Made by a program: the position numbers and the translations under genes. Shown piece after piece: positions 1 to 64,000 of a stretch of DNA of 64,000 bases; position 1 is the first letter of the stretch, and each line of letters starts with the position of its first letter. The notes under the pieces are model-generated. The model made no database searches. It saw only the letters and a list, made by a program, of their open reading frames with translations, and had not been told where the DNA came from. Source of the stretch: Terfezia claveryi (Eukaryota > Ascomycota > Pezizomycetes > Pezizales > Pezizaceae); assembly GCA_015179025.1 (NCBI GenBank), contig WHUX01000046.1, forward strand, positions 186,001-250,000, given 5' to 3'.

Positions 1-107
1 GCATCTACTTCCCGATTGTTATCCACCCGGGTTTCCGGGTGGCTCCTCATGGTCCCCTCACTGGGACCCAATAGGAATAATGGGTATTGAAAAAAAAAAA
101 AAAAAAA
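1..107 (+). mobile_element. 3' end of a Tad-like LINE (left-edge copy)
   Basis: The first 107 bases match the 3' terminus of the LINE at 44800-47777: the same GGCTCCTCAT block, two adjacent hairpins (23-42 and 51-68), and an A-tract at 90-107. Only the tail of this copy lies in the window. The polyadenylate tract and its position after the hairpins give plus orientation. The second hairpin has two compensated base-pair changes relative to the other copy. Confidence 0.8.
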
Positions 108-768
108 TTCCCTCTACTGACGATCAACACGAAAGCAAAAGCGGCTGTCCTCTTCCTTGATTTCTCTACTACCGGTGCCTATGAAGGACATTGTTTCTGT
201 GGCTCCGCTAAGGCTTATGTCTACAGGCTGTGCCTAAAGACCCTATCTATAGCCAGCAGTCGGACAGGTAGGTGGCCTGTCCACGTTACCCTGAATCAAG
301 CACCCAAGGCAACAATCTTGTTATTCTAAACTAATGAGTAGTCTCATTGAACGAAGAATTTAAAGGGTGGGAAATGAATATAACAGAAATAGAATCAGGT
401 TAGAAGACAATGAAGACTAAAGGGTGCAGGGAATAGTACAACAGGGTATATATCCTGTAAATGTGCACGCAGCTGAAATATATCCTTTCGATGACAGCTG
501 CACCTTAATTCACGAAATATGGCCATCTCATTTACAGAGAAAAGAGCTCCGAAAAAACAACAGATCTACATACCTGTTAGTTGATGCTTCATACAATGAG
601 TGATTGGAGCCAATAGTATTTGGTGATGTCGGCAGCGCCCTTGGAGGGAGAGAAGCGACGTTTAATAGCAGGCATAAGGGAATGTCTATTACATAATATT
701 CACCACCCCACTAAGTATCTAACTCTGTGTTTGTTCCCCATTTGAAAGGCTTTTGAGTTGTTGAGATA

Positions 769-780
769 AGGGCGAGACTA
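769..780 (+). mobile_element. 12-bp insertion AGGGCGAGACTA with 9-bp flanking duplication
   Basis: The insertion is bracketed by perfect copies of GTTGAGATA at 760-768 and 781-789. It ends in AGACTA like the other members of this set. Read on the other strand it begins TAGTCTCG, as does the terminus of the 4.3-kb element at 8643-12950. Confidence 0.6.
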
Positions 781-802
781 GTTGAGATACTTGGGCCTCC
801 AG

Positions 803-817
803 GTGCCAACCAGACTA
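803..817 (+). mobile_element. 15-bp insertion GTGCCAACCAGACTA, imperfect flanks
   Basis: The same 15 bases occur as a clean insertion at 39756-39770. Here the flanks are related but diverged: CTTGGGCCTCCAG on the left (790-802) and CTTAATGCCTCCAG on the right (818-831). I read this as an older insertion or a nested event. Confidence 0.4.
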
Positions 818-845
818 CTTAATGCCTCCAGACTAGGTAGCCTCC

Positions 846-882
846 TAGTCTGGCTAGCACTAGCCTCTCGTAGAGAGTATGA
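846..882 (-). mobile_element. 37-bp TAGTCTGG-starting insertion with 8-bp duplication
   Basis: The insertion starts TAGTCTGGCTAGCAC and is flanked by TAGCCTCC at 838-845 and 883-890. It sits 28 bp from the preceding insertion, in opposite orientation, so the GCCTCC target was probably hit more than once. Confidence 0.5.
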
Positions 883-1787
883 TAGCCTCCAGTAACAACG
901 CCGGATAATTTTGGTTAATCTGGTTGCATGACCCTCCTCTGTGAAGCAGCCTACTTCCTTCTCCACAGGAGTCTCCTCCACAGCACCAGGGGCCCCAACC
1001 TCGCAACTTTATATAGGAATCGTTACTATCGCCGTGTTAGGCCGATTTCTGCTTGCTGCTTTTATGGACGTAATACACCGCTGCCGGAGAAGTCTAATCT
1101 CTTTGCATTGAGGTTTCGCGTTCTGTTTAGGGTTCAACCTCAATTGGTGCCTCCATCTTTTGATAATGTTATATTTAATACTCATCTTAGGCGACTTTCC
1201 GACAGCCAATGCAGGGAGAGAAATTGGAGGTCAACTTCGCTCAAGTGAGTTCAAGGCATACATGCCCCGCTTCCTGCTACTGTAGATACTTCGTGATCAT
1301 GAAGATGTTACAGATCTGTCCAACCTAATATCAAAACCAATCATCACTTCACCTGCAGCGCTCATGTTGGCATTCTAGATGTCACAATGTTTCAGAGTCA
1401 ATACCGGTATACCCACATACATGCCAAGTTTACCCCTTTGAGTAGATGTGACATTTTCTTGCCCCGCTCCCTTCATCATAAGTAATTCGTAATTCATATA
1501 ATACCCTCCGATTCCTCTATATTCTTACTCAGTTTATCCTTTCCTGCGTTACTTCAAACCAAAATACCCATTCCAGCCTTTCTAACTTTCCTCCCTGCCT
1601 TCGCTCTATCGTATCCGAAGACTCCCAGACAGATACAATCCTCATGGTTGTCGTTACACATCCAAGCGTTCCTATCATACCAGTACCTGAACACCCCAAA
1701 GACCCATCGTCTGTTTACAAGACAAACTACCACAATTCCTAAAGGAATCCGTCCAAACCCACATACCTTAGGAACAAAGTTTCTATC

Positions 1788-2728
1788 CTACTGCCCCTTT
1801 TTGGGAAAATTCCAGCCACAGGAAGACAGGATCCGCAACAGAAGTTTCTTGATGCCACTCTCCTTACGTGTTCCTTTTGCTGGTATTTGACTTGAGTCTG
1901 TTTCCAAATTAGCAAAGTGTCTATCAACCACCGAAAGTATTTCAGACATTGGAGGAATTTGGTTCCAATTAAGGGGATTCAAAGGCAAAAATACATACTG
2001 GGAGTGTCAGAAGTTACGATTACTGCCATTTCAGGGTCCTCGGGTGTTGAGCGGCCTTGGTCATCACTATTGCGAGAAGCCTGTGGTGGTTGGGCTGGCT
2101 GTGGTTCCGCTACTTGTGGTAGTAGGACTGGAATTTCTGAACCACTAGGGGGCCATGATTGAGGGGCAGGTGACGCCTCTGGATGACCGTTCACAAGTGG
2201 TTTGTCTATTCCATTGACCATTGGCTTTTCTACTTTATTGGTCTCTGCCTTTTCTACTCTATTGAAAGCGAGTTTCTCCACTCCATTGGTAAGTCGACTC
2301 GGGTCTCTTGGCTTATGTTTCCTGACTGGTGCCTCTGAGGTAACAAGTACCGATGTGCTTTGTGGTTCCCGTGCCTCTGGTTCAGAAGATACGTGGGGAC
2401 TTGAGGTTGTTACTCGGTCTTTTGTGGTGCGAGCCTTTGCTGCACTCGCATTAGAGACGGGTAGTTTGTGTGAATGTGGACTCTGTGTCGTTGGCTGTGG
2501 GAGCGGTTTGAAGGCCGGGAGTGCTGTTACAATTGTAGGGAATGAACCTGGGGTCGGGGGAGCAGCTGCTGGCGCAAGGCTCAACGAGCCAGTTTCAGGG
2601 AAGGATAAATCCTCCACTGACTCTGGAGGAGTTGTCCTGGGACGTAGTGTGGGGGAGTGTGGGGCACTTCGCCTCCGGGTTTGTGGCTGCCATTGTACTG
2701 AGGAAGGTTTGGGGGATGAGTATGGCAT
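1788..2728 (-). CDS. Hypothetical Pro/Ser-rich protein, two exons
   Basis: I do not recognise this protein. The model has exon 1 at 2728-1999, a 101-nt intron (1998-1898, GTATGT donor, CTAAT branch, CAG acceptor) and exon 2 at 1897-1788, giving 279 residues. The frame is open upstream to 2926, but the methionine at 2728 starts a more normal-looking sequence (MPYSSPKPSS). The protein is rich in Pro, Ser and Thr, with basic N-terminal runs and no predicted membrane segment. Its middle carries a degenerate repeat of about eight residues built on N-x-V-E-K (for example NGVEKLAFNRVEK). The second exon adds a basic C-terminus (KKLLLRILSSCGW). The splice junction joins two different frames cleanly, which supports a real gene. 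A disordered nuclear or scaffold protein is possible but is only inference. Confidence 0.5.
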
Positions 2729-4225
2729 TTTTGCTGATAAGACGAAGGGAAAGCACGCTTGAGGATTGGAAACCAGACGCCGTGGAGGTTCATATGGACT
2801 ATATATTCCCCACCATGGGCAGAGACACCCGGACCCCCACAAACCATTATGAAGCCTCATACAGATCAAGGACTGTTGGGGCAAGGCCGAGGGTGATGTG
2901 GCCTCTACTTGCGCATGTCGATGCAAGCCGCAGTCGAAATTTCATACATTCTGAAGGATTGAAGGGGAAAGGAGTGTCAAAAGGTAGATGACGATTTGCC
3001 AACCCAGTACTAGACAAAAGGAACAGTATTTTTATTTTCCCCAAGGGCAGCTTCGAAATCTGCAGACCCCACATTAATGCAGTTATTTAAGTCGAGTTCT
3101 CTGAGCGCGGTCACCGGGACCACCGAAGTTATGAATTGAATTTATAACTTAAGCTCGTTACTTCATTCATTCTATCGGTACGAGCTAGGTATGGGTTTGC
3201 TAGGAGTCCGACCTCTTATATTCCTCACCGTGCAAATGTCTGTCGCCAGCATTGTTTATCTCGGAGAAACAAAGGAAAAACTTTGAACGCGCCAGTGTTC
3301 TTTTCAATTGCTCCGCAGTCCTGGGCCATGCACAATGTCGGACAAATTGAAATCTACAGTTGCAAACGTCACGTGGAGCGCATACTTGATCAGCGGCAAT
3401 GCGTATGCTTGGAGTAAAATCAATTTGGAGCTGTGACGTTAGCCACAAAAACCCAGGAGAAATTGCAATCATGACTGACATCCATCATATCGACCTGTAG
3501 ATCAAAACATCGCCGTCATACGGAGGTCCGGCACAAAAGTCTTTTCCTCTTTCCTATTTGTTTGTGTCGCACCTCGGTAGCTAAAGTTGATTTTTACCTG
3601 GATCACGTGTTATACAGTCTACACAATTGGTTCGATGACCTGCATCAATAGTTCCATCGAGTGCGGCATTCAGAATGTCTGATTGGCAGTATTGACTCCA
3701 CCCACAATTCCATCAAACACTGGTGGCAAGAGTGAGCTCCGTCTCTCCGTCTATCAGCTCTGTTAAATATTTATATAACGACGCACGGCGTCGGTACGAG
3801 GTCACAACTAATGCATACTTCGCATGGGGAGGTCATGAGACACATTGTTGTGCATATGTACTTACCGGTACTCCGTACTTTATATATACCGTAATAGGTA
3901 TGTAGACCTATGTAGCCTCAGATGTCTGCTTAGTCATAAGCTACTTTAACTTAGATCAAAACTCTAGACCAAGGCATTAGATTACGTGAGCTTTATTGCC
4001 AAAATGGTAAACCCTAGTTCTTGAACCTGGCGGAGGTGTTGTGCGACTACCTAGACATAGTATCTCAATAATAGTTCTGATATTTTGGCTACATGAGTGA
4101 ACTTTTCTGATCACATGACCCCTGGCCTGTAATTAATCTCTGGCAAGAGGAGACAAAGATGGTACTTGCTCGAAAAAGGGTGGGGGGTGGAAAGCAACTT
4201 CAATTTACCAATTTACAGTAGTATA
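2729..4225. other. Gene-free interval
   Basis: No open frame here has recognisable motifs or a convincing intron structure. The proximal part may be the promoter and 5' leader of the minus-strand gene ending at 1788. I see no RNA gene or ordered repeat. Confidence 0.4.
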
Positions 4226-4227
4226 TA

Positions 4228-4755
4228 CAGTCACATGAAAAAAGTCTTCTGCGGACAAGCGCGCAGTGCGCGGCTAGCTGCATATGTCTGACCGCGCCTA
4301 ATGCAAGCACGCAGAGCGCCCAATAAAAGCACACAGCAGCGCCCAATAAAAGCACGATAAGTACCTATGTATGCTGTTGTAAAAGAGGGGTATAGATTTA
4401 ATGGCCAACGGTTAGTAAAGTGTCCAGTGCGTGCTACTATCTCAGCGATGTCAGCCAATATTCCTCTAACTAAGCAGCGGCGAGAAATGTCAGATCTAGA
4501 GAAGGGCAAGATTCTGGCATATTGGGAATGTCAAATGCCACTCGATGAAATTGCAGTCCGCGTTGGAAGAAATAAGCAGACAGTAAAGAGTTTCTTAGAT
4601 AAAATATTAGCGATTTCCTTTTTATGTTCATGTTTCATATATGCATATATGCGAATATACATGCATATATTTATGGAATATGCGATATGCATGCAATTTA
4701 AGCCGCGGACTTGGCGCTGCGCGCTTCTCTGCAGAAGACTTTTTTCATGTGACTG
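4228..4755 (+). mobile_element. Deleted Tc1/mariner element (528 bp, TA target site)
   Basis: The ends form an inverted repeat of roughly 40 bp beginning CAGTCACATGAAAAAAG on both strands, with TA dinucleotides at 4226-4227 and 4756-4757. Inside is only the start of a Tc1-type transposase, followed by an AT-rich filler rich in ATATGCAT motifs. The element is therefore a non-autonomous internal-deletion derivative. A full-length relative should exist elsewhere in the genome. Confidence 0.8.
4367..4600 (+). pseudogene. Tc1/mariner transposase N-terminal fragment
   Basis: The frame encodes a helix-turn-helix DNA-binding segment typical of Tc1/mariner transposases, with key stretches LTKQRREMSDLEKGKIL and IAVRVGRNKQTVKSFLDK. 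Similarity ends abruptly near 4600, where the sequence becomes low-complexity and AT-rich. This marks the internal deletion junction. No DDE catalytic domain remains, so the product could bind the element's ends but not transpose it. The start codon is uncertain because an intron could precede the conserved part. Confidence 0.7.
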
Positions 4756-4759
4756 TATG

Positions 4760-5689
4760 TATGTTTAGTTCTTGTGATCCAAGAAAACATATCAAGGACT
4801 TGGCGTACACCCAACATATAAACAGTCGTTATAGAATAATATTTAACAAAAACGTAGGGCGGCCCCCCCCCCGGTGGGTAAGACATTTCTTCCAACTAAT
4901 AAAATGAGCCGATTATCCTACCTAAGCCGCATGGTAGTTTATTCAGCGGTTTCACCTTTCCTCACATTAGCAGCATAAGTACTTTAATTTACATACAGTG
5001 CCTAAGTAGGGGGAGGAAAGTTTTTCATGTATTTTCCCCCCTGGCATAATATTCAGAAGGTTGTCCCACATAATTTCTATTGAGACATACAGGTATTGCC
5101 ATCTGATGAATGTATATTTACCTTATAACATTGTAACATACCTAATCGGCTAACTATTTTCTTTCTCCAGTAGATAGCTAAGTCTTGACCACATATGCTA
5201 ATGCTACCTGACGGGGCTTCCCTCATCATGACACTAAAATGAGAAACTGTACAAATCATCACTGTTGAAGGTAAAAGGTATATGATACACAGGTGAACTC
5301 CAAGCATCAGTATTTATGTCTGTTCATCAACGAGAACTAGCAATTCCAACCAACTTAGTAGTAGATTCAAATTTTTAGTCATCACAACAGCCAGTCTCCT
5401 ACTTCTACATCCCCTCCGACAACTTTCAATTTCGCTCAACAAAAAGCCAGAGGAAAAAAAAAGAGAAAGAATAATAAAAAAAAAAAACGCCTTATCTCCA
5501 TATCCCATTCCAATGATATAGTAAATTGCAAAAGAAGTATATAGTCACATGCAACACAAGACACACCAAAAAAAAAGAAAAAAAAAAGAAAACTTAGTAA
5601 TGGACTTAAAATTAGAGATCATCTGACATAAGATTATCTTATCAGATAATCTTATCAGATTGTCCTAATCCCCAAACCTACATTTACAA
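4760..5689. other. Gene-free interval with palindrome
   Basis: No coding region is supported. The interval contains homopurine A-rich stretches near 5450-5590 and the palindrome at 5621-5660, which borders the Harbinger remnant. Confidence 0.4.
5621..5660. repeat. Near-perfect 40-bp palindrome
   Basis: The arms read ATCTGACATAAGATTATC and GATAATCTTATCAGAT around a short TTATCA centre. It lies just beyond the 3' end of the Harbinger transposase remnant, so it may derive from that element. A simple hairpin is the alternative. Confidence 0.45.
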
Positions 5690-6259
5690 GCCTCTATGCC
5701 CACTCTCAAAGGGATAGTCAACAGGATGTGGAGGCCAGCGTACATACTCAGGTAGTAGCCTATGTAGCAACTCAATTGTTCACCAGGTGTATTTCCATAC
5801 TGTGCCATATCCAATATTTAGTGCAATCCGAGTCCTTTGTTCAGTTCCACCCCCTCCTCCAAGCACGTAATCTGCTGATAAATGGGTTTTGGGCTAACCC
5901 CACATTCAACGATCCCAATACCCTCCCCTACTAGCCTGCGTCAATATTTCCACAAGATGCCAGAATGATGCACGATGCATACGGAACAAGGCAAGGAATG
6001 CAGTTTCAGGGTATTCATGAATATAGGCCTCGAGCACATCAATATCAGGCCTACCAGCACTGGTATCATGAGAAAGATACCGCTGGGTACCAATGATTTC
6101 TTGCACTGCTAAGAGATCATAAATATGCTCTTCTTCGATCTCTTCCTCTATCTCTTCCTCTTCTACCTCATCTGATGCTAATAAGTAGGTACATGCTGCA
6201 ATTTCAACTGCAGCATCAACATCTTGTAGGGTTTGGGCTCGTTCTGATATTCGGGGCAT
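5690..6259 (-). pseudogene. Harbinger-type (DDE_4) transposase N-terminal remnant
   Basis: The first 117 codons (6259-5906) encode an acidic N-terminus followed by FLALFRMHRASFWHLVEIL, which resembles the N-terminal region of fungal Harbinger/HARBI1-like transposases. After a stop and frame change, the same family reappears at about 5840-5690: ALNIGYGTVWKYTW, an in-frame TGA, then TIELLHRLLPEYVRWP and PVDYPFESGHRG. The TGA replaces a position where arginine (CGA) would be expected, consistent with C-to-T decay. The catalytic DDE part is absent. I see no intact terminal repeats. Confidence 0.7.
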
Positions 6260-6402
6260 GTTTGCGATAGAGATAGTTGCATACTGGAATGATGACAGTA
6301 ACCAAAAGTTGGTTTATAGCCTATGCGAACATGGGGTAATCACGTCAAGTGGCCTAACATTTGTCTCTAAAAAAAGAAATGGAGGGGGTACAGAAAAAAG
6401 AG

Positions 6403-8324
6403 TTACATATCTATACTCCTTAAAACAAGTTTTTGGTCCGCATGGCCGAGCTGTTTCAATGTGATTATGTTGTAGTCGTCCTCGTATAATGCATATAAGA
6501 AGTTAGGCCGGGGGTCCTGGACTGCTTTTGAATGGTGATGAAAGTCGATGATTACCTACTCTTTTAGAGGAATTACAGCATAGGCCCCATCCTCGATAAA
6601 CCTTTTGGCATGCTGTTTCATATGATCCCCTTCCCGCAACAGCTCAATTCCCTAATTCAAATCCCCGTTGACATAGAAGTCCAAATACCCAACAGAACCG
6701 AAAATAGCTCCAATGTCTACACTGACTGTTGCATAGCAAGGAACAGCGGTTGTTGCTGCCTTATACCATCCCATCTGCCAGGTTCTTTCCAGAAGCCGGG
6801 ACGTCTGCCCAAGACCTAGTGATGTTTGTAGCATAGATGGATCCATCCGTTTGATAGTTCTGATTAGAAATTCTTGGAATGATATTGATTCTGATCTTAG
6901 GGTGCCACCAGGAGCAGTAAACAGCCATTGGATTAAGATCATCCGCATGATGGGAGCACTAAATTGGAATTTATTATCGACCATGGTCAAGATTCCTGAT
7001 CGTACGAAGTTATATGTAGCTGGATCGGCGATTAAGTCCATACTAATGCATGACTCGGCATCACAGAGGAGTAGAAATCTTCGCAGAAGCTTGGTTTCTG
7101 TAGGGCTCAGGTTCCAGTTCTCAATCCAATGAAATATGCGAGTTTTAATTAGGTTTGTCTTGAAGTCTGCTGAGGTAAAGTCACGTAACATAGTCACCGT
7201 GGCCGCAGGCCCATCATGATAATTGTGGCGTAGATATCTTAATGTAGTGCAGCAAAGACCTGCATGCCCGCCGGTTAAGCTAAAAATCGCATCTTGAACA
7301 GATTGCGGGATTTTAAAGTTGGGACTGCCTATGGTATGCCGATGTTCCACAAATCTTTCCAAAAGCTCGTTAAATTCATCCCTTCTTAGGTGAAGTGCGT
7401 CCAGTCCAAGAGTGTAAAGGAAACTGATTGGGGTTATTTGTTGGATCATTAATGGGTCATACGAGGCCAGTAGAATAACGCGGAGAGAGGCATTCTTCTT
7501 GGTGTTAGACATCAATCCTTTCAAGCTACCCCAAAAAAAAGGAGCAGCATTGCCGTAGATTACTTGTGCCTCGTCGATGATGATGCTCAAGCTCATGGAA
7601 TCTTCACTGGCTAAAATTTCATCCTAGGTGTACCCGATCTGCGTCTGCCAGAAACGTTGGAAGGGTTCTTCGTTAAAGCGAGCATCTCTTCCCTAGATGC
7701 CAGCAAATGAGATATAATATGCCTTATGACCCTGTGAAATGAGGCTGTCTCTGATCCATTGTCTAAGTGTGCTTTTGCCTGAATATGGTGGGCTACGTAT
7801 CAGAACAAAACGGTGGTCCGTCATATATTGTTCGATGAACTTCATCCGGTCAGGTGATATTATCACCATACTGTCCGGCCCTTCATCTGAATCGACAGGA
7901 TAAGAGAGGGGTTGTGTAGAAACATAGCGTACTAAATCATGTTAGTAGCATGGGATGGCTGAGGATAACAATGAAATGATCTTCGATGTACTAAAACACA
8001 AGATAGCTATGATACAGTACTAAAACGAAATAAGTCTCACTTACCGGATGGAACATATACCAACAAGAAAGTCCCATACTCCTTCAAAGCCGATGCAAGC
8101 TCCGCCATCTCGTTGAGCTCTTTTGCATCATTATCGGGGTCGTTTTTTTCTTTCTTGGCCTTGATGATAAGCTTGGCAATCGAGTAAGTATCCAATTCAG
8201 GTGCTGCTCTCTTTTTGATTACTTGCTTGAGGTCATCCACATCTTCAATCCCTTCCAGTGTCACTTTGCTCCATCTGCTCTCAGGGTTGATGATCTTGAA
8301 CCAAGCTTTACTCGGAGTTGCCAT
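6403..8324 (-). pseudogene. Crinkler-type protein CRN-1, broken by four TAG codons
   Basis: Exon 1 (8324-8045) encodes a ubiquitin-like header beginning MATPSKAWFKI. A 113-nt intron (8044-7932, GTAAGT donor, GCTAAC branch) leads to exon 2 (7931-6403), for 602 codons in one frame. Domains in order are the header (1-93), a P-loop NTPase with Walker A around residues 139-148 (SPPYSGKST) and Walker B IIIDEAQ near residue 213, and a C-terminal restriction-endonuclease-like segment (GYLDFYVNGDLN, IELLREGD, then VIIDFHHHSKAV). This is the header plus P-loop plus nuclease layout described for Crinkler (CR) effectors, nucleases or other toxins proposed to act in conflict or host manipulation. In-frame TAG codons lie at 7693-7695, 7624-7626, 6652-6654 and 6556-6558, without frameshifts. 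The two C-terminal ones fall where tryptophan is expected. TGG-to-TAG is a C-to-T change at CpA on the opposite strand. The gene is probably recently inactivated. Confidence 0.75.
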
Positions 8325-8642
8325 GATGATCTGTTGATTGCTTTAGCGAGGCGGAGAAGGAACGAGGGGGAAGATGGTGTGGGAATATGGGGGGGGGTTC
8401 AGTAGGGGGGGATGAGTGAGTAAGAGAGAACAGTCATGGGGACAATCACATGAGTAATATTATTTACTCATTATGAAATCTAAAGAAGTATGAATTTGCT
8501 AGTTAAGAACCAAGACTCTCACTGCGTTCGTTAGAATATCTTAGCAGTAGGGGTCTTGGCATGAGACTATGATGTTGGTGCGTGTGAATTCGGGTAAAAA
8601 AGAGATTACTACCTGCTTGACTTCACTAAAGTACAGTACCTA
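8325..8642. other. Upstream region of CRN-1
   Basis: This should hold the CRN-1 promoter. It carries a GGGTCTTGGCATGAGACTA string (8561-8579) that closely matches the end of the short insertion at 15503-15539, but I find no flanking duplication here. A 9-bp target duplication (CAGTACCTA, 8634-8642) marks the left border of the 4.3-kb element. Confidence 0.45.
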
Positions 8643-8813
8643 TAGTCTCGAACCCGACTGCTCCTAGAGAGGGTCTGGTGCCAAATCTTATTTAATTGTA
8701 TAGATTCTTTTTCGGGCCAAGACATTTAGCTCTTACGTGCGCTTTCCGGTTGTCATTAACCGAATCCTGACCACAACTAGTGGAACTAGGTATAAGTTTT
8801 CTAACTACTTTGC

Positions 8814-8825
8814 TAGTCTGGTTGT
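8814..8825 (-). mobile_element. 12-bp insertion TAGTCTGGTTGT with 10-bp duplication
   Basis: Perfect ACTACTTTGC copies flank it at 8804-8813 and 8826-8835. It lies within the 4.3-kb element, so it postdates that element's assembly. Its first eight bases match the other TAGTCTGG members. Confidence 0.6.
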
Positions 8826-9929
8826 ACTACTTTGCATGATTGAGGCTACCTATCCCATCACCGGGATGAGGACAACCACCAGGATGTGGATCACTCGGTT
8901 ATTTTAGCGGTTTCGATAGTTTCGCAACCAATATGGGACCAAAGTGGCTCAAAATTTGGGATTGCATTGTAGATGTATAGTAGTTTGTTGAAACAAGCGC
9001 GGACGGGCCAAGGTACATTACTGCTTGAATTATCCTGACAGAAATACCAGGATTATGTGGTAGGTTGGCTGTAAGAAAAGTAGATATATAGGGCCTATGA
9101 GGGCTATAAGCAAGCAATAATTATTGTTACGACTTAGTACTTACGGCCTGTATACATTATAGAAGGAATTTCAGGCAATACATTGCTATAGAGGGGGTGG
9201 TTAGTAGGTAGCCTTAACCAGGGTATTACTTCTTATAACTCAATCAAAAACTCCACTAGTCAGAATTGTGCCATAATATCACATCACTACTACAAGATTA
9301 GGAGAGTATAGAGCTTTACAAATAAACAATCAGAGATTATATCTAAGGTTGCTGAAGCAAGGAGCAGATTAAAATCAAAGGCAGTACAGCTAAGATTTGC
9401 AATGCGCGGATCCACCTGTATTGCTCGTGGGGAATATTATCTAGGTATAGTCTATGCAGAGGCGTCAACCGAAGCTGTAGGGCCCTAGAGCTAACCTAGA
9501 GGTTAGAGAGAATGGCTGGAACACGGAAGTTAATTGTTAGTGTAAAGCAAGAATTATGGCACAATGACGTTTGCACAGCTTGATATATTGGGATATGAGG
9601 AAAACACTAGGAATTAGATTTAGATTGAGAGTGTAAGATTACGAGGTTATGTAGCTGAGGAATTGTGAAGGGAATTGTATGTATATATTTAAATAGAGAG
9701 AGAGCTATCTAAATATCACTATAAGGCTTATTGCTTATGGTCCTAGTACTCTATCGCCTTCAGGAAATATGCAGTTTTCCATCTACTTCTATAGACCGTC
9801 CTTATCCATCGCTTTCCTGCCTGGGATCCCTGCCAATAGTGCTTTCAACATCACTTTCCTTCTCATAGGGCGACCGGTGAGAGTATTTCCCACAGAGAGG
9901 TGAAGCCTCAAGTGCGTCTCGCCTTCTAG

Positions 9930-10135
9930 ATAAGCTATTAATCTCTTGTCTTTTCGCTAAGCTCTATGAATCTCTTGTCTTTTCGCTGAGCTTTCTGAAC
10001 CTCCAGTCTTGCCTTCTAGCTAAGCTCTATGAACTTCTAGTCTTACCTTCTCACTGAGCTCTATTAATCTCTTACCTTCTCACTGAGTTCTATTAATGTC
10101 TTGCCTTCTCACTGAGCTCTATGAACCTCTGGTTG
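9930..10135 (+). repeat. Degenerate minisatellite, unit about 30-38 bp
   Basis: A motif centred on AGCTCTATGAACCTC followed by TCTTGCCTTCTCACTG recurs about six times with length variation. It lies inside the 4.3-kb element and precedes the larger array. It does not encode a credible protein. Confidence 0.6.
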
Positions 10136-10339
10136 TGCCTATCCACTAGTACACTTACTTAGCATGCTTCTAAGCTGTGTTCTGTAAGAGGGAAATTACC
10201 AGGTCAACGAGCAGCAGTCTGGTTGGCTACCTAAGTCTGTCAGCTAGTTCAGCGTATGCCTGTGTTTGTTAGTAGGAAATTGTATACTGCGACTTGTGAT
10301 AGTATAGAACTCATGGCTTATGGGCCATGATATTCATGT

Positions 10340-12550
10340 TTCGGCGGCCTCTCGATATGTATGATAAGTATGGCTTTTCGCCTTCTATATATGCATGAAT
10401 CGCAGCCTCTATATATCCATGAAAATCACAGCTTTCCAGCCTCTATATATGTATGATATTTATGGCTTTTCGGGCTCTATATATGCATGGAAATCATGGG
10501 TTTCCAGCCTCTATATATACATGGAAATCATAGCTTTCTGGCCTCTATATATGTCGGGAACTTAGGCTTTATGGCCTCTATATATGCATGGAAATCATGG
10601 CTTTCCGGCCTCTATATATGTCGGGAAATCATGGCTTTTCGGGCTCTATATATGTCGGGAACTCAGGCTTTCCGGCCTCTATATATGTCGGGAAATCACA
10701 GCTTTCCGGCCTCTATATATGTATGATATTCATGGCATTTCGGGCTCTATATATGCATGGAAATCATGAGTTTCCAGCCTCTATATATGTTGGGAACTTA
10801 GGCTTTCCGGCCTCTATATATGTCGGGAAATCATGGCTTTTCGGGCTCTATATATGTTGGGAACTCAGGCTTTCCGGCCTCTATATATGTCGGGAACTCA
10901 GGCTTTTCGAGCTCTATATATGTTGGGAACTCAGGCTTTCCGGCCTCTATATATGTCGGGAAATCACCATATATAGAGGCCGGAAAGCCTGAGTTCCATG
11001 CATATATAGAGCCCGAAATGCCATGAATATCATACATATATAGAGGCCGGAAAGCTTGAGTTCCCGACATATATAGAGCCCGGAAAGCCTGAGTTCCCGA
11101 CATATATAGAGCCCGGAAAGCCTGAGTTCCCGACATATATAGAGGCCGGAAAGCCTGAGTTCCCAACATATATAGAGCCCGAAAAGCCATGATTTCCCGA
11201 CATATATAGAGGCCGGAAAGCCTAAGTTCCCAACATATATAGAGGCTGGAAACTCATGATTTCCATGCATATATAGAGCCCGAAATGCCATGAATATCAT
11301 ACATATATAGAGGCCGGAAAGCTGTGATTTCCCGACATATATAGAGGCCGGAAAGCCTGAGTTCCCGACATATATAGAGCCCGAAAAGCCATGATTTCCC
11401 GACACATATAGAGGCCGGAAAGGCATAATTTCCCGACATATATAGAGGCCGGAAAGCCTAAGTTCCCGACATATATAGAGGCCAGAAAGCTATGATTTCC
11501 ATGTATATATAGAGGCCGGAAAGCCATGATTTCCCGACATATATAGAGGCCGGAAAGCTGTGATTTCCCGACATATATAGAGGCCGGAAAGCCTGAGTTC
11601 CCAACATATATAGAGCCCGAAAAGCCATGATTTCCCGACATATATAGAGGCCGGAAAGCCATGAATATCATACATATATAGAGGCCGGAAAGCTGTGATT
11701 TGCCGACATATATAGAGGCCGGAAAGCCATGATTTCCCGACATATATAGAGGCTTTCCGGTGGCATTTCGGGCTCTATATATGCATGGAACTCAGGCTTT
11801 CCGGCCTCTATATATGTTGGGAACTCAGGCTTTCCGGGCTCTATATATGTCGGGAACTCAAGCTTTCCGGCCTCTATATATGTATGATATTCATGGCATT
11901 TCGGGCTCTATATATGTCGGGAACTTAGGCTTTCCGGCCTCTATATATGTCGGGAAATCACAGCTTTCTGGCCTCTATATATGTTGGGAACTTAGGCTTT
12001 CCGGCCCCTATATATGTCGGGAAATCATGGCTTTTCGGGCTCTATATATGTTGGGAACTCAGGCTTTCCGGCCTCTACATATGTCGGGAAATCACAGCTT
12101 TCCGGCCTCTATATATGTTGGGAACTTAGGCTTTCCGGCCTCTATATATGTCGGGAAATCATGGCTTTTCGGGCTCTATATATGTTGGGAACTCAGGCTT
12201 TCCGGCCTCTACATATGTCGGGAAATCACAGCTTTCCGGCCTCTATATATGTATGATATTCATGGCTTTCCGGCCTCTATATATGTCGGGAAATCATGGC
12301 TTTTCGGGCTCTATATATGTTGGGAACTCAGGCTTTCCGGCCTCTATATATGTCGGGAACTCAGGCTTTCCAGCCTCTATATATGTCGGGAAATTATGCC
12401 TTTCCGGCCTCTATATATATGTTGGGAGATCATAGCTTTCTGGCCTCTATATATGTCGGGAAATCATAACTTTCCGGCCTCTATATATGTCCGGAACTCA
12501 TGCTTTCGCACCCTCGATCTATGCATGCTATTCATGCCTTAGCGGCCTCT
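10340..12550. repeat. 33-34-bp minisatellite with two orientation switches
   Basis: The unit contains CTCTATATATGTCGGGAA followed by a variable core and GGCTTTCCGG. There are roughly 65 copies by length. Units run plus from 10340 to about 10965, inverted from about 10966 to 11755, and plus again to about 12550. The array is thus a set of large fold-back arms. Several core variants (TCGGGAAATC, TTGGGAACTC, ATGATATTC, CATGGAAATC) recur in the same order on both strands, so the inversion copied higher-order blocks. The open frames here are by-products of the repeat. An RNA read through it would form long double-stranded hairpins. Confidence 0.9.
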
Positions 12551-12734
12551 GTGCTCAGGACGCACCCTGATGCAGATTTTCTTTGCTGATGGAGGTGATC
12601 CTTCTGTTGGATTTGGCTCATCTAGTTATGAATGGTATAGCAATGTCAAATAGAGGATGTCCAATATATGTGAGGTCTTGGTTTATAGCCTTGTAGCGTC
12701 AAATGGTCTAGTATTGCTAGCAGTTAATGATTGG

Positions 12735-12754
12735 AGTGGTCGGGGTCGAGACTA
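12735..12754 (+). mobile_element. 20-bp AGACTA-ended insertion, imperfect duplication
   Basis: The inserted bases AGTGGTCGGGGTCGAGACTA resemble the terminus of the surrounding 4.3-kb element. Flanks GTTAATGATTGG (left) and GTTGATGATGG (right) are similar but not identical, so this would be an older member of the set. Confidence 0.35.
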
Positions 12755-13025
12755 CGTTGATGATGGTTGTGGCATATTTACATACAAGCCGTTGCATATG
12801 ACAACACGATTCCAAATGAGGATAACCGGATTCCTTGGTATGCAATGGAAAGAGTGAGTGATTTCTCATTCCGGCGCGCTAGCCAAGCTCTCATATAATT
12901 AAGTAGATTTGGTACCAGACCCTCCCTAGGAGCGGTCGGGTTCGAGACTACAGTACCTAACCATTTGAAAAATATAACCCCCCATAATGCTCTCGTAATA
13001 AAAAAAATTAAAAAAAAAAGAATTA

Positions 13026-15384
13026 TCAAAAAGTCGTATAATCCAATCTCAACGCCCACTGTTCCACATCATTTATCCATTTGGGGATTTTTTGATGCTT
13101 TTGTCCTTGCAAATTGAGGTAATTTTGTGGGTTGATAAAATTAGGATATGCATCGTTGGGAATAACAAAGTATAAACGAACTTTCTTTGTCAACTTGGCT
13201 TTGATATTCTCTAAACCATTCACCTTTATACCATGCTGTTTTCCAACCGTCATTTGAAATAACTCATCGTAATCTCCGTGGCCAATGTGAAGTGCATCAA
13301 TAGACTCAAATGTTTTGCTGTGTGGTCTGCAATAAAAGGCAGGCTTAATCTCGCCAATCGTGCGGAAGATCTGCAGTGTAGTCGCAGGAAGCGGCAATTT
13401 CTCCTTAATCGGATGCCCCAGGCGTCGAATCTAACAGCATATCAATATGAAATCCGTAATACTATGAACCCGGTAATACAAACCTCAAACACCCCCCCCC
13501 TCCTAAGTATACGATGTGCCACAGCCTCGAAGATAAATCCCCTCATTGACGAAAGTTCGTTATTCTGTTCGGTCTCCCTGATATACTTAATGATATCTTC
13601 TTTCTTACCCTTTTCATAGGTTGAGATGACCATGTTTTCGACATAAAGAGAAGCGAATCTGACTCGGCGGTCCGCATAAAGTCCCTCGCACGTTACACTC
13701 ATATGTAACACAGTCCCGCTGACAGCTGTAGAATTATAGCGCAATGTCCCAATGAACCTCATGCACATATCAATATCCACGGTCGAGCAGATATCTTCCA
13801 AGTCTTGCTGATATATGCTGTCTGTTCTCTCCAAGACTGATCGTGGGACTCCGCCCCATTTGTCAAAATATTTCTGAAGGTCTGCTTGAGTGACTGAAGA
13901 AAATCGCAACTTCCGTAACTCTTCCAACTCCACATGATCCCAAGTGGGCATACCCAACATCTCAACATTAGGTTGCTTTGCCAACTCCTTGTAGCGTGCC
14001 GCTTGTGGAGAGGTCACTAGCACAAAGGGCCTGAACTGACCCGCTGTGGGCTGTATGGCATCTGCAATGTAAAACGCTCCATCCATGAAGTAGTTTATAT
14101 AATCCCCCTCGCCATGCTGTTCTATGGAAATGATGCTGTAGCCAGATAGCCGATATTGGATGCCACCATCTGCAAGGAAAATTACTCGTAGAGAGTCGTT
14201 TTCCCACTCGATGTTACTATGTGGAAATTCGTGTGCGTAACGACATATGAGATAAATTCCGAAGAACGTTTTTCCAATGCCCGGTGTACCGTTTATGATA
14301 TGTGAGCCCGTGATTGCAGTGCGTACGGGTACGGAGTCAACGATATTGGAGTCAGCGGTATTGGAGTCAGCATGATCGAAATATCCGGTATTGCAAAACT
14401 GGTTCCAGATAATCTTATTATAGAGGTACTTGTAAGAATCCCTCACCAATATCGCCGACCCAAAACGATCAAAACCCAGTATGTTCACAGGGAATGTGAT
14501 TATACTAGTATCTCCAAACCTAAGGTCTCGCACAGATTGCCACCACCTCCAGCAAAGGTAAGCTCTATTATCCTTGTTTAGGTGTGGAATTTTGCATGGA
14601 CGTTGATTTCCACCCTCCGCGCCTTGAAAAAAAAAAATTATTAGCATAAGAAATTGATTGTATGGTAAATGAGAGTTTAAATAATTGAAGGAAGAGATTA
14701 GCATAAACATTCTGACGTCAGTATGAAGAGATCCTAGATAATGGCAAATAAAAAAGAAAAAAAAGGCGAGCTGGAGGTGGTATTGATATTATAGCATGAA
14801 ATCCTCAAGTATTGTAGTTAGAAACAAAGTAAGTGTTGCTTACCGGTGGCAGGTGTACCTTGTGGTTCGAATCCTTCGGGAAAGGCATTAAATGCAGTTC
14901 GCTTACTAACAAGGAGAGATGCTATGAAGTGAATGTCAGTAATCTGTAGATATGCAAAGGTAGTTGGAGTTGACATACCTTGTGGTTGTGTTAACGCGTT
15001 GCTGAGAAGCTCGATAGTGCCTGCTGCACCCCGATGCAACCCATAAGTTGTTATAAGCTTTTCCTCGGTCAGTAGCAGGAGTACAAGACCAGAGACCCTT
15101 TCTTCGTAGAGCCGAGTGATATCTTCATCCTCAAGGTCATATTCTTCCTTGTTTGCTTCGAGATATTTTTTTACATCCCCCCGTTTCCACTTCCAGGGAT
15201 TGAGTTGATTAAGCTCGGGTGGGATGGTGGCAGTGGGCACGTCAAGAGTGTGAGAGGCGCTGGTGGTGAGGTTTACTGGGGTTGAATCTGCTGGAATGCA
15301 ATTCACTGGGAGGAACGTCCTGGGGTTCGCCACGGAGGGGTCCCCAGGGGGTTCCCCTGCTTTGCGCTTGCTGCTGGAGGACAT
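13026..15384 (-). CDS. Crinkler-type protein CRN-2 with SAM-like domain and P-loop
   Basis: I place exons at 15384-14979, 14921-14844, 14622-13484 and 13430-13026 with introns of 57, 221 and 53 nt. All junctions keep frame and give 675 residues. The first intron is a multiple of three and stop-free, so it may be skipped by annotation. The start MSSSSKRKAG is chosen over an upstream in-frame ATG (15492). A SAM-like helical domain spans about residues 62-132 (WKRGDVKKYL, ERVSGLVLLLLTEEKL). A P-loop NTPase follows with GTPGIGKT at 273-280. Further C-terminal motifs typical of Crinklers are GGVPRSVLE and SSMRGFIFEAVAHRIL, then a terminal domain containing LFQMTVGKQHGIKV and VRLYFVIPNDAYPNF. It is not a copy of CRN-1: header and C-terminus differ. 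The family is described as secreted or intracellular effectors and conflict proteins; the target is unknown. No signal peptide is obvious. Confidence 0.75.
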
Positions 15385-15502
15385 TCTGGGCAATTTTCTA
15401 TGGCTTTTGCGTTTGGCGGGGAAAGAAGAACGTGGAGTGGGGAGATGGGAGTGACAGTAAGTAGAAGAGAGCTTTCGGTTGTACTTAACCAAGCTGTGAT
15501 GA

Positions 15503-15539
15503 TACGCTCGGAGGAGGGCCGGGTCTTGGTATGAGACTA
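15503..15539 (+). mobile_element. 37-bp insertion ending TATGAGACTA with 9-bp duplication
   Basis: Perfect CTGTGATGA copies flank it at 15494-15502 and 15540-15548. Its end, GGTCTTGGTATGAGACTA, recurs in inverted form at 26059 and nearly so at 8562-8579. It sits between CRN-2 and the isocitrate dehydrogenase relic. Confidence 0.65.
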
Positions 15540-15599
15540 CTGTGATGACTTACTTAGGTAAGCTCTCTTCGTCCTAAGCGGACCTTTATAGAGGGTGGC

Positions 15600-16577
15600 G
15601 GTATCGGGCCTGAGATCTCCAAGTCCCGTCAAGCAGATCTTTGCCGCTGCAGATGTAATCAACCTTCTCCATTGGTCATTGCCAGCCTAACGATCATAGG
15701 CACCAATTGATTGGGAACCTGTTGACGTTACACCTATTCCCAGGGACGGCTCTACTGCCATTCCCGACGAGGCCATCCAGTCTGTCATGCGCAACTTGGT
15801 TGCCCCCTTGCTAACCCCGTGGGGGAAGGACATGTCTCCCTGAACCTTACTCTCCGCCGAACATTCAACCTCTTCGCCAATGTCCGTCCATGCCGCTCGC
15901 TACAGGGATACAAGACACCATATGACAACGTTGACACTGTCCTTATCCGAGAGAATATTGAGGGGGAGTACTCTTGTATTCGCATTCCAGTATGCTCAGT
16001 CCATCGGAAAGACAAGGGTCAGGGTTGTTCACAAGGCTACCACCATGAAGATGATTGACGGTCTCTTTCTTGACCACTGCGCAGAACGTTGCGAAGGAGT
16101 TCCCAGATATTGAATTCGACTCTGAACTCCTTGACAATGCTTGCTTGAAGGTAGGTGAATGTTTTTTTCTAATCTAGGATAATGTCTAACTTTTGTTCGT
16201 AGATAGTCACTGACCCAACCCCATACAACGACATCGTCATGGTCATGCCAAATCTTTATGGAGATATTCTTTCCGACATGTGTGCAGGTTTGATCGGTGG
16301 CCTTGGTCTCACCCCCTCCGGAAACATTGGTGACGAGTGCTCCATCTTTGAGGCAGTCCATGGATCCGCTCCAGATATCGCAGGGAAGAACCTTGCTAAC
16401 CCCACAGTTCTTCTGCTCTCCAGTGTGATGTTGCAACACATGGGATTGAACTCCCATGCTGAGAGGATCCACAGGGCTATACTCCAGACGATCGCGGAGG
16501 GCAAGACATTGACTGGTGATTTGCGTGGAAATGCCAAGACTGATGAGTATACAAATGCTATCATTGAGAAGTTGTAG
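15600..16577 (+). pseudogene. idh2: NAD-isocitrate dehydrogenase (IDH2/IDH3A type) pseudogene
   Basis: The intact enzyme oxidises isocitrate in the mitochondrial TCA cycle. Recognisable blocks in order are GIGPEISKS (15600), [86 protein letters not shown], then the well-preserved C-terminal part from [10 protein letters not shown] to NAIIEKL and a TAG stop. The copy has frameshifts near 15630 and 15810 and another near 16070. It lacks about 30 codons after GEYS, and the N-terminal targeting region is absent. Introns are retained at about 15654-15698 and 16151-16202, so this is a DNA-level duplicate, not a retrocopy. The matched motifs favour the catalytic IDH2/IDH3A-type subunit. It cannot encode a working enzyme. 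Confidence 0.85.
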
Positions 16578-17318
16578 CTGAGGCATGGATAGGGAGGTTA
16601 GCGTGGTTCTCGTGGGGGATGGGTGACGCCCCTATGGGTTATGGTTGGAAGTAATGGCATAAAGAAGTGGACAAAGCCAAGCTGTTTGAAATCTTGACGT
16701 TTGTCTTCAGTATGTGCATCGTTATAGAATACGGGTGTAAAAGCATGCATAAGAATTTGCATGTGACTACAAAATGTGGCTGAATACTCTCAACTTGAAA
16801 GGGGGCCTTTTCATTCATCTACAATCAGTGTAAGTCTCATGTACTTCACGAAGCCATTACCCTGATGTTCAAGATTAATTGCCAAACTAAAGTGGAAATA
16901 TGTTAAAGTCCATATTACCCCTGCTGGAGGTGCTTCCAGAAATTGTTCCGAGCATGGATTGCTATCATTCCACTTTGATTACCCCGCATGCTTTTTTTGT
17001 ATCGTGCAATGTACACAACAATTGTGTTACATAACCTCCATGGATGCATAAACTGGAAGAGACCCCTGCTTGCATACAATATTCGGTGCACGGTGCAAAG
17101 GCAGGCGATCAGTTTATAGTATGCGGGTATACATAAGCTGCCAAAGTTCCCCTTCGAACCAGCCCTGATTCGAAGCTATATATCTCAGATGTTGGCATGA
17201 GGGATTGCTATCTGTTTTTATCCTCAGCTCTAGGAAATCCAGCAAATCCTCTTGACAATAAGGACTTAGGTACGGGTTTGAAGGAATGAGCCACATAAGA
17301 CTACCGATGCTCTCCAAT
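16578..17318. other. Gene-free interval
   Basis: The interval holds the 3' flank of the isocitrate dehydrogenase relic and otherwise unremarkable AT-rich DNA. No open frame or structured repeat is supported. Confidence 0.4.
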
Positions 17319-17320
17319 TA

Positions 17321-18040
17321 CCGTATTATTTCGAGTAATTGGCTAGCGTGTTCAGAGCTGCAACTGTCGGTAACATGCGAAATTATACTGAAGAAGGCAA
17401 AGTACCGCATACCGACATATTGAACAAACACAACAAATCAACCTCATCGGAGGCAAAGTTTGATGTAGATAGTAAACTTGAAGTGTTTCGCCTTGCCTTC
17501 ACCACAATGAGGTTCATTTATTTTATCCTATGCTTAAGTCTATTGGTGTATGCAACCAAGACGTCGACTCTGCTAGCACCTATAACAGTATCTGATGCCA
17601 ATATTCCACGACATCTACCTGGTACCCGAAAGACTATTCCTGCTACGCCACAGGTAAAAGCAAAGCAGCGGCCAGGTAGAACGAAGCTATTCTAGAAAAA
17701 AGGTGGAAGTATTAATGGTATTCCAGCTGCAGATTTTGTTATTGGCAATGGCTCCAGGGTCAAATATAGAGTTGGAAGCCTTCTACCGCTCTATACCAGC
17801 CAGCGGGGATGATACTGATGCATTGGAGTATACTTGGGTCATTGAAGATTATGTACATACTGTTCCCTCTTCTGTTACACCTCCATAGATCTAGATAGGT
17901 ATCAATTTACATTGAAATCACAGCATGCGACTAAGTCATTTGATACTGTAGTGTAGGGTGGCTGCATGATGTAGAAGCAGAATGTAAATGGCCGTGGTTC
18001 TAACGTCTGAGGCACTTGCCAATTACTCGAAATAATACGG
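17321..18040. mobile_element. 720-bp TIR element with TA target site
   Basis: Perfect 23-bp terminal inverted repeats begin CCGTATTATTTCGAGTAATT (17321-17343 and 18018-18040), with TA on both sides (17319-17320, 18041-18042). Size, short perfect repeats and the TA target fit a non-autonomous Tc1/mariner/pogo-group element. It encloses a small ORF with a signal peptide instead of transposase remnants. Confidence 0.75.
17507..17695 (+). CDS. Putative small secreted protein inside a TIR element
   Basis: The 62-residue ORF starts at ATG 17507 in a reasonable context (CACAATG). It begins with MRFIYFILCLSLLVYATKTS, a short basic start plus hydrophobic core typical of a secretion signal. The mature part is about 40 residues, basic, with prolines and no cysteine. 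An in-frame ATG at 17375 would give a longer product whose hydrophobic stretch is internal, so I prefer the later start. I do not recognise the protein. Its location wholly within a transposon-like element could mean a captured host gene or a chance ORF. Transcript evidence is not available here. Confidence 0.3.
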   Translation: MRFIYFILCLSLLVYATKTSTLLAPITVSDANIPRHLPGTRKTIPATPQVKAKQRPGRTKLF

Positions 18041-18159
18041 TATGGGTATCTACCTACAGGGTTCTTTGTTTTTTTCCAATCCGCCTTATGAAATGATCAC
18101 TCCACAGTCGAGTCTTAGCTAGGTACCTACTGATGGCACGTAGAGTACTCACCTAGGTA

Positions 18160-19993
18160 CCATTCGCAACCTAGTAGTGATCAGCCACTGTCTTATGACC
18201 ATCCCTGCAACCCCCCAGCAGCAACACCCCCAGCCACATCTCGTAATATATTATGACTCTGCTGATTCCGGCTATATTCACAACTATGGAAGCAAATACG
18301 CTCTACAACATGGTTACCCTCACATCCCGCCATATTCAACTCAATACCCCCATACCACCTCCCCCAGCATGACCGTTGTCATACCCGACCCCTCCCCCCG
18401 AACCCCCCCCAATAGGGCCAGTATCATGCGGGTGAACTCATGACCACGAGAGGGCCCTTTACCTAACATCTATATTCATGATTAAACAGCTTCTAGGGCA
18501 GCAAGCAACAATATATGCAAACAGTCAGCTATCATTACAAGCCGCTCACCGCTCCAAAAATGAGCTATTTTCAGAATTAGGTATATTTCCATGATTTATG
18601 CTATTATAACCCCCATATACCTCAATCCGCTGCAATACTCTCTTCCCAGGCATTCTCAGCCCCCACCGAAAGGTCTCCAATAGCTCTGGGAGCTCTAATA
18701 CCCCCCCTTCAAGAATCTTCACCCTCCATTAATACCCCTGCCTCTACTCCCTCTGTTGGCCTTATATTGTACGAATAGGCCCAAAACCGCGAGGAGACCT
18801 TTACCTATATCCATGGTAAATTAGTGCTGAAGGTGGAGCGTGCTAGTTTGGTTGGCACGGAGCATGCAAAATTACAAATTGCAGGATCTCAACTCAGCAC
18901 ACTGAGTAAGTTCCGAGAGCTCTTATTCAATCAGCCAAATCCACCCCATCTATGTCCTCCTCAATCCCCCGAGTTCAACACTCCTCTAGAGCATCCTCAG
19001 CCGCTCCAGAGAGGTTGCTAATCGCTCTGGAGCTACAATACCCCCCCATTTTGGGCTCCAGGTAGTCGCATTAGCCATGGCGGTATGCTGGCCTTTCTCG
19101 AGGCATTTTAAACCCTTTACACCCTTTATAGCTACCAGATCAGCCCAAGCATTACCGATATGTACCAGAGCAGGTGTTGAGAGCACGCTAGGTTAGGCAC
19201 TAGGTTGGACGCTAAGTCTGGTTACTACATTGGTAGACGCTAGGTTGGACGCTAAGTATAGCACTAGAACGGCATGAGACTAGACAAAGCGCTAGGTTAG
19301 GTGTTGAGGAATTTAGAGCAGCTAAGTTGACGCTGAGTTGGACTCGTGAGTGTGGGGTTGCTGTTGGTTGCTGTGAGGGGGTTGAAATGGCTCCAGGGGA
19401 GGGTGACAAAACCTCCTAGATGGAAGCAACCCATAAAGCCCAAAGGGAAGGTATTAGAACTCTCAGAGCTATTGGAGACCTTTCGGCGGTGGCTGAGAAT
19501 GCCTGGGAAGAGAGTATTGCAGCGGATTGAGGTATATGGGGGTTATAATAGCATAAATCATGGAAATATACCTAATTCTGAAAATAGCTCATTTTTGGAG
19601 CAGTGAGCGGCTTGTAATGATAGCTAACTGTTTGCATATATTGTTGCTTGCTGCCCTAGAAGCTGTTTAATCATGAATATAGATGTTAGGTAAAGGGCCT
19701 TCTCGTGGTGATGAGTTCACCTGCATGATACTCGCCCTATTGGGGGGGGTTTGGAGGGGGGGGGTCGGGTATGACAAGGGTCATGCTGGGGGAGGTGGTA
19801 TGGGGGTATTGAGTTGAATATGGCGGGATGTGAGGGTAACCATGTTGTAGAGCGTATTTGCTTCCATAGTGGTGAATATAGCCGGAATCAGCAGAGTCAT
19901 AATATATTACGAGATGTGGCTGGGGGTGTTGCTGCCGGGGGGTTGCAGGGATGGTCATAAGACAGTGGCTGATCACTACTAGGTTGCGAATGG
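18160..19993. mobile_element. Fold-back element with arms of about 550 bp, TA target site
   Basis: The left arm (18160 to about 18710) and right arm (about 19445 to 19993) are near-identical reverse complements. Both begin CCATTCGCAACCTAGTAG, and TA lies on both sides (18158-18159, 19994-19995). Arms carry an open frame (ending IPPYSTQYPHTTSPSM) and variable poly-C tracts. The 740-bp centre includes a third, diverged copy of arm sequence (about 18980-19050) and a degenerate repeat of GACGCTAGGTTG (19180-19340). No clear transposase domain is visible. The near identity of the arms implies recent formation or gene conversion. Confidence 0.7.
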
Positions 19994-19995
19994 TA

Positions 19996-21864
19996 CATAC
20001 ATATCTCTTGGTCACACGCCACCTGCGGTTTGGATGAATGGGAATCTTCAAGAGAAAATGGCGAGACATGACATCAGCCTTCACGCTCGGGGCAACTACC
20101 GAGCAAATGAGAACGACGAATGGGAATACGTTCAAATTTTAGCTGAGACCCGGCACCCCTATCTAAGCCCTATTGAGCCGAAAGAGGCGATGCACTGACT
20201 GAGCTTGCCAAGCCAGACTAAGGGCTTGCCTGGTTGTTGGAACAAGTTTCGAAAAGAGTGTGTAGCACACAGAGTAAACCGAACTGGGTAATGGGGGCTT
20301 CTTTTAGTTCCAACGTACCCCGAGGATTCGATCCTCGGATCAGAAGACGGGCGTCCTGGTAAAACTATATCATATACATTGCTTTTGGCCTTAAGTTATC
20401 TGTTTCCCATTCATTCTTTTTGTTATACCATCACGCAGTCGGTGAATGGTCAATCCCCTCGACGACAGTCTCATACCATATTATAGGCCCCAAATCTTGC
20501 GCCCCATCCCCAGTGCAAATTCCTTTTCGTTGTGTGAAGTGAAAAGGATCTCGACAGCTCCCCCCGGGAAAGAGCCCATGTTTTTTCGCCTGGCCGAGTG
20601 CAGATCTCCAACGAACTGAGTGCATGAACCCGCATTGACTTGTGGTTCAACCTACACGGAACGGAAGACTTTCCCCATCGCGACGTCAAACCGAGAGGCT
20701 AGATTATGCTTTAGGTTGGTGCGAGTATAGTAGAGGAACATAACCCCCCTTCAAAGCTTTTTCATCTCCAAACCTCACTAGACTCCATATCCTGCCAGAC
20801 GATAAATCCGACGCATTTGAAGAGTCACAGCAGAAAGGCAGGAAGAAGCGGTGGTGAGAAGACGAAGTAGTTGGATTTGTCTAGTTGAAGGGGGCTTGTT
20901 AGCAAAAGGCCGGTTTTCTTGCTTTTTTCTATACTCCCTTTAATTTCTATTGGCTATATTGTTCTCTCGAGTCAAGACAAAACACAGAATCTCACACCCA
21001 CACGCAGTCATTTCGGACGGTCACCTGAACTCAATAGAGAACACCTACCCGGTCAGAGAGCGGAGAATCATTCTTACTAGCACTGTTTTAGAATAGAAGG
21101 GCCTGAGAGACTGGAGATCGACGAACTTGACACCGACACGTCGAAGACAGAACAGAATTTGTGCCGGTGTGGGTCGGTGATTGCCTTGGACAGCACCAAG
21201 TTGCATATTTGGTATCTATCCTCCGAAGTAGGCGGTGCTAGGTACATGGTTCATGTTTATGCGTTATAGTTACACTGAGTTTTGTGTACTGTACTTGCAA
21301 ACCGCACAGTATGCTAGGTAAGTACGCTTAGCTGCACGGACGGGTGACCAAACCCTCAAGTAGCTTATCATCCTCTTAAGTTTCATTTCTTTTGTTGAGT
21401 TTTGATCTTCTATGCTCCGTTCTCAGTGGTCGTGATCCTCAAAATCAATTGCCTCCAGGAACGAAAAGGGAATGGAAAGACTTACATATCACGATTGCTG
21501 CAGATAGGAAGGCTAACTAACTTCTCTAGACTGAATACAACGTATTCAGCCGAGTAACAAGAACTACGGTATAGCGAACCAGGCTGTCGGGTCTCCTAGA
21601 TATCAGGCTCGGGGAATAGCATCACATTCGACAGGCACTTCCGGAGAGGCAGCTCCCCTTCACTGGAGTTTTCTCCACCAGTGGTTTAATTATCACGGGG
21701 AATACCGATTCATGTCGGAGGAAATAAATACAGCCTTCGATCTTGGGCCACAGATACCATCACTTGGAGTCTTTCTAGAGCATATATTTTGCTTGGGATC
21801 CTCTTCCAAGTCAACCATTAACGAACTATTCATCACCTTTGCATAGCACGAAGAATCAGCCAAG
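19996..21864. other. Gene-free interval
   Basis: No coding region is supported. A 19-bp palindrome around GGATTCGATCC (about 20311-20329) looks like a tRNA T-arm but lacks the rest of a tRNA. A weak candidate for the TAGTCT set (AAGCCAGACTAAGG between GCTTGCC copies, 20203-20230) lies here. The distal part may hold upstream exons or the promoter of the next gene. Confidence 0.4.
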
Positions 21865-22557
21865 ATGCTTGTTACTATGCGTTTGGCATCAAACTTTATC
21901 ACCTCCAGATTTTTCGAGGGTACCATTTTACAGTCTTCATATTCTCAAGATAATGTCCTAGGGGGAAATTATAAGAAGAAGGCAGCTCAAGATGAGCTAG
22001 CAGGTGAGCTATGTCTGCATATATAGTGGTTGATTATGCTAATGTAATGCAATGTAACGACAGAGTACTGCAAGGTGAATAGCCTCACGCAGCCAAATTA
22101 TGCACTGAAAGCGACTACAGACGCATCCTCAATACACACCAACAACGACTATTCTTCAGCCGCTTCATCTTCAATGTCCCTTCCTCAGCCACTGGGTTCT
22201 CCCTTTGGTGTTGGGTCCGGGGTGATGCAATCAGTGCCTGAGATTGATCCTCACCATAGGCTGAGCCTTCAACTGCAGCAGTCTTATGCCTCTTCAGTAG
22301 AACAGCTACAGAAGTTGTATACATGCGTCGTCCGGTTTTCCTCCACAGAGCTTTACCATCCAGCTGCAGGGATCACACCACAGCAATATCGTTTCTCTAC
22401 TCCTAAAGGGGCGGAATTTGAAGATGTGAATCAGGCTAGAGAGGTTGCGGCTCGGGTAGCGCTCCAGCAATTGAGGCGGGTAGCTAATGCGAATAATAAT
22501 CGGCGGGCTTGGGCATCAGTGGCACGAAGGAGTGCAGTTAGTGTGGGAGTGGTTTAG
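21865..22557 (+). CDS. dsRBD-like protein, two exons (5' end uncertain)
   Basis: Exon 1 (21865-22003) and exon 2 (22064-22557) flank a 60-nt intron with GTGAGC donor and TGCTAAT branch point, giving 210 residues. Residues 10-55 end in GGNYKKKAAQDELAEYC, which resembles the last strand and helix of a double-stranded-RNA-binding domain. A second similar region covers about residues 125-190: YTCVVRFSSTELYHP, then DVNQAREVAARVALQQLRR. The linker between them is Ser/Gln-rich. The conserved alpha-1 helix of the first domain is not visible, so one or more upstream exons are likely. Just before the chosen ATG a TAG closes the frame, although a CATAG acceptor there could join an earlier exon. Such proteins usually bind structured RNA; the specific role is unknown. 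Confidence 0.5.
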
Positions 22558-23406
22558 AGAGAATGCACTGTCAGAGGCACTGTCGCGAGGAGGGCGGTGT
22601 TGATGGAGGATTGAAAGTACTTTGAGTGGACTGTTTGATTGAAGGCGGCTGGGGAGGAAGAGGAAGGATAGGTGTGGGAGGATCGGAACACAACATTGCG
22701 GGCATTGTTTGCGTCTAATACTGTTTATTTAGCGTAAGTCCGTTTATCTTTGCAGGGAAGTGAAGTTATATACGGCTAACTGAGAGGTCGTATAGGGTAT
22801 TGGTTCCTGCATCATCCACCGCTTCACATACATCTATGTGCACGACAGCATAGGAAGCAGGCAGTCCTCACAACATTATCCAGGCGGTATTGGAATCGGC
22901 GTTTTGTTTTGGCGTTATACATTTTGCTCAACATGGCTCTATACATTTTGGCATTATAGTTTTAGGGTCGATCGTGGCGGTCTGTGATGTGATCTTCACG
23001 TATGTTTCTGAATTACCTTTATGAAATGGAGGGGAGTCGATAATACCTATGAGTTTGCCTTGTGGTTTTTTTTATTGGGCGGGGACCTTTTGAAGAAGAT
23101 GGAGTTGTGGATTAGGATACTTCACATAGCAGTAGGACTGCAGGACTGGTAGTTATTACAAAGCCATCAATATATGAGGAACCATTCTGTGAATGTGAAT
23201 CGAGGTGTTTACTAGTTCATGTGCGATAAGAAAGAAATGTGACGCTAGTTATATTTACTGATAAATCACACAAGCACGACACAACTTTCTTCATTCTCAA
23301 TTGCAGGTGCATGTACACATTAATATAATTTTTATTTACAGAACAAGTACGCTTATACTCTTTAATTCGTCACACCCAAACCAGCGTCCCTCCAAGCGAC
23401 AAATCT
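22558..23406. other. Gene-free interval between two plus-strand genes
   Basis: This is the 3' flank of the dsRBD-like gene and the promoter region of the TatD gene. It holds no open frame of note, only short AT-rich stretches near 23270-23340. Confidence 0.4.
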
Positions 23407-24894
23407 ATGTGCGCACAAGACGGCGGTGACGGCTCCCAGGGCCACGGGGAACCCATTCCCAGTACCCCCATCTCCCCACCCCAAACCAACACCAGCACCA
23501 GCACCAGCACCAGCACCTCCCACATCCCAATTCCCGACTCCCACTGCCACCCCACAGACACCCCTTCCCTTCTCCCTACAATCCCCAGCATGCGCGCCTC
23601 CTATCTCACCGCAATGAGCACCAACAGCACCGACCAATCTCTCGTTCGAGAGGTCGCTGAGAAATACCCAGAAAGGGTTGTTCCGGGGTTTGGGTGGCAT
23701 CCCTGGTTTAGTTATTTGGTTTGGGATGATGAGGATCCTGAGCTACTTGCTCTATGGGAGACGGGGAAGGAGGGTTGGGAAGGGGAATTTACGACGAGGC
23801 ATTTTGAGAAGGTGTTGAAGGGTGGAGGAGGAGGAGGTGGAGTTGGGCCGGGGGACGGGGGGAGGTTGGAGAAGGGGTTTGTTGAGGCATTAGGAATGCC
23901 TAGGAGGCTAAGGGGTGATGTGGTAGTGGAGCTATGGCAGAATTTTGAGCGTTTTAAGAGCCAAGGGAGAGGGGTGGTGTTAGGTGAGGTTGGGCTTGAT
24001 CGTGGGTTTCGGTTGCCTTGGCCTAAGGGCTACCGCCCCCCTGCTTCAGCTTCAGTTTCAGCTATAGTCTCCGAGGAGGGAGAGGGGGAAAAGGAGAAGG
24101 CGCTCTCCCCGTATAAGGTCTCCATGGATCACCAGGTACTGGTGTTTATTACGCAGATGAAAGTCGCAGGGGAAGTCGGTGTGCCAGCTAGCGTACACGG
24201 CGTACAAGCCCACGGGACGATGTTTGATACACTGAGAGGATTGTGGAAAGGGTGGGAAGTGAGGGTGGAGAGTAGGCGGGAGATGCGGGAGAGGGTGGTT
24301 AGGGGGAGGAAATTAGGTGGAAAGGAGAGGGAGTGGGTGGATAGGTTTTTGCTGGAAGATGGGAAGGGGTTGGAGGAACTTGATAGTGAGGTCGGGGAGG
24401 ACAAGGATGAGGTAGATGAGGATATAATACTCTCTCCACCCTTATCATCCAACTCAGATACAAAAGCTAAAACCACAGCGCTGCCGCTGCGCCCCAAACC
24501 ACCCCAGAGCCCACCCCCATTCCCACCAAGGATCTGTTTACATTCGTTTTCTGCCCCACCACAGACACTGTCTCAATATCTCAGTAAACCCACCCCCACA
24601 ACAGCCTACCCCTCCGAAGTCTATTTCAGCTTCAGCACGACTATAAATTCACGGAATAAAAGCCGGTTAGAGGAAGTTTTGGGAATGGTTCCCCAAGAGA
24701 GGGTGCTAGTTGAGAGTGATTTGCATACTGCGGGAGAAGATATAGATCAAGTGCTGGAGAGGGCGGTGGAGGTGGTAAGGGGGGTGAAGGGGTGGAGTGG
24801 GGAAGAAGTTAGGAGGGTTGTGGGGGAGAATTGGGGGAGGTGGGTTTATGGGGAGGATTGGGACAGGAGGAGGAGAAGGAGGATGAAGAAGTAG
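23407..24894 (+). CDS. scn1: TatD-family metal hydrolase, Scn1/Cut9-interacting type
   Basis: The single-exon 495-residue ORF encodes a TatD-type TIM-barrel hydrolase, a family of divalent-metal-dependent nucleases. Metal ligands are visible in order: DSHCHPTD (His46, His48), GEVGLD, VHGVQAHG, CLHSFS and VESDLH near the C-terminus. GFGWHPWFS also fits the family. The extra length compared with bacterial TatD (about 260 residues) comes from insertions: a TSTSTSTS microsatellite near the start, a Gly-rich loop near residue 140 and an acidic, Lys/Glu-rich insert in the middle. Fission yeast Scn1, which interacts with the anaphase-promoting complex subunit Cut9, is the fungal reference. It is convergent with the next gene, the two ends lying 210 bp apart. 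Confidence 0.85.
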   Translation: MCAQDGGDGSQGHGEPIPSTPISPPQTNTSTSTSTSTSHIPIPDSHCHPTDTPSLLPTIPSMRASYLTAMSTNSTDQSLVREVAEKYPERVVPGFGWHPWFSYLVWDDEDPELLALWETGKEGWEGEFTTRHFEKVLKGGGGGGGVGPGDGGRLEKGFVEALGMPRRLRGDVVVELWQNFERFKSQGRGVVLGEVGLDRGFRLPWPKGYRPPASASVSAIVSEEGEGEKEKALSPYKVSMDHQVLVFITQMKVAGEVGVPASVHGVQAHGTMFDTLRGLWKGWEVRVESRREMRERVVRGRKLGGKEREWVDRFLLEDGKGLEELDSEVGEDKDEVDEDIILSPPLSSNSDTKAKTTALPLRPKPPQSPPPFPPRICLHSFSAPPQTLSQYLSKPTPTTAYPSEVYFSFSTTINSRNKSRLEEVLGMVPQERVLVESDLHTAGEDIDQVLERAVEVVRGVKGWSGEEVRRVVGENWGRWVYGEDWDRRRRRRMKK

Positions 24895-25104
24895 AATGTG
24901 TGTGATTGTGGGGTAATACCTAGCGATTGAGCTTTGGGGGGGTGTTTGATACATTCATATAAAGTGAACCATGGATGAAATGATTATTGAGTGAATTGGC
25001 TGAATTATAGACAAGTAATACCATAAAAAAAATTATTAGCTTTATAATTGGGGTCTTTAAGTAGTTCATACAAACTCCTGCTCCTCCTTCTCCTCCAACA
25101 AATT

Positions 25105-25851
25105 TTAATAATTATACATCTTCCCCACCCCCGTATCCTGCTGCTTCACACTACTCCCAAACCACCCTCCCCTCGTCCTCTCACTCCAACACTTGGTCAC
25201 CCACGCCACCGTAATTAACTCCCTCACAATATCAGTCACCTCCTGCTTCCCTGTATGAATCAGAATCGTCTCCCCTCTCTCGGCCCCTTCCTCTTCTTCC
25301 GTCGCAGGGTGTTTATTGCTCTGCTCCTCCGCTACCAACGTCTCGGGCCCAAGCTCCCCAACTGTACTAAGCCCCATCTCCCCATTCTCAGTCACTGGCG
25401 CCGGAACCACCTCCGCTTCGGATAACATCCACTTTGCACCTGGGCCGCCGGGATACGTGAGGACGAGCCGGCGTTCTTTGTCGAGGGATTCGTCGAAGAA
25501 GCTGAATTCTGCTTCCCAGGAGCCGCCCCAGAGCCAACCGGAGGAGTAGCGAATTATGCCTTTACCCGAGCGTCCGGGCACGTGAGAGACGAAGGTATAG
25601 GTGTCCGTGGTGGGAATCTTGGTAATGACGAACAGTTTGTGCTCGTGGAGAGTGTCACGGGAGCGCGTGGTGAGGGTGGTAGGACTGTAGCGGTTGATGG
25701 AGAGGGCGATGCTGTGAGTGGAGAGGGAGGTCGGGAGGAAGTAGAGTGGGGAGGAGGGGATGCTGGTGGGGTGGATAGTGGAGGAGGGGGAGATGGTGAG
25801 GGAGAAGGTGGGCGTGGGAATGGTGGGATCCAGGTGGTGGTGGGTGGCCAT
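25105..25851 (-). CDS. Hypothetical fungal protein, beta-rich
   Basis: The 248-residue ORF starts at MATHHHLDPT. An open extension to 25974 looks like leader sequence. I do not recognise it with certainty. It is rich in short beta-strand-like segments (FSLTISPSSTIHP, LYFLPTSLSTHSIAL, LFVITKIPTTDTYTFV, GSWEAEFSFFDE), then an acidic spacer, then ILIHTGKQEVTDIVRELIT and AWVTKCWSERTRGGWFG. The pattern of paired strands around a conserved GWLWGG is reminiscent of a Tubby/LURP-one-like fold, but that is only a hypothesis. There is no signal peptide or membrane segment. It is convergent with the TatD gene. Confidence 0.6.
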   Translation of the reverse strand: MATHHHLDPTIPTPTFSLTISPSSTIHPTSIPSSPLYFLPTSLSTHSIALSINRYSPTTLTTRSRDTLHEHKLFVITKIPTTDTYTFVSHVPGRSGKGIIRYSSGWLWGGSWEAEFSFFDESLDKERRLVLTYPGGPGAKWMLSEAEVVPAPVTENGEMGLSTVGELGPETLVAEEQSNKHPATEEEEGAERGETILIHTGKQEVTDIVRELITVAWVTKCWSERTRGGWFGSSVKQQDTGVGKMYNY

Positions 25852-27578
25852 TTTGTGGAGGTCGTGATAAGATTGTTTGTGTGACAATGGCGGAGATCGG
25901 ATCGTCACCAATTTGTCTCGGTAGTCCAACCTCCCGGGTAGCAACATGCTGGCACAACCCCTCCTTTGCAACATGCCGGTATTTACATGTCCTGTATGAG
26001 TACTTACATTAATTGCTTAGTCAGCATCAAGCGCTGATCTGGACATTCACCTGTAGTCTAGTCTCATACCAAGCCTCTAGTCGTTCGCATAGCTTCGCTT
26101 TTGCTACTAAGACCTGTAGTCTCATAGGTTAGTCCGGTTGGTAGGCCTCCCGGAATAATTATCAATATGCACCTACGTTGCACCTACGTTCAGCAAGATT
26201 ACCATGTAGCACTTGCTATCACCAGGCGATGAAGGGTGGGGGAATATTTACATGAAGAGGTTTGGGATGAATAATCAGACTAAGGAGGAATAATGTTGAT
26301 GAGTCTAAACCTCTGAAAGGATACACTATAAGATACCGAGGTTATGAGGAGATGAATTTTAGCTAGAAAGGAGGTGATTCGTTGTGTATTGCCAGCTGGG
26401 GAGCTATCGACTTGTATGCTAGAGAAGTGTTACTGCAATAAAAAAAAGACCATTAGTAGAAAGAAGTATTTTTATATATATATATATATATATATTGTTT
26501 TTCTCTCAAGGCAACTAATTTTATATTGGTAGACATGTCCGCATCTACTCGATTGTTGCTACAGATTTCTTACTAGAATCTTTTTATTTTTTTCAATAAA
26601 AAAAAAACAACAACAATTGAACCATTAATAATACCAGACTCACATTAATTAGATGACCACCATTATCCAGGCGGCAAATGGTGTAGAGTTGATCACTGGA
26701 CAAGGCCACAGGTGGACTTCAATATTCCTTGTACAGTACTATACATTCTTACTCTTACTCAAGCTATTGGCCAGTTAGATCATGTTTCAAGGCATGTCTG
26801 ACTCTACTCTTACCCACCCTTATTCTTATTGGCAACGTGCAAGAGGGACTCAAATATTATCAATAGATGCATAAGGTTCAAGCGTAACGACGTCTGGGCT
26901 TGGCCGTTGCAGCCCGTTAACCTGTCTAATTAATTTTCTATGTAACTATATTTAAAGTACAGTTTATTTTTTTATTCTGGGATTCATAAGTCCGGTCCGG
27001 TTCATACATTTGCCCGATTTAACAAATAAATCTCTGCGCTGTGATACTAGTATAGCAATTGCAAGTGTACTCTACAGTACTTACGAGCACGGGATGAAGC
27101 GCACGGCGCACCGGGGCTTGAAATCACCCGCAAGCCGCGTGCTGTGGCGCAGCAAGGGCGTGGGGCGTCCACTTGAGCCGCAGTTCAGAGAAACCTTTGA
27201 AATCAATCAAATCCTCCGGCCTCCACTGCTGCCCGCCCTCCTGTACGCGTACTTACTTGCTACCTCTCGGCGGTGCCTGTATATCGTCAGTCGTCATCAG
27301 TCAAGTTGCGGCCGCTTACCCACCCTCCTCCACTCCTCCTCCACTCGCTGGCCTCGCGAAGACTGGCCCCCGTGTCGTCCATAAAGCTCAGGGCACTCGC
27401 CGCCACCTCCAGCCTGGCAGCCACAGCAGCAGCAGCGTACCTCTACACCGCAGGCCCGGCCTCACAGAGCGCAACCAGCCATCGCGCCCTTGCCACCGAG
27501 TCCTGGAAACTGCCCTGGCTCCTGTCGGCCTTACGCAGAACCTTCTCCAGCTCGTCGTCGCCCTCGACGAGTGCCACC
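25852..27578. other. Gene-free interval between divergent genes
   Basis: The stretch separates two divergently transcribed genes and should contain both promoters. It holds a (TA)12 microsatellite at 26474-26497, A-tracts near 26595 and the short insertion at 26059-26111. The last 300 bases are open in frame with the next gene and look like a mitochondrial presequence or leader. A possible old member of the short-insertion set (CAGACTA between GAATAAT copies) lies near 26275. Confidence 0.45.
26059..26111 (-). mobile_element. 53-bp TAGTCTCATACC insertion with 10-bp duplication
   Basis: Perfect ACCTGTAGTC copies flank it at 26049-26058 and 26112-26121. It begins TAGTCTCATACCAAG, the reverse complement of the end of the 15503-15539 insertion; beyond that the two differ. 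The target itself contains TAGTCTCATAGG, which suggests insertion into an earlier member. Confidence 0.6.
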
Positions 27579-29222
27579 ATGCCTTCCCCGGAGCCAGCAG
27601 ACATCAAGGAATATACCCAAGCCTCGCCGGTAGCCCGTGATGGCACGCCAGAGCGGGGAGGCACCTCGGCTCCGACCTCTGAACGGGGGGCACCAATATC
27701 CGGCGCAAGGTTCCCCCTCTCCTACAAAAAAGCTCTCACACAATGGTGGGCATCGACCCCCCCGCACGTCGCCGAGGCCACCGTCCTCTCCTTCCTCCCC
27801 TTCAACACCCTCCCCATCCCATCCCCCACAAGCAACTGTCAAAGTTCCTCAGGCGTCAGCCAAAATAATTCCACTCCCGCCCCAGCCGCAATCCCCACTG
27901 TCACCCCTGCTGAACCCGACCCATACGGACCAAGGCAATGCTCCTCCACTCTCGTCCACCTCTCCGGAAGGGACCGCGCCATCAACGAATTCGCCATCAC
28001 TCGCACCGCCGAGCCCCACGAGGAAGACCTCGTCATCCTGCACGGTTACGGCGCTGGCCTCGGCTTCTTCTACCGTAACTTTGACGCCTTATCGCGGCGA
28101 CCAGGGTGGAAGCTCTGGGCCCTGGATCTCCTCGGCATGGGCAACTCCTCACGCCCACAATTTAAAATCAACGCTACGGACAAGGCGGGGAAAATTAAGG
28201 AAGCGGAGGAGTGGTTTATTGATGCACTTGAGGAATGGAGAATCAAGCGGGGCCTGGATAGGTTTACGTTGTTGGGGCATAGTCTGGGAGGGTATCTTGC
28301 TGTAGCGTATACCTTGAAATACCCGGGGAGAGTCAAGAAACTTATTCTCGCTTCGCCGGTAGGGATTCCCGAAAACCCATATGTAGAGGAGGAGCCGCTA
28401 CCGGCGAACCCACCACAAGACCAATCGCACCCACCATCCGCAACAGGGATGGAAGCAGAGCTTTTAGACCCTAGCGACGAGGTCCTAAAACCCACCCCCA
28501 CCACCACCACCACCGGAAATCCATCCCCGTTAAACACTGCCGACAAGAGAACCCTCACTCCCCCGCGCAGACCAATCTCGAAATGGCTCTCGTACCTGTG
28601 GGAACAAAACATCTCCCCATTCTCCCTCGTCCGCTGGTCTGGCCCCCTGGGTCCCCGCCTCGTCTCTGCATGGACTTCTAGAAGATTCAGCCAGCTGCCT
28701 GTCAATGAATCTACCGTACTGCATACATACGCATACTCCCTCTTCCGCCAGCGGGGGTCCGGCGAGTACGCCCTCGCATTCCTTCTCGCCCCCGGAGCGT
28801 ACGCACGGAATCCCCTGCTCAAGAGAATCGGGAAGGTGGGCTGGCAGGGGGTTCCGACGGTACTGATGTATGGAGAGGTGGATTGGATGGATGTAGCGGG
28901 AGGGTTTGGTGCGCAAGAGAGGATTCGGAGGGAGGGAAGGAGGTTGGATAGGGAGGGGCGGGGCGGCGGGCGGGAGTGGATTGGGGATGGGAATGGGTTG
29001 GGAGAGGATGTGAGAGGGGGTAGGGGATCGGGGAGAAGGGATGTGAAGGACGGGGAGATTGGTGGAGGGGAGGCTAAAGTGTTGATTGTGAGGGGTGCGG
29101 GGCATCATGTTTACTTGGATGGTTGGGAGGAGTTTAATGAGATGGTGTTGGGGGAGATGGGGGATGTGGAGGTGAGGGAGAGAAGGAGGAGAGAGTGGAG
29201 GGAAAGATATGGGGAGTTGTAG
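27579..29222 (+). CDS. cld1: Cld1/ABHD4-type alpha/beta hydrolase (mitochondrial lipase family)
   Basis: ATG 27579 lies in a perfect GCCACCATG context and gives 547 residues, in line with fungal members. Family landmarks are YKKALTQWWASTPPHVAE near the N-terminus, VILHGYGAGLGFFYRNF (oxyanion region), WALDLLGMGNSSRP, the nucleophile elbow GHSLGG with Ser235, YGEVDWMDVAG (acid) and GAGHHVYLDGW with catalytic His and the H-x4-D motif (509-514). Yeast Cld1 is a cardiolipin-specific phospholipase on the matrix side of the inner mitochondrial membrane that starts acyl-chain remodelling. Relatives Ict1 and CGI-58 act on other lipids. The frame is open without ATG back to 27273 and reads like a presequence, so an upstream exon may supply mitochondrial targeting. 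A Gly/Arg-rich insertion precedes the catalytic His. Confidence 0.85.
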   Translation: MPSPEPADIKEYTQASPVARDGTPERGGTSAPTSERGAPISGARFPLSYKKALTQWWASTPPHVAEATVLSFLPFNTLPIPSPTSNCQSSSGVSQNNSTPAPAAIPTVTPAEPDPYGPRQCSSTLVHLSGRDRAINEFAITRTAEPHEEDLVILHGYGAGLGFFYRNFDALSRRPGWKLWALDLLGMGNSSRPQFKINATDKAGKIKEAEEWFIDALEEWRIKRGLDRFTLLGHSLGGYLAVAYTLKYPGRVKKLILASPVGIPENPYVEEEPLPANPPQDQSHPPSATGMEAELLDPSDEVLKPTPTTTTTGNPSPLNTADKRTLTPPRRPISKWLSYLWEQNISPFSLVRWSGPLGPRLVSAWTSRRFSQLPVNESTVLHTYAYSLFRQRGSGEYALAFLLAPGAYARNPLLKRIGKVGWQGVPTVLMYGEVDWMDVAGGFGAQERIRREGRRLDREGRGGGREWIGDGNGLGEDVRGGRGSGRRDVKDGEIGGGEAKVLIVRGAGHHVYLDGWEEFNEMVLGEMGDVEVRERRRREWRERYGEL

Positions 29223-32200
29223 GTTTTGGGTGTTGTACAGTGGGTTTTCTGGGCTGTTTGGTCTCGCTTTTTAGGTACTGTTTTTCTCGAGTTGTTTCTA
29301 GGACGGGCGGAGGAGGTAATGGGATTTTGGGAATTCTCTTTCTTGTTGAGCGAGTGAGAGTGAGGATGGTTATTACTCTATAGACTTGTATATTATTAGT
29401 ATTAGATATGATGAATATATCAGTCGGTCTGGGCCAGGGGGGTATTTAGCGGGGGGGAAAGAGGACCAAATAAATCCTCAAAGGTGATGGATATACCGGG
29501 TTCCGGGCTTATATATATTGATATCGTCTACAGAATATGCCTACGCAGTGTAGATCGGGATAATCATAGCGCGCCGACGTCAGTTCGGCTCAACGCTCGG
29601 TACTCTCGCTTCTTTTCATGTCATGAACCATGTGTCAAATACACAAACACGCAAACGAGACTTATCTATCCTAACTACACAAAAACTATGCACAAACAAA
29701 GGGGGACATCTAGGATTGTCCATATAACGTTAACGTTTTATCCTGCAGACGATGTATAGTATCCTTGAGTTTTGATGGCATAGCAGCCTCGCCTCGCAGC
29801 ACCACCTTTCTACTGCGTGGATAAGTACCTAATCAGGGTAATCAGCCGCTGATCGTTATGCTCTGCCGATATCTAGCCCCGAGATTCCGTTCAACTATGT
29901 ACTGTACTTAGCACGCATAATGAGTTTGAGGACATGGCTGATTTAGGTAGCTTTCGTGGGGACAAAGGCGGTACAGAAATAATAGTATGGTGAGGTGGAT
30001 AGCTGTATTTCCGGTGCCTAAGAAACAGATTACGGACATTAAAATATTTAATAAATTACCATGGGTATGAATGCCGGAGGATGCAAAAAGCTCCAGTACA
30101 TTTAACGAGTAACAATACCACCGCTTCTGTTCCAGTTTACTGGCAGCAGCAGGAACTCTATTCCTCAATCAAGACGGATTTTCGTTCGAAGCCATCCACA
30201 ATACTCCACTGTACATTGGACTGCCTTTGGTCCGTTGTCGGGTGCGATAGCGATAGTATTTCCTGAGAGTCATGAAAAGATTCGAGGTAATGTAGGTTTC
30301 AACCTCGAGCAAACGCATTAACAGAAGTTCCCTCCTGCTGCCATATATGATTCTACTCAAGGATCTGTACCAACGCCATAATTTGGTAAATCACTGAGTT
30401 TACCTTGTAACACGGTGCAGAATGTGTTCAACTTTTTATTTTATTTAAAAAAAAGATGAGCAGGTAAAAAGCGCCTCATAAACTAAAAGGAGTTGATTCC
30501 ACAAGGTAACGGCTAGGAATATTTCTGGAGGGGGGGTTGGGTAAAAAGAAGTACACGTTGAAAAACTAAGGGAAAAAGAATTTGAGGGTAACGATAGCTG
30601 TTATAAACGTTAATTTACATATTTTGAGCTTTTCAGAAAAACAATACTATGTGTGAAATTCGGAGAGATATCTATCATTTTACGCGTTTTGGGCTTATAT
30701 AGATATTTAAACTTATTGATCTATATTTCAAAGGAACGGGGGATGGGCTGGATAGCCAAGCAGCCTGAGGAAGGCTGAACTTATCGTTGTACACAATAAA
30801 TTGGCTTCATCGTTTCTAAATAAAAAAAGTGCCTTGCACTGCAGGCTACTCGGCCATGGCTATATGTGGCCTAACCTAGCGAACGTCTAAAAGGGAAGAT
30901 GTGGATAAAAAAGCAACTTTTAACATGCATCAAGTCCAGTGGGTGGGAAAACACATCTTTGTCCTTTTTACCTCATTATCGCTCTGTTTTTTTTTTTGTT
31001 TTCTGTTTTTCTCTTTCTTTCTTTGTTCTTGAATACTTGGAAATGTTGTAATTGATTTTATAATGGACTTGGATATACAAGCTACATTTCTCGTGGGAAA
31101 AGTTTTTTTTTTTTTGGGCAGGGGGCAGAAAATGTGTCTTTAGTCATGGGTTCAGGGTAACGAAGGCAAACAACAACTTTCAAACTTCTCAACAGCCAAA
31201 AAAAAATACAGCTCAACATGCTTCAGTTTTCCCTAGTCAACCTCAGTCTACCTCATTACAATACAGCTAGGGCCTAGTATAATGAGGACATATCTCTTGG
31301 GGGAAGAGACAGGCGCTGGGAAACAAGATCAAGGAGGTTGAAAAGGCAAGCTGAAAGGATCGAAGGCTAACTGACGGATTATGCAAACTGAATTGAAAAA
31401 CGGATGAAGTGAGCTTTGACTAGTACTGGTCTGGCCGCCCGGTGATGACTGATCTCCAACGAGCCCTCTAGGACCGGATGGAAAGGAACTACAGATTATT
31501 TTCCAATCAACAAAAACCCTAGAAATGGCCGTTGCGACCTCGCTCGCTATGCTCAACTCTAACGTGCCTTGCCCAGAACTTGACTCCAACGTCCGAGCAG
31601 AGATTATTCTGGGGAGTCAATCCGTTGCTAGAAGCTGTCTTTTACAGTAATCCCCTAGTAGGTACTGTGAACATGGGCTGGGAATGTATCTATCTACCAG
31701 TGTATGGCCTCGGGGTGTACAAACGTCCCCCTTCTTGAGTTGCATATTCTGTTTTGCTGCTATGTATAAATATATATGTACTTCTTTTTATTCTAAGCAA
31801 AACATTTATACATATAGTGTGTATCATCCCAAAAAGGATGGCTGGTAGTTAGAGATCAAAAGTTCAGGGTAACTGGAGTAAGTATCTACATCAAAATTGA
31901 TACTGATATAGAATAGTACCAGCCAAAGTAAGCACAAACAATATCTAAGAGAACTTTATTTAATATCTAGGTGGTGGGTATCTTCAATTCATAGTAATTA
32001 ATAAATGGAAGCAATAGCAAGTTAGAGACTCAATATAGTAGTACCTTGATATTTTACTCAGATAGGTATTTAAGTATTAACTCTATATTTTCTCAGCCAG
32101 ATAGGCTAGAACATTAAGAAGGTATTATACATATATAGTACTTTTTGCAGGCAAAGTAGGTAAGGGCCATATGCACTTGCTACAGGAACTCTATATAGTA

Positions 32201-32468
32201 GGTTAAGAGAGGTATTAGTTTGAGAAGGAATTATAGTAGATTAGAGAGGGCTATAAGTATAACTATAAGTACTGATTTTGCTATAAGTATTGATTTGACT
32301 TTATATCTGAAGTTTCAGCCAGTTTCTATCTAAAAATATATTTGAGTGAGGGGTACTACTCTAATACCTAGATCTATAATTTCCTCAACTCGACAAACCA
32401 AATGACACTCTCTTCTAAGTCACATGTATTAATTGGGGTAGATAACATAGTGGGGCTATTTTATAAGG
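29223..32468. other. Long gene-free interval
   Basis: No open frame with recognisable content is present. The stretch includes homopolymer tracts (A near 30450, T near 30990 and 31105), AT-rich segments between 31750 and 32400, and no clear repeat ends. The proximal part is the 3' flank of the Cld1-type gene. Confidence 0.4.
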
Positions 32469-34290
32469 TTTCTGTTTTGAGGGCCTTAGCGTATACATAG
32501 CATAAGGTACAGTGCATTGGCGATATGATGCTAATAACCAGAATGAACACATCAATTGAGATATTTGCCTTCAATATATATGAAATAGAAACAAGCACTC
32601 ATCAATACTTAGTATATAATCCCTCAACTCTAATGACTGCTGTAAAATATTATCTCCTGTTACTTCTATTATTTTAGGGGAGCCGACCACTACGTTTAGT
32701 AGCATTGTCTAGGTTTTGATTATTTTTCTGCATACCTGAACTATATTAGTCTAAGTTCTCTACATACTACTCTTTACCTACCTCTTGGAGAGATTTTTAA
32801 TTGTGTGCCTCACATCAATGTCTATCTAGATGACATCTTTTTATCCCTACCAGTCTTAAGTATGAACCTAGCAGATACATCAGCTAGAGGGGTGTCTGTA
32901 ATATAAGACTAGTATATTGACTGCAGCTGGTCATAGTTGCATGCAAAATATAGTATAATCCACTAGAATTCTGTGAAACCAAGGTAATTAAAAATTGTAG
33001 ATGTAAGAGAGCCAATATATTAGCCCCCTCCACCTCACACATCTCTCGCTGTATGTGGGGAGGCATGGTTGTTGTACAATAGAGCTTGAAAGCACTGTAC
33101 AGTCACTAAATCTACCTTCTTGCTCACGCTGATCACCAAGACTTTCGGATAGGGATTGTATACATACGAAGCATCCTGCATCGATGGCCTTGACAATTCA
33201 CTTGTTGCAACAATACAGTACATCAAGTAATCACAGTCCTGCTGCAAACCAGTCGTATCATCCTCTCTTACTAGGTATCTCGAGCGTTTGACATGTGTTT
33301 TGACCGGATTGCCGACTGTTCACCTGACATTTTCTATGCGTATCAGTCGACTGGCATATGCTACAAGTGGCCTTGAGTATTTCTGTTTTGAGGGCCTTAG
33401 CGTATACATAGCATAAGGTACAGTGCATTGGCGATATGATGCTAATAACTAGAATGAACACATCAATTGAGATATTCGCCTTCAATATATACGAAATAGA
33501 AACAAGCACTTATCAATACTTAGTATATAATCCCTCAACTCTAATGACTGCTGTAAAATATTATCTCCTGTTGCTTCTATTATTTTAGGGGAGCCGACCA
33601 CTACGTTTAGTAGCATTGTCTGGGTTTTGATTATTTTTCTACATACCTGAACTATATTAGTCTAAGTTCTCTACATACTACTCTTTACCTACCTCTTGGA
33701 GAGATTTTTAATTGTGTGCCTCACATCAATGTCTATCTAGATGACATCTTTTTATCCCTACCAGTCTTAAGTATGAACCTAGCAGGTACATCAGCTAGAG
33801 GGGTGTCTGTAATATAAGACTAGTATATTGACTGCAGCTGGTCATAGTTGCGTGCAAAATATAGTACGATCCACCAGAATTCTGTGAAACCAAGGTAATT
33901 AAAAATTGTAGATGTAAGAGAGCCAATATATTAGCCCCCTCCACCTCACACATCTCTCGCTGTATGTGGGGAGGCATGGTTGTTGTGCAATAGAGCTTCA
34001 AAGCGCTGTACGGTCACTAAATCTACCTTCTTGCTCACGCTGATCACCAAGACTTTCGGATAGGGATTGTATACATGCGAAGCATCCTGCATCGATGGCC
34101 TTGACAATTCACTTGTTGCGACAATACAGTACATCAAGCGATCACAGTCCTGCTGCAAACCAGTCGTATCATCCTCTCTCACTAGGTATCTCGGGCGTTT
34201 GACATGTGTTTTGACCGGATTGCCGACTGTTCACCTGACATTTTCTATGCGTATCAGTCGACTGGCATATGCCACAAGTGGCCTTGAGTA
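32469..34290 (+). repeat. 911-bp tandem duplication with transition-only divergence
   Basis: Copy 1 (32469-33379) and copy 2 (33380-34290) abut head-to-tail with no indels. By hand I count 23 differences, 22 of them transitions. Copy 1 has the A or T state at 19. Two sites read TA in copy 1 where copy 2 has CG. Short minus-strand frames (for example SKKVDLVTVQ and PHTARDV) are shared by both copies but are interrupted and unrecognised. Confidence 0.9.
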
Positions 34291-34560
34291 GTAAACTCAA
34301 TTATCAATGGACGGAGCTTGCCATGATTGATGCTTGAAATCGTCTCTAGGCCCTTGGAATCCGAAGTCTGCATCTCTGCATTGTGGGGACTAGAGCTAAT
34401 CTATATTCACGCGAGTTTAACAATTACATTGTTATTAGTCACAGGCGCTACTTAGTGCATAGATACCCCAGACTCGTAGGTGTTCACGGGTGACCTATTT
34501 TTGCTATGCACATAAGAAATGTCCATGGGAGACGATACCATGATGGCAGGTTCTTTCCCA
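34170..34560 (+). repeat. Block paralogous to 49315-49620
   Basis: This overlaps the end of the tandem duplication and continues past it. Shared strings include GACATTTTCTATGCGTA, TCTATATTCACGCGAGT, CAGACTCGTAGGTGTTCACG and GAAATGTCCATGGG. In the right-hand copy the block leads within about 45 bp into the subtilase block. Here about 4.9 kb intervene before the equivalent sequence at 39500. Confidence 0.7.
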
Positions 34561-36849
34561 CTGTCGTTTTCCCAATTAGTGATCCTTGTCAGCCTTTTAC
34601 CAGACTATCCCCACGGATAAGTCCTGAGAAATTCCCAAAGTCTAATTGATTGGCTTTTTTATGGAGATAGTTGGTACATTTCCGCCTAGTGGCTTCTACA
34701 ATTGGACTTTGCAATGATCTTGCAATATAGGCGTTTGGTTGTCTTAGCTTGATCGTCTCTCCTACACTGGCGATATCTTCAATTGCAAATAATTTCACTG
34801 GCCTCATTACATACCCTCTTAGCTCTGTATTTGGATCTCCCCTTTCTCGACTCAAAGGACTTGGGCAATGAACAAGAGAGATTTTCTATTTTTGCGAGCC
34901 TTGCATTTGCGGCGCCTTCTCCAATAGGCTAACTTTGGTGCAGAGTTTACTGCCATTCCAATTTCCGGTGCAGATTCCCGCTTGGTGTATGAATTCAACG
35001 CAAAACATGGTGCGTGATTCTCTATCATATTTGTCGTTATACCGGACCTTTCCTGTGTAAATCTGGTGGCCGGTGGGGGTGGTGGTTCGACGGATCCTAT
35101 CTATTCCATGGATACTGTCATATATGCAATCATTTAGTCGGGCGGCGTTGAATGAAATTTACTAGATTATCTTATATTCGACTATTGGCTTCCTATGTTC
35201 TCACGAGCTTCTGTAGCAATTGTGATTCTCAGAGATTACATATATCTGTGGGAACTTTCAATAGTAATCAAATCATTGATTCTGCCTCGTCAGAACTCGG
35301 TAGTCTTCCCCAGCAAGCGCGGTATTCACATTTGAAAACAGTGAATTGGGCTTTTTGGCTATGTTGTCTAAAACCAACTCACCTGGAATTCTAGACTCAA
35401 AAAATATAAAACACAATCGACCAACAACTTCAGGCTCAGGCTGAAGTGTGTCATATGTGTGTGCAAGTAGGTACATAGCATGGACATGTCATATATTTTT
35501 TCTATATGTTTTCTCTTTGCTTGTGTGAGATTCCCCGTGCTCTAGGCTGCAGATACAGCACTCTTCGTGATTGACTTTCTGAGGAAATGGCCAAACTCCC
35601 ATCATTATAGAGGTGGGGGAATTGGGCAGAGGTAAAGTGAGAGCCACAACGTTTATGTGGTAGCTTTTGGAGGTCCCATATATATCATGGGTCATCATTG
35701 CCATTGGGATACTTACCCTCTACCGGCGTATCGACCCCGCCCCAAGTCAAGCTATACAAACCAAAGCGGGAGTTTAGTTTCAACTAGGTTATATACTATC
35801 CCTGGATATTATTCCCTACTCCATTAGTTTCAATCCTAGTGGGTACTGATTGACATGCAGCACAGTTTGCAATCTGGCTATCTAAGCACAGATGTCTACA
35901 TAGCAGTACTGCAGCCACCTACAATAGTTCTCAGGACATTATACTCAGGTTTGCTTGTACCTCTGTGGAAGCTCGAGGTTGTCTTTCAATAGCTAGCTGG
36001 CCAGGCAGCATTCAAATTCCCAAAGACGATAGTAAGACCTCTCTCTACATGTTGACGAGCCAATTTGTGGCCCGTATTGCTCGGTATGCATATGCATGGG
36101 AAGCGCTTCACCTATTAAAGGATCCCAGCAGTATGAATATTAAAGTTCACTACACTCAATACGAGCAAGTAAATTTCACATACTTAGGATTAGGATACGG
36201 TAGATTTCTATTAGCAATCCCAGCGCTCAAATTCGTCAGACCACCTAATAATGTTGCCTGTACATAACCCATTGCTGCATTCGCATTCGCTGACTTCCAA
36301 CTTTGTCCTCTAGGTCAAGCTGATCTACCGACTCTTATATTGCATAGAGCTGTTGCTGTACCTGCTCGCTATCTCAGCGCCTTCTTCAACCCAGACAGAA
36401 CTGTATATGACGGGAAGCGGATCGATAAAGGATCAATTTCTGCTAAATACATGGAAGTAGAATAACAAAACAGGAATCAACTTAAATTCTGGCGTGGCCT
36501 CAATGCTCTTGGGTTCTGGGGAGGCTTTTGTGATATGCTAAGGAGTCTAGGACTTAGGCATGGGGATGAGGGGCATAGAGCCAGGGGTGCCATGGCTATG
36601 AATACCATAGTCCTTGGAGTCCGCACATAAATTGTGCTGCCCTCAGGGCCACTGTGGACGCTCTCAAAATCACTATCACTAGCCCGAAAACTTGGACCTG
36701 ATATACATGGTGAGGAAGATGAGCTTATCGATATGTGGGTAGTAGAAGTAGAACGCCTAGACCTAGATGGGTGAGTGAACGGGATATGTTTCAAGGGCCT
36801 GGGTGCCATTTTATTGGTGTCTTCGATGTTGTTTGCTAAGCCTGCTGCT
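34561..36849. other. Interval without recognised genes
   Basis: Several open frames of 80-110 codons occur, for instance 34855-34589 and 36809-36477 on the minus strand and 35965-36267 on the plus strand. None shows a motif I know. The last, minus-strand one is Ser/Arg/Pro-rich and could be a small gene or an exon. I would not annotate any of them without transcripts. Confidence 0.35.
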
Positions 36850-38260
36850 CTAAATGTAGCTGCAATAAATCCGTACCAGTAATGGCTTTTGGGGTTGTAC
36901 AGTAAGCCGTATTCGCTTCCCTGCTTGCTTTGCCTCCTCCACTTTTGTGGCTAAATACTGCTTCCACCTGTATTGCACGATCCTCTCCTATAAATCCTTA
37001 TTGTTAAGCAGCCTATAACTGCATTTGCGAGCTTATCTACTAGAGTTTGTAGAATAGGGTCGTCAATATTTTTGAGGTGCGCTTGTACTTGCTGGTGAAG
37101 GTGGCGAATCGAACTTCTCGAGTATTGGCTAGAGTGGCTGGATTAAATATTTTAAGATGTATATGCCTTCACGGAAGTGACTAATAAAATCTTGTGAGTT
37201 ATAAAAATAAATTTATTAGTTAAGATATAAGATACTTCTACTTATGGAAGAAAGTTTCTTCTTGGTAATTACTTCTCCACTCAAATGTAGATGATCCTCC
37301 ATTCGACGCCCATAATACTTTTGTAATAGTCCAAATAATCTAATATCCAGTGGTTGTGTGTAGTACGTGGAGATAAACTAAATAACTCAAAATGATTCTG
37401 ACTACAAAATCATAGGAAATTCATACTAAAATTGAGTTATGACTATTCATCACTAATAACTGCTTCTCTTTAGAATGCTTCATTCTTATAGGTTATTAGT
37501 ATATTTTCTGATAAGTAATATATAGGTCATACTGCTTGCATGTAATAAGAGGATCAAATAGTAGTCGTAAATATTCTAATCCTAGTACTTCATTCGTCTA
37601 TCCTTTAGGTAAAACAGAGAAGACTGTATCGTTATCTTCTTCAGTAAGGTAGTTGTACCATTGAGCCAACTGTGCCTTTCCTTTTATATATGATGATTAG
37701 TAGCAGAAATGTTCACCGTAATTAATTCCTAGTTACCATCTTTCATAAAAATAGACTCTTTCTCACTCAAGCCGACTTTCCCATTTACAAGCCCTTTTCA
37801 TCCACGTTATAGAGGTTGTATGGCTGGATATTATTCTGCTTCATTATTGGTCAAAGGACTGTTTAGGTACTTTGGGATCAGGGAGGACAATTCGTTGCTT
37901 ATGGACTTGAGCACTGAATTTAGATGTGGGTGGCAATCAAGGGATCAGCTTATCTAATGGTTTGCTAACTGTACTGCCCTCTGTTCTGGCCCCTCTCACT
38001 CACAGAAAACCTTCAGAGCAGTCTCCCTGACAGTATCCATCCACTTTTATTGGAAAACCACGGCGATCCATATCCTCAATTAGCTTAACTACAGAGCGCC
38101 TCTCTCAGTGTTTGTTCCAGCCATGGGCCTTGCATCTTATTTTGGGGCTAATCTGGTTGGCACAGCACCTCCATAGCTATCTTGCGGCCTTCTAAAGGGG
38201 CTTGAAATGTGGTATGGGCAATCCTTGGCTCTCTGCAGCTTGGCGGATACTAGTCTAGGG
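36850..38260 (-). pseudogene. Pogo/Fot1-type transposase pseudogene
   Basis: Read on the minus strand, the CENP-B-type DNA-binding region survives as KLIEDMDRRGFPIKVDGY near 38080-38030. The DDE domain start survives as IQPYNLYNVDEKGL, then a stop, MGKVGLSEKESIFMKDGN, another stop and ELITVNISAT near 37820-37720. A C-terminal basic piece (VQYRWKQYLATKVEEAKQAG) lies near 36980-36920. The order and spacing fit fungal pogo-group (Fot1/Pot2) elements. Many stops and frame changes make it inactive. I did not identify terminal repeats. It forms much of the 4.9-kb segment absent from the paralogous block at 49.6 kb. Confidence 0.7.
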
Positions 38261-39499
38261 TACTTTCCTGTGTTACCTTGACAATATAGACTTCTCCCTC
38301 TGAGTCCTTAACTTGACGTAGTTTTACTCGCCCCATCGTAACTATTGTTGTGCTTGTAGTTGATCGCAAGTTGATTGAAGTGCGCAGTGGGGCTCAAAAG
38401 GTGGGGCAAGACTGAAAAGGCAACGTAAAACATGTATCCTTGTCGTGATCCGCTTCCCTGCCATATACAGTACCCATAATCTCACAAGTCGAAACTCATT
38501 GCATTAAAGCACCTCCCCCTGAAAGTGCGTGTAGTACGGTTAAGGTAGCTGTGGAGATTGGCATCATAGCTTCCGACATTTTGGATTCGTGTTTTCTTTT
38601 TTTTTAGAATCTATACGTCTATAGAGAGTTATGTAGGCTATGACGGTCCCGTTCCCTAATCTTAGAAGACTCGGTACGCCCACGGAACAACAGGCCAACA
38701 ATCCACTAACTCAACTCAAAACGAACTGTAATTTGGATTCGTACTGTGGTGATGAATGGCGAATGCCATACAGATGAAATTCAATACAGCTTCCGGCCTA
38801 TTCATGTGTTCACATTCAGTAAGTATAGCTATATAAAATCTGCCTGCTCGTATTGACTGTAGTAATGTTTGTTATCCATACATACTGCTGCGATACTGTA
38901 ATAGGTAACACCCCCCTTGTCGTGAGTATTTTTTTTTTCGCCAGGTTGAATGCATGATGCATGAATTTGGATGTCAATCTGTTTTTGAATACGGAAATGG
39001 CCCTGGTGGGAACCTCATACCTACTTATGTACTCCTCATACCTACCTATGTACTCCTCACACCAGATTTAAGCCAACGCAAACTGCAGAAATCGCGTCAT
39101 ATACCACAATACTACAGTCCCTGCGAGTTAATGGGAATTTGGAGACTGGATTAGTTATGCCTATTCACGGGTGTTTACAGATTTTTGAATATGGGCTTGT
39201 TTATACGTTTTTTTTTTGCTTGTTTATTCGGAAGTCCATCTATTGTAATCAATTAAGCAATGTATGGGGCTTTCAGAGTTTCTCCTAGTATGGTCATACG
39301 TGGTATTCAATGCGGGTAACCTTTGTATCAACTCACATGAAAGGTCAGCTGTCTCACGCTTGTCCTAGACCAATTTTATTGACGTTTTAAGATATAATTT
39401 TCTTTGATAGGTTTCGTCTATTCCCTTCAAGTATGTTGCATCTAAATCTTGTATTTATAATCAGATAACATGCAGTATGGCTCTTTTTATGTATCTCCG
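38261..39499. other. Gene-free interval
   Basis: No coding region is seen. The interval has T-tracts near 38600, 38935 and 39210 and a short tandem duplication of CATACCTACTTATGTACTCC at about 39018-39058. It ends where the paralogous subtilase block begins. Confidence 0.4.
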
Positions 39500-39755
39500 T
39501 AACCTACCTACATATTCGAGTGTGGTATCCGTTTGCTTGGCCGTCTGCGGGTCGAATATGCAGTCTGGTTCGGAAAGTGTCCGGGACGCATAAAACTAGA
39601 ATGGGCTGCACGGTAATTCTGCATATGGACGGTGGACTTGGCCAACCAGACAAGGGCTACTGGATTGACCTTGGCTGGCTACAGAGGTGTTCGGGAAATC
39701 CAGTGTGCCTTGTGAGCTCTCTCCCACTGCACCCTCGAGATCCACATCGATACCA

Positions 39756-39770
39756 GTGCCAACCAGACTA
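39756..39770 (+). mobile_element. 15-bp insertion GTGCCAACCAGACTA with 10-bp duplication and empty paralogous site
   Basis: Perfect ATCGATACCA copies flank it at 39746-39755 and 39771-39780. The paralogous promoter near 49880 has a single ATCGATACCA followed by the same downstream sequence. The insertion therefore happened after the segmental duplication and created its own target duplication. Confidence 0.8.
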
Positions 39771-40041
39771 ATCGATACCATTGGGCCGTACCATCACATA
39801 GCTCGGGTATCTTTGGTATTTAAGTGTCGAGGATTCCGTTGTCCAGTTCAGTCTCCCTAAAACAAAATCATCCGATCGCCAGTTCGATTCTGGGTCTCTA
39901 GCAGCGCGAAGAATCTTATATAGGTATGCGACTCAACCCACAGCCCTCGGTGATCTTGCTGATTTCCACGGAGCCCTCCCTAGGTTTCTTATACAAAGCA
40001 ACGTTCATCGACACGATCTTGAGCGAGTAGGGCATCTCCAA

Positions 40042-42283
40042 ATGGCATCAGAAAACCTCCCCATTGCTGGTGAGGCCAGCTCTGCAGACATACGTATTTA
40101 CCACTTTGTGCAGTGCTAGGCACATTTCATTGCTCACTGCACGTTCCCTGGAGATTGGGTTAAAGCTGACCGCTTTCGCAGGTGTCAAATATACCGGTAG
40201 GCCCATCACAATCAATGGGGTCAAACTCCCCAGCACAAAATACGCTGCCGACGAAGACGCCGCCAAACATACCTACATATATATCCAAGTCACAGAAGAC
40301 CTCGAGTTTCTCAACCATGCCCAGCAAGTAGAGCTGTCCAAGATGAAGGTCACCATCGACGAATACCTCGAAAACGGTGCTTACCTGTGCCGCTACCACA
40401 ATGACAACTTCAGGCCCATTCGCGACCTCAAATACATTGCCCGCGCAAACATTATTGATCCCGATTACAAGACTACGCCGGCTCTTCAGAGGCTTCTGGA
40501 CAAACCAAGCCCAGGGCAATTTGATATTGAGGTCATGTTGCACAAGGGTGCAGTGGCAGAGGACACTGCGACAACGCTTCGGCACACAGTATACAAGGAC
40601 AGAGAAGTTAAAATTTCCGTGGGAAGGTCCCTTCTGCGTATTCGCTCGGTAGACCGGGGAACTATCAACTCCATTTCGCAGCTCGATGCAGTCAGAGCAA
40701 TCGGGCCCGTCATCCCAATGAAACTCTTGAACTATTTTGCACAGAAAGACATACGGCTTGACCAGGCTACCGCCGCCGGGGTCTTCAATGGGGACTTCGA
40801 CGACGTGGTGCCAGGACAGTGTATGGGCCAGGGCGAGGTTGTAGCTATTGCAGACAGCGGCTTCGACTTAGGCGACATAATACACCCTCACGAGGCTTTT
40901 GCTGCTCACCCTGATGGTGCCGTACCTGCCCCAAACCGCGTGCTGGCTTTGCTAAACGCTGTGCCAGAAGATTGGCTCCCTGACAATGGCCCCGACCTTA
41001 CGGACCGCAACGGCCACGGCATACACGTGGCAGCGTCCGTCCTGGGGGACGACCTCTTTGAGGACCTGGAACATATTCGATCGACTCGGGGCACCGCACC
41101 TAGGGCCCGGCTTGTGATGCAGTCATTGGCAATCGGGGATAGTCTTGCCCTCCCTTTAGATCTTCATGGTCTCTTGCTCGAGCCTTACCAGGGGTTCCAT
41201 GCCCGGATAGCAAACAATAGCTGGGGTGAGTCTTGGGGAGGGCATCAATTCAGATACGGTGATACCGTCTGGGCGAATGATTGCGATACCTTCGTCCGGG
41301 AGAGGTGGGACCATGTTATAGTTTTCGCAGCGGGGAACGAGGGAACGTTTAGATCCGAGACCGAAGCGCAAATTGGCGGTGTTGCGGCCGCGAAGAATAT
41401 TATCACCGTTGGGGCAACGCACTCAAGTAGGGGTAGTAGCAATCCCAACCTTGTAGCGGAAATCTCCTCGCGTGGGCCCATCCGTAATGACGAGCACCCG
41501 AACCACAGACGCATCAAACCAGATCTCGTTGCACCAGGGATGCAAATACTTAGCGCAAAGACTCGCTATCGGCCCACGACAGCCTGCAAAGACTACCGTC
41601 CAGACTTCCCCCTCTTGAGGTATTGTAGTGGCACCAGCATGGCTGCACCGATTGTCTCTGGTTGTGCTGCCACCCTCCGCTCGGCCCTCATCCATACTGG
41701 CCACGGTATAGCCGTCCCTGCAGGCCCAAGCGCTGCACTCATCAAGGCCCTTCTCATCAACGGCGCCGACACACTCCTTGACCATTGTGGTGTCCCGTTG
41801 CCCATGAGGGAGCAAGGCTTTGGCCGGGTCAATATGCGCAACTCCCTTCCGCGGCCAGAGGGAGCTGATTATCCACTGTGGCACGGCTATGTAGATTATG
41901 GTACAGGCCCAGAGGAGCTAGGGTTGACAATGGGTGGTGATACTAATACTTGGGTAAAGGGATTGAATATTCCAGTTCCAGGCCCGCTAGCGGTAGGCCA
42001 GCGCCGTAGGTTCAAGGTCACTCTTGTCTACACAGACCTACCGGGGCAGATATTACAAAACCGTCTCTTGTTGACACTGGTCCACCATGGTGAGCAAAGG
42101 CATGGGAATATATTTGAAGGCGTTATGCGCTTTAATAATGTGCAGCAGGTGGTGTGGGACGATATCCCGGCTGGGGATGTGACGCTTCGTGTCGAGGCGC
42201 AGCATATCGTGGGGCAAGATGAGAGGCAAACATTTGCAATTGTCTGGAGGCTTTATGATTTCAACCCTCCTCCAGTGCTATAG
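40042..42283 (+). CDS. Subtilisin-like serine protease A (S8, KP-43-like layout)
   Basis: Exon 1 (40042-40093) encodes MASENLPIAGEASSADI. An 88-nt intron (40094-40181, CTGAC branch, CGCAG acceptor) joins exon 2 (40182-42283), giving 717 residues. This start is favoured because the same short exon and intron are conserved in the paralogue at 50166. The catalytic triad is visible: Asp242 in VAIADSGFD, His296 in GHGIHVAAS and Ser503 in GTSMAAPIVSG, with the oxyanion Asn in NNSWG. A C-terminal jelly-roll-like domain follows (RRRFKVTLVYTDLPGQ to FAIVWRLYDF), resembling KP-43-type subtilases. The N-terminal 150 residues are not a classical prodomain, and there is no signal peptide, so an intracellular or unconventionally released enzyme is likely. 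The usual GHGTH reads GHGIH here, a mild change next to the catalytic His. Confidence 0.85.
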
Positions 42284-43464
42284 ATATAGGCCAACCCATT
42301 TCAATCCTATTCTAATCATGCTCATCGCTTTAAAACGCCAGGCGGTGACAAGCCGTGCTCATGATCTGTTTCGACGCAGGAGAGGTGCTGGATCTCATTT
42401 TGTGTTGTATTTATTCAGTCTCTTCTGTAGAAATGCACCTTGACATGGACATCTTTCTTATGAATTCCTCGCTATTTGTTTCCGATCGCCGACCACCTTT
42501 TACGGTATGTTGATTTGTTTTACTCTGTTTCTTTTTCGGGCAATGTCCTTGGTCAATTTATGTTCCCTCTTCTTCAACTATGAATTTTTGATGTCACGGG
42601 GCAGAATGGTACCATGAGGTTATTTGATGAATTGTGTTTGGTCCTCCTTCATTCAGGAATCCCTAGCATTAGGCGGGTGGAATTTCCGGGAACAAGATTT
42701 GTATCTTAGACCCAACAAATGCGCATTCACGAACAATGAAAGACATGTTATACTGTGTAGCGTATGCTGATTTTCCCCGCAAAGTATGGTAACTACATAC
42801 AACAACATACAGACCAGAGCATTAATTATCCACCCTCTCCCTTGTTATAGCTACTGCTTGCACTTGCACTAATAGATATGCATGACACAGGTGGTATGCC
42901 TTTATGATAATTGACCGCGTGGCGAGCCTTATGTTGTCGATAGCTTTCTCTATCACTAAGTACAGTAGGTACTTCACCAGGAAGCGGACCACCAGCCACT
43001 TCCTAGCAGTTCGGCAATCACTGGCTTATCATGGCAAACAAGCAATCACATGACTAAAAGAATTAGCGTCTTGCCAATTTTTTTTATCTCACTACTGTAG
43101 CAACGTCAATGTGTTGGAAATAGATGTCTTCGAATACTACTTAGTTTATATTTGCAATCCTGGAACCCTTTTGACACCAATGCATGGTGTAGGTGGGGTA
43201 GCAAGTGTTTATGCTTATGTTAAAGTGCGGGTTTTTGTAGTTCCCTTCCCAACCCCCAGAACGATCTGAAGGAAACAGCTGGCTCCCTTGCTTGTCTATT
43301 CGCCCCTGAAACGCCGCTTGGCGGCCCCTTGCAGCGAATGACCGATTAATGAAAATCGTTACTTTGGTATTAAATTCATCTTTTTTTATTTTTTATTTTA
43401 TTTTTTTTTTTAAATAAATAACTTGCCATTCTTTTTCTCCAGCTTAGACTGGCAATACCTGCTT
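42284..43464. other. 3' flank of subtilase A
   Basis: Most of this is duplicated after subtilase B (see the paralogous block). It has no coding region, and ends in a T/A-rich low-complexity tract (43380-43420). Confidence 0.5.
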
Positions 43465-43870
43465 GCGCGATGCCTGTGCAGGTAATAGTCACATTTGGAT
43501 GCTCGTGAGAATGCATCCATACGCAACCATAATATATGTCTGGAGTTCATATATTGGCGGCCATAATATATATATCTATGAAATTTATGCTTTCATAGTT
43601 GGTATATTTGTAGGAATTCATATATTTGGGCCTTGGTATATATGTATAGAATTCATATATTTGCGAATTCACGTTCAGGTTGATTGAATGTTCAAAGGTC
43701 GTGAATGCTTGAATTCCTCCAATATACACCAATGAAAATATGAATTCCATACATATAATATGGCCGCCAATATATGAACTCCGGACGTATATTATGGTTG
43801 CGAATGGATGTATTGCATACCTACCTCCAAAGCAATAACATTCAGCCAAATGTAGCCTGCACAGGCATAG
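43465..43870. repeat. Palindromic element, about 400 bp
   Basis: Two nested inverted pairs are present. The outer pair contains ATGCCTGTGCAGG near 43470-43500 and its complement near 43836-43866. The inner pair of about 54 bp (43514-43567 and 43757-43810) includes GGAGTTCATATATTGGCGGC. The centre is AT-rich. It resembles a MITE, but I could not fix a target duplication. Confidence 0.5.
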
Positions 43871-43934
43871 GAATCGGATATTCAGATCAAATCGTATAAT
43901 TCGGAAGTCAGATCCGAACCGGATACTCAAAGGT

Positions 43935-44285
43935 ACAGCATGCGACGGGGTAATGCAACAAAACAACTGTAGGGTAGAGCTCAATGAGTTTTCCATAGAA
44001 TTAGACGGTAGGGGACTCAAAAGCTGCGTTACGAGTTCGAAGAATAATTCCTGAAGTGCCTAAGAGCCCTGGATCATGAAGTCCAGGGAGGTATCCTGAT
44101 ATATGGCTAATACATGCATTGCATGATGTGAATGTATGACCAGGTATTACATTGGAATAATATGATTGAGCCGAGCCTGGGTACATTTCCTGACCCTCTC
44201 ACGTAGTGCAAAAACCATGAAGTCAAGTCTACACCTCATAGTATGATGGAAAATACATGAGCATGCATCCAAAGTAGGGGGGGAG
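43935..44285 (-). repeat. Left arm of an inverted repeat flanking the LINE
   Basis: This is the reverse complement of 47985-48390, with strings such as GCATGCGACGGGGTA, CAACTGTAGGGTAGAGCTCA and CATGAGCATGCATCC. The right arm carries an extra short insertion (48018-48043). The 3.7 kb between the arms contains the LINE. The arms could be two independent copies of one repeat family. Confidence 0.75.
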
Positions 44286-44799
44286 GGGCATTGAGGACGG
44301 CCTAGCAGCAGGTCTATCCAAAATGGTCTAACTTAAGAGTTTAGTATGTCAAGTGACTTACCAGGCCACGAGCATGAAATCCAGGTACTTGGAGCTTGCT
44401 TTGAGCCATTATCTATATACTTAGGCCTGGATTTCCACTTCTTCCGCAATAGCACCCTAAGAATCTACGAGCATTTAATCTCTCAATCGTTGCCCAATCA
44501 AGCGGCAAATATTCCCAAAAGATTGTCTGTCTCCCTCATTCAGTTTCACTTAGAGTATTGAGTTCTTAGGGTGGCTGGGGCGACCTTACCCAGTTCTCAT
44601 TAATTGCCATATGAAAGACTTAGAATAGAATATGTTAAATGGGGAGAACCTTTTGAGCAGCTAGCTACAGCTCCTAAGGTATTCTGATAGTTCTGTTCCT
44701 TCAAATCCCGAAATCCCCCCCTAAAGCTTATGGAGGCTCAAGTCATAGGTTAGGTTCTGTATGCTCTTTTGAGGCTGTTGGGTCCCTCTGCTTCACACT

Positions 44800-47358
44800 G
44801 TGTGGGTACATAAGGAAATATACAGAGATCTGCCTTATTGTAACAGTTCAGACAAGTTACGCGCCTTCCAGAAGTATCACTTGGTATCAGAAAATCGACA
44901 CAACTCACCACCCCACCCCCCAACAATCGTTGAGTCGCCAATAGGGTATCAGCCAGCGGAAGAGGCCACGATCCACAAAATACAGCAGGCTCTGAGCCGC
45001 ACGTCAAACTCCTCTACTCCAGGCCCAGATCTGATCTCCTACCGCCTCATTAAACTTATTAAAGATACCTCACTAGGGAAGGCACTTATCAACAACATGG
45101 CCAGAGTATCGGAGGGTTCAGTAGCAGCTCCACGCTCATGGAGGAACCTCTCATTAATAATGATACCAAAACCAGGAAAGAACCACTCCATAGTTAAAGG
45201 ATGGAGACCAATAGTCCTAGCCAACACAGTCGGCAAACTCCCGGAGAAGCTGATAGCTGACGAACTCCAATGCACAACGGAATTATTTCACCCTCTACAA
45301 TATGGCTCACGGAAAGGCAGATCAGCCATAGACGCAATGATGCTGACAATGTTAACAGCAGAGAAAGCCATACAAGAGGGCAACAAAGTTACACTTTTGG
45401 GTAAGGACATCGTCTCAGCCTTCAACAACGTGAGAACCAAAGGCCTTCTCGATATCCTCCAAAAGGCGGGAACGCCACACAGAATCACAAGGTTTATCAA
45501 CTGCTTCCTGCAGCCCCGCTCGTTTCCAGTCTTATGGGATGGACGGATAAGAGGCAATGGATATATGGACCAAGAAGCCCCTCAAGGTAGCCCGCTCTCA
45601 CCAGTTCTTTGGCTCATCTACATAGGCGATACCCTTAATAAAGCAACAACGGCATTGAGTTCCCAGCAGTTCGCCAACCTCAGAAATACGAGAACAAATA
45701 CAATGGCAGCCAGAATCCCATTGTTCATGTCCATCCAACTATTCTCATATGTTGACGACATTAACCCCTTGATAATAAGCAACCTCAGTACCAGGGCACA
45801 TGGGAAGTTGGTTGAACGAGTCACCAGCACTCTTGAATTAGCAGCAAAAGGGGGAAAACTTCAATGGGATCCGAGTAAAGAGTCCAGGCTTGATTTCCAT
45901 GGAAAAGGCAAGATCCAATACTGCAAGACGCTAGGCATCACGGTGGCAAGCGACTTCTCATGGAAGAGCCACATCAAACAAAGGACATCTAAGGCGACCA
46001 GCATGTTAAAGGTACTTACAAGTTTAGGCAACCAGAACGGAGGAATGAGCCCCCTAGCCCTTAGAGCCCTTTACACCGGGTGCATACGGTGCATTTTCAC
46101 TTGGGGCTCGGAACTTTGGAAGCCTCAAGATCAGCTCCTACAGCCTATGCAGCGCCTAGAGTACCAGGCTCTAAGAAAGATCACCGGAGGCTACCATGGC
46201 TCGAGCCACCAAGCACTAGGATGGATCGCCAATGTTGAACCCCTACAGGAAAAGATAAAAGACATGAAGAGGACATGGGCAGCTAGGGCAGTTAGAACGG
46301 GGGACACCAACATAAGATCTTATATCACAATGGACACATCCTGGCACCACTGCAATGACCTACACCGAACAAGAACTCCTATCTCAGAGGCATTCTTCCT
46401 AAATGGAGTTAGTTCAAAAGAGCTATCATGGGGTGATAGAGACAACACAACACCGTTCCCCCTGATACGCAGAGAAATCATGGATCCGAAGTCGTCCACG
46501 GCCAAACACCTAGGTCCCTGAGTAGCAGGCATAGGCTCTATCTTAGAAGAAGGTTGGAGAGTGTACTACACGGACGGCACAGGACGGAAAGGGGTGGTGG
46601 CGAGTGGGGTACACAGTGAAGGACGGACAGGTCCCCCTCCCAAAGACTATGGCGGCTTTCTGGGAAATCAGGCGACAGTAGCAGATGGCGAGCTTTATGC
46701 AATGCAACTAGCATTAAGCACCGAAGATTCAGACATGCTGACCATTCTCTCGGACTCACAAGCGGCAATCCAATCAGTATACAACATGAGCACAGGCTCA
46801 CCCCCCCGCTCTGGCATTGAGAAAGAAATAAAGGCACAACTGATCTCCAACCCGCATAGGGACCTCCAGCTAGCATGGGTCAAAGGCCACCTCGGGATCC
46901 CGGGGAACGAAAAAGCGGACCGGATTGCCTGTTTCCAGTCCCATCTAGGAGCAGTAACAGGCCACATTTGGACGGGCACAGAGGGGGGTCTCCGCGCATC
47001 CTCGAAAGCCATCCGCAAAGAAGAAAGAACAGAAGCCGGTTACGGTTCCGGTAGAACGGAATGGAACCGACATGCCCTCTCAGCATTTACGTGGACGCGA
47101 ACGAACAGAGGCCTACAAAAGAGCTGGCTACACCATATCGGCAAAGCAGCCTCAGCGGAATGCATGTGTGGTCACCCCACTGAGACCGGAGAACACATTG
47201 TATTCAGTTGTCCACGTTTCGACCGACACCGGAGAGCCCTGTTGGGGTCAAGGCGCAGCTGGGAAGAGCTCGACAGGGCGGATTGGAGAAAGGAAGGAGA
47301 GGAGGTTTACGAGGCCACGGAGGCCTTCTTCGGGTTTCTATACAAGGAACTCACTTAG
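44800..47358 (+). pseudogene. LINE reverse transcriptase-RNase H ORF with one in-frame TGA
   Basis: Reverse transcriptase spans about 44900-45950: SSTPGPDLIS, the QEAPQGSPLSPVLW block and the catalytic FSYVDDI. RNase H follows with acidic residues in VYYTDGT, ADGELYAM, LSDSQAA and NEKAD. A C-terminal zinc-knuckle-like CMCGHPTETGEH with a later Cys is present. The two parts are in one frame, separated only by TGA at 46519-46521. CGA is the likely ancestral codon, so one C-to-T change at CpG would explain the stop. The first residues before about 44830 may be non-LINE sequence. Without the endonuclease the element could not mobilise itself. Confidence 0.8.
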
Positions 47359-47574
47359 TTCGATTCCAGTTCCACTATCATTAGTACACTCTTCACTTAC
47401 GAATTCCCTTAGCGTGTTATCCTATTAGTCCACATCACATTCAGTTCTCCCCCTACAGTCCCGTTGTCAGTTTTTCATCTTTGTCCATCGTTCAGGTTGG
47501 GGTCGAGGCTCAGTCAGGTCTTCGGGCCATCGGCTTGTCCGTTAATGACAGCACGGGGTCTCGCCTCTCTCTTT

Positions 47575-47629
<55 letters not shown>

Positions 47630-47777
47630 TCCTCATTTGTCTTTGTACATATTTCGCGTGGGTCTGGCCGATTAACTGGCCTTACTCTTGAATCCACCGG
47701 ATTTCCGTGTGGCTCCTCATAGCCCCCCCATTGGGGCTGCATAGGAGTACTGAGTATTTAAAAAAAAAAAAAAAAAA
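44800..47777 (+). mobile_element. 5'-truncated Tad-like LINE
   Basis: The element keeps reverse transcriptase, RNase H, a 3' untranslated region with a 51-base T-tract (47577-47627), two terminal hairpins (47694-47712 and 47721-47738) and an A-tract (47760-47777). The endonuclease part of a full Tad-clade element is missing, so the copy is 5'-truncated near 44800, as is usual for LINEs. I could not identify a target duplication. It shares its 3' terminus with the partial copy at 1-107. Confidence 0.8.
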
Positions 47778-47984
47778 GGCCCACTTCTAGCTAGATGTGA
47801 AAGCAGTAGGCATAACATATATCAGGATAACCCTATTGGCTCCGTAAGCCATGGCTCTTGAGCACTTTATAAACAGTTCTATAGACTTTCGCGTCCGTTT
47901 TGAGTCCCATACCATCCAAATCTGATGAGAACTGCTCGAGTTTGAGTCTTCACCCGCTATATTGCAACTTTCACCCCGGGCCCC

Positions 47985-48390
47985 CTACTTTGGGTGCATG
48001 CTCATGTATTTTCTATCCTACGAGGGTGTTGTGCCAACCAGACTATTTTCTATCATACTATCAGATGTAGACTTGACTTCATGGTTTTTGCACTATCTGA
48101 GAGGGTCAGGAAATGTACCTAGGCTCGGCTCAATCATATTATTCCAATTTAATACCTGGTCATATGTTCACATCACGCAATTCATGCATTAGCTACATAT
48201 CAGGATACCTCCCTGGACTCCATGATCCAAAGCTCTTAGGCACTTCAGAAATTATTCTCCGAACTCGTGCGCAGCTTTTGAGCCCCCTTCCATCCAATTC
48301 CACCGACAACTCATTGAGCTCTACCCTACAGTTGTTTTGTTGCATATCCCGGTCGTGTTGCACTACCCCGTCGCATGCTGTAGGGCAAAA
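47985..48390 (+). repeat. Right arm of the inverted repeat flanking the LINE
   Basis: See the left arm at 43935-44285. This arm includes the short insertion at 48018-48043 and a segment near 48345-48375 (CCCGGTCGTGTTGCA) absent from the left arm. It continues into the degenerate repeat at 48490-48930. Confidence 0.75.
48018..48043 (+). mobile_element. 26-bp insertion ending GTGCCAACCAGAC(TA), empty site in other arm
   Basis: TATTTTCTATC is present on both sides (48007-48017 and 48044-48054). The other arm near 44240-44260 has a single copy and no insert. If the insert is taken to end in AGACTA, the duplication is 9 bp (TTTTCTATC). Confidence 0.7.
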
Positions 48391-48489
48391 GTTGAAGCGA
48401 ATTAGAATCAGGGCAGGTGGAGTGGATAGTCCTTCCCGTTCCATGGAGCAAACTATCTGTAATATATACCAGGAACAGGTAGGTAGACA

Positions 48490-48930
48490 AGCCAGACCTG
48501 AGAGCGAAGCCAGAGCTGGGAGAACGTAGATTAGTAGTGGAATTGGAGGAGCGTGGAATAGCTATTGGTATCTCTAATAGGAGCTGGGGGGAGCCATGGC
48601 AGTTCCGGGAGCGTATAGGTAGTGCAGCCAGAGCTGGCAGAGTGCAGGTAGTGATGCCAGAGCTGGGAACGCGTAGGTAATGTAGCCAGAGCTGGCACAG
48701 CCTAGGACCGGCCCTAGGTTGTGATGCTAGAGTTAGAGGCTCGTGTATTAGGTAGCAGTGGAATTGAAGGAGCGTGGAATAGCTAGTGGTACCTCTAATA
48801 TGAGCTGGGAGAGCCCATGACAGAACCTGGAAAGTGTAGGTAGTTCAGCCAGAGCTAGGAGTGAAGCCAGAGCTGGGATCGAGTGGATTAGCAGAGTGGG
48901 ATTGGGGAACATGGAATAGATACCTGTGCA
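48490..48930 (+). repeat. Degenerate tandem repeat around GCCAGAGCTGG
   Basis: GCCAGAGCTGG or close variants recur about seven times with 20-45-bp spacing, often followed by GTGTAGGTAG. A longer sub-block, GTGGAATTGGAGGAGCGTGG then AATAGCT, occurs twice. The array is too degenerate for a firm unit length and shows no coding potential. Confidence 0.6.
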
Positions 48931-49314
48931 AAAAGCAGTGAACTGGCGCCGAACCGGCAGAGCCTGGGTGAGTGCTGTCTGTAGTAGGGTGCCGTGAATA
49001 GTGTAGGGTGCCGTGAATAGGGGTAAGGGGATGTGATAAGAGTCTGCATGATGTTTAATTCACAGGGGTTTTTGCTATCCGATGTCTATTTCAAAGGTTT
49101 TCCCCATATATATACCTTAATCAGGAGCAACCTTAACTCAAAAGTGCGGTTAGAATTCATCTAAAACACAGAAGGGTGTTTTTCTTTTTTTGTTTTCAAA
49201 ATTCTAATAACCGGAGCAGTCAGCCTAAGTAAGGCCTACGACCGGGCCCCGATGCGTTAAAGGTTCCGCTTCTATGCCTTAAGACAACAGGCAACAGAGG
49301 GGCGTATAGTCCTC

Positions 49315-49620
49315 TATCACTAGGTATCTCCGGCGTTTGACAGGTGTTTGCCGACTGTTCAGCTGACATTTTCTATGCGTAGGTCCTTGGAATACGAAGT
49401 CTGCATGAGGTACTTTCAGCTATTGGCGATCTATATTCACGCGAGTATAACCATTACACCGTCATTCGCGTATACACCATTCTAATATACCGTGTAGGTG
49501 CTTATAGTCCCAGGCGCTACTTAGTCCAGACTCGTAGGTGTTCACGGGCGGCCTATTTGCTATGCACCTTGCGGGCACATAAGAAATGTCCATGGGGAAC
49601 GATACCATGATGACAGGCAA
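49315..49620 (+). repeat. Block paralogous to 34170-34560
   Basis: This is the right-hand partner of the block at 34170. It lies 45 bp upstream of the subtilase B block, which suggests the ancestral order was this block followed directly by the subtilase. Confidence 0.7.
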
Positions 49621-50165
49621 GAATGCTATCTGTCAATCAACAGATATCTACGAAGCTCTAACTAGGGCCGAAAGTGCGGCTACGTTACAGCAATGATTAT
49701 ACGAGTGTGCTATTTGATGGTGTCAGTTTGCTTGAGCATCCTGCGGGGTCGAATATAATATATTATACGAGGGATGTGAGGGGTAAGGCATTACGATGTC
49801 GTTCTGAAACGTCGATTGACCTTTGCTGGGTGTTCGGGAAATCCAGTGCTCTCTTCCACTGCACCCTCGAGACACACACATCGATACCATTGGGCCGTAC
49901 TATCAGATAGCTCGGTATCCTTGGTATTTAAGTGTCGAGGATTCCGTTCTCCAGTTCACCCTCCTACAACAAAATCCAATCATCCGATCACCGGTTCGAT
50001 TCTGTGTCTCTCGCAGGGCGAAGAATCATATATAGGTATGCAATATCGGGCGTTCTCAACCCACAGCCCTTGGTTATCTTGCTGATTTCCACGGAGCCCT
50101 CCCCTAGGTTTCTTATACGAAGCAGCGTTCACCGACACGTTCTTGAGCGAATAGGGCATCTCCAA

Positions 50166-52455
50166 ATGGAATCAGAAAACCTCCCCATTGCTGGTGAGGC
50201 CAGCTCTGCAGACATACGTATTTACCACTTTGTGCAGTGCTAGCAACATTTCAATGCTCACTGCACGTTCCCTAGAGATTTGGTTAAAGCTGACCGCGGC
50301 CGCAGGTGTCACTCCTACCCATAGGCCTATCACAATCAATGGGGTCACACTCTACAGAACAAAATACGCTGCCGACGAAGACGCGGCCAAACATACCTAC
50401 ATATATATCCAAGTCACAGAAGACCTCGAGTTCCTCCAGCTCAACCATGCCCAGCAAGTAGAGCTCTCCAAGATGAAGGTCACCATCGACGAGTACCTCG
50501 AAGACGGTGCTTACCTGTGCCGCTACCACAAAGACAACTTCAGGCCCATCCGCAACCTCAATTACATTGCCTGCGCAAATATTATTGACCCCGCTTACAA
50601 GACTACGCCGGCTCTTCAGAGGCTTCTGGACAAACCAAGCCGAGGGCAATTTTATATTGAGGTCATGTTGCACAAGGGTGCAGTGGCAGTGGATACTGCG
50701 AAAACGCTTCGGCACACAGTATACATGGACAGAGAAGTTAAGATTTCAGTGGGAAGGTCCCTTCTGCGTATTCGCTCGTCAGACTGGGGAACTATCAACG
50801 CCATTTCGCAGCTCGATTCCGTCAGAGCAATCGGGCCCGTCATCCCACTAAAACTCTTGAACTATTTTGCACGGCAAGACATAGGGCTTGACCAGGCTAC
50901 CGCCGCCGGGGCCTTCGACGGGGACTTCGGCGAGTTGGTGGGGCCAGGACAGTGTATGGGCCAGGGCGAAGTTGTAGCTATTGCAGACAGCGGCTTCGAC
51001 TTAGGCAACATAATACACCCTCACGAGGCTTTTGCTGTTCACCCTGATGGTGCCGTACCTGCCCCAAACCGCGTGCTGGCTTTGATAAACGCTGTGCCAG
51101 CAGATTGGCTTCCTGACAGTGGCCCCGACCTTACGGACCGCAGCGGCCACGGCACACACGTGGCAGCGTCCGTCCTGGGGGACGGCCTCTTTGAGGACCT
51201 GGGACATATTCGATCGACTCGGGGCACCGCACCTAGGGCCCAGCTTGTGATGCAGTCAGTGGTACTCCCCGGGGATGGAGGTGATTTCGTTGTCCCCCCT
51301 ATAAATCTCCATGATCTCTTCCTTCCGCCATACCAGGAGTTCCATGCTCGCGTAGCAAACAATAGCTGGGGTGCGGATTCGGGGGGGGCACATCAAATCG
51401 AATATGGCGATACCGCCAGGGCGAGCGAATGCGACACTTTCGTCCGGGAGAGGTGGGACCATGTTATAGTTATCGCAGCGGGGAACGACGGAACCGAGGT
51501 CGGACCGCAAATTGGCGATGCTGCGGCCGCGAAGAATATTATCACCGTTGGGGCAACATACTCAAGCAGGGATGCTAGCAATCCCAGCCGTGTAGCGGAA
51601 ATTTCCTCGCGTGGGCCCATCCGTAATGACGAGCACCCGGACCACAGACGAATCAAACCAGACCTCGTTGCACCAGGGATTCAACTAGTTAGCGCAAAGT
51701 CTCGCCATCCCCTCACGACAGCCTCCCGAGACTACCATCCAGACTTCCCCCTCTTGAGGTATTGTAGTGGCACCAGCATGGCCGCACCGATTGTCTCTGG
51801 TTGCGCTGCCACCCTCCGCTCGGCCCTCATCCATACTGGCCGCGGCACACCGGCGAATAACGTCCCTGTAGGCCCAAGCGCTGCACTCATCAAGGCCCTT
51901 CTCATCAACGGCGCCGTCACACTCTTTGACCATTGGGGCATCGCGTTGCCAATGAGTGAGCAAGGCTTTGGCCGGGTCAATATGCGCAACTCCCTTCCGC
52001 CCCCGCCGCCACAGGGAGCTGATTATCCAGTGCAGCACGGCTATGTAGATTATGGTATAGGCCCAGGGGAGCTAGGGTTGGCAATGGATCGTATATTAAA
52101 TGGGATCCTTGTGTTAAATAGTACGTGGGAAAAGGAGATGACTATTCCAGCTCTAGCGGTAGGCCAGCACCGTAGGTTCAAGGTCACTCTTGTCTACACA
52201 GACCTACCGGGACAGGTGTTGCAAAACCATCTCTTGTTGACACTGTTCCACCATGGAACCGGTGAGCTAATTGATGGGAATGTATTTGAAGGCGTTGTGC
52301 GATTTAATAATGTGCAGCAGGTGGAGTGGGACGATATCCCAGCTGGGTATGTGACGCTTCGTGTCGCGGCGCAGCATATCGTGGGGAAACGTGAGAGACA
52401 AACGTTTGCGATTGTCTGGAGGCTTTATGATTTCAACCCTCCTCCAGTGCTATAG
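50166..52455 (+). CDS. Subtilisin-like serine protease B (S8), paralogue of A
   Basis: Exon 1 (50166-50217, MESENLPIAGEASSADI), an 88-nt intron (50218-50305) and exon 2 (50306-52455) give 733 residues. The catalytic residues are Asp245 (VAIADSGFD), His299 in the canonical GHGTHVAAS, and Ser508 (GTSMAAPIVSG), with NNSWG for the oxyanion hole. The C-terminal jelly-roll-like domain ends FAIVWRLYDFNPPPVL as in copy A. Compared with A, small insertions occur around residues 330-345 and 600-650 and the surface is more diverged there, while the core is conserved. No signal peptide is seen. Both copies are open, so both may be functional; conserved reading frames despite many substitutions suggest purifying selection. 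Substrate unknown. Confidence 0.85.
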
Positions 52456-52872
52456 ATATAGGGCAACATATTTCTATTCTAATCACGCTCATCACTTTGA
52501 AACGCCAGGCGGTGACAAATCGTCTTCAAGATATGTTTCGACGCAGGAGAGGTGCTGGATCTCATTTTGTGTTTTTATTCAATCTCTTCTGTCGCAATGC
52601 ACCTTGACATGGACATCTTTCTTATGAATTCCTTGCTTTTTGTTTTTCCGAGCCCCGACCCACATTTTACGGGGTGTTGGTTTGTTTTGCTTTGTTTTCG
52701 GGGGGATGTCCCTGGCATACTATCTTCCGCGAAAGACATGTATACTACGTAGTATATGCTGATTTTTCCCGCCAAGTATGGTAACTACATACCTCTGTTC
52801 CTCATGCTTGACCAACTACATACAGACCCCACACTTGCACCAATAGATATGCGTGTCACAGGGGGTTTACCT

Positions 52873-52884
52873 TAGTCTCGATCA
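52873..52884 (-). mobile_element. 12-bp insertion TAGTCTCGATCA with 9-bp duplication, empty paralogous site
   Basis: GGTTTACCT flanks it at 52864-52872 and 52885-52893. The paralogous site near 42895 reads GGTGGTATGCCTTTATGATA with a single copy and no insert. Confidence 0.7.
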
Positions 52885-53385
52885 GGTTTACCTTTATGAT
52901 AACACAGACTGTGGCAAGCCCTATGGGACATGTTGTCGATAGCCTTCTCTACCAGTACTTCACCACTAAGCGGACCACCAACAACTCCCTATGTACAGAA
53001 CACAACAAGAGGTTTATGCATATCATTGGCAAAACAAGCATATCACGTGACTAACAAGAATTAGCGGTCTTGGGACCAACAATATTCACCAGTGTTATTT
53101 TTACAAGATGCCTGTTCTCGGCCCCAAACACTGCCAATTTATTTATCTCACTACTGTAGTAACCTCGGTCTTTTAGAACTGGATCTCTTGGAATACTAGT
53201 TTATATTTGCAATCTTGGAATACGTTATCTTACCCAATGCATGGTATCTAGGTAGGAGTAGTAGGTGCTAATGCTTATGTTGAGTGAAGGTTTTGTAGTC
53301 CTTTTCCCCCCACCCCACACAGATCGATCTGAAGGAAACAGCTGGCTCCTTGCTTGTCTATTCGCACCCTCGAAAGCCGCCTAGG

Positions 53386-56300
53386 ACCTGGTCTCCCCTT
53401 CCGGGTGGCTTTGGGGGCTGCTCGTGCGGATAGGCCGTTTTCTGTTGCTGAGCCTTTTATTTGGCATAGATGTGATTTGAAACGCACTCGATCCCTGGCT
53501 AATTTAACTGATTGGCGTATGATGTTCAATCTCGTTTCGTACATTGCTCCCACTTTGTGTTCCATTGCATGCTTTAATCAAACGTTGTATCTAAGTACTA
53601 TATATCAAAAATTCACTTACTTGGGTAATTGTGTGCTTCTGTGTTCTCCCACGGGGCCCAGGTCCCCGCGAGACAACTAACCGTTCCCAGGCCTGTCGCG
53701 AATATTGACTTCTCGTGGGGGTACGGCAATGGAACACCTAACAAGAATATGGTGAGGAAATCTTCAGCACAGGCTACAAGAAAGAGAGTAAACACAAGGC
53801 AAGACAATGTCTGCATACGAAACGAGGTTATTTATTTTTTAAATAATCTGCCAGATCCACCCTCGCAAACTGAACTCGATAAAGCAAATACATAAAAACA
53901 AATGATAAGCTCAACGGCCTATTGGCCAGCGACATTCGTGAACAAAAGAAACGAAGCCAAAACCAGACTTAAAAGGGATCGAGGCTTAACTGGCGGTACC
54001 AGATGACCACGAGGGTATAAAAAGTCACGAACTCGGTTTGGATATGACACTTATTGTATTGCTCGCGTGTATTACTATGTTCATGAAAGGAAAAGAGATA
54101 GATGGAAAATGGGGCTTTTATATACCCGAAAAACTCATGATAGCCCTTCCAAGAACAGGATACCGGAACACTCCTCCGCTCATTCAAATGTAGACTGGCC
54201 CCATTCAAATAATGACCGCCCCACTCGTCAGCCGGCCATGATTACCACTTTCAACAGAGGGGCCTGACTGGGATTTGTCCATAATCGAAAAACATCAAAC
54301 AGACTCAAGTACCCTATGACAATTCAATAGGATAGAACAGAAATGAACAGAAATATGAGAGTGAAACAACGATGACTAAAAACCGCTTGACGTGCTACTT
54401 TGCTTCCTGCACACTTAAGCCCCTGGAAAACTCACCATATGTACGCCAATTTTGTACCTGGTCCTGCATACAAAATAATATTGAGCCTAGTCTCCGACAT
54501 CCGATCCTCCATTACACCGTTCAGCAGAGCCCACAGATTCTTGACAATCCTATTTTTTGGTCCCACATACTTCCCCCGTTTACTGTTGATGGGAGGGAAA
54601 TAGTACGTCAACAATGCCCTAATCTCTTGAAGCATGGTTGCAATCTGGTTCCCCTACACACTCCTCAAGGAAGAGGACTCGTCCCGGGTATATTGGTGAG
54701 ATATACCGTCGTCTTGACGGCTCCTCTGGAGAGATGGGTGAATACCGCAGAGCGAGAGGAGCTAGGGCTGCGGAGGGTGGATGGTGGGTTTTGAGGCAGG
54801 CTTGTCAATTGACTCAGGGTTGCCATTAAGAGGCCATGATTGCCAGCGGTTCCGGTTCATCACGCAGTGGCTGCTTACTGCCTCGACGTATATTTCGTTG
54901 TAAAGCGTGCTTTCTCCATTTCCCGAGTGGGCAAGGAAGATGTGTATATGGGTAGTTAGATCAGCAGCGGATGTGATAGCTTTTCCCAAACCCCACCCTA
55001 GTCTCATGCCAACCCCACCCGTGTGAACGCACTACCAAACTCACGAGATACAGTAGATGGGTCGTATTGGTTCAGCTCCCGTTCTGCTAGGTGTTCGGCT
55101 ATTTGTATCTCTATGCCGCTCCTCGGAGGTGACCTTGGATATGTTGATGGTTGTTTTCTTCTCTTTTTTTTCTTCAAATACTCAGTACTCATAGTTGATG
55201 ATCGTTTGTATGGCTGCTGAAGAGTCGCTTAAAATGGCTAGATAATGAGTAAAGAATGATATTTTATATTTTCAGTCTATAATACTCAAGTTTGCAAAGA
55301 AGTAAACTGATATGCGTACATATATGGGAAATCATGTGAATCCGAAAGTTTTTACGGTGGGCTAGGTCCAACCAGGCACTGACTACGCTAGTAGGTCTAG
55401 CGCATAATACAGGGGCAAATTTGGTGTTACATACTCCGTACCTCAGACCCATTTATGCTGAGTTCTTTCTCCTAGAGCTATCTTACCCTGTAGAGTATCA
55501 CTCTCGATACAAGCATATCGTTCGGACTGGGGAAGTACCAATATATTCTTACATCAAGAGAAAATAGGAAAATATGGCATGAAGCTAGCCATAGGAAAGG
55601 TCGCGAAAGAAGAGGATAAATACAACCAGAGCATACAAGCACCAAATAGACAAATGAGGGTAGATGCGGGGACCAGAATCTCAAGGAGCGGAGAAGGAGG
55701 AGGTTGCTCCAGAAGGCACCAGAAAGTCAGTGATCCTGTGCTAAATATGCTTACTCCTGCGTTGAATCTCCAGGGTCTCAATGCGCTTTCTCTCACGCTT
55801 GAGGACTATTTGTAGTTCATTAGTATTGGCAGTGGGTTCAGCTTGAAGTGAAAAGAGGAGTAATTTTTCAATATGTGTGAGAGCTTTTCATGAGGTGTAA
55901 CCGGAGGAGGTCAAGTGGAATTTCGTCTTCTCGCTCATCAGCTTCATTGGGAAAATAGGTTGCTAGGATCCCATTCTCAAAACCGCTGACTGGATCTTCA
56001 ACAGTTTCAGTAGCAGGATGAATGAATTGAGTTCACAATGATAGGTGGGGACCTAGGTTGTGCAGCTCGAATGCAGTCCAGGTTATCGTCCTCAATTTCT
56101 TGACTATTATCAACGCCCAGAGGAAGGGGAAAGGGTCCCATGGATCTTAACTTGACTTGCTTCAAAACAGTACGCTAATGTAGACGGTTTAACTCCAGTC
56201 TTCCAAGCATCTACATCTCATAGGATGGTATGTACCTAGTCTAGTTGTGTTTATCCTAATTCGTGTTAACTCTCCCATGTGCTTTACAGCCTCTCGCTTA

Positions 56301-59224
56301 CTTAGGTACCTTGTTAAACATAAAAAAGCCCCCCTTAACCAGACTAACCCCAGTGCAATAATGCTGAGACTACACTTATAACCATAGCTATAACCAAACT
56401 ACGGTACTTCACCAATATTGTACGTGCACCCAAATTTAGTCTAATACCCATATAAAATTGCTTCTACATGCATCAAATTGGATAATTCATTCACAACAGA
56501 TCTCTGATTATACTTATCCTTAATTGGCATATCCAGCCTCACCACAGACGTTCAAAAACCCAACCTCGTTTTCAAAACCCCGAACGAGGTGGTTCAACAA
56601 CTAGGGGAATGTGGGTACTTTTGTACGTCCGCTATCACATTCGGGGGCATGTTATGATGATACCGTATAGAGTTTAATCGATAGTCCATGTTGTCCAGAA
56701 CGATGGGACTATCACTTACCCAAGTCATCATTTTCTTTCCTTAGGCATATGATGCCGAGGTAGCTGCTTTACGATGATCAGATACAGCAATGCTGAAACA
56801 GATGCTTGTTCGGCATAAATTCGATAAAGTATACGCATCAATATTCCAAAAATTGTTTCTTCAAGTTCAGGGTAGTCATTCCGGAAGAAGCGGGCGCAAA
56901 GCTGTAGCTATGGTTGGGGCAATATCTAGCATTATATATGGACTTCTACGAATGCTGGGTCGAAAGTTAACAAAGTATATGGGTTATATACTTGATAGGC
57001 AGCGGAATGGTGCAATAGGTAGCGCAGTAGCTATGTGGGTCTGTGCGCAATATATAGAGTAGAGTACACTAGATGGTAACCGTGGACGATGAAGTTGAAA
57101 ACTTGCTTGATTAGAGCGAAAAATACAGGAGTAAACAGATATCTATGTACACGGGTTTTGAGGGTAATCGCCAATGAGAGCGCTAAAAATGAAATAAGCG
57201 GATACAACAGTAGCGACAACAAAAGCTGACATTGGATAAAGCTGAATACAAGAAATTATGGCATAAAACTGAAAATAAGTCAACGGCCTAGCTAGCGAGT
57301 TCAGGGTAAGCCGGGTAAGCCAGGTAAGTCGGGGTGCTTGGGTGTGCATGCCAACAAAAGTTAGCTCCGAGGACCTGGCCTAGCACCGATCTTTGCGCCT
57401 TGATGTTTTTCTGTTTTGTTTTGTTTATTTTGTTTCAATTTGGTTACTTGGTAAAAGTCACAGGCATAAAACCTGGTGAGGTCTGAGCAGTGCAAAAACA
57501 GGTCAAGGCGCTGGCTGCAGAGGCATCCGCTGCTGTATCCGGATACTTTTTTCGAAATACTAGAGTTATATAATTGAGTGCTTCCTTATAAACAAATACT
57601 GTAGCTAATTTAGTCGCCATAATAGCTATCGCATTTGATATCATTATAAAGTAGTTGTTGGTAATCCTGACCAAGAAGTTATAATGGAGATGTCTAGGGG
57701 AAAGAATAGGAGAAGCAAGAGCAGGAGAGGAAGCAGCAGAAGAACTACATGGAGATGGAGGGGGCCCTGGTGTATGCTACTAGTGAATTCATTTCTTTAT
57801 TGCCTAATTGGGCTATCTCAATTTTGTACCTAGATCTAAAAGCAAGTCAAAATAATGACCAACTCCACTTTTTCTACCAGTAGTGACATTCATGGCATTG
57901 AAGGCCTTTTCTCTGTGCACAGGGTCACCAGGTCTATTGGGTTGTCTATAATAGATTTCGTAAGAATCGCTTTGGTATTGGGAATTCTTACCAAGGAATT
58001 TACACAATTCTCACTCTTTGGTGGACGATTAAGGGTCGATAAATAATATAACAGTTGACAGCGTTACTAACATTATGGGATAATGATGCAATAATATACC
58101 TCGCGAATTTCGGTATTATTTATCTTTGGGATAGTAGATATCTGTTTGATGCTTGCTTTTTGCACTTATATGCGTGCCGTCGGCTATAATCTAGATCTAG
58201 TTTTCCAGTGGGAGATTGCAAAGGAAAGATAATTTAAAGAAAATCTAAAAAGGAGCCTCAGCATAGCAATATCATGACCTAAGCATCCTCGTGGACACCT
58301 CAGTAGCGTGGACAATGGTATAGTGTACCCCCTCCACTTGCTCATCCTGAGATGCGCCAACTAGTGGTAGTGATTGCGTAACAAGCAGACGACACAAATC
58401 AAAGCTAAACTGGAGTTGAGGGTAATATAAAGCCGACGAAAGAAAAAGTAGGAGAATAAATGGCATTCCATTTACACAGATACCTTTAGGCACACTTAAT
58501 ATTCAGTGAAAAGCATTAGTATCAGGAATATTGAATCAGGAATATTGAGTCTGAATGATTAGATATATTGCCTTACGGTACTCCATATATTTAATAAAAC
58601 ACCTCATGTAATGAGGCAGCTTCACTACAACTGCACTTAGTTTTATATCCCGAGATTAGTTCATCCACAATCACATCTTCATTTCTCAGAGCTTTATACT
58701 TAGAATTCCTGCAGCTGCAAAGATAAATGGTTATCTTTGCCAGACCCAAAAATGCCAGTTTTTCTGTTTCTGTTTCAAAATCAAAGAATTTCCTTGTATT
58801 TAGGTCCATTTGCCCCATCTGTATATGGAAGTTGAAGAGGATGATGGATGATGGCCCTTACTGATACTATTTATTCATGTTCCCTCTACTTGATGTATAC
58901 GCCATATACGCTATACGCTATCTATTATTATGATTATTATTATTGGTTCCCACATTTAGTGTATAACACATGCCGGCCTCCTCCTGATCAGATTCCGTTA
59001 CGCATCCCGGGCAGCCCACCTTTTCCTTTCTCCCCCCTTTCTTCTCACCCACACACACAAATAAGCTCCGTATATGTTTATATATGAATTCTTTGACAGC
59101 AGCATCAGGTTCAGACCAGATCCAACTGTCGACGAAGATAAGCAAAAATATAACTAATAAAAAATATAGGCACGAATGGGAGGAATGTCTTAGGAAGGGG
59201 TATGAGTGTTATAGATACAGAAAA
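53386..59224. other. Long gene-poor interval
   Basis: Many short frames exist, but none carries a motif I recognise. Examples considered are 53354-53680 (plus), 54372-54794 (plus), 56790-57062 (plus) and 58818-58591 (minus, with paired Cys in CSCRNSKYK and KCSCSE). The short insertion at 54999-55011 lies here, and GGTAAGCC is repeated near 57305. The area is AT-rich and looks like decayed repeat DNA. Confidence 0.4.
54999..55011 (-). mobile_element. 13-bp insertion TAGTCTCATGCCA with 9-bp duplication
   Basis: ACCCCACCC flanks it at 54990-54998 and 55012-55020. Shifting the border by one base gives a 10-bp duplication and a 12-bp insert. It shares TAGTCTCAT with the insertions at 15503 and 26059. 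Confidence 0.6.
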
Positions 59225-60250
59225 AAAATTTGGGCCTCCACTTTCAGGATCCACAAAGTCTCCGTCTCCCTCAGAGTCAGACTCAGCGGATGCAATGGCA
59301 CCCTATTCCCCATCTTCGTTCGCTGCATTTGCGGATTCTCGATCCTCGAGAAGGATACCAATAATAAACCTTGCCCTGAGTACATCGATTTCGTCCTGGT
59401 TGCTCCAGCGGCGGTTGAGTTCTTCCAGATTGTAGACAGGCATGGAATGGTCGATCATATGTGTTCTCGTCGTCATGCCCGACCTTTTTGAAGAAATGAT
59501 CATCGTGATCTTCACCCCCCCCCTATCTGTAGACGCCTCTTCCCGCCATCTCTTAACAGCTTCAGCCGGAGATAAAGTCATATCGTAAATAATCCTCGCG
59601 AGAACGCCAATACGGTTAGTAGGTCTAGAGGAAAACACCTCACGGGCTTTTTCCGAGAGATTGTGTTTCCATCTAGGAACATGGTCTTCTTCTTCGAATT
59701 CCTCCTCGATATCCCGGTCATCGAGTTCGAAGATCCTCTTCGTCCCCGGAGATAGAGCCTAGGTAGGTCAGAGTCGTAGGCGAATTCGACTTTCTCCTTG
59801 CCGGAGTGGGTACCGTCTGTAGGATCATGTCTTAATTGGACGACCTGGGTTCTTCTTCGCAAGGGCCTCGAGGTCTTCACCTTCGTCATTCTCTCCATTA
59901 TCAATATCTTCCTCATTATCATCGTTGTTGTCTCCCTCTTCCTCAACCAGCCTGGCCGTACGTCCACCATGGGAACATGGAGCTTCTTTTCCTTGAACTG
60001 TTTATTCCGCCAATTCGTAGTCCTAGCAATCACTCAGTCCAGAAGAGGTATGCGCGCACATCATGGCTCCTAGTCGCCTATATTGGGTTGGCGAAGGCGA
60101 AGGCTTTAGGATTTCGGTCTGTTTCAGGCAATGGGTTAGTCTCGGCGCAAAGAGGGGTTTCTGGGATTGAGCGCAGATCTGTACCCCTTCCGTATGCTTC
60201 TTCTTCTCCTTCGTCTTGCGCTGAAGCCGGTTGGTTTGTTGTTCCGACAT
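59225..60250 (-). pseudogene. BMS1: BMS1 ribosome-biogenesis GTPase pseudogene
   Basis: BMS1 is an essential nucleolar GTPase of small-subunit assembly. The relic begins with ATG 60250 (MSEQQTNRLQRKTKEKKKH), then NPKAFAFANP and RSHD in shifted frames, a probable intron, and KEKKLHVPMVDV near 59990. It then jumps to the acidic region (EEDIDNGENDEGEDLEALA), KVEFAYDSDL, HVPRWKHNLSEKAREVF, RIIYDMTLSPAEAVKRWREE, VYNLEELNRRWSNQDEIDVL and finally GDGDFVDPESGG near 59260. The whole GTPase domain, including its P-loop, is missing, as is everything after the acidic centre. At least four frame changes occur, one at a G7 tract near 59512-59524. A complete copy must exist elsewhere if the organism is viable. 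Confidence 0.8.
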
Positions 60251-60621
60251 ACGGTCGATGGAATGGCGGAAGCTGCGTAAACTGTGAACCTCAAATTTTT
60301 TTTGTAATATGCCAGCTTTTGCCAAAGCTACGGAGTACATTTCGGCAAGCGTTGGTATGAGAAATTATGTAGGTAATAGTTGCGGTTAGGACCATGGTGT
60401 ACAGTATATAGATCATCACCCAACTCTAGAAGAAATCGAATCAGAGATTGCGATATATAAATGAATATAATAACTTCATTGAATCAACGTAACCAATTCA
60501 TCTAAGGCTCCTACTCCTGTATCATCACAACCCCGAGAGCCCACGCCAGCCAACATTACAAGTAAATTCCGCCATATTACCCCTATGCATTCTCTCAACT
60601 ATCTTCCCACACAGCCCACGC
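60251..60621. other. Gap between BMS1 relic and PDK gene
   Basis: This 370-bp gap holds the 3' flank of the PDK gene and the former 5' side of the BMS1 relic. No feature is recognised. Confidence 0.4.
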
Positions 60622-62268
60622 CTATATATCCTCCACACCCACCCCCTTCAAGAACAAATACACATCCGTCCCCCATCCAAAACAACTCTGCACACTCAAC
60701 GTCCCTCCAAAATATTCTGCATACGCCCTAGACAACGGCAACCCATACCCCAACCCCGCGATACTGCTGCCGCCGCCCATACCTGTATCGGATGCTATAT
60801 TAAGTGCATCTATTGTGCCACCACCACTCATACCAGGATTCACATTCATCGGGCTGGAGTAGTCGTCTACGACGCCAGTGAGGTTGTGAATGTTACTGTA
60901 GGTATATTGTGATGAAGATGAAGATGAAGATGAAGATGCCGAAGAAGATGACATAGCAGACGTAGAGGCGGAAGAAGGGGGATAATACCGGCCCCTCTCA
61001 GGATCGAAAGTAGTAAACGAGTATTTCCAAATACTCGGCAGAACTTCCGGCGCAATCCCACCACCTCTATCCCTAATCCTAACACTCAACACCTTCCCCC
61101 CCCCAGCACCATCCCTCCTCGAAACCGAAAGTGTAACAATCACTGGTGGTAAACTCCCATCCCCACCCCCATCATCCTGCTGAGATTCATGCAAATCGTG
61201 TGGAGTTTTCGTCAGTGTCGGTGACTCAATTGTGGCTCTAAACGCATTCTTCAACAGTTCCGTAATGATATACTCCAAATGTACTGGAATATATGGGAAC
61301 TTTTCCTTCGAATGTCCCTCAATTATAAGTTTCGGTCTCACACCATACCTCAACTCACAGATATCCCCTACAAACGCCGAACACGACGAAATAATCTTCG
61401 ACGGGAGCATATTAGTATCAATTGTCCCAATATATCCATCCCCACTCTCTTCCTCCTCCTCGCCATTATGTTGATCCTTCACTCCCTTCCTAACAAAAGC
61501 CTCATGCAGCGCTATATGCTGCTCCGCAAACAACCTAGTTCCAATCCTCGTTCTCAAATGCCGTTCTAGTACCAACCCAACCTCCTCCGGATCAATATAC
61601 CTCTTACATTCTATAAACCCCCTCGCGAGTGTAGGTATCGTATTCGAGTGCGTCTTCACAATATCCTTCAGCATCTCCGTGAACTGCCCTTCTTCCTCGA
61701 GAGTAGTAGGGTGGTTATTGGGGAACTGCAGTACGGAGCGGATGGAGTAAATATAGTTATTGTAAATCTCCGAAATATGTGGGTTTGAGACGATAATGAA
61801 AGGGAGGTTTCGAAGGGCGAGGATATGTTTGGCGAGGCGGATGGGGAGGACGGAACGGGTGTAACGGGCGGAGGCGAGGAGGCGTTGTGAGGAGAGAGGA
61901 GGATAGCCGTGTCTAAAGGAGGAAAGTTAGGGATGAGAAACGGGATGACCTCGGGGATGGGTCATAAAACATAGGGCATACCGGACAAGATGCCGCAATG
62001 TCAACGTCGGCAATGGCATTGCTGCCAACCGCGCAACTTCATCAGTACCCCCCGTCGTGCTTGTCGTATTGGTATGCTTGCTCTGAGGATTCCCTGCGAG
62101 TGGTTCTGTCGCGAATTTGTCTCCCAGCGGCTCTCGAAGCTCCGGATCCTGTGTCGACAATCCACGGCGTAGGCATATGACCGGTGTTCGTATTGGTGTT
62201 GGATGTGTGACGTGAGCCCGAGCCGCAATGGCGCTCCTCCTAATAAACGGCCGTGTTCGAAGTATCAT
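60622..62268 (-). CDS. Mitochondrial pyruvate dehydrogenase kinase family (PDK/BCKDK)
   Basis: Exon 1 (62268-61982) and exon 2 (61912-60622) are joined across a 69-nt intron (GTATGC donor, CTAAC branch, TTTAG acceptor) and give 525 residues. The N-terminus (MILRTRPFIRRSAIAARAH) is Arg-rich and fits mitochondrial import. The helical domain contains LPTLTLRHLVRHGYPPLSS, LPIRLAKHILALRNLPFI and NPHISEIYNNYIYSI, then GTRLFAEQHIALHE. The GHKL ATP-binding domain has the N-box ELLKNAFRA (Glu314, Asn318), the G1 box RDRGGGI (Asp377) and the G2 box GLGYGLPLSRAYAEYFGG (Gly482 onward). Such kinases phosphorylate and inactivate the pyruvate or branched-chain 2-oxoacid dehydrogenase complex in the matrix. 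A Ser-rich low-complexity insert of about 70 residues between G1 and G2 and an acidic loop make it longer than average. It resembles yeast Pkp2-type proteins; I cannot decide the exact substrate. Confidence 0.9.
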
Positions 62269-63606
62269 GATTGGGTATCCTGACAAATGGGAACAAAATC
62301 TAGTGTTTTGTAAAGGAAGGTCTCTCAAGTAAATGCAAGTTGACAGGGACTAAATACTGAAGATATATCGACTTGTCACACATGATGGCAGGCAATTTGC
62401 AATATATTAACTCCCTGGACGTTGAGAAAGAGAACTCCGTCAAAAGACCAAAGCCGTCGCACAGCAAGTGGCTCCGAGGATCTAAGTGGATAATTAAGAA
62501 GACCGCATGCAGGTAATGGTAGGGGAATACAATTATGGATGGATGGAGTCGGAGGTGATTGGCTGTGCTTCTCTTTTGCTGGGTGTGGTGAATAGAACGG
62601 TGAGATGCGCGATAAGGCGCCTAAGCGGATTACCTAATCCCTTGATACATACCTACAAAACAAACCAAACAGAATCAATAGGTAATAAAGTATAGGAAAA
62701 CCTTGAGAGAGTTTTTGAAGATATGTATACCTGAATCCCTTGATCAGAGTATCATCATGTCCAATCTTATCTTCCCACCGCCGTGCACCAAACCCCCATT
62801 TATGTGTCAGAGAGCTGGAAGCGCTCTTCCTGGGTGTTGTCAGGCTTACCAAACCCGTTCTCTGACCTAAGTCACGACCTCCTTGCATTTTCGTACAGCA
62901 AGATCGACAGCAAGATCGACAGCAAGGACTTCGTATTCCCCACCTGAAGCAAAGTTCGAGAGCTTGTGCAACCACATAATGCTCGCCAAGCCCGCTTATA
63001 GCCTTTTCGTGACTTCGGCAACACTCACAGTTCAGGGTAATGGCCTGGGGACTAAAAATTCACGCGCGTCACGAACTCGCTCCTGAAATAAATCCACTGT
63101 TCGGTAAGGCGACTAAATTGTAACGTATTATAGCCATCAACTGTAAAAGCAAGAAATTTCCTCCCCTCAATCTCGAAGACTTATTTTCTATGAGAATACT
63201 TCTGATCAAGTTTCAACCAACCACTCATAGAGGAAGGAAAGAAAAGAAATTGGTTAAAAAAAAATGTAAAAAGAAATAAAAGTGAGAGCAAAGAATATCT
63301 GTTAAGCCGAATCTGCAACGAGAGACAATAGAGAGACGGAATTATATGAGAATTGTAATTTTTTGATCTTGTAAAAAGCAAAGGTTTAACATTAACCAGA
63401 CTTAAAATACACGCAACATAATCCTGTAACGAATCATAGTTGACATGTATGGGAAGTCCGGTTGTAGGTACGAGCTGAGCATGAAAAAGGCAAATTTTTT
63501 GTAATACTCGGTTCAGCGCATTGTGGTAGGTCTCTGATATAATTAGCCCTCAGCCTAGAAGAAAACGTCCTTTATAGAAACATACCTTTGCTAAAGTGTT
63601 AATACC
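62269..63606. other. Gene-free interval
   Basis: The proximal part is the PDK promoter. Near 62900-62925 a 14-bp unit (AGATCGACAGCA) is tandemly duplicated. Short A/T-rich tracts lie near 63250. I see no gene. Confidence 0.4.
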
Positions 63607-64000
63607 TTAAAAGTGGTAAAGCCATTCTTCTTCCCACTCCTTGTTCCAATCCTCATCTGGGATGATAACGCTTGTCGAGAGATGGCCAGGAACCGTGGTT
63701 GATGCTTGCACTGAACCAACCACTGGAGCAGGAGTACTTGCTATAGCATGAGTTGTGGTAATTGCCTGCGAAAGTACCGCCGGAGCTATAACTTCGGATA
63801 GGGTCATGAGTTCTGACAAAGCAGACATGGACGTTGTCGCAACAGCGGGAATAGCGGAAGCCTGGTTATCAATGATAGTCGTCTGCCGAATCATGCTCGA
63901 TATGTCTGTAACTCGTTGGTCCAGAAGGGCTGGCAACAAAACGCCATTATCATCATCTGCATCAAGGGAAATCAAATCTTCGGACACCTCGCTCGCAGTG
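63607..64000 (-). CDS. 3' part of an unknown gene, cut by the window edge
   Basis: The frame is open from the right edge to a stop at 63607, so only the C-terminal 130 or so residues are visible. It contains SEDLISLDADDDNG, a Ser/Thr/Ala-rich middle and an acidic, aromatic end (DEDWNKEWEEEWLYHF). No known domain is recognised. The composition would suit a disordered tail of a regulatory protein or a retrotransposon-derived polyprotein. Confidence 0.45.
   Translation of the reverse strand, partial: TASEVSEDLISLDADDDNGVLLPALLDQRVTDISSMIRQTTIIDNQASAIPAVATTSMSALSELMTLSEVIAPAVLSQAITTTHAIASTPAPVVGSVQASTTVPGHLSTSVIIPDEDWNKEWEEEWLYHF

What the first reader, a model, noticed from the sequence alone, without database searches (positions are those of the whole stretch)
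760..55020. A family of 12-53-bp insertions with a fixed TAGTCT terminus and 8-11-bp target duplications
Seen directly at 769-780, 846-882, 8814-8825, 15503-15539, 26059-26111, 39756-39770, 48018-48043, 52873-52884 and 54999-55011, with weaker cases at 803-817, 12735-12754 and 20210-20223. Every insert has TAGTCT (AGACTA on the other strand) at one end, followed by C or G. The other end and length vary. Direct repeats of 8 to 11 bp flank each. Inserts this short cannot encode anything. Possible origins are residues of a transposon that leaves 12-15 bp of one end on excision, minimal derivatives still mobilised in trans, or extreme 5' truncation of a retroelement with a fixed 3' end. I know of no named family with this behaviour.
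Basis: seen in the sequence. Interest (0 to 1): 0.88.

Follow-up and report, generated by a model that had tools for sequence, protein, structure and literature searches.

The report
Tiny one-ended transposon stubs in truffle
The genome of a desert truffle is strewn with DNA stubs about 10 to 50 bases long, most carrying one fixed transposon end inside a 9-base target duplication; they are probably scars left where larger jumping genes landed and then left again.

Summary
The window is G000:C401:186001-250000 of a 72.6-Mb assembly; one window protein is 100% identical to one of the desert truffle Terfezia claveryi. In 264 kb, TAGTCT starts 22 inserts of 7-60 bp enclosed by exact repeats of at least 9 bp, against a mean of 0.17 per hexamer (next best 4; 0 in five Markov shuffles); all 22 continue with G or C. 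Paralogous empty sites show insertion. The duplication is essentially fixed at 9 bp, not 8-11. TAGTCTGGTTGGCAC alone occurs 2,885 times, its reversal never.

Catalogued lengths are 7-15, none at 16-23, then 24-37, plus two-ended hairpins. The window holds a 4,308-bp TAGTCT-ended TIR element with a 9-bp duplication (8643-12950). Its terminal 25-mer recurs at 117 other places, its inner TIR nowhere else.

Best reading: excision scars of 9-bp-duplicating TIR transposons that leave a defined end stub. No transposase was tied to them, most stub families have no known parent, and half of 60 sampled 15-mer sites show no repeat. Insertion of ultra-short mobile units is not excluded.

The parts
8643..12950 (.). 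4,308-bp TIR element, the only long TAGTCT-ended element found in 264 kb; TIRs about 8643-8704 and 12889-12950; 9-bp target duplication CAGTACCTA at 8634-8642 and 12951-12959; no recognisable transposase
   Evidence: TIR 37 of 40 identical, alignment of 63 columns at 88.9%
769..780 (-). 12-bp stub TAGTCTCGCCCT with 9-bp repeat TATCTCAAC
846..882 (+). 37-bp stub with 8-bp repeat TAGCCTCC
8814..8825 (+). 12-bp stub TAGTCTGGTTGT with 10-bp repeat, nested inside the 4.3-kb element
15503..15539 (-). 37-bp stub with 9-bp repeat TCATCACAG
26059..26111 (+). 53-bp insert with 10-bp repeat ACCTGTAGTC
39756..39770 (-). 15-bp stub TAGTCTGGTTGGCAC with 10-bp repeat; paralogue near 49.9 kb without it (match runs only about 30 bp past the junction)
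48018..48045 (-). 28-bp stub TAGTCTGGTTGGCACAACACCCTCGTAG with 9-bp repeat; empty paralogue near 44.25 kb
52873..52884 (+). 12-bp stub TAGTCTCGATCA with 9-bp repeat GGTTTACCT; diverged paralogue near 42.9 kb without it
54999..55011 (+). 12-13-bp stub TAGTCTCATGCC(A) with 9-bp, two-letter repeat ACCCCACCC
803..817 (-). 15-bp stub TAGTCTGGTTGGCAC in a cluster; repeat CTGGAGGC displaced by 6 bp
12733..12754 (-). probable old stub TAGTCTCGACCCCGACCACTCC near the right end of the 4.3-kb element; repeat decayed

Best explanation
The short inserts are excision scars. A group of TIR DNA transposons with TAGTCT[G/C] ends, moved by a transposase that cuts its target with a 9-bp stagger, inserts and later leaves. 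On leaving, the cut lies inside one or both TIRs, so the chromosome keeps both 9-bp target copies plus a defined piece of one end: about 10-15 bp, or about 24-31 bp ending near the tip of a hairpin in the TIR. More rarely pieces of both ends stay (two-ended hairpins). Shown: the insertion, the 9-bp duplication, the fixed TAGTCT end, the length classes, and one long element whose end equals one stub family. Inferred: that a longer element once sat at each stub, the staggered internal cut (as in P elements), and the kind of transposase (MULE-like at a guess, from the 9-bp duplication).
For: (1) The duplication is essentially fixed at 9 bp, the mark of a transposase cutting both target strands. 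(2) The 4.3-kb element has TAGTCT TIRs and an exact 9-bp duplication. The 30-mer TAGTCTCGAACCCGACCGCTCCTAGGGAGG is the outermost 30 bp of its right TIR and is the whole insert in 7 of 16 catalogued stubs of this family; 8 of 16 are 30 bp long. (3) The terminal 25-mer is at 119 places including the element's own two ends; the inner TIR is only at those two ends. (4) Two-ended inserts carry the same variant at both ends in 19 of 21 distinct sequences (1 of 10,000 shuffles reaches this), as two ends of one element would. (5) A one-ended piece lacks the second end that a transposase would need to insert it with a duplication (general knowledge, no call). (6) P elements are cut 17 bp inside their repeats (PMC7776569, passages); the MULE Muta1 occasionally left up to 13 bp of TIR when the donor site had no target repeats (PMC5225508, passages).
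Against: No transposase was tied to TAGTCT ends: six reading frames of the 4.3-kb element have no Pfam match, and the two MULE copies fetched (of 21 hits) end differently. Only one long element was found in 264 kb. None of 80 sampled GGTTGGCAC sites shares more than about 54 bp from the TAGTCT end with another, so no multi-copy parent was seen behind the commonest family. Bare 9-bp tandem duplications, expected if some excisions leave nothing, are not in excess (13 at 8 bp, 10 at 9, 6 at 10). With target repeats present, Muta1 excision was about 90% precise and left no stub; in rice only 8 of 94 excisions were perfect and many lost flanking bases (PMC4423477, passages), whereas here both target copies stay intact. 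Identical two-ended inserts occur at different sites, as mobile mini-units would also give. 30 of 60 sampled 15-mer sites show no repeat or a weak one.
Confidence: 0.5

Rival explanations
1. Ultra-short mobile units: the hairpin of about 50 bp (TAGTCT...AGACTA), or even the one-ended piece, is itself what is inserted, by a transposase acting in trans, and the shorter stubs are incomplete insertions of it.
For: Identical two-ended inserts sit at different sites with different repeats (L138/L139, L133/L134). For the commonest families no longer parent was found. Lengths are defined and copy number is high (2,885 exact 15-mers). The hairpin loop reads in one orientation in 99 of the 100 listed of 126 places.
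Against: A 10-15-bp piece has no second end to be joined, and DNA this short should be too stiff for end pairing (general knowledge, no call). Two-ended places with the full 15-mer at both ends number 46, that is 92 of the 2,885 15-mers, so most copies are not complete units.
Confidence: 0.27
2. Target-primed reverse transcription of short structured RNAs that end in AGACUA: the RNA's 3' end fixes the TAGTCT junction, and the enzyme stops within the hairpin.
For: One fixed and one variable end; strong polarity of the loop (99 of 100 listed; 334 CCCTC against 25 CCCT[AGT]); a tandem start (TAGTCTGTTAGTCTGG) looks like a template jump.
Against: The duplication is essentially fixed at 9 bp, unlike the usually variable duplications of LINE-type insertion (general knowledge). 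Two-ended inserts abut the repeats exactly at both ends. The one stub family with a known longer relative matches the TIR of a DNA-type element. No Rfam family reaches its gathering score in the window.
Confidence: 0.12
3. Interrupted gap repair: after excision, one broken end copies a little of the element from the sister chromatid and is then joined to the other side. A variant of the scar reading without an internal cut.
For: It predicts a fixed outer end, a variable inner end and intact target copies; hairpins in the TIR could stop the copying (argument, no call).
Against: Exactly recurring lengths (30 bp in 8 of 16; 28 bp ending CTCGTAG; 15 bp) and the lack of enrichment above 60 bp fit a defined cut better than random copying tracts.
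Confidence: 0.08
4. Pattern-picking or tandem-repeat artefact.
For: Without a tandem filter arrays give similar signals.
Against: With the filter, 22 against a mean of 0.17 per hexamer and 0 in shuffles; empty paralogues; 2,885 against 0 for the reversed 15-mer.
Confidence: 0.01

Closest known systems
Drosophila P element excision (cut 17 bp inside 31-bp TIRs, 8-bp duplication; PMC7776569, passages read)
   Same: A cut inside the TIR can leave a defined piece of the end between intact target copies; it works like it.
   Different: Duplication 9 bp, not 8; two stub classes (7-15, 24-37); no P-type transposase found (an uninformative negative); here 2,885 copies of one 15-bp end alone.
Mutator-like elements (MULEs), e.g. 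Muta1 (PMC5225508, passages read)
   Same: 8-10-bp duplication; occasional TIR remnant of up to 13 bp (donor site without target repeats); a foldback MULE with tandem-repeat arms occurs in this genome, resembling the inverted 34-bp arrays of the 4.3-kb element.
   Different: With target repeats, Muta1 excision was about 90% precise; the two MULE copies examined here have other termini; TIRs of the 4.3-kb element are about 62 bp, not over 100.
MITEs and foldback elements
   Same: Two-ended forms are inverted-repeat elements, most of those fetched with target duplications.
   Different: Only about 25-60 bp long, and most copies have one end only.
5'-truncated LINE or SINE copies
   Same: One fixed and one variable end with target duplications.
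   Different: Essentially fixed 9-bp duplication, two-ended copies, and a DNA-type TIR relative.

Membership tests
Excision footprint of a TIR DNA transposon | both target-duplication copies retained with part of an element end between them | tested here: met
   (but 30 of 60 sampled 15-mer sites show no repeat or a weak one)
Excision footprint of a TIR DNA transposon | the retained piece equals the terminus of a longer element with the same duplication length | tested here: inconclusive
   met for the CGAACCCGAC family (4.3-kb element); no parent found for the other families in 264 kb or among 80 sampled sites
Excision footprint of a TIR DNA transposon | occupied allele with the full element at the same site in another individual | not testable with these tools
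   no second isolate held
P superfamily | 8-bp target duplication | tested here: not met
   mode 9 bp
P superfamily | P/THAP9-type transposase in the genome | tested here: inconclusive
   PF21787 no match, but no control genome rang either
Mutator-like (MULE) | target duplication of 8-10 bp, usually 9 | tested here: met
Mutator-like (MULE) | MULE transposase inside an element with these termini | tested here: not met
   4.3-kb element without match; 2 of 21 MULE hits examined have CGGACTGACT or GAGATAACAT ends; the other 19 were not examined
LINE/SINE (target-primed reverse transcription) | target duplication of variable length | tested here: not met
   essentially fixed 9 bp
MITE | inverted repeats at both ends of each copy | tested here: not met
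   46 two-ended places, holding 92 of the 2,885 15-mers

The most novel reading that the evidence does not exclude
DNA units of only 10-50 bp, most with a single recognisable transposon end, are inserted as such with a full 9-bp target duplication: a one-ended transposition that would make the smallest mobile elements I know of and has filled a fungal genome with thousands of them.
Probability: 0.27. Interest if true: 0.9.

Novelty: new variant of a known kind. Interest (0 to 1): 0.68.

Why it matters
If they are scars, each stub records one past landing and departure of a transposon. At the strict count (22 in 264 kb) that extrapolates to about 6,000 recognisable events in the genome, pieces so short that repeat annotation would be expected to miss them. 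Target choice, cut position and repair outcome could then be studied statistically from one genome. If instead the short pieces insert by themselves, the minimum for a mobile element would have to be redrawn.

Tried and rejected
Chance and tandem-repeat artefact: rejected by hexamer, shuffle and reversed-pattern controls. Retroelement with a fixed 3' end: disfavoured (essentially fixed 9-bp duplication). Concerted insertion of two separate short molecules: disfavoured by argument, since it would not give one-ended inserts with exact repeats. Independent short templates at the two ends: disfavoured, since end variants match in 19 of 21 two-ended sequences.

Looking for the parent: MULE hits (21), two fetched with flanks; neither ends in TAGTCT. 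P-type transposase PF21787: nothing found, uninformative. A search for long elements in 264 kb gave seven rows: two are the 4.3-kb element read from both strands; the other five have TIR identity of 12-17 of 40 and were taken as chance. A search with window 8840-9930 shows that this part of the 4.3-kb element is a mosaic of other repeats and whole only in the window (40 of 231 candidates scored). The 24-mer was not found in viral contigs or genome contigs. In the paper library the 15-mer was not found, and the listings (titles and abstract starts) showed nothing that describes this. Passages were read in PMC12730594, PMC7776569, PMC10983969, PMC5225508, PMC4423477 and the Terfezia MAT paper PMC13152902 (which reports no transposable elements in the MAT idiomorphs), and the abstract of PMC1978519. 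Most subscription papers are not in that library.
Full report
Source. The window lies in G000:C401:186001-250000; G000 has 72,558,070 bases in 794 contigs. The protein of window 60622-61674 (minus strand) is 100% identical to a Terfezia claveryi protein and 83% to one of Tirmania nivea, so the host is taken to be that desert truffle.

Is it there? The cited places were read directly. For every hexamer I counted occurrences followed, after 7-60 bases, by an exact copy of the 9 bases before it, with simple and tandem repeats removed, in the window plus 200 kb of contig C1. TAGTCT scores 22 of 186 occurrences; the mean over hexamers is 0.17, the next hexamer has 4, and five second-order Markov shuffles give 0 for TAGTCT. 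A looser count (repeats of 8-14 bp) gave 32 against a mean of 0.77 for inserts under 60 bp, and no enrichment above 60 bp. Without a tandem filter the picture is blurred: TAGTCT is 18th by count, and among 100 permuted hexamers (235 of 13,083 in all) one reaches 31 of 145 against 33 of 186 for TAGTCT. The base after TAGTCT was G in 16 and C in 6 of the 22.

Insertion, not coincidence. Comparison with duplicated loci that lack the stub shows the target with one copy of the repeat. The clearest are 48018-48045 against 44.25 kb and, on C1, 65902, 152134 and 128713; C1 152612 and window 52873-52884 are more diverged. For 39756-39770 the paralogue near 49.9 kb matches only about 30 bp past the junction, and the alignment covers one side only.

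How common. TAGTCTGGTTGGCAC occurs 2,885 times in the genome and its reversal never; extended to 24 bases, 334 times. The strict count of 22 in 264 kb extrapolates to about 6,000 recognisable inserts. Inserts are clustered, nested ones included: 4 of 20 gaps under 500 bp against 0.8 expected.

Duplication length. In 87 distinct inserts with an exact repeat of at least 8 bp the lengths are 8 (10), 9 (55), 10 (16), 11 (4), 12 (2). A true length of 9 with chance matches of the next base explains the tail. Target sequence preference is weak.

Insert lengths. None of the 87 is 16-23 bp long (one 17-bp insert with only a 7-bp repeat, L100, appears). Below are 7-15 (12 and 15 most frequent), above 24-37, then composite or two-ended forms. 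Most fetched sites were chosen by patterns of 15, 24 or 25 bases, which biases the proportions, but the gap also holds in the 25 distinct inserts of the window and C1: 7, 9, 10, 10, 12 (seven times), 14, 15, 15, 24, 28, 29, 31, 34, 34, 35, 37, 37, 45, 53. Some lengths recur exactly: TAGTCTGGTTGGCAC (15) in ten catalogued inserts, TAGTCTGGTTGGCACAACACCCTCGTAG (28) in four, TAGTCTCGAACCCGACCGCTCCTAGGGAGG (30) in seven of 16 of its family; eight of the 16 are 30 bp long.

Sampled sites. Of 20 fetched 24-mer sites (of 334), 16 had a repeat by the program, four had none. Of 60 fetched 15-mer sites (77 had been prepared), 30 had a repeat by score, against 1 when upstream flanks were swapped between sites; the other 30 have none or a weak one. 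Of 21 sites of the CGAACCCGAC family in 20 stretches, 18 had a repeat by score, one more an exact 9-bp repeat of two letters, and two none; two of the 21 (L109 plus strand, L127) look like copies of one insertion.

Polarity. After TAGTCTGGTTGGCACAACACCCT the next base is C in 334 places and not C in 25. After TAGTCTGGTTGGCACAAGCCTCT the loop reads CGTAG in 99 of the 100 listed of 126 places and ACGAG in one. So the stub is the end of something with one defined sequence there, not a symmetric hairpin read from either side.

Two-ended forms. TAGTCTGGTTGGCAC, 0-30 bases, then its reverse complement, occurs at 46 places, 42 distinct sequences. Stems are 15-25 bp, 15 being set by the pattern; in 23 of 42 the stem goes at least 2 bp further. 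In many, a longer part ending at the loop (about 23-30 nt) is followed by a shorter part of the other end; some are two inserts facing each other with a repeat copy between (C1:725085). A shorter form of 25 bp is also seen (L072). Of 20 fetched, 16 have a repeat of 8 or 9 bp, L133 has 7, and L140, L149 and L152 have none; L136 and L137 are identical over 158 bp, and L135 has the same flanks as L040. Where both ends carry a diagnostic triplet (AAC, AAG, AAT), the two agree in 19 of 21 distinct sequences; 1 of 10,000 shuffles does as well. Both ends therefore most likely come from one element. Identical two-ended inserts at different targets (L138 and L139; L133 and L134) are compatible with recurrent scars of preferred lengths or with mobile units.

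A long relative. In the window, 8643-12950 is a 4,308-bp element with TAGTCT TIRs (37 of 40 terminal bases equal) and the exact 9-bp duplication CAGTACCTA. It has no recognisable transposase; its interior holds inverted arrays of 34-bp repeats and fragments of other repeat families. The terminal 25-mer of its TIR is found at 119 places with up to two mismatches, its own two ends included, but the next part of the TIR only at those two ends. In 84 mismatch-free places the right-end variant (ACCGCTCC) is found in 82 and the left-end variant (ACTGCTCC) in two, one of which is the element itself. So one long element stands against 117 other copies of its end, of which I looked at 21.

Mechanism. 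A duplication of constant length means that both target strands were cut by one enzyme with a fixed stagger, and such enzymes join two transposon ends. Most stubs have only one. The simplest account is that a complete element went in and most of it came out again. Exact stub lengths point to a defined cut inside the TIR. In P elements the second strand is cut 17 bp inside the repeat (PMC7776569). If such an overhang on one side is kept and the one on the other side trimmed back to the edge of the target copy, the product is target copy, stub, target copy, as seen; if both are kept in part, the two-ended hairpin results. The longer stub ends near the tip of a hairpin in the TIR, so the break may be set by that hairpin. 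This last part is inference. That bare 9-bp duplications are not in excess, that Muta1 excision with target repeats was about 90% precise, that rice excisions often lose flanking bases, and that no parent was found for the commonest families speak against it. For these reasons I put the scar reading at 0.5 and keep ultra-short mobile units at 0.27.

Which transposase? The duplication of 9 bp fits MULEs. The genome has MULEs (21 hits), among them a 2,636-bp copy with a 9-bp duplication and a foldback copy of about 7.75 kb, but these two end in CGGACTGACT and GAGATAACAT. The link to TAGTCT ends is therefore a guess.

Novelty. Excision footprints are known. A genome strewn with thousands of defined-length, one-ended stubs that form a repeat class of their own did not appear in the listings, which cover open-licence papers only.

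Noticed in passing
window 44031-48268: Reverse transcriptase (RVT_1) and RNase H reading frames (44800-46521, 46561-47358) lie between inverted repeats of about 270-300 bp, an unusual setting for a LINE-like gene.
   Followed up: partly
window 10347-12507: Arrays of a 34-bp repeat in alternating orientation (arms up to 536 bp) inside the 4.3-kb element.
   Followed up: partly
window 8856-9249 and e.g. G000:C101:42963-44514: Repeat family with inverted copies about 1.2 kb apart at several places (elements of about 1.55 kb); one arm lies in the 4.3-kb element.
   Followed up: no
G000:C773, about 253,000-260,800 (L129, L131, L132): Foldback MULE of about 7.75 kb with arms of tandem repeats and GAGATAACAT ends; related repeats at window 48597-49020.
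   Followed up: partly
window 40064-42283 and 50188-52455: Two subtilase genes duplicated about 10.1 kb apart; each copy has one flanking stub (39756-39770, 52873-52884) that the other copy lacks.
   Followed up: partly
window 25941-25976: GCAACATGC, TGGCACAACCCCTCCTTT, GCAACATGC: a 9-bp repeat around an insert that looks like a stub without its first nine bases.
   Followed up: no
L031 and L091: What look like three successive stubs at the same 9-bp target, so insertions seem to recur at or beside existing stubs.
   Followed up: partly
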